Assembly (NCBI GenBank): GCA_021018815.1 | Contig: JAITYX010000135.1 | Location: forward strand, 1 to 64,000 | Reading direction: 5' to 3' | Origin: Talinum fruticosum | Taxonomy: Eukaryota; Streptophyta; Magnoliopsida; Caryophyllales; Talinaceae | Length of the DNA: 64,000 bases | In this document: positions 1 through 64,000 of the stretch, one piece after another | Layout: every line of letters starts with the position of its first letter | Position numbering within the stretch: position 1 is the stretch's first letter | The notes under the pieces: generated by a model | What the model was told of the DNA's origin: nothing | Database searches by the model: none | What the model saw: the letters and a program-made list of their open reading frames with translations, nothing else | Made by a program: the position numbers and the translations under genes

Positions 1-817
1 ATTAAACTAAAATTCTTGTTACTCAACTCCCTTGCGCTAATTCCGTTTAGATCTTAATTGAGCATATACTCGTTAAAGTAGTCGATTAGATCAAGCAATG
101 ATATTCATACGAGGTAATGCGTTACGGATTCAAATCAAGAAAATGAAAATACATATATACAAATACCTAAATATTTCGTAGTTAATATTGTTGTTATTAT
201 TATTGTCATTGTTATTGTTATTGTTAGATGCAACTAATTCGATTAATTTGCCAAGCCCAACTTATCTTTCGATCCTTATTCCTAACGTAATTTCTTTATT
301 TCTCACTTCATCGAATTCACGCCCATAGCAATTACTCAATCTACCAATGCCTTTCCATAGGAGGCTTCACGATTAACCAAATTGCTCAAAACTCATACAT
401 ATACCAACTTAAGGTCATGAGCATTACTTTCACCACAAAATTCACATTCGAAATCACAATTAGGCATGCTTAATATTTGAACTATCTTCTCAAACCTCTG
501 CAAGTACACATTAGCTAGTTCAACTTATGCATATACTCGCCCTACGTTTGCTCAATATAGTCATTCCCCAAAATCTCAAAATCCATCCAATTACTCAATT
601 ACATAACCAAACATCCCTAATTTCGTTCTCTAAATTATAATTTCCTAAAAGAAATTACATTGATACACAATTAGTCCATCAACCGCCATACCTCGGTCAT
701 CCATACCAATCCGAATTTTCCCAAATCAATCCTCAAATTCACTTTACAAATATATTTCTAGATTATATACTTCAATTTACCACTACAATTGCTTAAATAA
801 ATAAGGAATTTGATAGC

Positions 818-1384
818 TTAGGGTTTAACGTTTACCTTCAAATTCGGAGAGGAGAAGTCGAGGAGGACAAGCGGGGGTGGCGGTGGACGCCGGCTGCACC
901 GGCAACCACTTGGCGAGGCGGCGACAAACTCCGGCGGCCGCTGCGGCTGGGGTTGGCTGCCAAGCGAACCGCGGCGGAGGAATCGAACAGCGCCCGCGGG
1001 AGGAAGAGAGGGATGGCGAGAGCACGAGCGAGGGAGGGAGCGAGACCGAGGGGCGCAGGGCGTCCTCCTAGCGACGCCGACGCCGGCTTCGGCCGGCGTT
1101 GGTGGCGTTTGGTGACCGAGAGAAGACCGCGGCAGTGGATCGCGAAGGGAAACCGGGAACAGGGGAGCGAGGGCACCGCGAGAGCGAGAACCCGCACGAG
1201 GCGCGACGGAGAGAGAGGGAGGGAAACAGATGGCCGGCGCCGGCCGTCCGGCCGGCGTCGGTCGTCGCTGGTGGCCGGAGTAGCAGCACGGACGCGGAGG
1301 AAGAGGTGGAGGAGGGCGAGGAGGAAGCGAGAGGGAGCAGGGAAGCGAATTGAGAGAATTAGGAGACCGAAGCTTGCCCGGCAT
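818..1384 (-). other. GC-rich island inside gypsy-1 3' LTR with a 188-codon open frame
   Basis: A sharp block of high GC content in an otherwise AT-rich LTR, repeated at 9574-10131 in the other LTR. The minus strand (the element's sense strand) is open for 188 codons here and 185 in the other copy, starting at the homologous ATG; other frames are open as well. The predicted peptide is Pro/Ser/Arg-rich with no recognisable domain. The two copies differ by frame-changing indels, which argues against selection on a protein. More likely it is a CpG-rich leader or promoter segment, possibly captured from a host gene's 5' region. Confidence 0.5.
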
Positions 1385-1494
1385 TTCTATTCCTGATTCT
1401 ATTTTATTTATTATTATTATTATTATTATTTTTTTGTAAACATTTCCAGATTAATCCAATTCTGGATTTTTCTAAAAAAATCTGCTTAATTCAC

Positions 1495-1540
<46 letters not shown>
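1495..1540. repeat. (ATT)n microsatellite in gypsy-1 3' LTR
   Basis: Uninterrupted ATT units. The homologous tract at about 10243-10277 in the other LTR is shorter, so it has changed length since insertion. Confidence 0.95.
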
Positions 1541-1906
1541 GCTTTATTTTTATGTTTATTTTTATGTATTTATTTATTTATTTGTTATTTTTTTGTTACT
1601 CTTTAATTTTATTTTATCTTACTCGCTGATGTTTATAACTTGTAAATATAATTGCCCGCTTGAAATATAATATTAGCGACCTTGTCATTATATGCCAACT
1701 CATGTAAATTTTTGAAATTTACATATGCGAAATTTTATAATCATCATTATGAGATTTTATCAAGGCCACTTCGTCGCCCGAGCTGCATAACACGTATACA
1801 TAAAAATAATTTAAATATGAAATATCGAATTGAAGTGCACGCGCTCAATTATATTAATCTTGTAATTAATAAGATAGATAATGTGATTTAAGGTCGGGTT
1901 GTTAGA

Positions 1907-1925
1907 GTCTTCCCCCTTAAAATAA
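1907..1925 (-). other. gypsy-1 polypurine tract
   Basis: On the minus strand this reads as a purine run (TTAAGGGGGAAGACTC) immediately before the 3' LTR, where plus-strand DNA synthesis of an LTR element is primed. It fixes the element's orientation. Confidence 0.8.
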
Positions 1926-3120
1926 GTTTCGTCCTCGAAACTTGCACATTTGACAATAAGGTTTGCGAGACTTAGCTTAAGGTAAGTGAGGATACTTATT
2001 CCTCATATCTTCCTCGGTTTCTCATGTGGCTTCTAAGGATGTATGGTTTAGTTCACAAAACTTTAACTCAAGAAGTGCTCTTATTCCGAGTTTGTTGGCC
2101 TTAAAATCTAATATTTGCAGTGGACGCTTCTTATATACCCAATTATTAGTGATTTTTAGGGTTTTGTCATAATACTATTGTTTGGATCGTGTGCACATTC
2201 CCTGAACTACAAAGTATGAAAAGCTTTGTGTGTCTACTTGAGTTCATAAGACAAACTAACTTATAAGTCACTCGGTTTTAACTCCTGTATGATCTCATAC
2301 AGCTCGATATATCTTAGTTTTGATTTTTTTCCTTTATATTGAACCTTGGACCCCTTTCGCTGGGACAATTCAAAAACACTTTTATCTATATGGCTCTTTT
2401 GTCGACTCTGAATTGCTTTGATATGTTCCTGAATCCTCCTAACATTTTTGTTCTCGTAATCAATGCTTCATCCATTTTAGAACAACACAACATGATCCTG
2501 CATTTCCTTTCATATAACACTTTACATAGAGCCATCTTAATGGTGACCCGATAATGTTTATTACGTAAGAATTCCATCTAAGGTAAATTATTCTCTTGTT
2601 CACTTGGAAGTCGAGTATATATATTCCGAGTATATTTCCTAATATTTGATTTACTTTTTCATTTTGCCCATTTAGCTCTGGATGATACAACCTATCGAAA
2701 CTCATTTTAGCCCCAAAAGCTCGCTATAAAGCTTCTCAAAATTCACGTGAAACCTCTTGTCACTATTGATATAATGTCCTTTGGTATTCCATGTAACATA
2801 ATAACTTCCTTAACGTATAATTATACCGGTATCTCCACACTCGCATGTGTCATGTGTTGATACAAAATATGCAGATTAATAAGTTGGTCAACAATCACCC
2901 AAATAACATTTTTTTCAAAAATAATAGGTAATTCTATGACAGAGCTCGTTGAAATTGAATCTCATTTTCGGGTAAGAATCTCCAAAGGTCTTGACTCCTG
3001 CAAGACTTTGATGTTCGACCTTTACCAATTGCCAGGTTAACCACTTATTCACGTATTCTGCAATATCCCTTTTTATATTATTCCACCAAAATATTGCTTC
3101 AAGTCTATATACATTTTGTT
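1926..3120 (-). pseudogene. gypsy-1 integrase and chromodomain-like tail (decayed)
   Basis: Minus-strand translation shows fragments of a chromovirus integrase. The zinc-binding and linker part (about 2950-3110) has FWW-like and EHQ-type motifs. A core segment around 2850-2900 reads like the conserved IWVIVD stretch. At 2460-2705 is SFDRLYHPELNGQNEKVNQ, matching the YHPQTDGQ..R.NQ motif near the catalytic Glu. Close to the LTR (about 1925-2045) is a chromodomain-like end with EATCETEEDMRNKYPHL. The family joins cDNA to chromatin, and the chromodomain is thought to bias target choice. Stops and frameshifts interrupt every segment, so no product is expected. Confidence 0.75.
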
Positions 3121-3299
3121 CCTCCTATCCGTATCAAGTATCGTGTATTATGTGATTCCTCAAGAATTTTCCTTTTCTATTCCTCTTTCTTCAATACACA
3201 AAACCGATTCCGAAGGCTTAAGGTCCCCTCATCGTATATTCCTTGAAACCAGGAGATTTTCCTTTTAATATTTTTCTTATTCCCTTCCATCGACATCAT

Positions 3300-3940
3300 C
3301 TTTTGGCCTAACTGAATTTCCTTCGTTATAATAGGTCATACCTCTATCGCTGCTAGGAACCCATTCATTTGTCCATGCGAGACCGACTCAATACTTATAT
3401 TGTGGAGATCTCATATAACCACGAGCTAAGTTGTCATTATTACCTTCAAACTGTGTTTTGTCTCCGTACTCCATGCATTTGCCACTATATTTGCTTTTAC
3501 TAAGTGATATTATATTTGTAAGTCATAATCCTTAAGTAATTCTACTAACAAAGCATTGCCTCGGATTGATCTTCTTTTGGGTACAAATGTACTCAAACTC
3601 GATGGTCAATATAAATCTTACTTGTTACCCCATACAAGTAATGTCTCCAAACATTTAAAGCAAAACAACAGGAGCCTACTCCAATTCGAGAGTAGAATAA
3701 GTCTTTTCGCATGATTTGAGTTGCTGAGATGCACAAGCTATGACCTTGCCATCCTGTATTAATGCGCATCCTAACCCGTTTTTAATGCCTCACTATAGAT
3801 GGTATACTTTTTACCTTCCATGAGTAAGGTAAGAATTTGGGTTGTGGGTAACATTTTCTTTAATTTCTAGAGTGTCTCTTCGCATTTATCCAGCTATTTA
3901 AATTAGGTTGTTTTGTTTAGCAAAGTTATTGGAGGTGACG

Positions 3941-4006
<66 letters not shown>

Positions 4007-4020
4007 GAAAAAAATCATGT
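3300..4020 (-). pseudogene. gypsy-1 RNase H remnant
   Basis: Minus-strand fragments around 3480-3660 resemble the RNase H core of chromoviruses: a RHYLYG stretch, then an IDHR segment and a KDYDL-like stretch. They lie in the expected place between reverse transcriptase and integrase. The region is broken by stops and contains a TA microsatellite at its upstream edge. Function in replication would be removal of the RNA strand; this copy is inactive. Confidence 0.6.
3943..3998. repeat. (TA)n microsatellite
   Basis: Pure TA dinucleotide tract followed by a T run, inserted or expanded inside the decayed pol gene of gypsy-1. Confidence 0.97.
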
Positions 4021-5060
4021 AGAAACCCTTTTATAATACCTTGTTAACTCAAGGAGACTCTTCACTTCGTACCATGGGTTGATATGAGGTATTCAATTAC
4101 TGCCTTTATTTTATGAGAGTTGACCCTAATCTCTTCCTTAGAAACATTATGCCCGATAAATGTCACTTCTTCTAACAAACACTCCCATTTTTGCCATTTA
4201 ACATATAATCGATGTTCTCTCAAGGTTTGTAGTACTATTCACAATTGCTTGTCATATTCTTTCTTATCCTTAGAGTATATAAGAATATCATCGAGAACCA
4301 CCACCACAAATTCATCTAGATAAGTCCTCAAAAATCTATTCATGAGATCCATAAATGCAATCAATACGTTGGTAAATCCTCTGGACATTACCGTAAATTC
4401 GTAGAGTCCATACTTAATTCCGAGAGCAATTCGGGAATACCTTCCTGTTTAATTCCAAGTTGGTAAAATATGCTAACCCTTGTATCTGATCAACAAATCA
4501 TTAACTCGAGGTAGCGGATACTTATTCTCGACAAACCTCTTGTGGTAACTTACTAACCCAAGAACACTCCTCATTTACATGACATTAGTTGGTCCGGATC
4601 ATTCCGTTACTACGTTTACCTTATGAGGATCGACCTTAATCTCTTCTTTGGAAACAACATGCCTAAAATGTCTCTTCCTCTAGCCAAACTCACTTTAGAC
4701 CTTTTGTAATTTGACACAGCACTTGATGTTTTCTTAATAGCTTGTAGTGCTATTCTCACATACTCGACATAGTTCTCCCTTATCTTTAAGGTATATAAGA
4801 ATATCGTGAATACTACTACCTCACATTATCTAGATAACGCCTACAAGTTCCATTGGTGAAATTCATGGATGTAGCATGTGTATTGGTAAGTCCACAGGGA
4901 ATCACCTTAAATTCATGATACCCATATCCGGCTCTAAACGCAGCTTTGACGAGTACCTTTCTGTTTAATTCAAAATTGAGGAAACACATCACCCTCTAAA
5001 GTTGATCAAACAAATCATTAATTCGGGGTAAAAGATGCTTATTCCGAGGAGGGGATTATT
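4021..5060 (-). pseudogene. gypsy-1 reverse transcriptase with an internal tandem duplication
   Basis: Two adjacent segments, about 4533-5050 and about 4021-4538, both read on the minus strand as the same stretch of gypsy reverse transcriptase. Each begins near a NKYPLPRVND/NKHLLPRIND motif. Segment two continues through an LDDILIYSKD-like palm motif to VSKEEI and on to SYY..F. Landmarks repeat with an offset of about 508-518 bp. Segment one runs into segment two at about 4535, so the enzyme fold is duplicated head to tail. Both copies carry stops. The duplication predates much divergence, because the two copies differ considerably. Confidence 0.7.
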
Positions 5061-5479
5061 TTGTTTAGCTCCGTATACTCTACATAGGGTCTCCAAGTAT
5101 CATCTTTTCCCTTCACAAATAAGATCGAAGTTCTCTAAGTTGACACACTTAGCCTAATAAATCCTTTTTACTCTCAACACCTTAGGTTCCATTGGGGTCA
5201 TTCTACATGGCGCTTTGAAAATGAATTATGCTTTAGGAATTAGTTCAATCTCAAACTCCATCTCCCTTTGAGGAGATATACCATGTAAATTTTTAAGAAA
5301 TACATCCGAAAAACCACGTACTACAGGTGTAATATTTATATTTGTCCCCCTTTTCTATCCTTAATAACATAACATCAATTCCTTATGTATGTCTTAATAA
5401 TTAACTAGCCTTCCTGATTGGAGTTATGAAATACTCCTTTGTATCCTTTTTCTCCCGAACACACTTCTTTCTCTTTTCG

Positions 5480-6010
5480 ACCCCTTAAAATAATCTTACA
5501 ACCTTTACAAACTTTGTTCACTTCATGTGTCGCCAACCCATCTATTTCTAACATTACCTCAATTCCCGCATATTAAATTGGATTACATCTACGAAAAATA
5601 ACTCCCCACATGTGACCTTGACACATGCCGATAAAGATTTGAGCCTTTTGCCCCTTTGTCATTTGGCAACTCGATTTGGTACTCTATTCGACCTTATGGT
5701 CATTTGAATTTAAGTGAGAGGCAACTAAGGGTAAATATAAATGAAAGGGTGGCACTTAGAATCAAATACAACATAAAAAGACTTTGAGTTTAGTACTACC
5801 GACAATCGTCATTCCTAAAGTTGTAGCTTCTTTCTTATTCATCACTTACACTTGTCCTACGAGTCACAAGTTTGGACGATGATGCGGTCCTTCACATGGT
5901 GTCATTAGGGCTTGGCATCTCCCTTCTCTACGACTTTCTGTCCTCTTGGGAAAATGTTTACTAAATGTTCAAGATTACCATAACACACATATTTATTACT
6001 ACCCATTCGA
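5480..6010 (-). pseudogene. gypsy-1 protease and zinc-knuckle remnant
   Basis: Minus-strand fragments: a CYGNLEH stretch at about 5950-6000 recalls the CCHC knuckle that follows gag. At about 5480-5600 is a VMLEIDGLATHEV stretch that recalls the end of the aspartic protease domain (ILGMDWL.H). Both lie in correct order between gag and reverse transcriptase. They are heavily mutated, and the active-site Asp motif was not identified. Confidence 0.45.
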
Positions 6011-6059
6011 CAACCTAATGCAGGTGTGATTTGTTTGGCAACATTTCCCACCGGGGTTC

Positions 6060-6950
6060 GAAGTAATCAATGAGTGACCCTTGTCGGAACTAGTACCATG
6101 TTTCTTCCGAACTACACCCTTACTTGTATTGTTTCACTTCCTTCCGAGTCTTTGGGATTTAAGGCCCTTAGTTCGCTCTTTACTCGCTCAACTCTTAATA
6201 ATATTTGATAAGTTGGCCAACAAGTTGATACCGAATATAATAGGTAAAGCTTCCTTAAATCTTATCATCTTTATCCCATCAATAGCGCCAAAACTTGGGG
6301 CAAACCTAGATATCTCCATAAATTTACTAGCATACTGCATTAACGTCATGTTATAGTTCATTTCTAGCTCTATAAACCCCTATTCTTTTTGTCCATGAAT
6401 TGCGAGTTGAGGAAAATTTAGCTCTAAACTCATCCAGAGATTTACCCCAAGTGAACTCACAACCTCAGTTTTTCATTATGCTCCACCATATGTCTGCTTA
6501 CATCAGTTAGATAATATATCCATGTTACTTATGCATCTATTTTTTCCTCAAGTACCTCAGCACATGTATCTCTTCCGTTCTCCCAAATCCATTCCTCTAT
6601 TTCCACTGCATCAGTTTTTCCACCATAGGTCTTAGAGTTATGACAAGTCACTCTATCGGCTTACTTGTTAGGCTTAAATGTGGATTCAGTAGGTACAAGA
6701 GGAATCCTTTTCATTAACTCTATCACCAAGTTCCTCTAATAGTTTGGGTCCATGGTATCGGTGAAAATCTCTAAGGGTATGAATTGGGTTTCACTAAGGA
6801 TTTGTTGCATGTTGAGAGGAGTTTCTAATGCCTATTCGGCAAGTCCTTAGTCATTGTCCAACTCTACGGTTACATCCACGTTATTACTTTCTACCGGAGA
6901 CACGTTGCATCATACAAATATAAATTTCTCTTAATTAATTTCTTTTCCCT
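6060..6950 (-). pseudogene. gypsy-1 gag remnant
   Basis: On the minus strand near 6400-6650 the translation YGGKTDAVEIEEWIWE, then a YYLTDVSRHMVE segment, matches the pattern of plant chromovirus gag (F.G..DP..AEEWL, then Y.L...A..WW). Gag would form the particle that packages element RNA. In-frame stops and indels throughout make this a pseudogene. The antisense open frame at 6081-6356 is a shadow. Confidence 0.6.
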
Positions 6951-7628
6951 CTCCTATGAACCAAGTTGCTCACAACTTCTAATATAAAACATACTTAGTT
7001 AACTCACGCCTTTATGGCGTTTATATGATAAGCAATACCAAATTGTATGTTAGATTATCATTCTCTCGGAATTCTTATCGGTTGAGGAATCCTCGATCAA
7101 AGGGACTCCCGTGGCTTATTCGGATGTCGGCTTTGCTTTCTAATTCCAACTTAAAGGTATTAAAGGAAATTTTCTAAAAGAGTTTGGTATTTCCTAAAAA
7201 TTTCGGCGGAATTCCGTTTGTAATATGGTCTATCCCATAAACTTAAAGCTTTAAAACCCTGCATAAAACCACAATATCACTCAACGAGCCACACGCTCGG
7301 AGTACACAACTCAACGGCCACACGCCGGAGTGCAACCAATATACATTAGCGCTTAAAACCACCCCAAATGGCTCATAATACATCCGAAACAAACTTTATG
7401 GACTTAATTAGAACTGCAAAACTTAAAAGCATATGAAACGCATGTCCGCAACTTAAGTCATTACGTACATTGTTTATACTAGCATAACCCCAAAGGTGTA
7501 TACATCAATTCAACATTAACTACACTACATCCACAAATCCCAAAATGACAACTTGCGGAAATAATAGCCACGTAATTTTTCCTAAACGTCAAATAATGAC
7601 ACCTTAGAATCCTATTGCTCACGAGTGA

Positions 7629-7655
7629 TCTCTAAACCCGGCTCGATACCACAAC
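7629..7655 (-). other. gypsy-1 primer binding site (tRNA-Met type)
   Basis: The minus strand next to the 5' LTR reads TTGTGGTATCGAGCCGGG, close to the TGGTATCAGAGCC site complementary to plant initiator tRNA-Met. CAGAG is replaced by CGAG, one of the recurrent CAG-to-CGA changes in this window. Confidence 0.8.
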
Positions 7656-10241
7656 CGTAACGCCCCGAGTTACCATTACTTAATAATTCCCTAATTCGAG
7701 AATATTAGGTAAGGTCGCAGCGGAAGTTAGCGGTCGAAGGCGTCACCGCCACCCTAATAATAGGACAAGGCTAAAATAAAATATCATAGCACCCTGTGTT
7801 TATCGGTTATGCGTAAGTCTTTGAAAGCACTAAATGTTATGTTGCACGGGGCCAAGCCCGGCAATATAAATAAACTAATCCCACAAGTAGAGTCCTGCTA
7901 AACCTTTATACATTAGACAAGCCAATACAACAGTCTACGGTAGGAAATACGCAATATTTAATTACATTCCAAAGTTAAACCCGTAATTTAACGAGGTTAA
8001 GAATCACTCGTGAGCATCTAATCCCATCATAGCACAATGATAACGACATACCCAGACCATGTCTTGCTCCCATCAGGCTTCTTAGGCAATGGACTGTTCA
8101 CGTATGCTTTTCCTAAAACAAAAACATTAAAATAATTCGAAAAATGAGTCAAAACTCAGTACGAACATTCCTGCACGATTAAATAATTTTGAAACACATT
8201 GATTGAGCGCGCGCATTTCAATTCATTTTAGTTTGAAATCGGGGGAAAGAATATAAGTAAAACTTGCTTGCCGGTTATTATCCGAAAGTGGAACCCCTTG
8301 ATAATTGATACGATCTTAGTAAGGTGCACACCTCCCGGCCGACCGAGAACCCGAGTTGAAGCCGCGCGGGTTGGGCATAAGCCCCGGTTATTGATAATTG
8401 ATGGGCATAAGCCCCGATAATTGATAATTGGGCGGGGACCACTTGATTAGGTGGCAAAACTTGATTTGCAAATGGTTCATTATTAATTATATATATGAGA
8501 AATGTTGAGATTTGATGAAATATGTGAGTTTTGAAAGGTACGAGCAATGAACGTACTCGAACCGAGAATGCTTGTTTCTCCCCTTTTCATAAAGTTTTAA
8601 TTTACCAGCTATCCAAGCAATCGAAGTGGCCTCGGTTTTGTTTCAAATAGATTTCCCTTGTTAATAATGTTTTTCTTGAGTTTTAATACTTGAATTCGTA
8701 TAATAGTTGGCGATTGGATTCACTTTCTTTATTTATTAAGTAATCGATTAAACTAAAATTCTTGTTACTCAACTCCCTTGCGCTAATTCCGTTTAGATCT
8801 TAATTGAGCGTATACTCGTTAAAGTAGTCGATTAGATCAAGCAATGATATTCATACGAGGTAATGCGTTACGGATTCAAATCAAGAAAATGAAAATACAT
8901 ATATACAAATACCTAAATATTTCGTAGTTAATATTGTTGTTATTATTATTGTCATTGTTATTGTTATTGTTAGATGCAACTAATTCGATTAATTTGCCAA
9001 GCCCAACTTATCTTTCGATCCTTATTCCTAACGTAATTTCTTTATTTCTCACTTCATCGAATTCACGCCCATAGCAATTACTCAATCTACCAATGCCTTT
9101 CCATAGGGAGGCTTCACGATTAACCAAATTGCTCAAAACTCATACATATACCAACTTAAGGTCATGAGCATTACTTTCACCACAAAATTCACATTCGAAA
9201 TCACAATTAAGCATGCTTAATATTTGAACTATCTTCTCAAACCTCTGCAAGTACACATTAGCTAGTTCAACTTATGCATATACTACGCCCTACGTTTGCT
9301 CAATATAGTCATTCCCCAAAATCTAAAAATCCATCCAATTACTCAATTACATAACCAAACATCCCTAATTTCGTTCTCTAAATTATAATTTCCTAAAAGA
9401 AATTACATTGATACACAATTAGTCCATCAACCGCCATACCTCGACTCATCCATACCAATCCGAATTTTCCCAAATCGATCCTCAAATTCACCTTACAAAT
9501 ATATTTCTAGATTATATACTTCAATTTACCACTACAATTGCTTAAATAAATAAGGAATTTGATAGCTTAGGGTTTAACGTTTACCTTCAAATTCGGAGAG
9601 GAGAAGTCGAGGAGGACAAGCGGGGGTGGCGGTGGACGGCGGCTGCACCGGCAACCACTTGGCGAGGCGGCGACAAACTCCGGCGGCCGCTGCGGCTGGG
9701 GTTGGCTGCCAAGTGAACCGCGGCGAGAGGAATCGAACAGACACCGCGGGAGGAAGAGAGGGATGGCGAGAGCACGAGCGAGGGAGGGAGCGAGACCGAG
9801 GGGCGTAGGGCGTCCTCCTAGCGACGCCGACGCCGGCTTCGGCCGGCGTTGGTGGCGTTGGTGACCGAGAGAAGACCGCGGCGATGGATCGCGAAGGGAA
9901 ACCGGGAACAGGGAGCAGGGCTCCGCGAGAGCGAGAACCCGCACGAGGCGCGACGGAGAGAGAGGGAGGGAAACAGATGGCCGGCACCGGTCGTCCGGCC
10001 GGCGTCTGGTCGTGCTGGTGGCCGGAGTAGCAGCACGAGACGCGGAGGAAGAGGCTGCAGGAGGGCAGGAGGAAGCAGAGGGAGCAGGGAAGCGAATTGA
10101 GAGAATTAGGAGACCGAAGCTTGCCCGGCATTTCTATTCCCGATTCTATTTTATTTATTATTATTATTATTATTTTTTTTTTGTAAACATTTCCAGATTA
10201 ATCCAATTCTGGATTTTTCTAAAAAAATCTGCTTAATTCAC

Positions 10242-10275
<34 letters not shown>

Positions 10276-10642
10276 TTGCTTTATTTTTATGTTTATTTTT
10301 ATGTATTTATTTATTTATTTGTTATTTTTTTGTTACTCTTTAATTTTATTTTATCTTACTCGCTGATGTTTATAACTTGTAAATATAATTGCCCGCTTGA
10401 AATATAATATTAGCGACCTTGATTATATGCCAACTCATGTAAATTTTTGAAATTTACATATGCGAAATTTTATAATCATCATTATGAGATTTTTATCAAG
10501 GCCTCTTCGTCGCTCGAGCTGCATAACACGTATACATAAAAATAATTTAAATATGAAATATCGAATTGAAGTGCACGCGCTCAATTATATTAATCTTGTA
10601 ATTAATAAGATAGATAATGTGATTTAAGGTCGGGTTGTTACA
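7656..10642 (-). repeat. gypsy-1 5' LTR, complete
   Basis: A 2987-bp LTR. On the minus strand it opens TGTAACAACCCGACC at 10642 and ends ...GTTACGG at 7656, where TG/CA termini are expected; the outer dinucleotide here reads CG. It contains an (ATT)n tract near 10243-10277, a GC-rich island at 9574-10131 matching 818-1384, and at 8300-8430 a short direct repeat (ataagccccg with attgataattg). The start abuts copia-A coding sequence at 10643. Confidence 0.9.
8300..8435. repeat. short tandem-like repeats in gypsy-1 LTR
   Basis: The blocks gataattgat and ggcataagccccg recur several times between 8298 and 8430, forming an imperfect local repeat. No coding role is visible. Confidence 0.6.
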
Positions 10643-11495
10643 ATGGGAGAACTTAATTTCTTCCTTGGGTTACAAATCACACAAGACAAAGATGGAATCT
10701 TTGTTCATCAATCAAAGTACACCAAGGAACTGCTGAAGAAATACAAACTTCAAGATGCAAAGCACGCATCTACCCCTATGAGCAAGTAGCATAAAGCTTG
10801 ACTCGGATGAGAAAGGTAAAGCAATAGATCGAAACTCTATCGAGGTATGATTGGATCTTTGCTATATCTTACTTCCAACGAGGCCAGATATAATGTTCAG
10901 TGTTTGCCTATGCGCACGATTTCAAGCTAATCCAAAAGAATCACATCTCACTGCGGTGAAGAGAATATTTAGATATCTTGTAGGTACTCGGAATTTAGGT
11001 CTATGGTATTCCGGAGACTCGGAACTAACTTTGACTGGATACTCGGACGCGGACTACGCAAGATACAAAGTTGATCGAAAGAGCACATCTGGAGCTTGCC
11101 AATTTCGGGTCAATCCCTAATATCTTGGCACTCAAAGAAGCGTAACTCAGTAGCTCTATCAACTGCTGAAGCTGAATATATTGCAGCTGGAGCCTATTGC
11201 GCTCAGATTCTATGGATTAAACAACACTTGAAGGATCTTGGACTATTCCTCAACTCGGTTCCAATCAAATGTGACAACCAAAGCGCAATCAGTATCACCA
11301 AGAATCCTGTCCAACACTAAAAACAAAGCATATCGAGGTGAGGTATCACTTCTTACGCGATCACTCGGAAAAAGGTGATATTGAACTTCAGTTCATTCCT
11401 ACTAATCTTCAACTAGCTGATATCTTTACTAAGCCTCTTAGTGAAGATCGGTTTTGTTTTATTCGGAATGAGCTTGGTATGTTAAATGTTTAATT
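10643..11495 (+). pseudogene. copia-A reverse transcriptase end and RNase H (broken)
   Basis: The reading opens with MGELNFFLGLQITQDKDG, the conserved copia reverse-transcriptase stretch that follows the YVDD box. It continues to the KY.TKELLKKY segment, then RPDIMFSVCLCARF at about 10880. RNase H follows: YSDADYARYKVDRKSTSGAC at 11040-11100, then ALSTAEAEYIAA and the terminal HFLRDHSEKGDIEL, FTKPL and NELGMLNV motifs. Frame changes at about 10790, 11100 and 11320 break it. The one at 11100 lies at a cgggtc where a CTG codon is expected from the family. The 5' portion is separated by the gypsy-1 insertion. Confidence 0.85.
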
Positions 11496-11881
11496 ATGTG
11501 CTATTCTTGTTGCATAATTCCGTGCTCTGTGCTTTCATCTTTAATAACCATTAGTTCGATTGATTCAGTGATACTTGGGCTAATAGTTACTTAGTGTTTC
11601 GAGTCACTCGAAACCATTCGAGTAAAACTCGGACGTAGAGAAACTTGGACTTCAAATTTTCTGAAACTATCTCTAGAACAGTGGAGAGTTTCGGATCATA
11701 TTTTCAAAATCTTCTTCTCTCTCTCTCTCGAGCGCTGTGATCGGATATTAGCCGTGGATTTCTAACCGCTGGAATCTTAACCATTGAAGAGAACCGTCAC
11801 ACCTGGTCTTCGGTGACTGATGGACAAGCCGAGTCGAACGGAGTTACACTTAACGGATAGTTGACGGCGCGCTTATTCTTT

Positions 11882-11889
11882 TATAAATA
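11882..11889 (+). promoter_or_regulatory. Internal TATA box upstream of copia-A accessory ORF
   Basis: TATAAATA lies 238 bp before the accessory ORF ATG, after pol has ended. The matching position in copia-B (40568-40576) is TATATATTT, followed in both by the conserved agcgcctattc. A splice-donor-like cgtaagt follows at about 12014 (and at 40710 in copia-B). This arrangement suggests a separate promoter and 5' leader; it is inference from sequence alone. Confidence 0.5.
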
Positions 11890-12126
11890 GCGCCTATTCA
11901 TCTTCGTCTCGGGTATTCTACATTCCATCTCTCTCAAACGAAACTTTTCGCGGAAGATTTCTACGTGAACAGTCATCCTTGATCGTCTGCAAGCGTCGAA
12001 GAAGCCCTCTCTCGTAAGTTACGACTGCTCTCATCTCTTTCTTCTACATTTTCTTTTCGTCTCTTCTCTTCTACATCTCCTTCTCTTTCCTACTCGAAAG
12101 TTTCATCTTTCCTTCCTTCTCTCAAA

Positions 12127-13765
12127 ATGCCTAAAAGAGGAAACCATCCCGACTTTCAGGTCTCCTCCTCTTCCAAAAAGCCTCGCACCAATAAGCCGGA
12201 AAGCTCAACCCCTTCCAAACCCATTGTCACCCAGACACCTTGTGTTGGACGACAAATTCTTTCCAATAACCAAATTTTCTTGGTTGTCCAACATTCAAAC
12301 CACAGGAGCATACCACTTCCTATGTTTCAGCGAGTTCATCTATCCCGAACTTGTTTCGAGTTCTATACTCACCTCACCCACTCCGAAAATGTTCTAACCT
12401 CCAGGGTTCAGAACATAACCGTTCGCATCAACACCTCTCTCCTCCACCGCCTGTTCAAGGTCTCCTCTCTTTTCTTGAACAGCAACCCCATTCCTTTCAC
12501 TCGAAGTCACCGACGACTTCTTTGAAAAATGCGCCAAAGAATTCCCCGAGTCCCGGAAAAACTTTTCTATGACTCGGTTGAAGTCGAAGCTCGCCTTACA
12601 GTGCTTTCTGCTGATGAGAACCTTTTTCTCACAGCATTCCAAGCAAGGAGAACCCCAACTCCAAGCATCTCAAAGCTCTCTTCGACATCCTTGAGGGATA
12701 CGAAGTAGACCTCTTCCCCTCCATCATTGAGTAGATGGCCATCGTGCCAGCTCAACTTCAATCCAAGAAGAACACCGCCCTTCCTTTCGGTGCTCTTCGA
12801 CCCTTGTCTTCAAGCAATTCCAAGTTCCTCTCCCCTCGGACCCAAACGCCGTGTGCGAGGCTGCCGTTGTGGTCGGCAAGAAGGAACTGCAGGGGTACGG
12901 ATACCGGAAACCGACCACGGTGTGCGGGTTCACAACTCGGAGCCGAGGCCTCCTTCTCCACCTCGGACTCGAAATCAACTCCTCTCTCTCTCCCCTCTCC
13001 ACCTGGTGGTGCTTCCACCTCGGGTGCCTCCAAAACTCTCTCTGCTCTCTTGTCCCCGTTTTTATGGACAAGATCGGCTCCGTGTCCTCCGATTTCGGAG
13101 ACATGCTCCGAGCTTTCAAATCTGTTCTCCAAAATCGACCATCAACCAAAAGACCGGTTAATCCCAAATCCAAGAGCAGCGAGTCTCTAGTTCTTGAGAT
13201 GAGGGAACTGGTAAAGGAGCAGAAGGAGCTGGTCGAGCTCCTCGAGAGAGACGGTCCAAGGCGGCTCGGGACCATGATGACTCGAGACGCGTGCGAAGCG
13301 TCTTCGAGCCCGAGTCGACCTCCTCGGACAGCGAAGAAGAAGAAGAAGAAGCTGCAGATGCGAAGCAGCGAGACGCCGAGGAGCCTGCGGCTGAGGCAGG
13401 TCCATCCGGGCAAGGGAGGCTCACCAAGAAGAAGCAGTGGGAGCTGCCGAGGGTCGACTTGCTCCACAAGCTCAAATAGCAGTACTCGGCTCGGACGGTG
13501 AGTCCGAGTGGGTCGAAGACCTCGCTACTCCGGCGGGTGAGACAGAGCGGACCCCTCCAGCCTACTAAGGTCCCAAGGGAAGAACCCCTCGATCCACTCA
13601 CTCCGGGTCGGCCGCTCGGAGCCGAGCCCCTAACGATAATCCCGGTTCTCCCTCCGCCACGCTCAAGCACATCGTCAATATCATATCGGCGCCGGCGAAC
13701 CTCCACTCCCTCCGCCTCCACTCGAAATCTCCCTCTCCCTCGTAGGCGCCATGCACTGAGTCACA
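12127..13765 (+). pseudogene. copia-A accessory ORF (extra 3' ORF between RNase H and LTR), frameshifted
   Basis: An ATG at 12127 opens a frame starting MPKRGNHPDFQVSSSSKKPR, clearly homologous to the ORF at 40799 in copia-B. The N-terminal third contains a FYPEL-type segment (FSEFIYPEL in the companion copy) and a NITVRIN.SLLHRLFKVSS stretch. I compare this with the plant transposon protein domain found in accessory ORFs, at low certainty. The middle holds a helical Lys/Glu-rich stretch (MRELVKEQKELVELLERD near 13200), and the end is Ser/Glu/Pro-rich and charged. Function is unknown; SIRE elements carry an env-like ORF in this position. Several frame changes fragment it, and one copy-to-copy difference type (CTG versus CTCG) recurs. 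Confidence 0.6.
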
Positions 13766-13876
13766 ATTCCTCGGTCTGCCGAGTCTTCTTCTTTCTGAAA
13801 TTTTTTTGTCCGGACATCTAAGTTGTACTACTTGCTCTTCTCTTCCCTTCTTTTTCTTGTTGTTTTGTTTTTGCTG

Positions 13877-13895
13877 AAAGGCAAGGGGAGAAATA
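13877..13895 (+). other. Second polypurine tract of copia-A
   Basis: tgaaaggcaaggggagaaa, about 300 bp before the LTR, is preserved in copia-B at about 42538-42556 (tgaaaggcaaggggagaag). It resembles a second plus-strand primer in addition to the LTR-proximal tract. Confidence 0.5.
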
Positions 13896-14183
13896 GAGAA
13901 ATAGAGTCGAAAAACTTGTTGTCTTGTTTAGGGGAGTTTTTCCGCCCTTTTGAATTTTAATGGACTAATGCATTTCATTATTAATTTACGAGTTCATTAT
14001 TGCTAGCATGTCTTTTCCGAGTTAATGTTGATTACTTAAAGCATACTTTACCTTTTTGCTCCGATATATTAAGTATTGCTCGATACATTAAGTATGTCTT
14101 ACTCATCTCATCTCATACGCAAACCACTCGGAATCAATTTTTTTCTCTAACAAAGTTTCGTTGAAGTATGGAATGCCTTTCAT

Positions 14184-14197
14184 CAAAAAGGGGAGAT
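14184..14197 (+). other. copia-A 3' polypurine tract
   Basis: caaaaaggggagat immediately precedes the LTR start tgaagactcg. The same sequence precedes the 3' LTR of copia-B. Confidence 0.85.
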
Positions 14198-15749
14198 TGA
14201 AGACTCGAGACACTCGCTCAATACTTTTCTCGAGGTTTTATAACAATGTCATACCTAAAGAGTTTTGATTCCAAGGCATTCTCCGTATCTCGAAACTTCC
14301 TTGAGTAAAATAGTATCTTTTCTGAGTGATACGGATATTACTTTTTATATTTCTTGCTTATCCGTAGCGACTCGAAAAGCTGGTTCTTTGTTCCGAGTCC
14401 AAGCATCACTCGAGTTAATCGCAGATTGAATAGACTAGTGTTTCGTCTTTTCTCACTCGGAATTTGACTTGTGGTTATAAGTCCTATTTTGTTATAGTCG
14501 GTATTTTTAGCTTGTTTCATGCTTAGTCTATATCAAGTTAATCCTCTCCGATATTCTTTATTGAACTTGATTCTTCGCTTAGACTAAGTCGGATGGAATT
14601 CCGAGTATCATGGATATTGGACTCGGAAAATTCCATTATGTTTCGACTCGGATAATCGGTCGGTTTATTTATCGTAATTATTTTATTATCTCGTGTATAA
14701 TCTTGGGCCAAAGTATTTTATACTTTTAGAACCAAAATTGATTTACTTTTGTAGGTTATTCAATCGAGGATACACTTTTCAAACTACAAAAGTTACCGGC
14801 TTCGCAACGTGCAGACATGGCTCTTCACCTTCTCTCGCTCCAGGTCCCAGTAGAGTGTGTCATGGCTGTCTGTTTCCAAATCTGGAAAAGCTGGAACGCC
14901 AAGCTTAGCGGTGGTTTCCACCTTATCTTTCAAGACACTGCCAATGGTTTTGAGACTTTCAAGAGAGTTAAACCGTTGTCCAACGTTCACATTACAACGG
15001 ATACTTTTCGAGTGACTCGTAAAGCTTTTATCAACGGTCACGGAAGACTCTCGGTCAGCGAGTTAAAGATAACGGCTACTCTGCCTGGTTATCTATAAAT
15101 AGAAGCCACTTCATAAGACTTGAAGGTTGCCGAACATATTGTTAATACACATACTTGCTCAAAGTTATTGTATTTACTTTCAATCTTCAACTTACAACTC
15201 CCACTATGTAATTCATTACTTTACGAGTTGTAAAGTCTTGTACTTAGTTACAAACTCTTTCTTACACTCTTTGTAAGGTCCCTTGACTAAGCTGTAAGGG
15301 TTAACTCAGCTTAGTTGTCCCTAGCTGTAAGGGTTATCTCAGCTAGGAAGTACTAGATCGAGATAAGGGAATTTCGAGTCTAGGAAAACTTGTATAGAGT
15401 TGTCTAAGGGAACAACTCGGGTTCGATCGGTTCACGGTATTTTGTGGACTCAAAATAGTGAATTTGACTTCGTGTCCGGATTGGCACGGTCCGTGGTTTT
15501 CTGCCCCAGGAGGGTTTCCACGTAATCTCTAAGTGTTATTATTCGAGTTCATTCTAGACTCGGATAGCTTTACTGACTCTTGCTATTTACGCTAATGACC
15601 TTCCGAGTTAAATCTTTTCGACCTTGTTGATAGACTCGGAATCTGTCTCTGTCTTGTTTTTAACAGATGAGCTAAAGTTTCCAAGAAAAACTTCTATCAC
15701 CCTATTCACCCCCTCTAGGGTGACTCGGACTCTCCCGAGTAAACCTTCA
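14198..15749 (+). repeat. copia-A 3' LTR
   Basis: A 1552-bp LTR running from TGAAGACTCGAG to GTAAACCTTCA, homologous to both LTRs of copia-B and to the solo LTR at 21981-23563. Many short CTCGG/CCGAGT motifs are spread through it. The outer end abuts CACTA-1 TNP2 sequence. Confidence 0.93.
15094..15101 (+). promoter_or_regulatory. copia-A LTR TATA box
   Basis: TATAAATA in ttatctataaatagaagcc. The same position carries TATAAAAG in both copia-B LTRs, and the reverse complement is at 22641-22648 in the solo LTR. This probably marks the start of the R region. Confidence 0.7.
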
Positions 15750-15759
15750 CTCTCCATCG

Positions 15760-16318
15760 ATGTTTTTCATTTTGTATCGAGGTACACCACACTTAGGACA
15801 TTAATGTCTATGTGCATGTTCTTTTCAGTACAATATGCAATCGTTGGGGCAGGCATGTATCTTCTTACACCCCATGCCTATAGGACACAACATCCTCTTC
15901 GCCTCATATATACGGTTGGGAAGCATATTTCCTTCTATAAGTATATCTTTTGTCACTCCACCCATTAGCCGTTTTCAAGTTCATCAACCTCAAGCACAGA
16001 CTAATAAATGGGTATACTTATCACACCCGGGTAAAGAGGCTTCACCGAATCGGCTAATGATTGCTCTAATATGTGGTTGATCGACTAAATCACATTCTAC
16101 TCCATGAACTAGATCTTTAGGTCAATCTTCTAATTTCATACTAGTGGTGGCTTCATTTTCATCATACCCTTCATCTTCCTCTCGTATGTGTATATTCACG
16201 GACTCCTCTTCCCCATGCCATACCCACAGCTTATAAGTTGTGTCAAACCCATGCCGATATAGGTGACCTTTTACAACCTTAGGGGGAATCTTGAGGAGTT
16301 GAAACACCTTAAACACCG
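15760..16318 (-). pseudogene. CACTA-1 TNP2-like transposase fragment
   Basis: From 16318 leftward the minus strand encodes KGHLYRHGFDTTYKLWVWHG, the pattern of the transposase-associated domain at the N terminus of CACTA TNP2 proteins (V..HL...GF...Y..W..HGE). An acidic stretch (IREEDEGYDENE) follows. At 15790-15990 fragments resembling LKTANGWSDKRYTY and a cysteine-rich PIG.G...IHACPNDC-type region follow in another frame. TNP2 is the CACTA transposase acting on the terminal repeats. Stops and a frame change show decay, and the gene is truncated by copia-A. Confidence 0.75.
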
Positions 16319-17129
16319 ACAGAATATGGACTATTCTCCGAATTAGGTGTCATGTTCGATGGCAATCTCTAGAAAGTTGTTAACACCATCACAATATTCT
16401 ACACTCCTCCTATCGCTATAAACCCACGCTCAATCCATACCTTACCCATAAACACAAGAAGAAATTCACCACATATAGTTCGAGAAATACATACTTACAC
16501 ACAAATAATATGACATGAGACTAAGACCTTTCTACGGGGATAGATGGTCCTAAACCCATTTAAGAATAATATGACCCTAGAACGTGTAGCAAAATCTTAT
16601 TATACATTTGAAAAAATTCCAATGGCATTTCCCTTAGTCCTTCAAGTACAACGTACAAAAACGAAGTGGCTAATGTGCATATCCTTATTTAATTGTATGG
16701 TAACATAAGTAAAGATACACACATCAAACTCATTGTCATCATAATTGCACCGAAGAACGAGAGGGGAAATGAGCAACATGATATCTTGTCAAATTTATGA
16801 TAAGATTATAATAGCCACACAACATATTATTATATTATTCTCAAGCTATCCAACACAGACAATTCAAAAACCTATACATACGAAACTAATATCCTAAGCG
16901 CTATACGCACATTTATGCATGTACCGCGACCTAGGATAACTTCTTATGTACAAATTTTTGAACGGGTTCTCTAAGCTTATGAAATACATACGATAATGTA
17001 ATGAAGCATGCCATTAATCAAACTATATGAAAAACAATAAAGCCCTAGTACTTAGTAACAAGTTTTTGGGGATGAGCCTATATCCAAATTATCTTTCTAT
17101 TTCTCTAAAACCCTAAACAAATTTGGATG

Positions 17130-18350
17130 CGAAATTTCGATTTACCATCATTAACTATCATTTTATTTCCCTATAATTAAATCCTAAACTCCTAAAACCA
17201 TTTCTCAAAATCTCAAACATTTCACGAATTTCCAACTTAATAAACTAAACAAATGTTACCTACATTCTTAATATTCAACATTTTCAACAAAGATTCAACA
17301 TTTCAACAATCTCAAACATTACCCACATTCTCAACATTCACATAATTAACCCAAATACATTCAACATTTAATTATATAAATCTTATAAATAACTTAAAGC
17401 AAAAAATAAGAAAGGATAAAGATTCATATCATAAGAACGAGGAAAACAACCCCGACAATGAGCGAGAGGATTCACGGCGAAACACACACAGCCACCGGTA
17501 CAAATACTTTGTAAGAGAAGACAAATACAAGAAAGAGGAGAGACGAGAGGAAATAGTGAGCGAAACAAAATTGAACAACAAAAGGAACAATGACGATGAT
17601 AACTTACCGGTGAGGATTATTCCGAGTAGATCTATATCTCGAGTAGTAGTGGATGACACCGAACCGTGGAAAGCGATAAGACCGAGAGTAGATATCGGAT
17701 GAAGTGGGCATGGAAATAGCGAGTACGTTCTCGGGTTTTTTAGATTGTTCGAAAGACATTTAACAACGGTTCTTTTACGGAACCGTCGTAAAAAAATGCC
17801 TAATACATATGACGACGGTTCATCCGAAAGAGCCGTCGTCATATGTTCTTTACAACGCTGGTTATTAAAAGTTCCACTGGTCCATTTTCATTACGGTTTG
17901 TCCTTTTAACGGTCGTTAAAAGTGGTTTCGTAGTATCTGTATCATTCAATTTCACTATAATTACCGCAAATCCTAAACTCCTAAATCCATTTTTCAAAAT
18001 CTCACACATTTTATGAATTTCCAACTTAATAAACTAAACAAATGTTTCCTACATTCTCAAGATTCAACATTTCAACAATCTCAAACACTACCCACATTCT
18101 CAACATTCACATAATTACCGCAAATACATTCAATATTTAACTATAATATATGTGACATTTAACGACAATTCTGTTACAAGAACCGTCATTAAATGTATTC
18201 AGCAACACATATGACGATGGTTCTCTCGAAAGAATCGTTGTCATATGTGTTAAACAATGCCTGTTATTTACAAAAATGCCACCGGTCTATTTTTCATGAC
18301 GGTTTGTCTTTTAACCGTCGTTAAAGACCCGTCGTTAAAAGTGGTTCCGG
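17130..18350. repeat. Duplicated CACTA-1 terminal block
   Basis: Two features repeat. The intron-like block at about 17180-17350 (ccaacttaataaactaaaca and following) recurs at about 17975-18130. The subterminal block at 17755-17932 (tttaacaacggttc, catatgacgacggttc, ttttaacggtcg) recurs at about 18148-18350. The order shows a partial duplication of the element's end, leaving two tandem terminus-like regions. Confidence 0.7.
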
Positions 18351-18360
18351 CAATGAAGTG

Positions 18361-19036
18361 TGTAACTATAATGTTGCCAAGAGTTTTAAATAAATTCCAC
18401 TTAATATGTTTATTCGGAGATAAGATTCATGTACTTATGTTGTTCAAATCTAAGACTTTTTGATTGAGTATGTTTTCACGGCTTCACCAACACGTGTCTC
18501 CACAACCTTAAATAAGCTGGTATTCATTTCATTTTCAAGCAAACATTTTTTCTTATATCCCTCAAGTTCAAATTTAGCTTTATGTTCCAATGACACCCAC
18601 GATAATCGCTTCATTATCCTAGTATTTTGCATTTCCTCCATCCTTAATCACTTACCCAACCATATCGAACATATTATATGATAAGATCCGACAACGCAAA
18701 ATTATTTAAATCTAATAATCAATGATCTTATATCATCCATGTTTAATGTTTTATCGTAAGAAGTTATAAGATCAACCTAGATATTCTCGACGACCGGATA
18801 AGGATGTTCATAATATTTGAAAGGTTTATTCTAGAATTATTTAGATATGATAGGCTTAATAGATGCAAGATGCCATTTTCTAGAACATAACTAAGATACA
18901 TAACAACAAAATATACTCAACCTTTTACCGTCATATGAATTACTAAAAATCGTGATTTACTCGTAGAATTATGTGATCATTAATTCGATAAATCTAGTAG
19001 AGAACTTTACGAAGAAATATTGTTTGTCTTCATAAA

Positions 19037-19076
<40 letters not shown>

Positions 19077-21980
19077 TATGAATAAAAATGATCTAGATAG
19101 CCAGGTCATGGTTTAGAAAGAATTGACGATAATTAGATGAACTAGTTAAAATTTTTGAATTGGTGATCTATCAAGTAGTCAGATAAGAAAATACTGACTA
19201 GGTCTTTATCTAATGGTATTATCAAAACTTCATATTTCAATAATAAAGAGGAAACAATAAGTAGGGGAAATACCTTGGTAGTGGCATAAATTGAGTAAAG
19301 GATGCTTTGATTACAATATATTTTCATGGGAGAGGCAATAAGATAAAAGCATATTTGAGTATTACTTCTAAGAAATAAAATTATTGTTATGAAATTAAAG
19401 ATTCCATAACAAGAAAACACTAATTTAGGTCATACTTAAATAATTTTTTTCTTTTGATATTGGAACAAGTGCTATAAGTATTGGTGTATATGATGAATTA
19501 AACAACTCTTTATATGAATAATTTTGATAAGCAGAACAAGGATTTCTATGGCAGTACATTTTCGTCAATATTAGAAAAATTTGCTTGTGAAATTATAAAG
19601 TCATGATAAGCAAAAACCACATTAGTCTTGGAGTAATTATGAAGAGTCACAAAAAGAATATATGAAATGGCATAGAAAAATAGGTTCAACTTAGTTTGTA
19701 TTCAAATCAAAGTTAGAATTCGCTGGAATGAATTGTAAATAATAAAGAGTTAAGATGTGTGATAAATGTATAAATATAGCAAATTAGGTTCATAGATATA
19801 TCTTTAGTGGCATAAGCCAAACATACGTACAGAAGCATGTAATTTACAATGATAGGAAGAATTTCGGAAAAAAGAGTTGGATAGTTAATTACAAAAATAT
19901 TATTAATTAAAAAGATTTTTTGGAATGGGGTTATTTCTTTTTAAAAAACAGAACTAATAGTGTAATATAAAAAGTTCGGTATTTTGGTATGAATGAGTAA
20001 AGTTTGGGAAAGCTCTCTTTTAGTGGAAGATAGAGTATAAGAATGGTAATTCAAAAGAAGTAACTAGGTCAACCAACAGATAAAGATTTCTCAGGAGGGA
20101 AATGAGTCATTAGATATTGAAAAATATAATAGCTACAGAATAAGCATCATAAGGACCATTACTGGGAGCAAGAGAAGAAATTTTCGACGTGAATGATTAA
20201 ATGAAGAAAGATAACAAATAAGACAATGTTAGAATGGACATGGATGAGCATGATGGATTAGTATGATTTGCATGTATTTATGAGTTATTATGTGTTGGGA
20301 GTAAATGATGAACTCCATTAGCAATCGACAAAGGTCAAAGAAGTCATTGGATTCAAAGAAGGGTTAAACAATTATGTTACGATGGTTCCTATGGAAAGGA
20401 TTCAACAATGAACATGGGTTAACTAAATTCGATTATGAGCTTATGTAAGTTGATGCAAATGTTCATGTGATGGACATTATATAAGTTTGATCTATCTAAG
20501 TAAGGACGCTTAACCCTTTTTTTTTTACGAAAGGATTTTATATATATCACACTCATTCTTTAATCTTGTATTACAAAATCCAACGTTGCACTTTTACAAA
20601 AATAACCTATTATTTTTTTTTCCTCCCTAAAACATGATGTCTCGTTCAATAAACTCAACCAGGTACAACTCTCCTATGAGTTCGTATAACTCTCTAATCC
20701 AATAGTATGAAGTTATTAGCCAACATAAATCATGTTAAACTATTATCAAAGTATCTAAATTCCATAACTTAATTTCTACAATCATTAAAATTTTACTTGT
20801 ACTTGCTTGTATTTGAACGTCCAAAATACATATAGAATATAATTTCCTCCCTTTAACTTTATGGTTATAACACGTTTCCTATAACCTTGAGCATTTCTCT
20901 CATAGACTCTTCGTCTTTGACTTATGCCTTTAGAAAAGTGGATATTTATCTACTTAAATTACGGTTTTGCTTTCTCAATGATTCTAGCCAATTATCTTTG
21001 ATAAAATATATACGTAGTTACATTTTCTTTCTTCTTTAAATGACTTATTTTATTTAGCATCCTTCCACCAAGCATCAATCATTATATCTAATCGGAATAC
21101 TCTAATATATTAATTTTCAAAACATTTAGCACCCTTTTTTTTAACAAATTATTGAACAGGTCTCCCATACTTCAAAATTATATAATCTTGTTTTCCATCT
21201 CAAGTTCATTATTAATTTCCAAAAATTTGTTAACACAATCTCATTATTTATATTATACCCTAAACACCCTTTCTCTTACGACAAATCCAAATATAATTAA
21301 CTATATCAACTTTCATAAATATCTAAAGAACTATAATATGCTCTACCATAAGTATCTATACTTGAATCAAACAATCCTCTTACCTTTGCAAAATCCTTCA
21401 TTTATTTCAATAACTTCAAAGAACAAGCACCCTTATCAAGAACGTAGAACTCCGGTCAATAAAAATAAATTATGAAATTATAGTAACATCTAAGACCAAA
21501 ACGTTTCGCAATAACCGCAAAAGAGTTGCTCTATCTATATAATCAGTTGTAATGTACTTTATTATTCCATAACTTTCATTGTGCTCCAATATAATCCATG
21601 TCATTCTCATTCACATAATTACCTATGTAATGATTAACTTTTATCTCTCTACACAATATCTCTTATTTATTCACCAAGACATAAATATATATCCTATTCA
21701 TATTTTACGTAAAGGGTCATATTCAATTCGTACACACAACAAATGCTATATATTTATATACATGTATTTTGTTCTTCAATATAGTCAAATAATACAAATA
21801 GGTGTAATCATTACAAATAACGATCACAAACATTATAGGTTTCCCAAATATAATTGGTTATAAATTACGAGTGTCATAAGACCAAAGTGTAAGTCAAAGG
21901 CCGCATTTTTTAATGTGCTTAACAATAACTATTATTTGTGTCTATAAGAAATAATATTGATGTTTTCATGATTATACTCG
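18361..21980. other. Unassigned AT-rich stretch
   Basis: No recognisable domain, LTR or terminal repeat was found in 3.6 kb. A 63-codon minus frame (18450-18641) has a plausible helical, charged peptide (LSWVSLEHKAKFELEGYKKK) but no family I recognise. An (AAT)n tract lies at 19040-19075. The right part (20520-21980) may be decayed interior of gypsy-2, to which it is adjacent, but no pol motif could be read. I see nothing else supportable. Confidence 0.5.
19040..19075. repeat. (AAT)n microsatellite
   Basis: Continuous AAT units in AT-rich sequence. Confidence 0.95.
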
Positions 21981-23563
21981 TGAAGGTTTGCTCGGGAGAG
22001 TCTCGAGTCACCCTAGAGGGGGTGAATAGGGTGAGCAAGTAATCTTGTGGAAATTCAAACTCTTTTGCCAAGTAAAATACGGAATGTAGTTCCGAGTCGA
22101 AAGCAGTCGGAAAAGTAGAGACTCGTAAAGACCGAATAGATAGAAATGGCAAGAAAAGCAAATGCTTTAAGACAATCCGAGTCTAGAATGAACTCAAAAA
22201 GTAAACACTTAGAGAATACGTGGAAACCCTCCCGGGCGTAAAACCACTGACCGTGTCAATCCGCACACGAAGTTAAATCCACTATTTTGAGTCCACAAAA
22301 TACCGTGAATCGATCGAACCCGAGTTGCTCCCTTAGACAACTCTATACAAGTTTTCCTAGACTCGTAAATTCCCTTATCTCGATCTAGTACTTCCTAGCC
22401 GAGATAACCCTTACAGCTTAGGGACAACTAAGCCGAGTTTACCCTTACAGCTTAGTCAAGGGACCTTACAAAGAAAGTAAGAAAGAGTTTGTAATCGAGT
22501 ACAAGACCTTACAACTCGTAAGGTAATGAATTACGGAATAGGAGTTGTAAGTAGAAGATTGAGAATGAATACAAAGACTTTGCACAAGTACGTATATTAA
22601 CAATAGGTTCGGCAATCTTTAAGTCTTGTGAAGTGGCTTCTATTTATAGATGACCAGGCAGAGTAGCCGTTATCTTCATCTCGCTGACCGAGAGTCCTCT
22701 CGTGACCGTTGATAGAAGCTTTCGAGTCACTCGTAAAGTATCCGTTGTAATGTGAACGTTGGACAACAGCTTAACTCTCTTGGAAGTCCCAAAACTACTA
22801 GTGGTGTCCCGAGAGGTAAGGTGAAAACCACCGTTAAGCTTGGCGTCCTAGTTTTCCAGATTTGGAAATGCATGACGCTCGACACAATCTTCCGGGACTC
22901 GGAGCGAGAAAGTGAAAAGCCATGTCTCGCTGGTGATTTGACGTTTTGAAGCCTGGTTACTTTTGTGGTTTGAAAAGGTGTATCCTCGTTTCAATAACCT
23001 ACAAAAGTAAATCAATTTTGGTTCTCAAAGTATAAAATACTTTGGTCCAAGATTAGACACAGATAATAAAATAATTATGATAATTAATCAACTAATTATC
23101 CGAGTCGAAGAGAAGTGGAATTTTCCGAGTCCAATATCAATGATACTCGGAATTCCATCCGATTTAGTCTAAGCGATAAATCAAGATAAGTAAAGAATAT
23201 CGAGTGAGATAACTTGATATAGACTAAGTAATAATCATACTAAAAGTATTGACTATAACATAATAGAGCTTATAGCCGAAGTCGATTCTGAGTGAGAAAA
23301 GACGAAATACTAGTCTATTCAATCTACGATAAATTTGAGTGATGAGGGACTCGTAACAGAGAACCAGCTTGTCCGAGTCACTTACGGATAAGAAAGAAAT
23401 ATAAGAAGTAAAAGTTGTATCACTTAGAGAAGATACCATTTTACTCAAAGAAGTTTCGAGATACGGAGAATACCTTGGAATCAAAACTCTATAAGTATGA
23501 GATGGTTATACTTGATTCATTTAATGCAACTCGTAAATGCGTTGAGAAGTGTCCGAGTCTTCA
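21981..23563 (-). mobile_element. Solo LTR of the copia-A/B family
   Basis: The reverse complement aligns end to end with the 14198-15749 LTR: TGAAGACTCGG at 23563 through to GCAAACCTTCA at 21981, with a TATA box (22641-22648) in the right place. No copia interior flanks it, so it is probably the product of recombination between two LTRs. Flanks offer a possible five-base duplication (tactc/tactg or atact), imperfect in phase. It lies 185 bp from the gypsy-2 primer site, hence within that element's leader. Confidence 0.88.
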
Positions 23564-23717
23564 TACTGAAAAATAACGAATGTTTTGAGAATTACCACAA
23601 TATGTCACCTAAGATATAGGTGTAACCAACGAAACAATAGGCAATGAACTTTACGTCCTATTTCCTCATACTACTTAATGATATTGACCTATACTCATAG
23701 GATCCTAAGGCTCATAG

Positions 23718-23748
23718 TGACTCTAAACCTTGGCTCTAATACCACAAA
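23718..23748 (-). other. gypsy-2 primer binding site (tRNA-Met type)
   Basis: The minus strand reads TTTGTGGTATTAGAGCCAAG next to the LTR end TGGAGCATTACA. This is a one-base (C to T) variant of the TGGTATCAGAGCC site. Confidence 0.8.
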
Positions 23749-23844
23749 TGTAATGCTCCAAATACCATAATCACCAATTTGGCCTTAATGACTAATTAAC
23801 TAGTAATTAGGGCAACGAAAAGGAGTATTGGAAGCGTTACCGCC

Positions 23845-25308
23845 TGTTGAGAAAATACCACAAGTGCACGGAGAAGCCGTAGCTAGGAACCGGCAAGTAC
23901 GGGTCGTGTCCTCGAGGAACTCGCTTTCAAGTACTAAATCCGCCTAAAAACTCTAATTTAGGTGAAACTCAGTTCAACAAAGATTTTGTTTTTGGATTCA
24001 ACTACTTACAAAAAAGGTACGAGAAATCAATGGATAAAAAGCCTTAGATTGGGATCAACTACACTATTATGCTTGAAATCAAAACCAAATTCTAATCGAG
24101 ACTTGTCTATACTTGCAATTTAGAAAGGGCAACACTATTTAAACCTATCTTTGCCTAATTTCGCAGGTGAAAAACTAATTTTGCTCAATCTAATCGCCTA
24201 TTTTCATGGGATTAACAAAGAACAAAATCACAACAATTGTATCTCATAACCCCTGATTGAAAACCTTAACTATTTTCATATCAAAGTTTCGATCATTCGC
24301 AACGTTACTCTAGGTAGAGATTCCATCTTTCAATGTTCACAAAACCCGAATAAGACTAGATGAATTCTCTTTCGAGACTTCCATCGAACATGTGGTAAGC
24401 GAAGAAAATTCTAAATAAACAAGCATAGAACAACTCAATCGGGGATTCAATTTATGATTATCAAGACATAATAGGGATTAACCCCAACCTATGTTGGGAA
24501 ATTTAGCCTCTAAACATGATGCTCAATAACTCACAAGTTTAAATTAATATAAACATGAAAACTATAGAGAAATCACGAAGATCAAACATAAAGAGAGAGA
24601 ATTAAGAATTACCGAATAGAAATCGAATGCTTGAATTCAAATTAATCTTCAAAAACTCAAAATCTTAATCTTCAATCTAAAGGGATTTGAATGCTAGAGA
24701 CAACCCTAAAACCGATGGAGAAAAGAACCGCCAAAAAATAAACAAAAATCGCTTATAAAGTCGCCAAAATAGCGTCGCACTGGCCGTGCAGGATTTTCGT
24801 ACGACCGTTCAGCATTTCACATGGCCGTGCAAGTCATCGTACGGCCGTGCAGTGCAGAATGCCTGAACTTTCTACCTCTTCCGCACGAGCTATGCAACTT
24901 CGCACGGTAGGCCGTGCACGACTTCAACTTTTCGTAACTTCTCACGAGACCGTGCGGGGTGTGCACGGGTGGTCGTGTGACCTTCCTTGACTCCGAGCCC
25001 TTAGCCTTATGATCCGCACAGCTGTGCAGCTTTGCACTGATTGACCGTCCAACTTCACTTGATGAGTTATAGGCTTCTTTCTTGCCTCCTTTTAGGCTCG
25101 TACCTTCCTCTTCATTACTTTTCATCAAATTTGCCTCAAATCTCTCTAATTTTAGCCCAAAAACCGAGTAATTAAGAGATTTATGATCTTAGGTGGTGAT
25201 AAAGAGAAAATGAACATAATCTAACCCAAAACCAAATAAATATCATTAAAACTACCAAAGAATTGGGTTAAATAATGTCTTAAAAATCGATAAATACGAG
25301 GTTTAACA
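23845..25308 (-). mobile_element. Solo-LTR-like insert in gypsy-2 LTR (Athila/Tat-like)
   Basis: It begins TGTTGAGAAAATACC at 23845, immediately after gypsy-2 LTR sequence, and ends near ggtttaaca at 25308. Layout parallels the LTR of the element at 54520-62418: a near-terminal tgcacgg...gtagctag motif, AT-rich body, and at 24775-25030 repeated ggccgtgc/gcacgg modules. A clear target duplication was not found, so the right boundary is approximate. Confidence 0.5.
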
Positions 25309-26012
25309 ATGCTGATCCAAAACAAAGAGTTAGTCATCTCCTAAAATAACATACGAACATCACCAATTAAGTTGAAGTTCAAAATATTTAAGACGTCCTA
25401 CTTATCACAACATAAACACGAAACATGTTAACGAGTACTATCCTCGATTATAATTTATTAAACTAAGAAATAGATGACTCTCAATCAACATTTCCTATTT
25501 ACCACTATGGGCCTCTAAGTCTTATTAACCAAAATAAATGTGTCTACTCTTGCTTCCATTAACATTTGTCTTACCTAAAACAAAACACAAGAAAATATTT
25601 TAAAATGGTGAACCGAAGCTCAATACATTTATCCTTGCGCTATAAATGAATGTTATGTAAAGTTATTTGTGAACTCGTGCATTTCAATTCATTTATAAAT
25701 CGGATAGAAAGAAAATAGTAAAACAATTATTCATTTATTATCCGAGTAGTTCCTTGCGATCACCCCTTTACCTACATATGTACATACCGAGACCGATCGA
25801 AAAGGTCTGGTTGATAACGGTCAAATATATATGATATGGTCATGATATGATATGATTGATATGGTTCGGGCCACATGACTAGATGAAAAATAATATTTGA
25901 AATGGTTCATTTTTCATTAAGCAAACCATTTTGGTATTTATATATATAAACATGTAAATTTTCATAAGGCGCAAGTAATAAACATACCTTAACCTTAATA
26001 TCCCTTACCGAT

Positions 26013-26581
26013 AGAGATGTTCACGATTCGATTCGATTCAAATCGATTTTTTAAAACCGGTTAGGCGGATTAAACGATTTGGAAAAGCGTGAACCGTGAA
26101 TCGAAGCCGGATAAACCGGTTAACCGATATCGGCTAACTGGATTATTTGATTCGGTTCACCGGTTAACCGAAACCGAAAATGAATTGTGCAAAAGGTGGG
26201 CCAGCAGTAGTTAGGGTTTGATAAGAAAAAAGAAAAAGAAAATAGCTTAGGCTTCGGTTCGGTTCACCGCTTTGGCCCCGGGCATGCATCCCAAAAAGGA
26301 AAAAACGTAGGAGACAATGAACATGTAACAAATAGAATTGAATTTTTTCGTAATTATTTATAAATTTTTGTAATTATTTTTAATTTTTTTAAAAAATTAT
26401 TATCAATTATGTTCAGTTAACCGTCGGTTTCAAAATCCAGAATCGAACCGAACCGGGATAAGCTATCGGTCTTCCAGTTCGATTAACCGAAAAATTTAAC
26501 CAGTTTGGTTAACCGGATAAACAGTTTGATTCGGCCGGTTCACGGTTTGATTTCGCGGTTCCGTTTTTTGCACAACTCGTA
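26013..26581. mobile_element. hAT-like non-autonomous element (MITE)
   Basis: A 569-bp insert flanked on both sides by CTTACCGAT (26004-26012 and 26582-26590); the eight-base core TTACCGAT is the duplication length typical of hAT elements. Ends are weakly inverted (agagatgttcac against tacgagttgtgca). The interior is rich in ggttaaccg, gattcggttc and ccggtt motifs in both orientations, so it can fold extensively. No transposase frame is present. Confidence 0.7.
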
Positions 26582-28295
26582 CTTACCGATATTTAATAAG
26601 GTGGATTGGCTCGACAACCGTTGGAGGATCCTCTTCTGCTCGCTTAAGTAAATAGTTATATGGCCAATAATTTGATTAGATTATTACTTTAAATCTCTTT
26701 ATGCAATGTCTAATATTTCATTCTTAGATTAACTATTATAATTCGATTTCCTGAGGCAATATTTTTCTCTCTACTTAGACCATTCCTATGGACCATCATA
26801 TTGGGCCCCAAATATATTTATAATTACTATTAGGCTACGGATACATAGTTTATGTGCTCCGTGACTCCCTAATAATTCATACTAGTATTTCTATATATAT
26901 ATTCTTTTCATTTAATAATATTTTTATATTAATTTTACTCGTCATTATTTTTCACATACTTTCATTTCCAATCTTTTTCCAATATATGTTATACTTTTAT
27001 ACTTTTCATGTCAATTAAAAGGTTATTCATATATAATCAATTTTATATTTGCTTGTGCTACCGTAAGCCTTTTCATTTAACATGGTCTCTTATTATTAAT
27101 TACGAACTAACTCAACAACTTATGCCAAATTATCATAAATTCCATAATAAAACCTTAAGCCTTTTTGTCGATTTTAAGGCTAACATAGAAAATTCATATA
27201 TTTCTCACCCGATGTCGAATTATGACATAAGACTCCAATTTAGAAAGTTTGAAAAGTGTTTGAAAGCTTTTATTCAGATCATAAAGTTCAAAAATGACAA
27301 TAAGAACCTTAAAAACTTACTTGAATCGAAGTGCTCCTAATTTATGTAAAAATTGCACCGTTTCAATAAAGCAGTCATAACTCATGTTGTATAACTCCAA
27401 ATCAAACAAAATTTGATTTCTTGGAAAGATAATTTCCTACTCTATATTGTACCATATTTATAAACTTGAATATATCCCATATTACTTCATATTCTAGCTT
27501 TATATTACCCATTATTTTACACCTCATTTAAAATTTCCTCTTCTTCTATCTTCCTTACTCCCTAAGGGTAATTTCTTTACTTTAACCCTTGAACATATCT
27601 CCATTTATATTTTCAGTCACTAACTTTACCGCAAATAACACATGCAATACAATTTCAAGATCATCATTTCCTTCTTTCTATTTTTATTGTGTTCCTTAAT
27701 CTACCACGCAAAACCCTCCAAACTCTTGCTTAATCTACCAACACAATTTCAAGTATGCATTTGACTTAACTTGACTTGACTTTGACTTTGGCTACTAATT
27801 TTATATGACTAGGTAACTTATTAAGCATAATTTTGATAATGCATGTGAATTAATCTAATGAACACATAATTCTAATTATACTTAGAAGTATTAAAGCCAA
27901 CAAAAAATATTATACGACCGATTAAGTGACATATTGAAGTCAAATATTCATATGCAAGTTGTTATCATAATTGATCTTATTTATTAAATTTATTTTTACT
28001 CTATTTATATATGTATATGTTTAAGTGCATTATTGCACCTTTTTTTTTATGTTATAAGGATATAGTTCTATTTTTATTATTTAATATTTGACATTTAATA
28101 TTTAATTGGGTCATTTCATTAGTAACTTTATTTATATAGTATATGTATAAATTATATATTTGACCGTAGGCTTCCACAAGAATCTCGAGCCTTGCTAAAA
28201 CACAAACACTTATACATTTCGAATTGAAGTACGCACACTAAATTTGGTTGTAATTTAAAGAGATTAATAATATCAATTAGGGTGGGGTTATTACA

Positions 28296-29380
28296 AGTAT
28301 CTCTATTAGAACTCATAATTATAACGAGAACTTAGAACTATGAATCATGACCCTTAAAATATAATTTGAAGGATGAGATTATGCCACATTATCTAATAAT
28401 TTTGCTTCTCACTTTCCTTCCCCCAACCCTCACCTCCCCGCGATAACCCCTCTACACCAACAGCAGCCCATAGCTTCACTACACCACCCATTTCTTGTTG
28501 CCCACGTCTCCATGCTTCCCGAAAAATCATTCTTCCCTCTGATTGGGTTCTCTCTACCCTTGTTTTTCCGTTAGGGTTTCGTTTTAATTCCACCGGTTTT
28601 GTCACCGGAAAAGGCACTCGATGGCAAACGGAAAAAGCACATGATGGTTGATGTACAGTTGGTTGGTGCCAGATCGTAGTTTAAAGGGACCAACGACGAC
28701 CTCCAAAGGTACCCCTGGTAGACAGTGAACCTCGAATGCGATTTGCTTTATGGCGACGAGGCCGATGGTGGCAGCCATTTATTAGAAACCCTAGTGGCTG
28801 GCGATGGGTATGGTGGTGTTGCGGGTGACGGCAGTTGAGAATTGAGGAGTGTTGGGGGGGAGATGAAGGGTAGGTGAGCGATGATATGGCTTAATCTGAT
28901 GCATTACATTAAAAATCAATGGCTCACATACACTGTTCCTAATTCTTATCCTATGAGGGATTTCTCAATGAATATGCGCCCTCTCTCTCCACACATAAAA
29001 TTGCTACTCAACTTAGCTAGATACATGAAAACTTTAATACCTTAACTAAAATGGTGCAATTTATTTAAAGGTAAATAGATATTTTGTAAACATATCTATT
29101 ATTCGAATACAATTTGTTAAGTATTATGGTTGACAGGCTAAAATAAGTTCATATTATATTTATACATAATAACTATAAAATCGAAAAAAATATTTGATAC
29201 ACATATTTCCCTTTACCAATAAGTTAAAAATAAGATATTAGATAAAGTTTGACAAATATTCGTACAAAGCAAAATATATACACTAGTTAATTGTTTTATG
29301 GGTAATGTGTCTGAATTTTTTTTATTTGTTTAGCTTTTTACACGTACGATTGTCTATATTTTGAGAAAAGGTTAATAATT
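28296..29380. other. Unassigned stretch after gypsy-2
   Basis: About 1.1 kb without a recognisable gene. The block at 28400-28880 is less AT-rich and has short open frames on both strands (for example 28393-28617 minus, Gly/Arg-rich), but no domain. It may be an old untranslated region or a fragment of an unidentified element. Confidence 0.4.
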
Positions 29381-29935
29381 ATTATTAATCTCAAAAAGAT
29401 CGAGTATGACAAGATTTATACTGTCAGATCATTCTTATGCCCCAAAGCATCCTCATTTCTCACACAAGCAACATATTGAATTTGAGCAACTATTGCTTTG
29501 CTGCTAGGATTTGGCTTCTGATATCTTCGAAGATTTCTATCGATGCAAATCTCGTAGATTGTCCCAGCAAATAAGGCCTTGCTCTACTTACTCAGCCGAA
29601 GTCCCTTGATATTTCTTAGCATGCCAGTGGATCTCATGAGCAAACGACCAACACCTAAATACTCTGCCTTGACCATATCAACATCTCAGCACAAACAACA
29701 TTAGAAAAATAACATGCAAAAAATAAATGAGTACGTATATCGCGACCTGGGGACGCAGAAAACATACATACATCAGATATTGAAATACCCCTTTTTCGTA
29801 ACGCACCTGCAGTGGCAATTCTATCCTGCACAGCCAGCCATAAGATGAATCTATGTCTGTCCCTTGCCCAGTTTGTCTAGACGACTCTCCACCAAAACAC
29901 AGGCTGAGTTTCAGGGCTAAATAAAGTATAAGCTT
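29380..29935 (-). pseudogene. LINE 3' fragment (zf-RVT region of a non-LTR retrotransposon)
   Basis: Minus-strand translation from about 29915 gives NWARDRHRFILWLAVQDRIA, then TAGALRKRGISISD, followed by an HLFFACYFS stretch. These match the zinc-binding C-terminal region of plant L1-type LINE reverse transcriptases (WLA..GRL.T...L...G, then HLFF.C..S). The frame is interrupted. A partial second copy lies at 63120-63260. The reverse transcriptase core is absent, as expected for a 5'-truncated or fragmented LINE. Confidence 0.7.
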
Positions 29936-31394
29936 GTGAATGACAAATTTCTCTATATTTTACCTCATTATATTTTTATTTTTTTCCTTGTGTGATTTAA
30001 TAAATTATATTTATATTTTTTAGAAATATTGACACTTTACTACCCTATAGTATCAATAAAATAATAAAAAAGTTCTTTAGATGTCGTAAATAATAAATTG
30101 GTACCCTTAGTTATGATTTTTTACGGAAAAATTTATAATTACTGTCGATAGTCATATGTTACATTAATTTACACTGTATATGTATAGTATAGTAATCACA
30201 ACTATTTATGTATTTTTCCATTTAATTAAATTGAAAATAAATTTTAAAAAGTTAATTAATTATTTTAAAATTTTAATTATGATTAATTGGTATGGTGTTT
30301 GGCACATAGTTCAATTACTCACGAAAAAACTCAAGGCCTCAACCCTAACCCAAACTCAGCAAGACTTTGGCCAATTTTTTCTGCCATTTTCAGGCGACCG
30401 TAAATTTGACCGTCTGCAAGAATGTTTTTCGGCTCTAATCCCTCACTTGTGGTTGGATCTCAGCTGAGACTTGTTGGTCCCGATGTAATGGCCAAAAACC
30501 ATGGTGCCATTGTTGGCCTATGGCTACTGGGCGTCGGTTCTAGGGTTAGGTGGTTCAATATTTTGTCCATTTCTTTTCTTTTTTTTTGTAATTGTAGAAA
30601 AAGATAATAAGGAAAGTGGCGACCACCGCAAGAAGCATTTAGGTGTTGGGTGGTTCGTATGGCTTATGTGCTTTCATTGAATCAGCAAAGTTTAATTCTC
30701 ACCATAATTTCCTCTCTTTCTCTCTCTCTCTCTCTCATTGGAGAGGAAAACAAAGTATCAAGACACTCAGGCCTCATTCCCCCAACCAAACTCTGTATGA
30801 ACACCATTATTTCTGGGAACTTGACGGTGAGAATGACTCTGGTGGTTGAAATCGTGGCGATCAGAATATATGTCAGAATTTATGGAGGGTAGATTGCTTT
30901 AAAGGTGATTAATAGTAAAGAAGGGTGAAACTTTTTAGAGTATTTTGCGTGTTAGGTTGATTAATTTTTTAGTCGAATGACTTATTAAATTGAAATAAGA
31001 AACAAATCCTAAAAATAATATTTTTCTCTATTTTATAAATATTTTCTTATTAAAATATAATAATTTATAATTTTTATTTAAATTAAAAAATGAACAGTTA
31101 ATAAACATATGTATGGCTAAGATTTTTTAATTATGTTGATTTTCATATAGCGACAATCATTATAAGCACACTCTTTTTTAACAATTTACTAACCTACTTT
31201 TTAAATTTTGGGATAGTAAATTATTAGAAAAGTAGTATCTCAATCTACTAATTTATTTTTTACAAAATTTGATAAATTTTTTATAATTTATCAATACCAC
31301 ATAGTAGTAAGTATCAATACCACATAGTAGTAAATTTTTTCTCATTCATATAAACCTATCTCTTTACCTTGTTATTTTTCACGTCTTTTTTCTC
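29936..31394. other. Unassigned AT-rich stretch, partly repeated at 63.2-63.7 kb
   Basis: It continues the LINE fragment. Segments around 30120-30370 (ttaattaaatt.gaaaataaatt and tggtatggtgtttggcac) match 63270-63480, so LINE fragment and flank form one dispersed repeat. A CT tract lies at 30712-30736. Short frames at 30180-30890 show no domain. Confidence 0.45.
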
Positions 31395-31397
31395 TTT

Positions 31398-31535
31398 GAG
31401 TGTGTTTGGTTGGGGGTAAAACCATTTTTCCGGAAAATGATTTTCCGATTTTCATGTGTTTGGTACCAGAAATTTCGGAAAATTATTTTTAGGGAAAATG
31501 AATTTTCCCCTAAAACAAGCAAATCATTTTCCCTT
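31398..31535 (+). repeat. Harbinger left terminal inverted repeat
   Basis: Inverted match to about 48085-48220. It includes gaaaatgattttcc palindromes that recur in both ends. Confidence 0.8.
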
Positions 31536-33547
31536 GTGAGCGGAGGGAAGTTGCGTTTTCCTTCGCTGCTCCTTTTGCTCCCTTCGCTCGCTCCATCGTT
31601 GCTCCCCTCTCTCTCTCTATTTCTCCCGTCTCTATTGCTCGCTCCACCTCTCTCTCTCCATCCTTGCTCGGATCTCTCTCTCTCCAGCCTCCATCCTTGC
31701 TCGACTTTCACTCTCTCTAGTCTCCAAGCCTTCCTCACGCAACACTTGCGAGCAGTTGTTTCTCCCTCCTGGCTCGAGACAATTCTTCACACAACTCTCT
31801 CTCCATTGTTGTGAATTTATCGGTAAGACACACTCTCTTACTCTTTTTGATTCAGTTGTTTCTCTTTTAGGGATTTGGTTTGCGAATTTTAGGGTTTCGG
31901 TTTGTCAATTTTAGGGTTATGATTTTTCGGTTTCACTTTGCTTGTGCTTGTCGAATTCTACGTTTTTAAACTATGGAGTATGCGGTTTCAGTGCTTGTCA
32001 ATTTTAGGGTTATGGTTTGCGAATTTTAGGGTTTCGGTGCTTGTCAATTTTAGCACTGCCAATGTCAAATTGCTTCGTTGTCCATTCTTTCTGTTCTCCA
32101 TTTGTTATGTGAAGTATGCGATAGATTTTGAAATCATAATATCCCATTTCATGAGAAAGCCTAAAATATGGTCTAAAGTATTGGGTTTTGATGTGAGGCT
32201 ATAAAAGATGAAATTATAAGATGCATGACTAGATCTCGGTTGTGCGAGTGATTGAGCCTATGCATTGTATGTGTTTTAATCTTTAACTTATCATCCAAAT
32301 TGCATAAAGCTGATTTTGACCTTGTATCTCGTTATTACAATTTTGTTTAAGTCCTTAGGCGTATTGGATCCATTTGCGTTTGCTTACTCAAGTTATCGGT
32401 TTGCATGTATGTTTCTTTCTATAACTTGCTAGTTCCCGAAAATATTGCTCGGGCTCGAGATTGTGCAAAACAGATTTTAATGCTCTCATTAGTAGATTGT
32501 GCAAAAGAGGTTTCCTTATCGAAGCTAAACTCTTCCTTTGTGTAATCTTTTCAAGAGGAATTTCACCTGATGTGGAACTTTATGAATTGCTAGATCGGGC
32601 CTTCTTTCAATATGGTATGTAGCAAGCAATATTTTCTACTATCGTCTCTGTGATAATCCTTTGGTGAACAAGACTTCATTTGAGGTAATATATTTGAATT
32701 TGAGAAATTGTGCTTTATGTTCGTATTTATTTCTTGAATTTGGTGTTGACTATGATTCCCTTGAATTATTGCTCTTGATTTTGGTGCACAGTACCATACC
32801 ATTTCATTTGGAGTGATAGGGTGTATTTGTTAATGTCCTTTTCTTCTTGGTAGTACTTTTTAAGGGTGCTATTGACAAAGTTTTCTGGCTTGATCCAGTT
32901 TCTCTCTACTTGCACTTTGCAATATCGGTTATCCCGAAATCACAACTACCTTGGGAATTTGCTGCTGCAGGTGACATTCTACACTGATTTTATTAGCGAG
33001 AATTTATATGACCTGTGTGAATATGTTACTAACGTAATGATGCTTGAATGACTATTTTGTGCTCTTATTCGGGAAACAAAAATTGTTGTCATGACCTCAT
33101 GAGCGAGTAGCTATGAGCCACATTGTGTAAAATTATGGAAATCCTTCTGTTGCTTAAGTAGACCCCGGAGGCTTTCAAAGCTAGAGAGTCCTCATCCCCG
33201 ATGTGTCCTCTTCCTCCTTCCCCCTCTTTTTTTCACGCCTTTTGGCAGGCTTTGATGTTAAATAGCTATTATTGATAGATTGCATGCTTTGCTTTACTAC
33301 TCCCTCCGTCACAAATTACTTGTCTCTCTCATAAATAAGAGTCTTATTTATACCTCACAAAACTAAACTCTTAATTCTAAGAGGACATCTAATTTTGGAT
33401 GGAGGCATTAATTGTTTGGCATACATACAAACGAACACAACCAATCTTCCTCAGTGACAAAGGTCGTGTTTTTTGTTTTTGCTCTTTTTTTTGTTTTGGC
33501 TTGATGAGTGTTTGCTTATCTTATTGAATATTATGTTGTGTTTTTAG
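31536..33547 (+). other. Harbinger transposase 5' leader and first intron
   Basis: Pyrimidine-rich leader (31540-31810, ctctctctcc runs) ends at a donor-like atcgGTAAGA near 31820. The intron runs to ttttttAG before the ATG at 33548, carrying AAATTTTAGGGTTTCGG repeats (31870-32050) and the Stowaway-like insert. The open frames here (31410-31814 and others) are not considered real genes. Confidence 0.55.
33297..33408. mobile_element. Stowaway-like MITE
   Basis: A 112-bp insert flanked by TA, starting ctactccctccgtcac and ending ggatggaggcat, the CTCCCTCCGT terminus typical of Tc1/mariner-derived Stowaway elements. Its ends pair as imperfect inverted repeats. It lies in the intron-like region of the Harbinger transposase gene. 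Confidence 0.8.
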
Positions 33548-33668
33548 ATGGCCAATGAATCAAATGAGGAAGAGGTCTGTGCTTATTGGTGCTACTATGG
33601 TCTGTTTTGGGGGCTACAAAAGCATTTCTTAGAAACTATAAGAGAAAGAAAACTAAAAATGAACATAT
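33548..33668 (+). pseudogene. Harbinger transposase, 5' exon segment before copia-B
   Basis: ATG at 33548, just after an intron acceptor, opens MANESNEEEVC. The following coding sense moves to another frame (AFLRNYKRKK-type basic stretch), so one base has been gained or lost near 33580. At 33668 the copia-B element begins, and the coding sequence resumes after it at 44353. The duplicated ACATA at both junctions (33663-33667 and 44352-44356) is the copia target duplication. This is the amino-terminal part of a HARBI1-like nuclease. Confidence 0.7.
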
Positions 33669-35183
33669 TGAAGACTTAGACTCGCTCTTATATTGTTTTT
33701 CCGAGTCAAACCGTAGACTCGGACCCGCATAGTCACTTCGAGTACTGTCTAGGAATCGGATCCGTATAGAGTCTATCTCTCGTGAAAGTTTTGATTTCAA
33801 GTCATTCCATGCATCGTAGAATATTTTCTAAAGTGATAGATCATTTACTCCGATTATTGTCATTTTATTCCCGCTTATCTCCGATTGACTCGGATCGCAT
33901 TATTCTTTTCGAGTCACATATATCACTCGGACGTCATCGCTTATATCAAGCCCATTCACTCGATATTCTTGATCCGAATTGAATATGTTCCAAGTACAAT
34001 TGAGATGGAATTTGAGTTACTAGACTCGGAAAATTCCTATTCGTTTCTGACACGGATAATTATTACTTGATTATTTTATTTATTATATTATCTCGCGTCT
34101 AACCTTGGACCAAAGTATTTTATACTTTGAGAACCAAAATTGATTTGCTTTTGTAGATTATTTGTTCGAAGCAATCATGACTTTTTAAGCTGCAAAAGCA
34201 ACCGACTTCGGATGTCAAAATCACCGACCAAAAGGAGCCTTTTCCGCTTCTAGTCAAAGCCCCATACACTCGTGTCATAAGTCGTCTGTTTCCATAACTC
34301 GGAAAACTGAAGCGCCATACTCAACGGTGGTTTCCACCTTACTTTTCAGTCATTGATAGTGGTTTTGGGACTTCCAAGAAACCAAGGACCGTTACTTCAA
34401 CGTTTGTATTTCAACGGGCATTTTTGAATGATTCAGAAAATCTCTCAAGAATGGTGACAACGGACTTCCAACTAGAAGATGGATGTAACGGCTACTTTGC
34501 TCGGTCATCTATAAAAGGAAGTCAGCGTACAAGACTAGAAAAAAAGGAACAAGAATATAGAGAGCCATACATATTGTTAATACACTTGAGCAAAGCTATT
34601 TCATTCTCGGTCTTCAATCTTACAACTCCTACTCTGTAATTCATTATATTCCGAGTTGTAAGTTCTTGTACTTAGTCACAAACACACTCATCTTACTTTC
34701 CGAGTAAGGGTCCCTTGACTAAGCTGTAAGGGTTAACTCAGCTTAGTTGTCTCTAACTCGTAAGGGTTATCTCGACTAGCAAGTACTAGATTAGATAAGG
34801 GAACTTCGAGTCTAGGAAAAACTTGTAAGAGTTGTCTAAGGGAGCAGCTCGGGTTCGATCAAGTTCACGGTATTTTGTGGACTCAAAAAGTTGATTTGAC
34901 TTCGTGCTTGGATTAGCACGGTCCGTGGTTTTCTGCCCCAGGAGGGTTTCCGCGTAAATCTCTGTGTGTTTACTTTCCGAGTTCATTCTAGACTCGGACT
35001 GTCATTTTCTTCGGATTCTATCCGAGCTCGGATTCCGAGTTCGTGTTTTCTAACCGCCGTGCGGACTCGTAATCCTTCTTACGCTCCTATTCCGAGTAAA
35101 AGAATTTAATTTTCTCGTAAATCCTTCATCACCCTATTCAACCACCTCTAGGGTGACTTTGCCTCTCCACGAGCAAACCTTCA
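33669..35183 (+). repeat. copia-B 5' LTR
   Basis: Runs TGAAGACTTAG to GCAAACCTTCA; pairs with 42835-44352. TATA box TATAAAAG at 34510-34517. Differences from the 3' LTR concentrate at CTG/CAG sites. Confidence 0.93.
34510..34517 (+). promoter_or_regulatory. copia-B 5' LTR TATA box
   Basis: TATAAAAG in gtcatctataaaaggaag, 842 bp into the LTR. It is conserved in position with the other family LTRs and is the likely promoter for the full-length element RNA. Confidence 0.7.
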
Positions 35184-35200
35184 ATTGGTATTAGAGCCTA
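35184..35200 (+). other. copia-B primer binding site
   Basis: attggtattagagccta directly after the 5' LTR. This is the tRNA-Met type site TGGTATCAGAGCC with a C-to-T change at the CAG. Confidence 0.85.
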
Positions 35201-35243
35201 GCCTTTCTGAAAGGATTTAACAATCCAAAGGTCTAAAGATCAT

Positions 35244-36519
35244 ATGGCTCAACACAATGGAGAGTTCGATGAAGGAAGATCTTCCAGCAGACCACCTAAA
35301 TTCAAAGGGTTAAATTTTGTTCACTTGGAAGAAACTTATGGAGTGTTTCCTTTTGGATCATGATGAAGATGTATGGGACATCATACAAAATGGAAATTAC
35401 ATTCCCTTGAAATCGGAAGAATTCGGACTCGTTCCTAAGATAAAGGCCGAGTTCACACCGAGAGAAGCGGACAAGTTCGGAAAGAACTTCAAAGCAATGA
35501 ACATCCTCATGTGTGCCATAAGCTCGGAGGAATATAATCCAGTCTCTGCTGTGACTCGCCAAAGAAGTGTGGGACACATTAATCAACACTTATGAAGGCA
35601 CAAGCCAGGTGAGACAAGCAAAGATCAGTCAAGTATCTTCACAAGTATGAGCTTTTTAAAATGGAGCCAGAGGAGAACATTACTCAAATGTTCATTCGCT
35701 TCACCGAGATTACCAATAATCTCAAGTCTCTCGGGAAAGAAGATTTCCTATGAAGAAATGTGCCAAAAATTCTCGTAAGCCTACCCAAAAGACGATGGGG
35801 TCCAAAAGTGACTCGCCATAGAGGAGGCTCGAGAATCTAGCACAACTAAAGCCGGACGAGCTGATCGGGAAACTTCTCACTCACGAAATCCGCCTAGAAA
35901 AGGAGGATGCCGAGGCTAGCACAAAAGGAATATTGCACTCGAAGGCCTCGTAAACTCGAGAAGAAAATCCGAGTTCCTCCGACTCGGAAGAGGATCCCAT
36001 GGCGCTGATTGCAAGAGGCTTTAAGAAAATGATGAAGCATAAAAGATGGGACAAGAAGTCAAAGGAAGACTACTACAAAAGAGACAAGAAGGACCTAGGA
36101 AGGTAAGTACTCTTCCTCTTCTAAATTATCTTTAACTAAAAATTCTGGTTGTTTTAAATATGGCAAGCAAAGACCACATAGTCAAAGACTGTCCCAAGAG
36201 AAAAGGGGACAGAAAGAAGAAGAAAGCAATGAAGGCCACATGGAGCGATGAGGACTCATCCGAAGACGAGGACTCAGACGATTCAAAATGTCTAATGGCA
36301 CTCACTCGACTTAGAAGCGAGTCAAACTCGGACAATGAGGAAATGAATCCTCGGGAGGTAATCAAATACTTTCTTAAATTTTCCAAAGTTGATTTGGCTA
36401 AATATATTTTTACTTTGGAAGAAAATTCGAACTCGATTCTTCTCGATTCAAGGAGCAACTTGAGTCGAGCCTCTACTGAAAGCATGAATTTGAAAAATGA
36501 ATTAGAAAACCGAGACTAG
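35244..36519 (+). pseudogene. copia-B gag (frameshifted)
   Basis: The ATG at 35244 starts MAQHNGEFDEGRSSSRPPKF. Next come the copia gag segments: FLLDHDEDVWDIIQNGNY (about 35347), a MEPEENITQMF stretch (about 35660), and a basic CCHC zinc-knuckle region at 36146-36195 followed by an acidic DEDSSEDEDSDD tract (36250-36280). In the knuckle the second Cys codon reads TAT, and a frame change follows. Gag would coat and package the RNA in cytoplasmic particles. Frame breaks occur at about 35322 (cacttgg), 35553 (actcgcc), 35750-35830 and 36165. The first two match the CTG-associated error pattern, so the gene may be less damaged than it looks. Confidence 0.85.
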
Positions 36520-37029
36520 CTCTCGGAAAACTCAAGACAAGTGCTCAATCCAATGAGGCTGAGTCCGAGTCACTCGGAAGAGAGAATGAACAACTTAAAC
36601 GAAGCTAAATGAGTCTCGGGCTCTTGTTTTAAAATTTACTCAAGGTCAAAAAACCTTGACATGCTTTTAGGAGCCCAATGTGTTTCCTTCGGAAAAGAAG
36701 GGCTTGGTTTTAATGAAGTGGAGGAATCAAATTCCTATACAAATCTCTTCAAGAAGGACATTAGAACTCGTAAGGTTCAAAAAGGCTGAGCACGGTCCCA
36801 TTCATACGAATAAGCGAAGGACTGAGCCTAGTGCAAACCTTCGGAAGAAAGCCACCCCCTTCACTTTCGAAAAGAAAATGCTTTAAGAAAAAGGTGACAC
36901 ACACTCAGCCCTTGAAACGAAAACCTCGAGTCGGACTAAACCCAAAGTTATACAAATCTGCGTTCCAAAAAGCCTTCTTTCTCATAAAGGGACCACAGTA
37001 AGAAATGTTACTAGGTTCATTAGATTAAG

Positions 37030-37434
37030 TGAGAAAGGTTAGTTTCACTCTGTTTTGCAGGTCACTCGGAGGAGGTCAAAAGGACATTGGTACCGGACAG
37101 CGGATGTTCACGACACATGTCGAGTGACCAAGGACTCTTTTATGAGCTAGAATCATACAAAGGAGGAAAAGTGACCTTTGGAGATGATAGCAAAGGCAAG
37201 ATAGTTGGAATTGGCAAGATTGGAAATGGAAGCAATCTGGTCAGTCCAGTCTACCTTATCAAAGGGCTAAAATACAATCCGCTCAAGCATCTCCCAACTA
37301 TGCGACAAAGGTCAAGAGGTAAGATTCACTCAATCCAAATGCTACATCTCCGATGAGACCACTAAAGAGGTAAAACTCTCGGGTAAGAGATCAGGTAATA
37401 CTTATATCATTCCTCTTTTCGACCCAAGTCGAAC
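37030..37434 (+). pseudogene. copia-B aspartic protease
   Basis: PDSGCSRHMSSDQGLFYEL at about 37090 is the copia protease active-site region (DSGCSRHM, catalytic Asp in DSG). It continues with VTFGDDSKGKIVGIG and a VYLIKGLKYN segment. The enzyme would cut the Gag-Pol polyprotein. The frame fails at about 37290, before the sequence leading to the integrase zinc region. Confidence 0.85.
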
Positions 37435-38575
37435 TTGTCATGTTTGATAGCATCTCTCATTGATGAGTCATGGCAATGGCATCGTAGATTAGGCCATATA
37501 AGCATGCATACGATTACAAAGCTATCAGCTCATGGCCTAGTCGGGGATTGCCAAATTGTGCTTTCACCAAAGATAAAGTTTGTGAAGCATGCGCAAGAGG
37601 GAAACAGGTCAAATCTTCATTCAAATCTCTGAAGATCTGTTTCCACATCCAACGTGATTGAATTGTTGCATATGGATCTGTGTGATGAAATCCCGAGTAA
37701 AGAGCCTTGGAGGTAAATCTTACATACTTGTCATTATTGATGATTTCTCACGATTTACCTGGGTGTGTTTTCTCAAGCACAAGAATGAAGCATTCAAGGA
37801 GTTCAGCAAGCTCTGCAGAAAAATTCAAGTTGAGTCTCGGACTCGGATCCGGAGGATTCGAACCGACCATGGAAGGGAGTTCGACTACTCGGAATTCTCG
37901 GAGTTCTCGCAACTGAATGGCATCTCTCACAACTTTTCAAGCACCTAGAACTCCACAACAAAAATGAGTTGTTGAGAGAAAGAACAGAACCCTTGAAGAG
38001 ATAGCTAGAACTATGATGATTGAACACAATCTTCCCTACTATTTTTGGGCTGAGGCAAACAACACCGCAAACTATACGCCGAACGGATGCCTCATCGGAC
38101 GCATTCTAAAGAAAACACCCTACGAGCTCTACAAAGGGAAGAAGCCAAACATTTCATATTTGAAGCCCTTTGGATGCAAGTGCTTTGTACACAACAACGG
38201 TAAGAATCACTCGACCAAGTTTGATGCTCGGTTAGATGAAGATATTTTTCTAGGTTACTCCTTACATAGTAAAGCTTATCGAATTTTTAACAAATGAACT
38301 AACAAAGTGAAAGAGAGTATCCATGTTGTTTTTGATGAGCTTGAACAGGAAAAGCTTAGTGAGTCTTCATATTCGGATCCGAAGCTAAGCAGAGAAGAAG
38401 ATGAAACCGAATTCACAAAGACACAAACTCAGCGGGCTCGGAATGATGTTACTCGGAATGAAGTGACTCGGAATGAGATAGCTCAGAGTCAACTCAGAAT
38501 GTTGAAGGTGAATCCGAGCAGCAAGCCAACTCGGAAAAAGCAGATCAGCCAATTCAACCTACAAATTTGGTGAAT
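37435..38575 (+). pseudogene. copia-B integrase (GAG-pre-integrase, core and C-terminus)
   Basis: The zinc-binding lead region has WQWHRRLGHISMHTI (about 37470) and a degraded Cys pair near 37590. The catalytic core has HMDLCD (37669), then the VIIDDFSRFTWVCFL stretch (about 37730) and IRTDHGREFD (about 37855) with the second Asp. The Glu region near 37980 is frameshifted at caagcacc and aaaaatgag. The C-terminal part, from 38013 (MMIEHNLPYYFWAEANNTAN) to FLGYSLHSKAYRIFN (38290), is uninterrupted. A Ser/Thr/Arg-rich linker follows to 38573. Confidence 0.87.
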
Positions 38576-38744
38576 CAAAGGACAGTAACGCTTTCAAGTT
38601 CTCTTCCGGTCATCTACTAGAGAACATACTCTCCGACATCAACAAGTGGGGTAAGAACTTGTTCCTCTCTCCATAATCTGTGTGCATTCACTGCATTCAT
38701 TTCATTAACGTAACCCAAAAATGCACTAGAGGCCCTAAATGAAC

Positions 38745-39540
38745 CTGAATGTGTAGAGGCCATGCAAGAAGAGCTTAATCAATTCGAAAGAAACCAAGTC
38801 CGGACACCGACCAAACGACCTTCCAACCACCCAGTCATAGGAACCAAATGGGTTTTAAAAACAAACTGGATGAAGGTGGGGTAGTAGTCGGGAATAAGGC
38901 TAGATTTGTGGCTCGGGGATACAATCAAGAAGAAGGGATTGATTGTGGGGAAACCTTTGCACCTGTTGCTCGTATTGAGGCCATTAGAATTTTGTTGGCT
39001 TTTGCATCTAGCATGAACATCAAGCTATATCGGATGGATGTTAAGTGTGCATTTCTCAATGGTTTTATTGAAGAAGAAGTCTATGTCGAACAACCTCCCG
39101 GGTTTGAAAACTCGGAATTTCCAAATCATGTTTTCGGACTTCAAACAACTCTATATGGTCTTAAACAAGCTCCTCGCGCTTGGTATGAAAGACTCGAGCA
39201 ATTTCTTGGTTCAAAACGATTTTAAAAGAGGACAGATCGACAAGACTCTCTTCATCAAAACCAAGGGAGTAGATTTTCTCATTGTTCGATTTATGTTGAT
39301 GATATTATTTTTGGAGCAACTAACGAAAATCATGTCGAGAATTCTCTCGACTTAATGAGTCGGGAGTTCCAAATGAGTATGATGGGAGAACTCAACTTCT
39401 TTCTTGGTTTACAAATCAAACAAGACAAAGATGGAATCTATGTCCATCAATCAAAGTATACCAAGGAACTGCTGAAGAAGTACAAACTCCAAGATGCGAA
39501 GCATGCATTTACACCAATGAGCAAGCAGTATAAAGCTTGA
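38745..39540 (+). pseudogene. copia-B reverse transcriptase (frameshifted)
   Basis: After a GTKWV start the main block runs from 38848 with ARFVARGYNQEEGIDCGETF, then APVARIEAIRILLAFA, MDVKCAFLNG and LYGLKQAPRAWYERL. The YVDD catalytic box lies at about 39292-39303 but in a different frame. The MGELNFFLGLQIKQDKDG segment at 39379 follows. Frame changes occur at about 38850, at gactcgagca (about 39195) and at gttcgattta (about 39285). The last two coincide with CTG-to-CTCG and CAGA-to-CGA patterns. Confidence 0.88.
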
Positions 39541-40232
39541 CTCGGATGAGAAAGGTAAAGCGAGAGATCAAAAACTTTATCGAGGTATGATTGGATCTTT
39601 GCTCTATCTTACTTCAAGCAGGCCGGATATCATGTTTAGCGTGTGTTTATGTGCAAGATTTCAAGCTAATCCCAAAGAATCACATCTCACTGCGGTGAAG
39701 AGAATCTTTAGATATTTCGCAGGAACTCGGAATTTAGGTCTCTAGTACTCAAGAGACTCGTAACCGACCCTCACCGGTACTCGGACGCTAATTACGCAGG
39801 ATATAAAGTTGATAGAAAGAGCACATCCGGAGCTTGTCGGTTTCGGGTCAATCCCTAATCTCCTGGCACTTAAAGAAGCAAAATTCCGTAGCTCTATCAA
39901 TCTGCGGAAGCTAAGTACATTGCTTGCCGGAGCATGTCGTGCACAGATCCTATGAATAAAGCAACACTTGAAAGATCCGGGACTTAAATTCAAATCGGTT
40001 CCCATCAAGTGTGACAATCAAAGTGCAATCAGCATTACCAAAAACCCGGTTCAAAGACTCTAAAACGAAGCACATTGAGGTCGGTATCACTTCTTACGAG
40101 ATCATTCCGAGAAGGGTGATATCGAGCTTGAATTCATTCCTACTAATCTGCAATTAGCTTATATCTTTACTAAGCCTCTTGGTGAAGATCGGTTCTGTTT
40201 CATTAGGAATGAACTTGGCATGTTAAACACAT
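39541..40232 (+). pseudogene. copia-B RNase H and pol end
   Basis: RPDIMFSVCLCARFQANPKE (about 39620), HLTAVKRIFRYFAGTRNLGL (about 39685), then the RNase H block SDANYAGYKVDRKSTSGAC (about 39785) and the terminal GDIELEFIPTNLQLAYIF and RFCFIRNELGMLNT motifs to about 40231. Compared with copia-A this copy has more breaks, notably at 39745-39780, 39841, 39900-39920 and 40050. Confidence 0.83.
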
Positions 40233-40567
40233 GATTATGTGTCTTTATATGTGTTAATTGCTTTGCATGATTATGTGTCATCCTCTTAGATTTCTTGAAT
40301 AACCATTAGTTCGGTTAATTTTGTGATACTCGAGCTGGTAGTTATTTTCCGAGTTGCAATCACTCGGAACCGAGTCGAGTTAGACTCGGAAGATGAGTAT
40401 CACAGGACATAAACTCGGGTTCGCGATCAATAGCTAACCGTTAGATTTCAAACTGTTTATTTCTAACCGTTGAAGAAGAAACCATCACACCAGTCCAAGT
40501 GACTGCTGAAGGCGTCAAGTCGAACGGAAGTTCAAACGGCGTTACAATGAAAACCGTTCTCTTTTCT

Positions 40568-40576
40568 TATATATTT
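40568..40576 (+). promoter_or_regulatory. TATA-like box before copia-B accessory ORF
   Basis: TATATATTT, 231 bp before the ORF ATG, followed by agcgcctattctt as in copia-A (11882). A donor-like cgtaagt lies at about 40710. Conservation in two copies is suggestive only. Confidence 0.45.
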
Positions 40577-40798
40577 AGCGCCTATTCTTCTTCTTCTCAG
40601 TATCTCTCATATATTTTATTCACTCTCTCACTTTCAAAACCTTCTCGCGCAAGCACTCTTCATCTACGAGTGCCCTAAGGTGTTCATCATCATCGCAAGG
40701 TTCATCTCTCGTAAGTCTGTTTGCTCTCAACCTTTTTCTTCTACTCTTTTCTTTTTCTTCTCGTCGGCATTCTCTAGTCTCTCTCTCCTCCTTCCAAA

Positions 40799-42410
40799 AT
40801 GACTAGAAGAGGTAACCACCACGACTTTTGTGCGTCTTCTTTCAAGAAGCCCCGCACTTAAAGCCAGGAAGGAACTTCTTCCTCCAAGCCTATTATCACC
40901 CAACATTACACACTTGGATGACAAATTCTTTCCTACCACAAAATTTTCTTGGATGGCTCACATCCAAACCACTCGGAGTATACTACTTTCTTTGCTTCAG
41001 CGAGTTCATTTACCCCGAACTCGTCTCCGAGTTTTACTCCAACCTAACTTACTCGAAGGTGTCCTAACCTCCGGGGTTCCGAACATAACAGTTCGCATCA
41101 ACCTCTCTCTTCTTCATCGTCTGTTCAAAGTTTCTTCTCTTTTCTTGAACAACAATCCCATTCCTTTCATTGAAGTCGCCGATGACTTCTTTGAAAAGTA
41201 TGCTAAAGAGCTCCCCGGGTCCGGAAAGAACTTTTCGTGACTCGGTTGAAGTCGAAGCCAGGCTTACGTGCTTCTCGCGATGAGAACCTTTTTCTCTCAA
41301 GCATTCTAGCAAGGAGAACCCTAACTCCAAGCACCTCAAAGCTCTTTTTGACATTCTTGAGGGCTACGAAGTAGACCGGTTTCCTTCAATAATTGAGCAA
41401 ATGGCAGCTGTGCCCACTCAACTCCAAAATAAGAAGAACACCCCTATTCCTTTCGGTGCTCTTCTCGCCCTTGTTTTTAAACAATTCAAGGTTCCCCTTC
41501 CTTCGACTCAAACGTAGTCTCGTAAGGCTGCGGTTGTGGTTGGTAAAAAGGAACTCCGTGGGTATGGGTTCTAGGAAATCCAACCGGAGTCCGGGTTCAT
41601 AACTCGGAACCGAGGCCTAAGTCCCTCGGACTCGTAAAGAAACCCCTCTCTCTCTCCCGCCACCTGGTGGTACCTCCACCTCGGGTGTTTCTCGATCTCT
41701 CTCCTCCATCTTGTCTTCTCGCTTTCTGGACAAGATCAACTCCGTGTCCTCGGACTTCAAGGATATGCTCCTGGCCATTCAAGATTGTCTATCGATCTAT
41801 GACCATCAACCAAAAACAGTCGAGTCTCAAATCCGAGAGCAACGAAACTCGGTTCTTGAGATGAGGAGTTTGGTGAAGGAGCGAGAAGGAGATGCTCGAG
41901 CTCCTCCAAGAGAGAAGGTCCAAAGCCGCTCAAGACCATAGCGACCCGGACACTTCGAGGCATCCTCAAGCCCGGCCAAGACTTCCTCGAAAGCGAGGAG
42001 GACGGAGATGAGCTGCAGGAAGAAGCGGAAGAAGAGGAGCCTGCGGCCGAGGCAGCTCCCTCTAGGCAAGGGGATGCCCACATTGAAAAGCGGGAAGGCA
42101 AGCCGAGGGCTAATCTACACGACCAGTCACTAAACTTAGCTCGGACAGTAGTCTAGGTCCATCGGACGACTCGCTCGAAACAGTCGACCGAGCCAGCCCC
42201 TTCGGCGACCGAGGTCCACGAGGAGGAACCCCTAGATCCCCTCGTTCGGGTTAGCCACTCGGAGCTGAGCCCTTGACGGCGATCCTCGCCCTCCCTCCGC
42301 CGCGCTCAAGCACATCGCCAAAATCTTACTAGCGCCGGCGTACCTCTCGTCCTTCCTCTTCCACTCACACCCCTTCCCCTTCCTAGGCGAGACAGCATGC
42401 ATCTGTGTCA
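40799..42410 (+). pseudogene. copia-B accessory ORF, homologous to 12127-13765
   Basis: ATG at 40799 begins MTRRGNHHDF, paired with MPKRGNHPDF in copia-A. Conserved pieces are FSEFIYPELVSEFYSNLTYS (about 41000-41060, other frame), VPNITVRINLSLLHRLFKVS (about 41085-41140) and NPIPFIEVADDFFEKYAKEL (about 41155-41215). They are followed by a charged, Glu/Ser-rich region (41750-42060) with helix-like MRSLVKEREGD. No protein with an assigned function is recognised. The position corresponds to the env-like ORF of SIRE elements, and I see no signal peptide or transmembrane segment. Frame changes break it in several places. Confidence 0.6.
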
Positions 42411-42820
42411 CAATTCCAAAGTCTGCGCGATTTTTCTTCTTCCCGGGTTTTCACTTCTCTTTTCTTTCTTTTACTTCCCTTGTTTGTCCAGGCATCAATT
42501 ATGTAATCTTGTATTCTTCTTTCTTTTTGTTTTTGCTTGAAAGGCAAGGGGAGAAGAATTAGATGTATAGATGTCTTGTTTAGGGGAGTTTTCCTCTAAC
42601 TCCTTGTAATTTTTTGAAGTAATGCAATTCTCTATCTTTCTTCTCATCTATGTGCATTGTTTCGTATTTCCTTCTATGCTTACATGCTTCCATTGCTCTC
42701 TCGAGTGTTATATCCTAAGTTTATTTTCCGAGCAATCCTTACATGTTAGCATACAAATATTTCCGCCCATATTTCTCTAAGTATGGAATGGCTCATATCT
42801 AAGTATGGAATGTCTTTCAT

Positions 42821-42834
42821 CAAAAAGGGGAGAT
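42821..42834 (+). other. copia-B 3' polypurine tract
   Basis: caaaaaggggagat just before the 3' LTR; a second purine tract (aaaggcaaggggagaag) lies at about 42540. Confidence 0.85.
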
Positions 42835-44352
42835 TGAAGACTCGGATCGCTCTTATATTGTTTTTCCGAGTCAAACCGTAGACTCGGACTCGCATAGTCA
42901 TTTCGAGTACTCGTCTAGGAATCAGATCCGTATAGAGTCTATCTTTGTGAAAGTTTTGATTTCAAGTCATTCCATGCATCGTAGAATATTTTCTAAAGTG
43001 ATAGATCATTTACTCTTATTATTGTCATTTTATTCCCGCTTATCTCCGATTGACTCGGATCGCATTATTCTTTTTCGAGTCACATATATCACTCGGACGT
43101 ACTCGCTTATATCAAGCCCATTCACTCGATATTCTTAATCTGAATTGAATATGTTCCAAGTACAATTGAGATGGAATTTGAGTTATTAGACTCGTAAAAT
43201 TCCTATTCGTTTCGACCCGTATAATTATTACTTGATTATTTTATTTATTATATTATCTCGCGTCTAACCTTGGACCAAAGTATTTCATACTTTGAGAACC
43301 AAAATTTATTTGCTTTTGTAGATTATTTGTTCAAAGCAATCATGACTTTTTAAGCTGCAAAAGCAACCGGCTTCGGATGTCAAAATCACCGACCAAAAGG
43401 AGCCTTTTCCGCTTCTAGTCAAAGCCCCATACACTCGTGTCATAAGTCATCTGTTTTCATAACTCGGAAAACTAAAGCGCCATACTCAACGGTGGTTTTC
43501 ACCTTACTTTTCGATGATCGACGAGTGGTTTTGGGACTTCCAAGAAACCAAGGACCGTTACTTCAACGTTTGTATTTCAACGGGCATTTTCTGAATGATT
43601 CGGAAAATCTCTCAAGAATGGTCACAACGGACTTCCAACTAGAAGATGGATGTAACGGCTACTTTGCCTGGTCATCTATAAAAGGAAGCCAGCATACAAG
43701 ACTAGAAAAAAAAAAGGAGCAAGAACATAGAGAGCCGTACATATTGTTAATACACTTGAGCAAAGCTATTTCATTCTCAGTCTTCAATCTTACAACTCCT
43801 ACTCTGTAATTCATTATATTCCGAGTTGTAAGTTCTTGTACTTAGTTACAAACACACTCATCTTACTTTCCGAGTAAGGGTCCCTTAACTAAGTCGTAAA
43901 GGTTAACTCAGCTTCGTTGTCCCTAGCTGTAAGGGTTATCTCAGCTAGGAAGTACTAGATTAGATAAGGGAACTTCGAGTCTAGGAAAAACTTGTAAGAG
44001 TTGTCTAAGGGAGCAGCTCGGGTTCGATCAAGTTCACGGTATTTTGTGGACTCAAAAAGTTGATTTGACTTCGTGCTTGGATTAGCACGGCTCGTGGTTT
44101 TCTCGCCCCAGGAGGGTTTCCACGTAAATCTCTGTGTGTTTACTTTCCGAGTTCATTCTAGACTCGGACTGTCGTTTTTCTTCGATTCTATCCGAGCTCG
44201 GATTCCGAGTTCGTGTTTTCTGACCCCCATGCGGACTCGGAATCCTTCTTCCGCCCCTATTCCGAGTAAAAGAATTTAATTTTCTCGTAAATCCTTCATC
44301 ACCCTATTCACCCCCTCTAGGGTGACTTTGCCTCTCCACGAGCAAACCTTCA
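42835..44352 (+). repeat. copia-B 3' LTR
   Basis: 1518 bp, TGAAGACTCGG to GCAAACCTTCA. TATAAAAG at 43677-43684. The flank returns to Harbinger coding sequence at 44353. Confidence 0.93.
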
Positions 44353-45530
44353 CATAGGGTTCCTCAAATCCCACGTCGACCTCTTGTTGATAGATATGCT
44401 ATGAGAGAGAGTTACATCAATAGTGTTTTGTATTGTGGGGACACTCATTGCCTTAATCAAATCCGAATGAGACCGGGTGCCTTTTTTAGATTGTGTGAAA
44501 TTATTGAAGAGAGGGATCTTCTTAGGAACACGAGTGCACGTGAGTGTAAAAGAGCAGACTTCTAATGTTTTTGCACTTAATAGGGCACAATGTGAGGTTC
44601 AGGGCAATTGGCGGGAGATTTTTTCATTCTATTTGGACTGTGCATAATTATTTTGATTCAGTTTTGGAGGCCATCCTAAATTTGTATTCGGATTTTGTGA
44701 ACCCTCCTAGCTCCTCAACTCCATCGAAAATCTCAAACAACACTAGGTTTTTTCCATGGTTTGAGGATTGTATAGGAGCTTTAGATGGAACACATGTACG
44801 AGCATCTGTGCCAATTGAAGATCAAAATAGGTATAGAAATAGAAAAGGTGTGTTATCCCAAAATGTTTTGGCTGCCGTATCCTTTGACGAACTCAAATTC
44901 ACATATGTGCTAGCTGGTTGGGAAGGCTCAAGCACATGATTCTAAAGTGCTAAATGATGCACTTTCAAGAGGATTTTGTGTTCCAGAAGGTATGGCTTGA
45001 CTTGAAAATTAGTTCCGATTCATAAGATTTATTTCTTATGTGAATCTAATACATAGAATTTTAAAACTTTAACTTTTGTAGGGAAGTATTTTTTGCTAGA
45101 TGCCTAGGTTATGCCCTTCGAAAAGGTTTTCTTCCCCCATATAAGAAAGTTCGTTATCATTTCAAAGAGTTCGACGAGAACTCCCTTCCAATGAATACAA
45201 AAGAGTTGTTCAACATGAGACATTTTTCCTTGAGAATTAGTATAGAAAGAGCTTTTGGGGTGCTAAAAAAGGTTTCGTGTGTTGCATGCGGAGCCATTTT
45301 GGGAGTTCGAGAATCAAGTAAAAGTTGTGCTTGTTTGTTGTGTGTTACACAACTTTCTTAGGGGCTTCGATCCAAATGACCAAATTATGAGAGAATTTGA
45401 TCAGGAGTTCTCCCGTGATAGTCATAGATCAAGACTCTTATAAAGAGAAGAGAGAGAAGAAAACCAAGCTTGGAAAATGAAGAGAGATGCTATAGCAAAT
45501 GCAATGTGGGAAAACTATCAAGCTCGTTGA
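44353..45530 (+). pseudogene. Harbinger transposase (HARBI1-like DDE nuclease), main part
   Basis: The frame resumes with RVPQIPRRPLVDRYAMRESY, then an RMRPGAFFRLCEIIEERDLL segment. Next come the 44565 frame with FLHLIGHNVRFRAIGG, IGALDGTHVRASVP (first catalytic Asp in ALDG), the RNRKGVLSQNVLAAVSFD stretch and a TYVLAGWEGS stretch. An HDS segment (second Asp) follows in another frame. An intron runs from about gGTATGG (44992) to ttgtAG (45080). After it come SIERAFGVLKK and VLHNFLRGFDPND (about 45250-45385). The protein would excise and insert Harbinger elements. Frame changes at 44926 (caagcac) and at 45098 (cctagg) fall at CAG/CTG sites. Copia-B inserted upstream at 33669-44352. Confidence 0.85.
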
Positions 45531-45916
45531 GTTGTCTAGTTGTGGCTTCATAATAGCCTTTTTATTGTTGCTTTTCATATATTTACCTTAATTCCCCCCT
45601 TTCTTCTTTCTCTGAGCCTTTTGGCCCTCGGACATGATGTAATTGATCGAATTGTTTTGTGACTTTATTAGCTTTATAGTGAGACTTTGAGGTTTAGCTA
45701 TGGATACCTTATGCTTGTCATTTTGAGGCTGTGATGATGCTTCTGTATCTTTTGAGGATTAGATTTTGCAATAAATACCACTTGTTTAATATTCTCTATT
45801 CATCTTAGATTTGTTCTTATATTCACTTTGTAAAGGTGACATCCATTGTGCTTGTGTTTTGCCATCTCATGTGTGTTTGGGAGCAATTTTGTTTTTTTCC
45901 TCGGATACTCTCCAAC

Positions 45917-47238
45917 ATGGAAAAGGGGAAAATGAAAGAAGTTAACGAGGATAAGAAATCACAATTCCGATGGTCCAAGCCAATGCGAAGGAATTCCTCT
46001 ATTTTTTGGCCAATGAGGGTAAGGAAGGGAATCAACCGAACAACACTTTCAACTCCATCTCTTTTGTTGGTGCTGCAAATATGATTTCAAGGAAATTCAA
46101 TGTCAATTGCCTACCGGATCACGTTGAGAATCATCTTAGAACCGTGAAACATGCATGGGAGAGCATATGCAAACTTCGAGACAAGTCCGGCTTTGGATGG
46201 GATGAAAATATGAAGATGATTCGTGTTTCTCCTAGTGTGTACAACACACATGTTGAGGTATTTTATTTTATTTTTCCTGCCTACACTTGGACTGCTCGCA
46301 CTTGCACAAAGCTACGACCTATACTTAGAAATATCATGCGAGATTTGTTGAGATTCATTTGAGATGAAGTTTGAGAACATTGAACTACCATGCGTCATTG
46401 TGCCATTGTTATTGATAAGTTAGCTGTCATTGTTCCATCGGTTGGTATTTTCTTATCTGTCTTTGTGCCATTCTATATGAGCACAATAGCAACTTCTTGC
46501 ACTCATCACCCCCAAAACTTCACCGCCCCGCCTAACACCCCGCACATCCGCACAAGCATCGCCTGCACTCGCACTGCGCCCTGCACACCCTACACCCTGC
46601 ACAGCCCTCGCACTCTGCATCCCGCACACCCCGCACGTTGCACCGCACATCCCGCACCCTGCATTGCCCCGCAATTTGATTTTGATTGTGTTTTTAATTT
46701 TGATTGTTTAGGTTTCATAAATAGGAGAATCCAACTAATGAGAAGTACCTCAACAAGAAAATTGACATGTATGATGAAATGTCAATTGTTGTTGGGAAGG
46801 ATTTTGCTAGAGGAAACTATGCTAAGTCTTTTGATGACATCCAGCTACAATCTCATGAGTTAGCAGCAAATCTTGAGGATAAGGGAGATAGTGATGCTCA
46901 TACGAGTGAAAGAGAATGATAAACAATCAACCACTTCTAGTTTTCCACAAGAAACAAAGAGTACTCGAAAGAGAGCTCGTGAGATTGATCCAGAAATACA
47001 AATAATCGGTAACCAACTTGGTGAAGTTGCTATGGCTCTCCAACAAATCTCCAAATCCAAGCTTAATGTTGAGTTACTCTATCAAGAAGTCATGAAGATG
47101 GAAGGTTACGAAGATGAGTTCTTAGCTTCTACGTTTGATTATCTAAATGGAAATGAAAGTCATGGCAAAGGATTTCTAGTGAAAAATGAGAAGCTTCGTA
47201 GGATTTGGCTTGACAAATTTATGAAGAACAAAACTTAA
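45917..47238 (+). pseudogene. Harbinger second ORF, Myb/SANT-like DNA-binding protein (2 exons)
   Basis: Exon 1, 45917-46257, starts MEKGKMKEVNEDKKSQFRWS and carries the Myb/SANT-like pattern W..P....FL..LANEG and VENHLRTVKHAWESICKLRD. A GT donor at 46258 and AG acceptor ending at 46727 join it to exon 2 (46728-47238), which continues the same frame with NPTNEKYLNKKIDMYDEM. The C-terminal part, STRKRAREIDPEIQIIGNQL onward, is acidic and helical and ends at 47238. In PIF/Harbinger elements this partner recruits the nuclease to the terminal repeats. Frame breaks lie at about 45985 and about 46903 (atacgagtg). The second matches CAG read as CGAG, so the gene may be nearly intact. Confidence 0.8.
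46258..46727 (+). other. Intron of Harbinger Myb-like gene
   Basis: 470 bp between GT and AG as described for the gene. It contains a cytosine-rich low-complexity stretch at 46500-46670 built of tgcac/cccgcac units, which opens frames on both strands without coding meaning. Confidence 0.7.
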
Positions 47239-47451
47239 ATTCATGGTATTAGGCATTTGATGTAGGCAAGACAAACTTTGAATTAGGTTTCTGTTTTCAT
47301 TTTTTTTTGGATAATATTGTTAAAACTTTGTATTTTTTGTATTTTGGCAGTTTCACTTCTTTGATTTTATGCATTTTCATGCTTTTTTGGATAACTTTGG
47401 TTTCTTTTTTTATTTTATTTTTTAGGAAACATTATTGGTTGCCTTTGTTTT

Positions 47452-48052
47452 GGGTTTAGGGTTTAGGGCATGTGGTTTAGTGTTTAAGGTATGAGGCTTA
47501 TGGTATAGGGTATGGGCCTTAGAGTTTAGGGTTGAGAGTATGAAGTTTAAGGTTTAGGGTTTAGGATTTAGGGTATGGAGTTTAGGGTTGCGGGTTTGCG
47601 TATGGGGTTTAGGGTTTAGGGTATGGAGTTTAGGGTTTAGGGTTTAGGGTATGGGTTTTTGGGGTTTAGGGTATGGGCTTTAGAGTTTAGGGTTAGGGTA
47701 TGGGGTTTAGGGTTTAGGGTATGGAGTTTAGGTTTAGGGTATGGGGTTTTGGGGTTTAGGGTATGGGCTTTAGAGTTTAGGGTTTAGGGTATGGGGTTTA
47801 GGGTTTAGGGTTTAGAGTTTAGGGTTTAGGGTTTAGGATATAGGGTTTAGGGTATGGAGTTTAAGGTTTAGGGTTTAGGGTTTAGTGTTTAGGGTATGGA
47901 GTTTAGGGTTGAGGGTTTAGGGTATGGGGTTTAGGGTTTAGGGTGTGGAGTTTAGGGTTGAGGGTTTAGGGTATGGGGTTTAGGGTTTTGGGTATGGAGT
48001 TTAGGGTTTAGGGTGTAGGGTTGGCATTGGGTTTAGGATTTAGGGTTTAGGA
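47452..48052. repeat. Degenerate telomere-like TTTAGGG array inside Harbinger
   Basis: About 600 bp of tttaggg heptamers alternating with ggtatgg and gagtttaggg variants, in a loose higher-order pattern (ggtatggagtttagggtt). TTTAGGG is the plant telomere repeat. Here it lies between the Myb-like gene and the right terminal repeat of the transposon, so it is not a chromosome end. Confidence 0.93.
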
Positions 48053-48084
48053 AAATTTTATTAATTTCTTTCCTACCAAACAAA

Positions 48085-48220
48085 GGAAAATGAATTTTTG
48101 GAAAATTATTTTTCATTCTAACAAACAAAGGAAAATGTATGTAGAAAATGATTTTCAAAAATCATTTTTCATTGGAAAATTATTTTCCGAGAAAATGGTT
48201 TTCCCCAACCAAACACACCC
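48085..48220 (-). repeat. Harbinger right terminal inverted repeat
   Basis: Inverted match to 31398-31535, ending CCAAACACACCC, followed by TTA. Confidence 0.8.
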
Positions 48221-48223
48221 TTA

Positions 48224-48879
48224 ATGAAAAGTGGAATCTCTTTTTTTGTTTTTTTTTGGTGTCAATAAAAAGTGGAATATCTTATTTATGGGGGAACGTA
48301 CCCATTGTAATGCAAGGATATAAGTTTTTTTGTTAAATTTTCTTGCTCATGTGAGCTTTTTCTATTACGTCTTTTTATTTTTATTTCTATTTTTTCAATC
48401 ACTTAAAACGCAATATTTTGTTTATGTGCTTTCATTGAATACCTTTTTGTAAGGATTTTTTGAAAAATGCTTTAGTTATGCCAGCGAGCCATGTTTCAAT
48501 TTAAAGAAAAACACAAAAAAGGCCATATTACTATTTTCTTTTAACATCACTCTCAATTACTCTAAATGCACCTACCTATACAAACTTATCTGAGAGTATT
48601 ACGTGTCACTTCTTCACTAGTATAAAGTGAGGACATGGTGTTATGTTGAAAAGTGGTAGTTGCAAAGTGGTATATAAATTCTTGAGCTACATCATCTCAT
48701 ATATGAGTTATTGTGAAATCAAACTATTGGTCGCATAAATTATTTTTAAAGTCATCATAAAAACATCCACCTCACAATATATTTTATATGAGATGATTTT
48801 ACACAAAACTTATTAAAAGTAGTATTAGACAAAAAGAGAGACATATGAGTGAAAAAGAAAGATACTTGGGGTAAGCTAC
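48224..48879. other. Unassigned AT-rich stretch between Harbinger and CACTA-2
   Basis: 656 bp without open frames of note, terminal repeats or domains. Its left part continues the sequence in which Harbinger inserted. Confidence 0.5.
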
Positions 48880-48904
48880 TAACACTACTAGAAAACAGGA
48901 CAAT

Positions 48905-49195
48905 TAGCGACGGAAAATTGTGAAATAGCGACTGAATTTCGGAAATAGCGACGGAAATATTCCGTCACTAAAAGTCGGGTCGCTAAAATATAACGAAGGA
49001 AATTCCCAAATCCGTCGTTAATTAGCGACGGACCGGCGACGGAAACCGCTCCGTAGCTGATGGAAATCAGCGACGGAAATTGTGGTATTTCCGTGGCTGA
49101 TCCGCACAGCTTCGTCGTTGTTCCGTCGCTAATCCATCGCTGATCCGTCGATATCCGTCGCTAATCCGTCACCAATTTGTCGCTGTTCAGTCGCT
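48905..49195. repeat. CACTA-2 left subterminal repeat array
   Basis: Many copies of tagcgacgg and its complement ccgtcgcta in mixed orientation. In the CACTA family such motifs are binding sites for the TNP1-type protein. Confidence 0.85.
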
Positions 49196-49516
49196 ATCTT
49201 AGCAGAATTCCAAAATATATTTTTCTAATAATTCGTTACCCTAGTACAAAAATTATGAATGGATATACAAATCCAATATTCACATATGTGACATTTACAT
49301 TTGGCATTTACATATGCCGGCCACAAAGTACTCATCCAAGTTGGATATACAAATCCAACATACATGTTCAAAATCATGAACAATCCAAACATATTTAAAC
49401 CAATTCACAAGTTAACAAAAACAATCATACAAAAGTTCACAAGAAACCATAAACACATGTGAAAAGTTTGCAAAATGTTCACCAATACACAAAGGCTCAC
49501 AATTAATTCAGGGTCC

Positions 49517-51336
49517 TCACTCATCCTCTTCCTCTTCCTCTTGTGGTTGTACTGGTCGACGGTGAGATCTAGATACTTGCTGAGATTTCATGAATTTAAT
49601 GAAGCGTACTATTGGCTCAGTGAAACTGTCCACCTTTTCTTTAAGCTGCCTATTTTTCAACCCAAGCACATGAGCATGCGCAATCCATTGATGTAACTCG
49701 AAGTTAAATTATGCACTGTTGCTCTCAAATCCGAGTCATCCGGAGTAGAAGCTTTCGGTGATTTGAAGGACATGGTTGTTTTTAAGTTTTTAGCCTCGGA
49801 TCCAAGTCCATAAATGCGACCTTTCCTGTTCGCATTGGCTTTGACCCACAACTCATGTTGTGAAGGGGTGGAGACATGATCCTCGGAAGAGTTGGGGTCA
49901 TCGGTAGAAGTTTGAGTAGGTTAAGTGTTTTGCAACTCTTCACTCTTTTTGAAACTTGTCCTGAATAATATATAAATATTTGAGGCATGTAACTATCACA
50001 GGTTGTCAAAGAAAACCATATATTGAAAAATATGAAAATTGCATATATAAGGTTACTCACATAAATGGCCTTGGATTTTTAGTCGACCCATTCATCTTTT
50101 TTTGTTTTGTGGGTTCGTGAAAATAGTTGGGTCGATAGAGGCTAAAGTCCTTTAAGCTCCTTCATCTAAATACAAACCGGTGTTAGTATAGATTTAATTT
50201 ACTAATATGAACATGTTAATAGTCACATGCGTAATCAGTAATAAAGGGGTATGTACCAATCGCCGCTTATTCTCCGTCATAGGGATTGAGCCACAAGTAT
50301 GGAGCAATGAACCAAGTCTACCTAGATCAAGCACGGCGGTTTTTCCGAGCCTGCTCACGAATTTCTTGTAGTCGGCAGCTTCCCAATATTCCAACAACTC
50401 TCACCAGTAGTTGTCACCCAACCATTTCGGCTTCTTCTTATTTTTCCTTGCCTTTAGCATGAAGTCCTTTAGTCGATCACTTCCTTTCTTCTCAAAATTT
50501 CTTCTTATTTGGACTTAATCGGTTGGAGACCAAGTGAAAATTTTCTATATAAATGAAAAAGTAGTTTATAAATTATGAAATTATAATATAATGCTCAAAC
50601 ATGCACAATAAGTCATTATGTTATCTCAAATTCAGAAAACTAAACCACGGATCACGTTGTGATCAAGGAACTTTACCCCATGTAGGCCATGCTCCGTCAT
50701 ACTTGCTTTGGAAGATGTGGGAAATCGTTCCCACAACTTTATCAATGGGGAAGAACATAATCAAGAAACATAGAAAACAGTTAGTTATACTATTCTACTA
50801 TTAAGCTTAATTTATTTTATTACTTATTATCACACTTACCTTTCACCATCCGGCTCGATCTCGAATCTTTTCCCGATCGCTAGCACTGCTTGATTCAAGG
50901 CTAGCATGCTCGTTGCTCGCGTCGGTTGGCCCATCATTTGTAGGCCTTTGTGGTGGCCTTTGTTCGGCACCAACATGGATGCGTGGTATGTTAGTCGTAC
51001 CATATTGGTTATATGTGTACGTATTGGACGGGTTTGAGTACATATGAGGGTGTTGAGAATATGGAGGGTTTGGGATGAAAGACCCACCCATTGGGCTTTG
51101 CATGTGTGGGATGTTTTGGAGGTTGGAAATAAGGAGGGTTGAGAATTAATGACCCACCCATTGGAGTTTGGTTGTAAGGGAGTGTGGAGATAGTGCTCCA
51201 CTTACGGAAGATTGAAGGTTAGGAGGGTTTTAAAAGGGGTAGAAGTGCTTACATCATTACCTTCCCCATCGGTACCGACGTTTCTAGCCCTTCCCCGAGT
51301 AGCTGATCTTTCCGACCTGCCTCTACCTTTCTCCAT
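49517..51336 (-). pseudogene. CACTA-2 TNP1-like gene (plant transposase Ptta/En/Spm, Transposase_24-like)
   Basis: Start MEKGRGRSERSATRGRARNV at 51336. A Pro/Asn/Tyr-rich linker follows (51103-50843, IPNPPYSQHPHMYSNPSNTY), then VVGTISHIFQSKYDGAWPTW (about 50745-50690) and a KYWEAADYKKF-type segment. LLHTCGSIPMTENKRRL (about 50300-50250) recalls the HTGGSISFAEH motif. LWVKANANRKGRIYGLGSEA (about 49850) and a helical tail (LKEKVDSFTEPIVRFIKF) end in an acidic stop at 49517. The order fits the family's TNP1-like DNA-binding partner. At least four introns are inferred from frame jumps, for example near 51190, 50830, 50560 and 50160. Junctions are not confirmed and some breaks may be true mutations. 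Confidence 0.75.
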
Positions 51337-51564
51337 ATTTCCTAACATAAACAACATAAAAACATTATTAGTAAACATCCAATGGTTAAAGTGATTCAAT
51401 ATAAAACAAAATATAAACATTAGTAAGCATATAAATATGTAAGCATTAGATATAAATATTCTTCTATTAAGAAATTACACTTCAATTGTTTCACCTTCAT
51501 TACATTAATAAGAATTCATTTGATTACAACATAAATGAAAGTTATTCAACATAAAACAAACCAA

Positions 51565-51870
51565 AAAAGAACATATTCAACTAGTCCAATACCACCATCC
51601 TCGTGTAAATGAGGATCTATTTCTCCATGACTAGTCCAATACCAATAGTTTGGAAGAAAACCATATTGATAAAGGTGTAACTTAACTTCATCGGGATCCT
51701 TATACTTTCGATTTTTGCATTTGCGACATGGACACCTATATTGTTCATTATGTACAAATTTTGATTGACTTCTAGCATATGCATCAAACTCCTCAACCCC
51801 GTCTAAAAACTCTTGTCTATACCCAACTCTACCAGGTAATAACCTATAATACGGGCCCGTCCATATATAT
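51565..51870 (-). pseudogene. CACTA-2 TNP2 fragment (transposase-associated domain only)
   Basis: Uninterrupted minus-strand sequence RQEFLDGVEEFDAYARSQSK, then a CPCRKCKNRKYKDPDEVKLH stretch and a LYQYGFLPNYWYWTSHGE segment. This is the zinc-finger-like transposase-associated domain at the start of CACTA TNP2, with its Cys and His residues present. No DDE transposase domain follows; AT-rich non-coding sequence lies on either side. The same domain is represented in CACTA-1 at 16318. Confidence 0.85.
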
Positions 51871-52620
51871 TCTGATTGACATTTAATAATTTATTAAATT
51901 ATTAGTTAGTAATCAATACATGGAGATGTTATGATTACATTTCTTCTATAATGAACATAATATATATAACCCTTATGCATATATACTTTTCTTATACATA
52001 AATTTCTTTAATTGCTATATTTTACTCGTAAGTATTTATGTCATAATTAAACTAATCATACCTAATTAGCATAAATAAACTCACACAAATATAATCGATT
52101 ACATTATTTCTACCTAATTAGTATAAAATAACGCACACACAATTATAATGTATACAATTATTTCAAAATTTACAACAAACATTTCATTTCTAATTTCACA
52201 CAACTAACCACTATTTATTAATAATTTGTCAAATGTTAACTAAATTTATAAATAAACCACAAACGATTGCACATATATAAATCACAAATAACATTTATTT
52301 CAACTTCAACAATAATTTCCTACAAATCTAACCCTATATACTTTAAACAACACAAATTTTATACATAAATAACATTTACTTCAACTTCAATAATAATTTC
52401 CAACAAATCTAACCTCACATACTTTAAACAACACATCGTGTATACATAAATAACATTTACTTCACATTTAACAATAATTTCCAACGAATCTAACCTCACA
52501 TACTTTAAACAACACAATATCTATACATAAATAACACAATTGCAATTTCCAATAAATTATATAAATTCATCAATTTCAAGTTAAATTATTAAAAAACCCT
52601 AAATCAAATAACAATTAACA
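51871..52620. other. AT-rich intron-like region of CACTA-2
   Basis: 750 bp of AT-rich sequence with three imperfect tandem units of about 70-85 bp (taacatttacttcaacttcaa...caacaaatctaacc) between about 52280 and 52530. No coding potential is seen. A donor-like CAAGGTATTG (minus) at about 52630 marks its upstream edge. Confidence 0.55.
52280..52530. repeat. Imperfect tandem repeat in CACTA-2
   Basis: Units containing aataatttccaacaaatctaacc, then ttaaacaacacaa and tacataaataaca recur three times. Confidence 0.75.
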
Positions 52621-52629
52621 AAACAATAC

Positions 52630-52940
52630 CTTGCACTAGGCGGCAGCACGGGCAGCGGTACGAGCTGCGGCGGCGTCGGGAAGGGTGGTGGCGACGGCAG
52701 CCTCCTCCGAGCGGCAGCAGCGCAGCACAAGGGGCGGGAGCAACCAAGGAGTACTCACCCGTCTTTGGCCTTCGGGTTCCTCACGTGGCGGACGAAGGGC
52801 GGCGGACGGAAGGAGGGCGGCCGGAGACGGCGTCGGCGGGCGAACCGGCGGCGGGAAGGAGGGGCGGCCGGGAAGTCGACGATTGGGCACTCTTGCTTGC
52901 AATTCGCTCGGAGTCCTCTCTCTCTCTCTTCGCTTTCGTT
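52630..52940 (-). other. GC-rich first exon of CACTA-2
   Basis: About 300 bp of Ala/Arg/Pro-coding GC-rich sequence, open in several frames (52636-52902 minus). It is bounded by subterminal repeats on the right and a donor-like site on the left. It resembles a 5' untranslated exon or captured host gene leader rather than a protein gene. Confidence 0.5.
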
Positions 52941-52974
52941 AATTTAGTCCGGTCGAAAGGCCAGATCTGGATTT

Positions 52975-53285
52975 ATTCGTCGTTAGCGACGGAACAGATC
53001 CGTCGCTAACGACTAAATTAATATAATTAATTTTTTTTTTTTTGGTTTTCCAAGATCCGAAAATCCGAAATACCTCGGCTACGGATTAGCGACGGAATAT
53101 TCCGTCGCTAATTACGTCGACAATGGAATGGTGACGGATATTTCCGTCGTTAATTTGGAATTAGCGACGGATCCTTTTTCCGTTGCCAATTCCGTCGCTG
53201 TCCGACGAGTTGCCGGTTTTGTCGGTTTCCGTCGTTAATTCAGTTGCTATTTGGCGACGGAACCGTATTCGTCGCTATTTAACAG
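52975..53285. repeat. CACTA-2 right subterminal repeat array
   Basis: ttagcgacgga and ccgtcgctaa motifs in both orientations, matching the left array. Confidence 0.85.
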
Positions 53286-53301
53286 TTTTGTAGTAGTGTA
53301 A

Positions 53302-54519
53302 TATGTGGAACACTTTTTGGTAAGTTTCCTCATACTTATATCACAAAAAGCCGAAACAACTATTGTAACTTGCAAAACCTTTTCGGTTTGAATTATGGGG
53401 GAGGGATATGATTTGTTATGTAGAAAGGCTCAAAAAGTGACTCGGTGCAAAGCTGTTCGGAAAAGTTTTACGTGGGGAAGACGTAAGCCGATAATTAGTA
53501 GAAGAGGCATATTAATTCACTCTAGTTGTGTGTCTTGTGTTTCACCAATGGGATATTTGATTCTCTAATGTCCAAGATGAACATTTTCTTAAATATACGA
53601 ACAACATGCATCGGTATTAACCATTTGCAATAAGTTGCAATTCTAAGTTGAGATATAGTGCATTTACCCGTATATCATTCCAAAGGTTTTCCTTAACCGA
53701 ATTTGGGAATGTGCCCCAACTTCGTAGTTGATGTTGACGTGTGTGCGCATTGCTTGCACCAACATAGCTCATAAAGCGAGCCGCGTGCTCACCTACCGAG
53801 TTATGGTGCATGTCGAATTGGACTTGGGCAAGGAGATCTCTACTATGTACCAATTTCTCTTTGTTCGTCATTGTTCGTCCCCTCGAGCTCTTTGTAACTT
53901 GGGAGTGATCCATTTTATACTCGTCGTAGTTTAATTAGAATAGCACAACTTAATTACAAAAACATAATAAGAATAAAACAGTTTTATTATAACAACACAA
54001 TTATCACAATAAAACCAAAATGTCAAGGAATCATTCTAGTTCTATACCTTGAGAGAGACAACTTAAAATATTAAGAATCCTAAAAAAAAATGGACAGAGT
54101 TTCCTCTTAAAAGTAGACATTTTCTCGGGATAACAACTCTAATCCGAAACAACAAAAACGAACAATAACTAATTGCTCAACGACCACACGTCGGAGTAAA
54201 TTTATCTACTAGAGGTCTTTAATAATTAAATTTCACAATATTCTTCCCTCGTCATCAAAACACATTTTTCGGAAGAGTATAAAAATTTTCCAAGTAATTG
54301 CAGCTAAATAGAATACCTATGACTACACGAAAATTGAAACCCAAAATTATACACGTAAAATTGCACAATAGCATACAAAGTAGCATGCTAATATTGAAAC
54401 CCTAAATATTAAACCCTATTTAGCATGCTACTCGTTGAAACCCTAAACTACGAGAGAAAATGAGCGAGGACAACAGAGTAGTGAAACTCTAAACTATAAA
54501 AGAAAATTAATGAAAGTAC
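53302..54519 (-). mobile_element. Probable CACTA-3 interior, left of the Athila-like insertion
   Basis: Contains a TNP1-like fragment (53617-53913) and is continuous, across the AGTAC target duplication, with 62419-62969 which ends in a CACTA terminus. CACTA-2 appears to have inserted at its left. The other terminus was not found, so the extent is uncertain. Confidence 0.5.
53617..53913 (-). pseudogene. TNP1-like (Transposase_24-like) fragment
   Basis: A 98-codon minus frame, MDHSQVTKSSRGRTMTNKEK, then VGEHAARFMSYVGASNAHTR and SWGTFPNSVKENLWNDIRVN. The pattern G..A..F.SY.G...R......SW...P...K..LW.DI is that of CACTA-associated plant transposase proteins. Only the N-terminal module is present. 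It may be the first coding exon of CACTA-3. Confidence 0.6.
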
Positions 54520-56157
54520 TCGACAGGCCGCAAGCGCACGGTGTTTAAATTGTAGCTAGTCAAGGTCGATCCCACAAGGACTCGATCTAGTAACGAACTA
54601 AACTAGTTCTCTACTCAATTGCTAAGCAAATCATATTTTTAAAGTTGGTTCCTTCTAAACTAGTTCTAACTATTAAAATTATGAAAATTAATCTAGACTT
54701 AAATCAATGGGTAAAAACATCTAGGGATTTGCTTTCCTAACAATGGGTTTGATTATTTAAACATAATTTGTGCAATCATTTATTCAAATAAATGAAGGAT
54801 CGATAATCATAAAATTCTACCGCTCTTTCGATGCTTAATAGAATTGCTCTAATTAACCCATCAAACAACTTTCGTATGCCTTTTAAGTTAATCAAAGTTA
54901 AAGATTTCAAATTATCAAAGTGATCCCCTAATTTACTAATCTTTTCTCAAATTTCATAAACTAGTTAGAAAAGTTGGTTGTCGGATTATTCTATTTCACA
55001 TTTCAGTACATGATAGATTATTCTCTAAACACAAGTATTCTAATCCTTCAAAACACTCATGAACATGATAAACACAACTTTCTAATGAATCAAAATCAGA
55101 ATTCCAGCACAAATCATAGAAAACTAATCAAACTTCATTGTTTCGGATTACAAATCCCTAGAAAAACTAAACTACTCACACGTGTTTATTAAAAGCTTAA
55201 ATAATATCCAATACAATGGAATCAAACCTCAAACAGCAAGAAATGAACAAGTAGATGATAGGCTTGAAGTGCTCCACTTGAATCTTTCGACCTCGGATGG
55301 AACTCTGCAATCGCTTCAATCTTCTTCTTCGATCTTCAAAGTTTTTGGTTTGATGTGAAGGAATGGAAGAAGGAAAAATGGAGGATGAACTATGGAGGAT
55401 TCTAGACTAGATTCTGTAGGAATGGCCGAAAATCAACTTAAATAATCCATTAAGAAGCAATCAAGAGCCGAAACCGTCAAAACCGAAGCGTCTCGGCATA
55501 ATTTACCTCCAACACGGGTCGTGTCCTCCGACACGGGCTACCCGTGTTGGCTGCTAGCACGTCAAAACTGGACGGGGACGATGAAAACGGGTCGTGTCCT
55601 CCGACATGGGCTGGCCGTGTTCAATGTAAATGCTCCTGACCTCCAACACGGGTCGTTTCCTCCGAAACGGGCCGCCCGTGTTGGTTCTTTGGAAGGATGC
55701 GTCAAATTGATTCAATCATAACTTCCTCGTCCGATGTCCAAATGATGTGATTCTTAATTTTCCGGAAAGCTCATTGAGTCTAGTTTCTAATTCTTTCATC
55801 ATTATGCTTGCTTCATAAGTGTGGAAAAAATATAATTCAGAGAGTAAAGAAGTGTCCGCTACCACACCCTTCTTACTTTCCAACTCATATCTTTCCGTTC
55901 CTCAGCGAATTGAGCTTATAATATGTCATTCGAAAGCTCTTTTAATAAGGACGTTAGAAACATAGATTCAAAATAGCTTTGGATTGAAATATGACTAAAA
56001 TCAGGTCCAAATCATTAGGAAGCTGCAGAAATAAACCAAAAACGCAAAACCCAAGTGAAAAGCATAAATGGGGCATAAAGTACATAAATATGAACTTAAA
56101 TCCCCAAAAATGACAAGCAACTTCCTAGGAAATCTAATGCAAAAATGGCACTTATCA
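54520..56157 (-). repeat. Athila-like 3' LTR
   Basis: 1638 bp. On the minus strand TGATAAGTGCC to GGCCTGTCGA; the terminal tga of the other copy reads tcga here. Contains three cacggg/cccgtg hairpin modules (55505-55690). Confidence 0.93.
55505..55690. repeat. Palindromic cacgggtcgtgt modules in 3' LTR
   Basis: Three successive units of the form caacacggg-tcgtgtcctccgacac-gggc-cccgtgttgg, each with inverted arms. They are repeated at 61765-61945 in the other LTR, and comparable ggccgtgc modules occur at 24775-25030. Confidence 0.8.
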
Positions 56158-57990
56158 AAGTCCCCCATGCTTAAACCTTGCTTGTCCCCAAGCAAATACA
56201 AGACTCAAACAAAAACAAAAAGAAAATAAAAGGACTCCGGATGAAAAAGAAAAATCTATTTACACACCCTCCTCGGGTAAGCATCGGTAGAATTCTTTAA
56301 CAACTAAATTTAACCAAGAATAGCCCGAAAGTGTTGAAAACCATTAAGCACAAGTAAGAGGGAAATTTTTGAAAAGATTTCTATGAATCACACAATCAAG
56401 ATCAAATCAATCACCCCTAATCTCCAATGATACAAGTTGGCACATGTATGAGCATGAAACCGAGAAAGATTGAGAGCAAAACTCACTTAGGAAGTGGAAA
56501 CACTCCTTTCATGTGTTTGAAAATATATAACAATGAAGGTTCTCTCAATACTCCTACCAAAGAAACAATCTACCATATGCTTGCTAAGAATCTCAACTCT
56601 CCACCACGAGATGCAAATGCAAATGACAATCAAGAGGTCTTTTTAGGGTTGTAACGAGGCTAGGGGTTAAGGGTAGGAGTGGATTTATTTAAGTAATGAG
56701 GAGCTAAAGCCAAACTTGGAGCTAACTCATTAGATATCTCATATATACAATACTATCCATTCATAAACAATCAAAACAAACCTGGAAAACCCATTGGAAA
56801 CCACCTTAAATCTACACAAGCTACCGCCAAAACACTTTATTCCTTCCTTTTTTTCGATTTTTTTAAATTTTTTTCTATCACTTTTTTTCTGACTTTTTTC
56901 ATTTTTTTGGAATGGCAAAACAAATATATTTATAATACTAGGCAAGTTTCCAATTTTCAACCCAAATGAGACTACACAAGTGGAGAAAAGTTCAAGAATT
57001 GAATTTCACAACTAATCCCCATCAACCAAACCACAAAATTTACCACAATCAACCCATATCGCACTCAAAACACTCCAAGCAATGACTTAAGGGTATTATA
57101 AATGTATTTGGCCAAGGCTTGTTAATGTAGGTTCAATCAAAAAGAGTGGTCAAAGGCTAGAAAAGGGCTAAAAGCAGTAATTCATACAAGTAAGGGTGGC
57201 TTTTTGGCTCATGTAGTTAACAAAATCAACAATTGAATGCCTCTATCATATTGTCAATGCAAATACAAATTGCGATTTCGAAGAGATTCAAAGCAAGTTC
57301 TAGAGATTGCAACCAAGGTAGAGTCACACATGGAAAACATGAGACTAATAAAAATGATTAGTCTTTTAAGGCTTAGTGGTCTCACGGGATAAGGCTCAAC
57401 AACCAATCCTAATTCAAGATGTTGCACATGCCAATCTCACATCACAAGATCAAGAAGGGTAATCAATCATCTCCATCAAAGTGCAATTCTAAACCAAGAT
57501 TCTCTTACAAACTCTTTTCAAAAACTTTTATTCACAAACGGGCTATACAAGATAAAACAAAGTCAAAAGAAAATATACCTAGCCTAAGAATCATCACCGG
57601 AGGATTTATTAACTAACCTAAAGTCTAATCTAAGTTTTTTTCTTTTTTTCACATTATTTAATTTTTTTCTGATTTTCTAATGAAAGCTATAAAAACTACC
57701 CCTACATGCAACCTAAATGCAAGTGCAAAACCTAGAAATTACATTATTCTTCATGCACTACATGAATGCAAAACCTTCCCCCATGCTAGGACAAAGCATT
57801 GTCCTCAATGCAATTAAGAATCAATGTGATGGAAGGAGAAAGAACAATCACTCTTCAAGTACATATAATGGTAACTTTTATGAAAAATGCAAACTACCTA
57901 AAAATTAAAAAAAAAAGGAAAGAAATCACCTTGGGTTGCCTCCCAAGCAGCGCTTCTTTAAGGTCATTAGCTAGACCCAACTCCAATCAT
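56158..57990 (-). other. Athila-like 3' non-coding tail with two purine tracts
   Basis: Non-coding, AT-rich. The LTR-proximal tract AGCATGGGGGACT lies at 56159-56172, and a second similar site (GACAATGC...AGCATGGGGGAAGG) lies at 57775-57812. An AAGCGCTGCTTGGGAGGC motif at about 57937-57955 is the end-of-protein or tail signature common in these elements. The open frames here are not considered genes. Confidence 0.65.
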
Positions 57991-57994
57991 CCGT

Positions 57995-59015
57995 CTAAGG
58001 CAAGAGGATAAACCGGAAAGAAAGGAGACTTCGAAGAAGCGTTACTCCTTTGTCACGGACTTCAAAGTTGAATACTCGTAAAACAAGGTGTCTCCAAATA
58101 CCCTTATCAAAGATTACTCTCTGTCGTGGGTGGTCACCATCGGACGGGCTACCATCACATGTGACCTTCCGGTTAAGGTCCAAATCAAGAGCTCCAATGC
58201 GTGGAGCTTCAACCAAAGCAAGCTTCAACCTATTACACTCATTGAGACAAATATCATTAAACACATAGGACATGCCTTTGCCAAACATTGGCGGAGGAAA
58301 TTTGTCAACCTCCACCACCTTAGCATTGACAAGTTCATGCCCTTCATGCAAAGGTTTATCGCATGCTACTTCATCAATTATTTCAACACTACAACATTTA
58401 GCGGAAATGGGGAAACATCATATTTCTTAAAAATTCAAATTCGGCGTGATGCTCCCCTACATCAAAGGTCAATCTGCCCTTTTTACATCAATCTTACACC
58501 CAGCAGTAGCCAAGAAAGGTCTCCCAAGAATGATTTGGGTGCGAGTATCCTCAGCCATATCAAGAACTAAAAAGTCTACAGGCACAAAGAAATCACCAAC
58601 TTTGACGGGAATGTCCTCTAAAATACCCAAAGGATATGTCACGAGAACTATCCGCTAATTGAAGAGAAATGGTGGTGGACCTTAACTTACCTATGTCCAA
58701 ATTATTATATAAAGAATAGGGTATCAAGCTCACACTTGACCCCAAATCACATAAAGCACGATCTATGGACACATTCCCAATCGGGCATGAGATGGAAAAA
58801 CTACATGGGTCTTTAAGCTTCTCGGGAAGCTTATTTTGGACTACCGCACTACACTCCTCACTCAATGCAAAAGTCTCATGCTCATTCAATGTCCTCTTTT
58901 TGGAGAGGATCTCTTTCAAAAATTTAGCATACAAAGGCATTTGAGTCAAAGCATCAATGAAGGGAATGTTCATATTGCATTTCTTAAGCATCTCCAAAAA
59001 CTTCCCAAATTGCAT
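57995..59015 (-). pseudogene. Athila-like aspartic protease region
   Basis: From 59015: MQFGKFLEMLKKCNMNIPFI, then an ILSKKRTLNEHETFAL segment. The protease is marked by RALCDLGSSVSLIPYSLYNN (catalytic Asp in DLGSS), then LQLADSS. In another frame follow VPVDFLVLDMAEDTRTQIIL and GRPFLATAGCKIDV (about 58560-58450), the usual C-terminal half. A further 118-codon frame (58351-57995) has no domain. One frame change near 58610 separates the halves. Confidence 0.82.
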
Positions 59016-59032
59016 ATCAAGCTTAGCCTTAG

Positions 59033-60632
59033 CTATTCTTGTGGGAATGGTAAAGGCGGAATGTAAATTCTTTCGGGAGTTTTTGGTCGGTCATTAGGAG
59101 TCTCAATCTCATTTTGCACAACAACATCAACTAAGAGTTCTTTGGAGGGTAAAGACACCTCCTCATTCACAACATTGTTCACATTTTGCATATCAATGGT
59201 CACATGCTCACTCCTATCACCCTTAGCCCCCGCCAATTATGTCCCACTCCTCACGGTTATGGCATTTCATTGTTCCCTAGGGTTAATCTCGGGTTGGCTA
59301 GGAAGCTTACCGGGAGAGCTAGAGGAAGAGCTTGCTTGGCTAGCAATTTGTGTTTCAAGCATCTTATTGTGAGCGGCTAAGATTTCAACTTTAGAAGCCA
59401 ATTGCTTGATAATCTCGTCTTGCTTTTGTTGAGCCAAAAGCATGCTTTCCATCATGACCTCCAAGTTAGACTTTTGGGGCACTTGGGGTTGGGTAGGTCT
59501 TTGGAATCCAGGGGCGGGTGGTCTTTGGACTTGTGGTGGACCCATGGGATTGTTGTTCCGAGTAGGAAAAATTAGGGTGCTACCTCGATCTCGGGTTATA
59601 GAAATTGGAGAATGGGTCAAAGTTTGGCCTTAGGTTCGGGTTGCCAATAAAATTGGCTTGGTCGGTTGGTCCATTACTAGCCATACCCACAGGACAAAAC
59701 AAAGTCTCGTGCTCATAAGAACTACATGAAGCACATGGAAGGGGAGGGGCAACATTCACATTTAGACGGTCCATTTTTTTAGTTATAGCATCTATCTTAG
59801 CAGAAAGGACAGAAACTACATCAACATCAAGCTTACCTCCCGTTCTCTTGGAATGGGGCTTGGACCATTGAAAGCTGTTGAGCGTCATCTGCTCAATCAA
59901 GGTGTGGAGCTCATCGACGGACTTGTTCATGATGTTTCCTCCCGCCGCCGCAAGAATGGTGGCTCTCAAGTGATCATCGACCCCATTGTAGAAAGCTTGA
60001 ATGGGGACCCATGGCTCAAATCCATGTTGTGGGCATTGGCGAAGGATATCCTTAAACCGCTCCCATGCTTCATATAATGTCTCATCCGGCTCTTGGGTGA
60101 AGGTGGAAATTTGGTTCCTCAAACTGGTCAACTTGCTTGGTGGGAAGTATTTTGCCAAGAAGGCACTTGCAAGTTGATTAAATGTGCTGATGGAGTTCGC
60201 CGGAAGAGAATCTAGCCACTCCCATGCCCTTCCTTCAAGAGAGAATGGAAACAATCGCAGCTTGATTGCATCCGGTGAAGCCCAGTTCGCCTTGAAAGTA
60301 TCACATGCTTGGCGAAAAATGCGGAGGTGCTGGTTGGGGTCTTCATTGGGGAGGCCATGGAAAAGAGTGGCCCTTACCAAGTTGATGAGCGAGTTATTCA
60401 ACTCAAAGTCATTCGCCACTACGGTCGGGGCATTGATGGTCGTCGGTGGATTAGTGACATTGGCTGTCACATATTCCCCAAAAGTTCTTCTTTCTTCATC
60501 GGCCATCTTGGGCTTTTGCTTGGAGCTTTCTTCTTGCTTCTTCCTAGCCTTCTCTAGCCTTTGGTTCTTCAGTCTAGAGCGGAAGGTTCGCTCGATTTCA
60601 GGATCAAACTCAAATAATTGAGATTTTTGCAT
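59033..60632 (-). CDS. Athila-like gag
   Basis: A 350-codon frame starts at 60632 (MQKSQLFEFDPEIERTFRSR) and runs to 59580. The Retrotrans_gag domain lies at about residues 85-240: INLVRATLFHGLPNEDPNQH, RLFPFSLEGRAWEWLDSLPA, FLAKYFPPSKLTSLRNQIST, LYEAWERFKDILRQCPQHGF, then FYNGVDDHL. A Cys-containing segment (CASCSSYEHETLFCP) follows. After a frame change near 59580 a Pro/Gln-rich linker (59570-59450) and a helical stretch (EVMMESMLLAQQKQDEIIKQ) continue, then to 59033 before the protease. The protein would form the particle. The gag domain itself is intact, unlike every other retrotransposon gene here. Confidence 0.87.
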
Positions 60633-60749
60633 GCAAGGAGAGAATACCTAGCAAGAACAAAAACAAAACTACCAACGCAATCAAAATAGAAAAAGAAAAT
60701 AAACACTTAGTCAATTTGAGAGTATTCTTCTAATGGCTACTAAAAATAA

Positions 60750-60774
60750 AGTCCCAGGAACGGCGCCAAAAACT
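60750..60774 (-). other. Athila-like primer binding site
   Basis: Minus strand TTTTTGGCGCCGTTCCTGGG next to the 5' LTR. It resembles the tRNA-Asp-type site of Athila elements but ends CCTGGG in place of GCCGGGG. Confidence 0.8.
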
Positions 60775-62418
60775 TGACAGGCCGTAAGTGCATGGTATTT
60801 AAATTGTAGCTAGTCAAGGTCGATCCCACAAGGACGCGATCTAGCAACGCACTAAACTAGCCCTCTACTCAATTGCTAAGCAAATCAGATTTTTAAAGTT
60901 GGTTCCTTCTAAACTAGTTCTAATTATTAAAATTATGAAAATTAATCTAGACTTAAATCAATAGGTAAAAACATCTAGGGATTTGCTTTCCCGACAATGG
61001 GTTTGATTATCTAAACATAATTTGTGCAATCATTCATTCAAATAAATCAAGGATCGATAATCACAAAATTCTACCACTCTTTCGATGCTTAATAGAATTG
61101 CTCTAATTAACCTATCAAACAACTTTCGTATGCCTTTTAAGTTAATCAAAGTTAAAGATTTCAAATTATCAAAGTGATCCCCTAATTTACTAATCTTTTC
61201 TCAAATTTCATAAACTAGGTAGAAAAGTTGGTTGTCGGATTATTCTATTTCACCTTTCGAGTACATGATAGATTAATCTCTAAACATAAGTATTCTAGAC
61301 CTTCAAAACACTCATAAACATGATAAATACAACTTTCTATTGAATCAAAATCAGAATTCCAGCAGAAATCATAGAAAACTAATCAAACTTCATTGTTTCG
61401 GATTACAAATCCCTAGAAAAACTAAACTACTGACACATGTTTATTGAAAGCTTAAATAATATCCAATACATGGAATCAAACCTCAAACAGCAAGAAATGA
61501 ACAAGTAGATGATAGGCTTGAAGTGCTCCACTTGAATCTTTCGACTTCGAGATGGAACTCATGGCATCGCTTCAATCTTCTTCTTCGATCTTCAAAGTTT
61601 TTGGTTTGATGTGAAGGAATGGAAGAAGGAAAAATGGAGGATGAACTATGGAGGATTCTAGACTGGATTCTGCAGGAATGGTCGAAAATCAACTTAAATA
61701 ATCCATTAAGAAGCAATCAAGAGCCGAAACCGTCAAAGCCGAAGCGTCTCGGCATAATTTACCTCCAACACGGGCCGTGTCCTCCGACACGGGCTGCCCG
61801 TGTTGGCTGCTGGCACGTCAAAACTGGACGGGGACGATGAAAGCGGGCCGTGTCGTCCGACACGAGGCTGGCCGTGTTCAATGTAAATGCTCCTGACCTC
61901 CAACACGGGCCGTTTCCTCCGAAACGGCCTGCCCTTGTTGGTTCTTCGGAAGGATGCGTCAAATTGATTCGATCATAACTTCCTCGTCCGATGTCCAAAT
62001 GATGCGATTCTTGATTTTCCAGAAAGCTCATTGAGTCTAGTTTCTAATTCTTTCATCATTATGCTTGCTTCAGAAGTGTGGGAAAAAATATAATTCAGAG
62101 AGTAAAGAAGTGTCCGTTACCACACTCTTCTTACTTTCCAACTCATATCTTTCCGTTCCTCAACGAAATTGAGCTTATAATACGTTATTCGAAAACTCTT
62201 TTAATAAGGACGTTAGAAACATAGATTCAAAATAGCTTTGGACTGAAATATGACTAAAATCGAGGTCCAAATCATTAGGAAGGCTGCAGAAACAAACCAA
62301 AAACGCAAAACCCAAGTGAAAAGCATAAATGGGGCATAAAGTACATAAATATGAACTTAAATCCCCAAAAATGACAAGCAACTTCCTATGAAATCTAATG
62401 CAAAAATGACACTTATCA
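60775..62418 (-). repeat. Athila-like 5' LTR
   Basis: 1644 bp, pairs with 54520-56157. Differences include tttcagtac/tttcgagtac, atcaggtcc/atcgaggtcc and several cggg/cgag changes. Confidence 0.93.
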
Positions 62419-62969
62419 AGTACAAAATAAGAGAGGGAGACAGGAGTCACATACCGACGGAAGCGACAACGAGTAAGAATGAGCGAGAGGAAGTAGCAAC
62501 AACGATAAGGAGAGGCATGAGCGAGAGACGAGAGTAGAGCAGCGAGCGGTGATTAGATAGCGAGTGGCGACGACGGCTAAGAGAGAACAACGATGACGAC
62601 AAGGAGACAGCAGAGAGTAGAGTGACGAGAGCAAGTGCGGAGCGAGAGTAAGAGAGTAGAGAGCATAGAGCATAGAGTGAAGGTGGAAAACTAGGCTGAT
62701 CGTGGTTTTTTTGTTTCGATACACTTTTGATTATGATTCAATGAAAGAATCATAGTAATAAACAACTATTAGTACGAGTTCTTTCATCTGAATTGTAGTT
62801 AAAAGAGGACATATCCACCTATGACGATTGTTCAATGAAAAATCGTAATAATAGGTATGTAATAAAAGACCGCTTATTTACAAAAATGTCACCACCTCAT
62901 TTTCGTTAACGGTTTTTGTTTATAACCATCATAAAATGTCCATAATAAAAGGTCATATATGTAGTAGTG
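62419..62969 (-). mobile_element. CACTA-3 5' end
   Basis: On the minus strand starts CACTACTACATATATGACC at 62969. Related terminal motifs (aaccgttaacg, ataaaatgtccat, caatcgtcat) resemble those of CACTA-1. A Ser/Leu-rich open frame (62416-62724 minus) precedes a donor-like GTATGT at about 62453 and is probably the untranslated first exon. The Athila-like element is inserted just inside. Confidence 0.65.
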
Positions 62970-64000
62970 ATTATGCACCTAGGAGTACATGCTCCCAGGA
63001 CATATATTACCAAATGGTTGAATGAAAGAAAAAATAGTTAGGTTTTATGCATCTAACATAATGGCATGTCACTCGAAAGTATATGCTCTCATATAAATAT
63101 AGAAATTTACAAGCAAACCAACACCTAATAATGTGCCTTAGTCATATGAGCATCTCAGGACAAACAACATTAGAAAATAACATGCAAAAAATAAATGATC
63201 ACATATATCGCAACTGGGGCCGCAAAAACACGCATACCTCAGATATTGGAAAACCCCTTTTTGTATAGTAAACTTATAATGACTGTTGTTATCGACAATC
63301 ATCATAAGTTGTATCAATCTACACCGTACACGTGTATCAAATTGATCCCAATTGTGCATATTTTTAATTTTAATTAAATAAAAAAATAAATTATAAAAAT
63401 TATTAATTATTTCTAAAATTTAATTAAAATGATTAATTTTTAGTGTTTGGCAATATTCAACTACTCACTCATAGAAAAACAAAAGAACTTCAATCCCAAA
63501 AAAAAAAAGAAAACAAAAGAACCCCAAACCCTATGCTATGTCGTTTATGTGCAGTCACCACCATTGAAACTGGTCAGGCGATGTTTTCTGGCAATTTTCT
63601 GGCGACGATTTTCCACCCGCTCCATCTCTCTTATCTTTCTCTTCTCTCAATATGTCTCTCCCACAAGCCTCAGTTCCCGCGTCTATGAAGCAGCCACAAT
63701 CCATCACCCCTCTGTTCACTCTTTATGTTTTCTGTTTCTAATTTCTACTTACAATCTCCTATCACACTGGAATCCATGGAGGGTCTTCGCTAAATTAACA
63801 TGTTGCACTTTTTTATGCTCTATTCAAGTTGAACTGTACCCAACACATTGAGCCACATCGCCAAATCACTCTTCGCGGAAAAGCTTTACTGTTCCAGAAT
63901 CTATGGAGGTAGAGGAGTTGAGTTGAAATTGTGAAAGGGCTGGAAACTTCAGTGACAATGTTGAAGGTCCTATGTTTCTTTTTATTTATTATTTTTTAAT
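62970..64000. other. Dispersed repeat with LINE fragment; no gene resolved
   Basis: 63120-63260 is a second copy of the LINE 3' fragment at 29670-29800 (minus frame with CDHLFFACYF). 63270-63500 matches 30120-30340. Beyond about 63520 the sequence contains a short 134-codon frame (63447-63851) with no domain. The copies were probably derived from one source unit and then diverged. Confidence 0.6.

What the first reader, a model, noticed from the sequence alone, without database searches (positions are those of the whole stretch)
1..64000. Differences and frameshifts cluster at CAG and CTG: probable methylation-linked sequencing errors in transposons
In paired LTRs the same position reads CTG in one copy and CTCG, TCG, CCG or CTT in the other, or CAG against CGAG, CGA or CAAG. 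Examples: 33741 actgtctagg versus 42909 actcgtctagg; 34750 aactcgtaag versus 43923 agctgtaag; 34768 ctcgactag versus 43938 ctcagctag; 54998 tttcagtac versus 61255 tttcgagtac; 56003 atcaggtcc versus 62260 atcgaggtcc. Several coding breaks sit at exactly such a word and the frame would continue without it: 35553 (actcgcc), 39195 (actcgagca), 39285 (gttcgattta), 44926 (tcaagcac), 46903 (atacgagtg). The gypsy-1 primer site reads TATCGAGCC where the tRNA-type site has TATCAGAGCC. Nearly all variants create CG. CAG and CTG are CHG methylation sites, heavily methylated on plant transposons. A base caller that learned methylated C only in CG would give this pattern. If so, many pseudogene calls here are technical, and the errors map CHG methylation.
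Basis: partly seen in the sequence, partly recalled or inferred. Interest (0 to 1): 0.9.

Follow-up and report, generated by a model that had tools for sequence, protein, structure and literature searches.

The report
Methylation-linked misreads at CAG and CTG
In this stretch of plant transposon DNA the words CAG and CTG are less than half as common as expected and paired copies disagree there more often than at any other three-letter word; the likely cause is sequencing software misreading predicted methyl marks at these words, so some apparent gene breaks would be errors and not real damage.

Summary
The 15 words cited with coordinates lie within 5 bp of them. CAG/CTG is the rarest of 32 trinucleotide classes (648 seen, 0.46 of expectation) and CGAG/CTCG the most over-represented tetranucleotide (541, 2.0x). 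In three LTR pairs, CAG-class words are indel-touched in 15 of 113 cases against 202 of 10112 for all words. C[G]AG makes up 8 of 19 clean non-homopolymer 1-bp indels (null mean 0.11, maximum 2 in 20000 trials).

Sequencing error is the best reading. The CG-type discordance does not rise with divergence of the copies; a 3.3-kb island, picked after the profile, has near-normal CAG and no CGAG excess; nanopore callers fail at bacterial Dcm sites CCWGG (PMC6591954), the same methyl-C-before-A/T-G setting.

Corrections: "nearly all create CG" is overstated (22 of 41 differing CAG words). Part of the CAG loss is genuine deamination: C>T is 3.4 times commoner at CWG than at CHH in these pairs, and two of three primer-like sites read TATTAGAGCC. 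Platform, basecaller and methylation of this plant were not seen.

The parts
1..1904 (.). LTR A, copy 1 (cut by the window start)
   Evidence: 97.5% identical to 8747-10640; 5 of 41 CAG words in the pair read CGAG/CGA/CG in the other copy
8747..10640 (.). LTR A, copy 2
33667..35183 (+). LTR B, 5' copy (copia)
   Evidence: 95.0% identical to 42833-44352; 8 of 33 CAG words in the pair discordant as CGAG/CGA/CG; CGAG 4.1x expected
42833..44352 (+). LTR B, 3' copy (copia)
   Evidence: CGAG 4.3x expected
54518..56158 (-). LTR C, 3' copy (gypsy on the minus strand)
   Evidence: 95.3% identical to 60772-62419; 2 of 39 CAG words in the pair discordant as CGAG/CGA/CG, 6 of 39 as TAG/CAA
60772..62419 (-). 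LTR C, 5' copy
14239..15750 (+). older LTR copy D1, pairs with 21980-23510 on the minus strand
   Evidence: 83.9% identical; 5 of 39 CAG words discordant as CGAG/CGA/CG
21980..23510 (-). older LTR copy D2
37856..39480 (+). integrase to reverse-transcriptase part of copia B with four placed frame changes, three at CAAG, CTCGAG and CGA words, one at a T/A run
   Evidence: tblastn of fetched homologues; RVT_2 Pfam match; rve Pfam match
7640..7652 (-). tRNA-Met-like primer site reading TATCGAGCC
   Evidence: pattern scan; the canonical TATCAGAGCC is recalled and comes from no call
35185..35198 (+). primer-like site of copia B reading TATTAGAGCC (C>T, full length)
28001..31300 (.). island with near-normal CAG/CTG and no CGAG/CTCG excess
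   Evidence: CAG 53 against 60.8 expected (0.87, rest of window 0.44); CGAG 8 against 10.1 (0.79, rest 2.05); interval chosen after seeing the profile
56159..60771 (-). interior of gypsy C: CAG 0.23, CG 0.47, CAA 1.71 of expectation, that is mostly genuine deamination

Best explanation
The CAG/CTG disagreements in this window are likely consensus sequencing errors, and the mechanism I commit to is that nanopore basecalling, predicted to have been trained with methyl-C almost only before G, misread methylated C in CAG/CTG as C followed by G, giving CGAG, CGA, CG and part of the CGG readings. Shown: the excess, its word specificity, the lack of rise with copy divergence, one region without the signature, and a genuine C>T excess at CWG in the three younger LTR pairs. 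Inferred: that the platform was nanopore, that the caller had not learned plant CHG methylation, and that each affected site is methylated. Genuine deamination of methyl-CWG (to TAG and CAA) acts on the same words and explains part of the CAG shortage, most clearly inside gypsy C.
For: C[G]AG/CT[C]G is 8 of 19 clean non-homopolymer 1-bp indels in pairs A, B, C (null mean 0.11, maximum 2 of 20000 trials) and 11 of 57 in six alignments (null mean 0.33, maximum 4). CGAG loses its second base in 9 of 173 comparable sites, against 0/102 CGAA, 0/70 CGAT, 1/54 CGAC, 0/100 AGAG, 0/99 TGAG, 0/48 CGTG. CAG/CGA-type swaps are 4 of 6 swaps among 12 clean double substitutions in A, B, C. CGAG/CGA/CG discordance per CAG word does not rise with divergence: 5/41, 8/33, 2/39, 5/39, 0/34, 8/63 at 1.2, 4.0, 4.2, 11.0, 14.9, 17.4%. 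CAG 0.46 and CGAG 2.0 of expectation window-wide, but 0.87 and 0.79 at 28001-31300. CWG C>T 9/152 against CHH 40/2286, p 0.003. Precedent: default ONT models put about 70% of consensus errors into Dcm CCAGG/CCTGG (PMC6591954, passages). CCG methylation is 20-50% below CAG/CTG in four plants, at least in heterochromatin (PMC5221884, passages), which fits a CWG-specific effect.
Against: No read, platform or methylation datum was available. The C>T excess at CWG comes from CAG (7/77) more than CTG (2/75) in A, B, C, and is not significant in the older set D, I1, I2 (14/99 against 149/1401, p 0.31). Discordance is low or absent in C (2/39) and I1 (0/34). The window starting at 10001 has near-normal CAG (0.93) together with high CGAG (2.5), which a simple CAG-to-CGAG conversion does not predict. 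TCGC (6/63) and TACG (4/51) also lose a base often; TCGC can be the same event seen as GCGAG, TACG is not explained. Much of the CAG loss in gypsy C is ordinary deamination. Homopolymer shortening, expected of older nanopore data, is seen for A-runs but not T-runs. No yardstick error spectrum for 5mC in CWG could be computed.
Confidence: 0.8

Rival explanations
1. All of it is genuine biology: deamination of methyl-C at CWG and CG plus ordinary indels in ageing transposons.
For: TAG and CAA are 9 of 41 counterparts of differing CAG words and two of three primer-like sites read TATTAGAGCC. Gypsy C interior has CAG 0.23 with CG 0.47 and CAA 1.71. CAG/CGG differences (7 of 41) can be CpG transitions. 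Conserved Gln columns that are kept use CAA 17 times and CAG never, which deamination also predicts.
Against: Deamination makes no indels and no CG words. C[G]AG indels and CAG/CGA swaps are far beyond chance and do not rise with divergence. CG is at 0.90 and CCG/CGG at 1.25 of expectation over the window, not depleted as deamination alone would make them.
Confidence: 0.1
2. The errors are technical but unrelated to methylation: the caller or polisher handles CAG/CTG badly everywhere, or the polishing was uneven.
For: Nothing here measures methylation. The signature varies between regions in ways that polishing depth could also produce, for example 10001-12000 with CAG 0.93 and CGAG 2.5.
Against: An island with near-normal CAG and no CGAG excess exists. 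A caller that failed on every CAG would fail in most genomes (inference). The best documented analogue is modification-specific (PMC6591954, passages).
Confidence: 0.07
3. A real mutation or repair process at methylated CWG inserts G after the methyl-C and so creates CGAG.
For: The change is highly word-specific, and such a process would hit these same words.
Against: It would have to saturate at once: 5 of 41 CAG words at 1.2% divergence, yet 0 of 34 and 8 of 63 at 15-17%. I know of no such process (recall, no search made for it).
Confidence: 0.03

Closest known systems
Nanopore consensus errors at Dcm sites CCAGG/CCTGG (Wick et al. 2019, PMC6591954; passages seen)
   Same: 5mC directly before AG or TG (which C is methylated is recalled); systematic, remains in the consensus, about 0.4% of bases; attributed there to training without this mark
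   Different: Bacterial motif CCWGG, checked against a reference. Here the word is plant CWG, there is no reference, and the link to methylation is inferred. The passages seen do not give the substituted words.
Lower default basecalling accuracy in plants, improved by species-specific models (Ferguson et al. 2022, PMC9749173; passages seen)
   Same: Plant native DNA; lineage differences in methylation named as the likely cause
   Different: A term search of its main text finds no CHG, CAG or CTG; overall accuracy, not a word-level error spectrum
CMT3/SUVH4-dependent CHG methylation of plant heterochromatin (PMC5221884 and PMC8860613; passages seen)
   Same: CAG and CTG methylated more than CCG in heterochromatin
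   Different: Measured in other species; here only a C>T excess at CWG suggests it

Membership tests
Modification-linked nanopore consensus error | Errors concentrate in one modifiable word | tested here: met
   CAG/CTG highest of 32 classes for indel-touched (15/113) and substitution-only (26/113) words; C[G]AG 8 of 19 indels
Modification-linked nanopore consensus error | Differences do not accumulate with age as mutations do | tested here: met
   CGAG/CGA/CG discordance shows no rise from 1.2 to 17.4% divergence in six alignments, two of which have few or none
Modification-linked nanopore consensus error | Affected sites are methylated and unmethylated copies are read correctly | not testable with these tools
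   No methylation data. Indirect: C>T excess at CWG in A, B, C and one island without the signature
Modification-linked nanopore consensus error | Sequence comes from nanopore reads called with a model that lacks the mark | not testable with these tools
   The assembly is unnamed; the genome search gave no answer in ten tries
Modification-linked nanopore consensus error | Shortened homopolymers, usual in older nanopore consensus (recalled) | tested here: inconclusive
   Runs of 6 or more: A 34 against 84 extrapolated, T 71 against 75
Genuine methyl-C deamination at CWG | C>T excess at CWG over CHH | tested here: met
   9/152 against 40/2286 in A, B, C (p 0.003); 23/251 against 189/3687 in all six (p 0.013); not significant in D, I1, I2 alone
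Genuine methyl-C deamination at CWG | Accounts for the C[G]AG indels and CAG/CGA swaps | tested here: not met
   Deamination gives single transitions; 8 of 19 indels and 4 of 6 swaps in A, B, C are of the other kind

The most novel reading that the evidence does not exclude
A finished plant assembly carries its own methylome: the balance of CAG against CGAG/CGA/CG at each CWG position records CHG methylation of the sequenced tissue, so the methylated domains and unmethylated islands (such as 28.0-31.3 kb) of any similarly called plant genome can be read from the FASTA alone, and many transposon 'pseudogene' frame breaks in such assemblies are methylation marks, not mutations.
Probability: 0.35. 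Interest if true: 0.7.

Novelty: new variant of a known kind. Interest (0 to 1): 0.5.

Why it matters
If right, roughly 0.2-0.4% of bases in this window (from the CGAG excess of 137 to 271 in 64000) are wrong in a fixed, CG-creating way. That would inflate LTR divergence and insertion ages, break retrotransposon frames, raise apparent CG content and fake primer-site variants, chiefly in heterochromatin. It also suggests a simple read-free quality test for plant assemblies (CAG/CTG and CGAG/CTCG observed over expected) and perhaps a crude methylation map.

Tried and rejected
A direct yardstick for how a caller misreads 5mC before AG or TG: I looked for error-rich E. coli K-12 RefSeq records (5mC at CCWGG). 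The rpoC query matched 5370 records (5317 at 99% identity or more, 53 at 95-99%; 60 listed). A larger e14 prophage query matched 3005 records. A narrower e14 query matched 282 records, all at 99% or more (60 listed, one of them at full coverage below 100.0%: NZ_CP047127). I fetched two stretches of that record; its annotation showed few broken genes, I made no alignment, and I stopped without a result.

Own-genome search: the same request was sent ten times and never answered.

Telomere-like array 47447-48051 as a second technical marker: variants read by eye, no clear call. Homopolymer shortening: A-runs short, T-runs not, so not used. tRNA genes as a conserved yardstick: none found. Frame-break counting as statistics: the script reported five transitions, four on the plus strand that I placed and one on the minus strand spread over 60 bp that I did not; frame changes across gaps over 60 bp were not counted. 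CGA/TCG words are too common for this to be a test, so it is illustration only. Pfam scans of short pieces gave annotation but few usable junctions. Of four hits in the primer-site scan one (32887, minus) was dropped as unlike a primer site. Cross-comparison of B and D LTRs was run but not used: four overlapping, non-independent alignments. The control words first read were recounted, because one search prints only the 14 commonest counterparts.

Literature: ten searches showed no paper that describes CAG/CTG read as CGAG/CTCG in plant nanopore assemblies. Several of these matched far more papers than were listed (for example 19,017 with 12 listed); searches matched none. By term search I saw passages of ten papers: PMC9749173, PMC8860613, PMC5221884, PMC7501810, PMC8514461, PMC8011154, PMC6591954, PMC8496262, PMC6984161, PMC11022628; none was read in full. 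This is a partial library and no proof that it is not in print.
Full report
What was checked. The window is plant DNA rich in LTR retrotransposons: most named hits for the copia reverse-transcriptase piece and the gypsy gag piece are plant proteins, and Rfam finds a plant snoRNA family. Self-comparison gives three LTR pairs (A 97.5%, B 95.0%, C 95.3%), an older inverted pair D (83.9%) and two internal copia stretches, I1 and I2, that align at 81% and 74%. Element B is copia-type (RVT_2 at 38779-39222; rve, gag_pre-integrs and Retrotran_gag_2 pieces). Element C is gypsy-type on the minus strand (Retrotrans_gag). Element A has gypsy-like fragments on the minus strand (RVT_1 and Integrase_H2C2 pieces below Pfam's cut-off) and a primer-like site at 7640 on the minus strand, so its LTR probably runs on beyond the aligned part, which the window start cuts (inferred).

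The 15 words cited with coordinates are present within 5 bp, and the primer-site word is at 7640. By trinucleotide, CAG/CTG has the highest rate of 32 classes both for indel-touched words, 15/113 against 202/10112 overall, and for substitution-only words, 26/113 against 826/10112 (words overlap and both copies count, so the p values there are indicative). Over the whole window CAG/CTG is the rarest trinucleotide against composition (0.46) and CGAG/CTCG the most over-represented tetranucleotide (2.0); CCG/CGG is at 1.25 and CG at 0.90. The claim that nearly all variants create CG is too strong: 22 of 41 do.

The change is not a usual mutation. Among clean one-base indels that do not extend a homopolymer, C[G]AG with its complement CT[C]G makes up 8 of 19 in pairs A, B, C and 11 of 57 in all six alignments; random relocation of the same events gives 0.11 and 0.33 on average and never more than 2 and 4 in 20000 trials. 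A further seven events in all six alignments set CGAG against CGG, as if two readings of one underlying word were being compared. Adjacent swaps of the kind CAG/CGA or CTG/TCG are 4 of 6 swaps among 12 clean double substitutions in A, B, C, and 1 of 3 swaps among 38 in D, I1, I2. CGAG loses its second base in 9 of 173 comparable sites; control words do so in 0/102 (CGAA), 0/70 (CGAT), 1/54 (CGAC), 0/100 (AGAG), 0/99 (TGAG) and 0/48 (CGTG). TCGC (6/63) and TACG (4/51) are also high; the first can be the same event with a flanking base, the second I cannot explain.

No molecular clock. From the least to the most divergent alignment (1.2, 4.0, 4.2, 11.0, 14.9, 17.4% substitutions), CAG against CGAG, CGA or CG is 5/41, 8/33, 2/39, 5/39, 0/34, 8/63, without a rise. 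CAG against TAG or CAA is 1/41, 2/33, 6/39, 5/39, 8/34, 4/63: a rise over the first five and a fall in the last. In pair A the first rate, 5 of 41, is well above C>T at CG, 5 of 357. That is how reading error behaves, but it rests on six alignments, two of which have few such words or none.

Link to methylation. Three indirect lines. First, the affected words are CWG, the CHG words with the highest methylation in plant heterochromatin, CCG being 20-50% lower in four species (PMC5221884, passages; the same preference at Arabidopsis subtelomeres, PMC8860613, passages). Second, the younger pairs carry a genuine C>T excess: CG 28/713 and CWG 9/152 against CHH 40/2286 in A, B, C. Most of the CWG part is CAG (7/77) and little CTG (2/75), and in the older set the excess is not significant (14/99 against 149/1401). 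Third, the signature is regional: at 28001-31300 CAG is 53 against 60.8 expected and CGAG 8 against 10.1, while the rest of the window is at 0.44 and 2.05 (interval chosen after the profile). I did not show that this island is unmethylated. The window from 10001, with CAG 0.93 and CGAG 2.5 together, does not fit the simple model.

Precedent and mechanism. Wick et al. 2019 (PMC6591954, passages) report that with default ONT models about 70% of consensus errors lay in Dcm motifs CCAGG/CCTGG, about 0.4% of bases, and infer training data without that mark; a second study also found Dcm errors to be the main assembly error of two ONT callers (PMC6984161, passages). The methylated base is the inner C (recalled), that is 5mC before AG or TG, as in plant CWG. 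A caller that has met 5mC mainly as CpG would be expected to emit G after it (inference), which turns CAG into CGAG, or into CGA, CG or CGG when a base is dropped. The CGAG excess here, 137 (second-order) to 271 (zero-order) words, is 0.2-0.4% of bases. Ferguson et al. 2022 (PMC9749173, passages) expect losses of this kind in plants but name no word.

What is genuine. Two of three primer-like sites read TATTAGAGCC, full length with T for C; only the one at 7640 has the shortened TATCGAGCC (the canonical site is recalled). The interior of gypsy C has CAG 0.23, CG 0.47 and CAA 1.71, an ordinary deamination pattern. Conserved Gln columns that are kept use CAA 17 times and CAG never, and conserved Leu that is kept uses CTG once in 46; both causes predict this. 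So the CAG shortage is mixed and I cannot give exact shares.

Coding breaks. With fetched homologues, frame changes in copia B between 37856 and 39480 were placed at about 37935, 38854, 39196 and 39285. I moved the third from the script's 39219-39221 to 39196 because the second-frame alignments begin at 39197. Three sit at CAAG, CTCGAG and CGA words and one at a T/A run. A fifth, on the minus strand, is spread over 60 bp and was not placed. Of 20 columns with at least 70% Gln, three differ: CGG at 39031, a frame-changed CG word at 39286, and CTT at 60365; of 12 differing Leu columns, one reads TCG and one CCG.

Verdict. Observation confirmed with one overstatement corrected. Interpretation partly supported: error very likely, methylation link likely, basecaller mechanism inferred. 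The kind is known from bacteria; the plant CWG form with its CG-creating spectrum was not described in what the searches listed in Tried and rejected showed me.

Noticed in passing
60019-60125 (+): Rfam plant snoRNA family snoR71 (RF00097) scores 69.5 bits (gathering 40) antisense inside the gypsy C gag reading frame 59583-60647 (-); either the family has retrotransposon members or the element captured it.
   Followed up: no
47447-48051: Degenerate TTTAGGG-type (plant telomere-like) array of about 87 units, interstitial.
   Followed up: partly
45955-46359 (+): Myb/SANT-like DNA-binding domain (PF12776) reading frame, followed by two further open frames up to 47235.
   Followed up: no
35314-44352 and 10643-15750: CGAG/CTCG is 3 to 4 times expected in copia LTRs B and D but 0.8-0.9 in gypsy LTR pair C, so the excess depends on the element family as well as on CAG loss; not explained.
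   Followed up: partly
10001-12000: CAG/CTG near normal (0.93) together with CGAG/CTCG 2.5 times expected; at odds with a simple conversion of CAG to CGAG.
   Followed up: no
whole window: A-runs of 6 or more are fewer than extrapolated from shorter runs (34 against 84) while T-runs are not (71 against 75).
   Followed up: partly
28001-31300: The island with near-normal CAG contains a minus-strand frame at 29655-29876 that looks to me like the zinc-finger end of a LINE-type reverse transcriptase (recalled motif, no family search run).
   Followed up: no
52286-52536: 81-bp tandem repeat, 3.1 copies, 88% matches.
   Followed up: no
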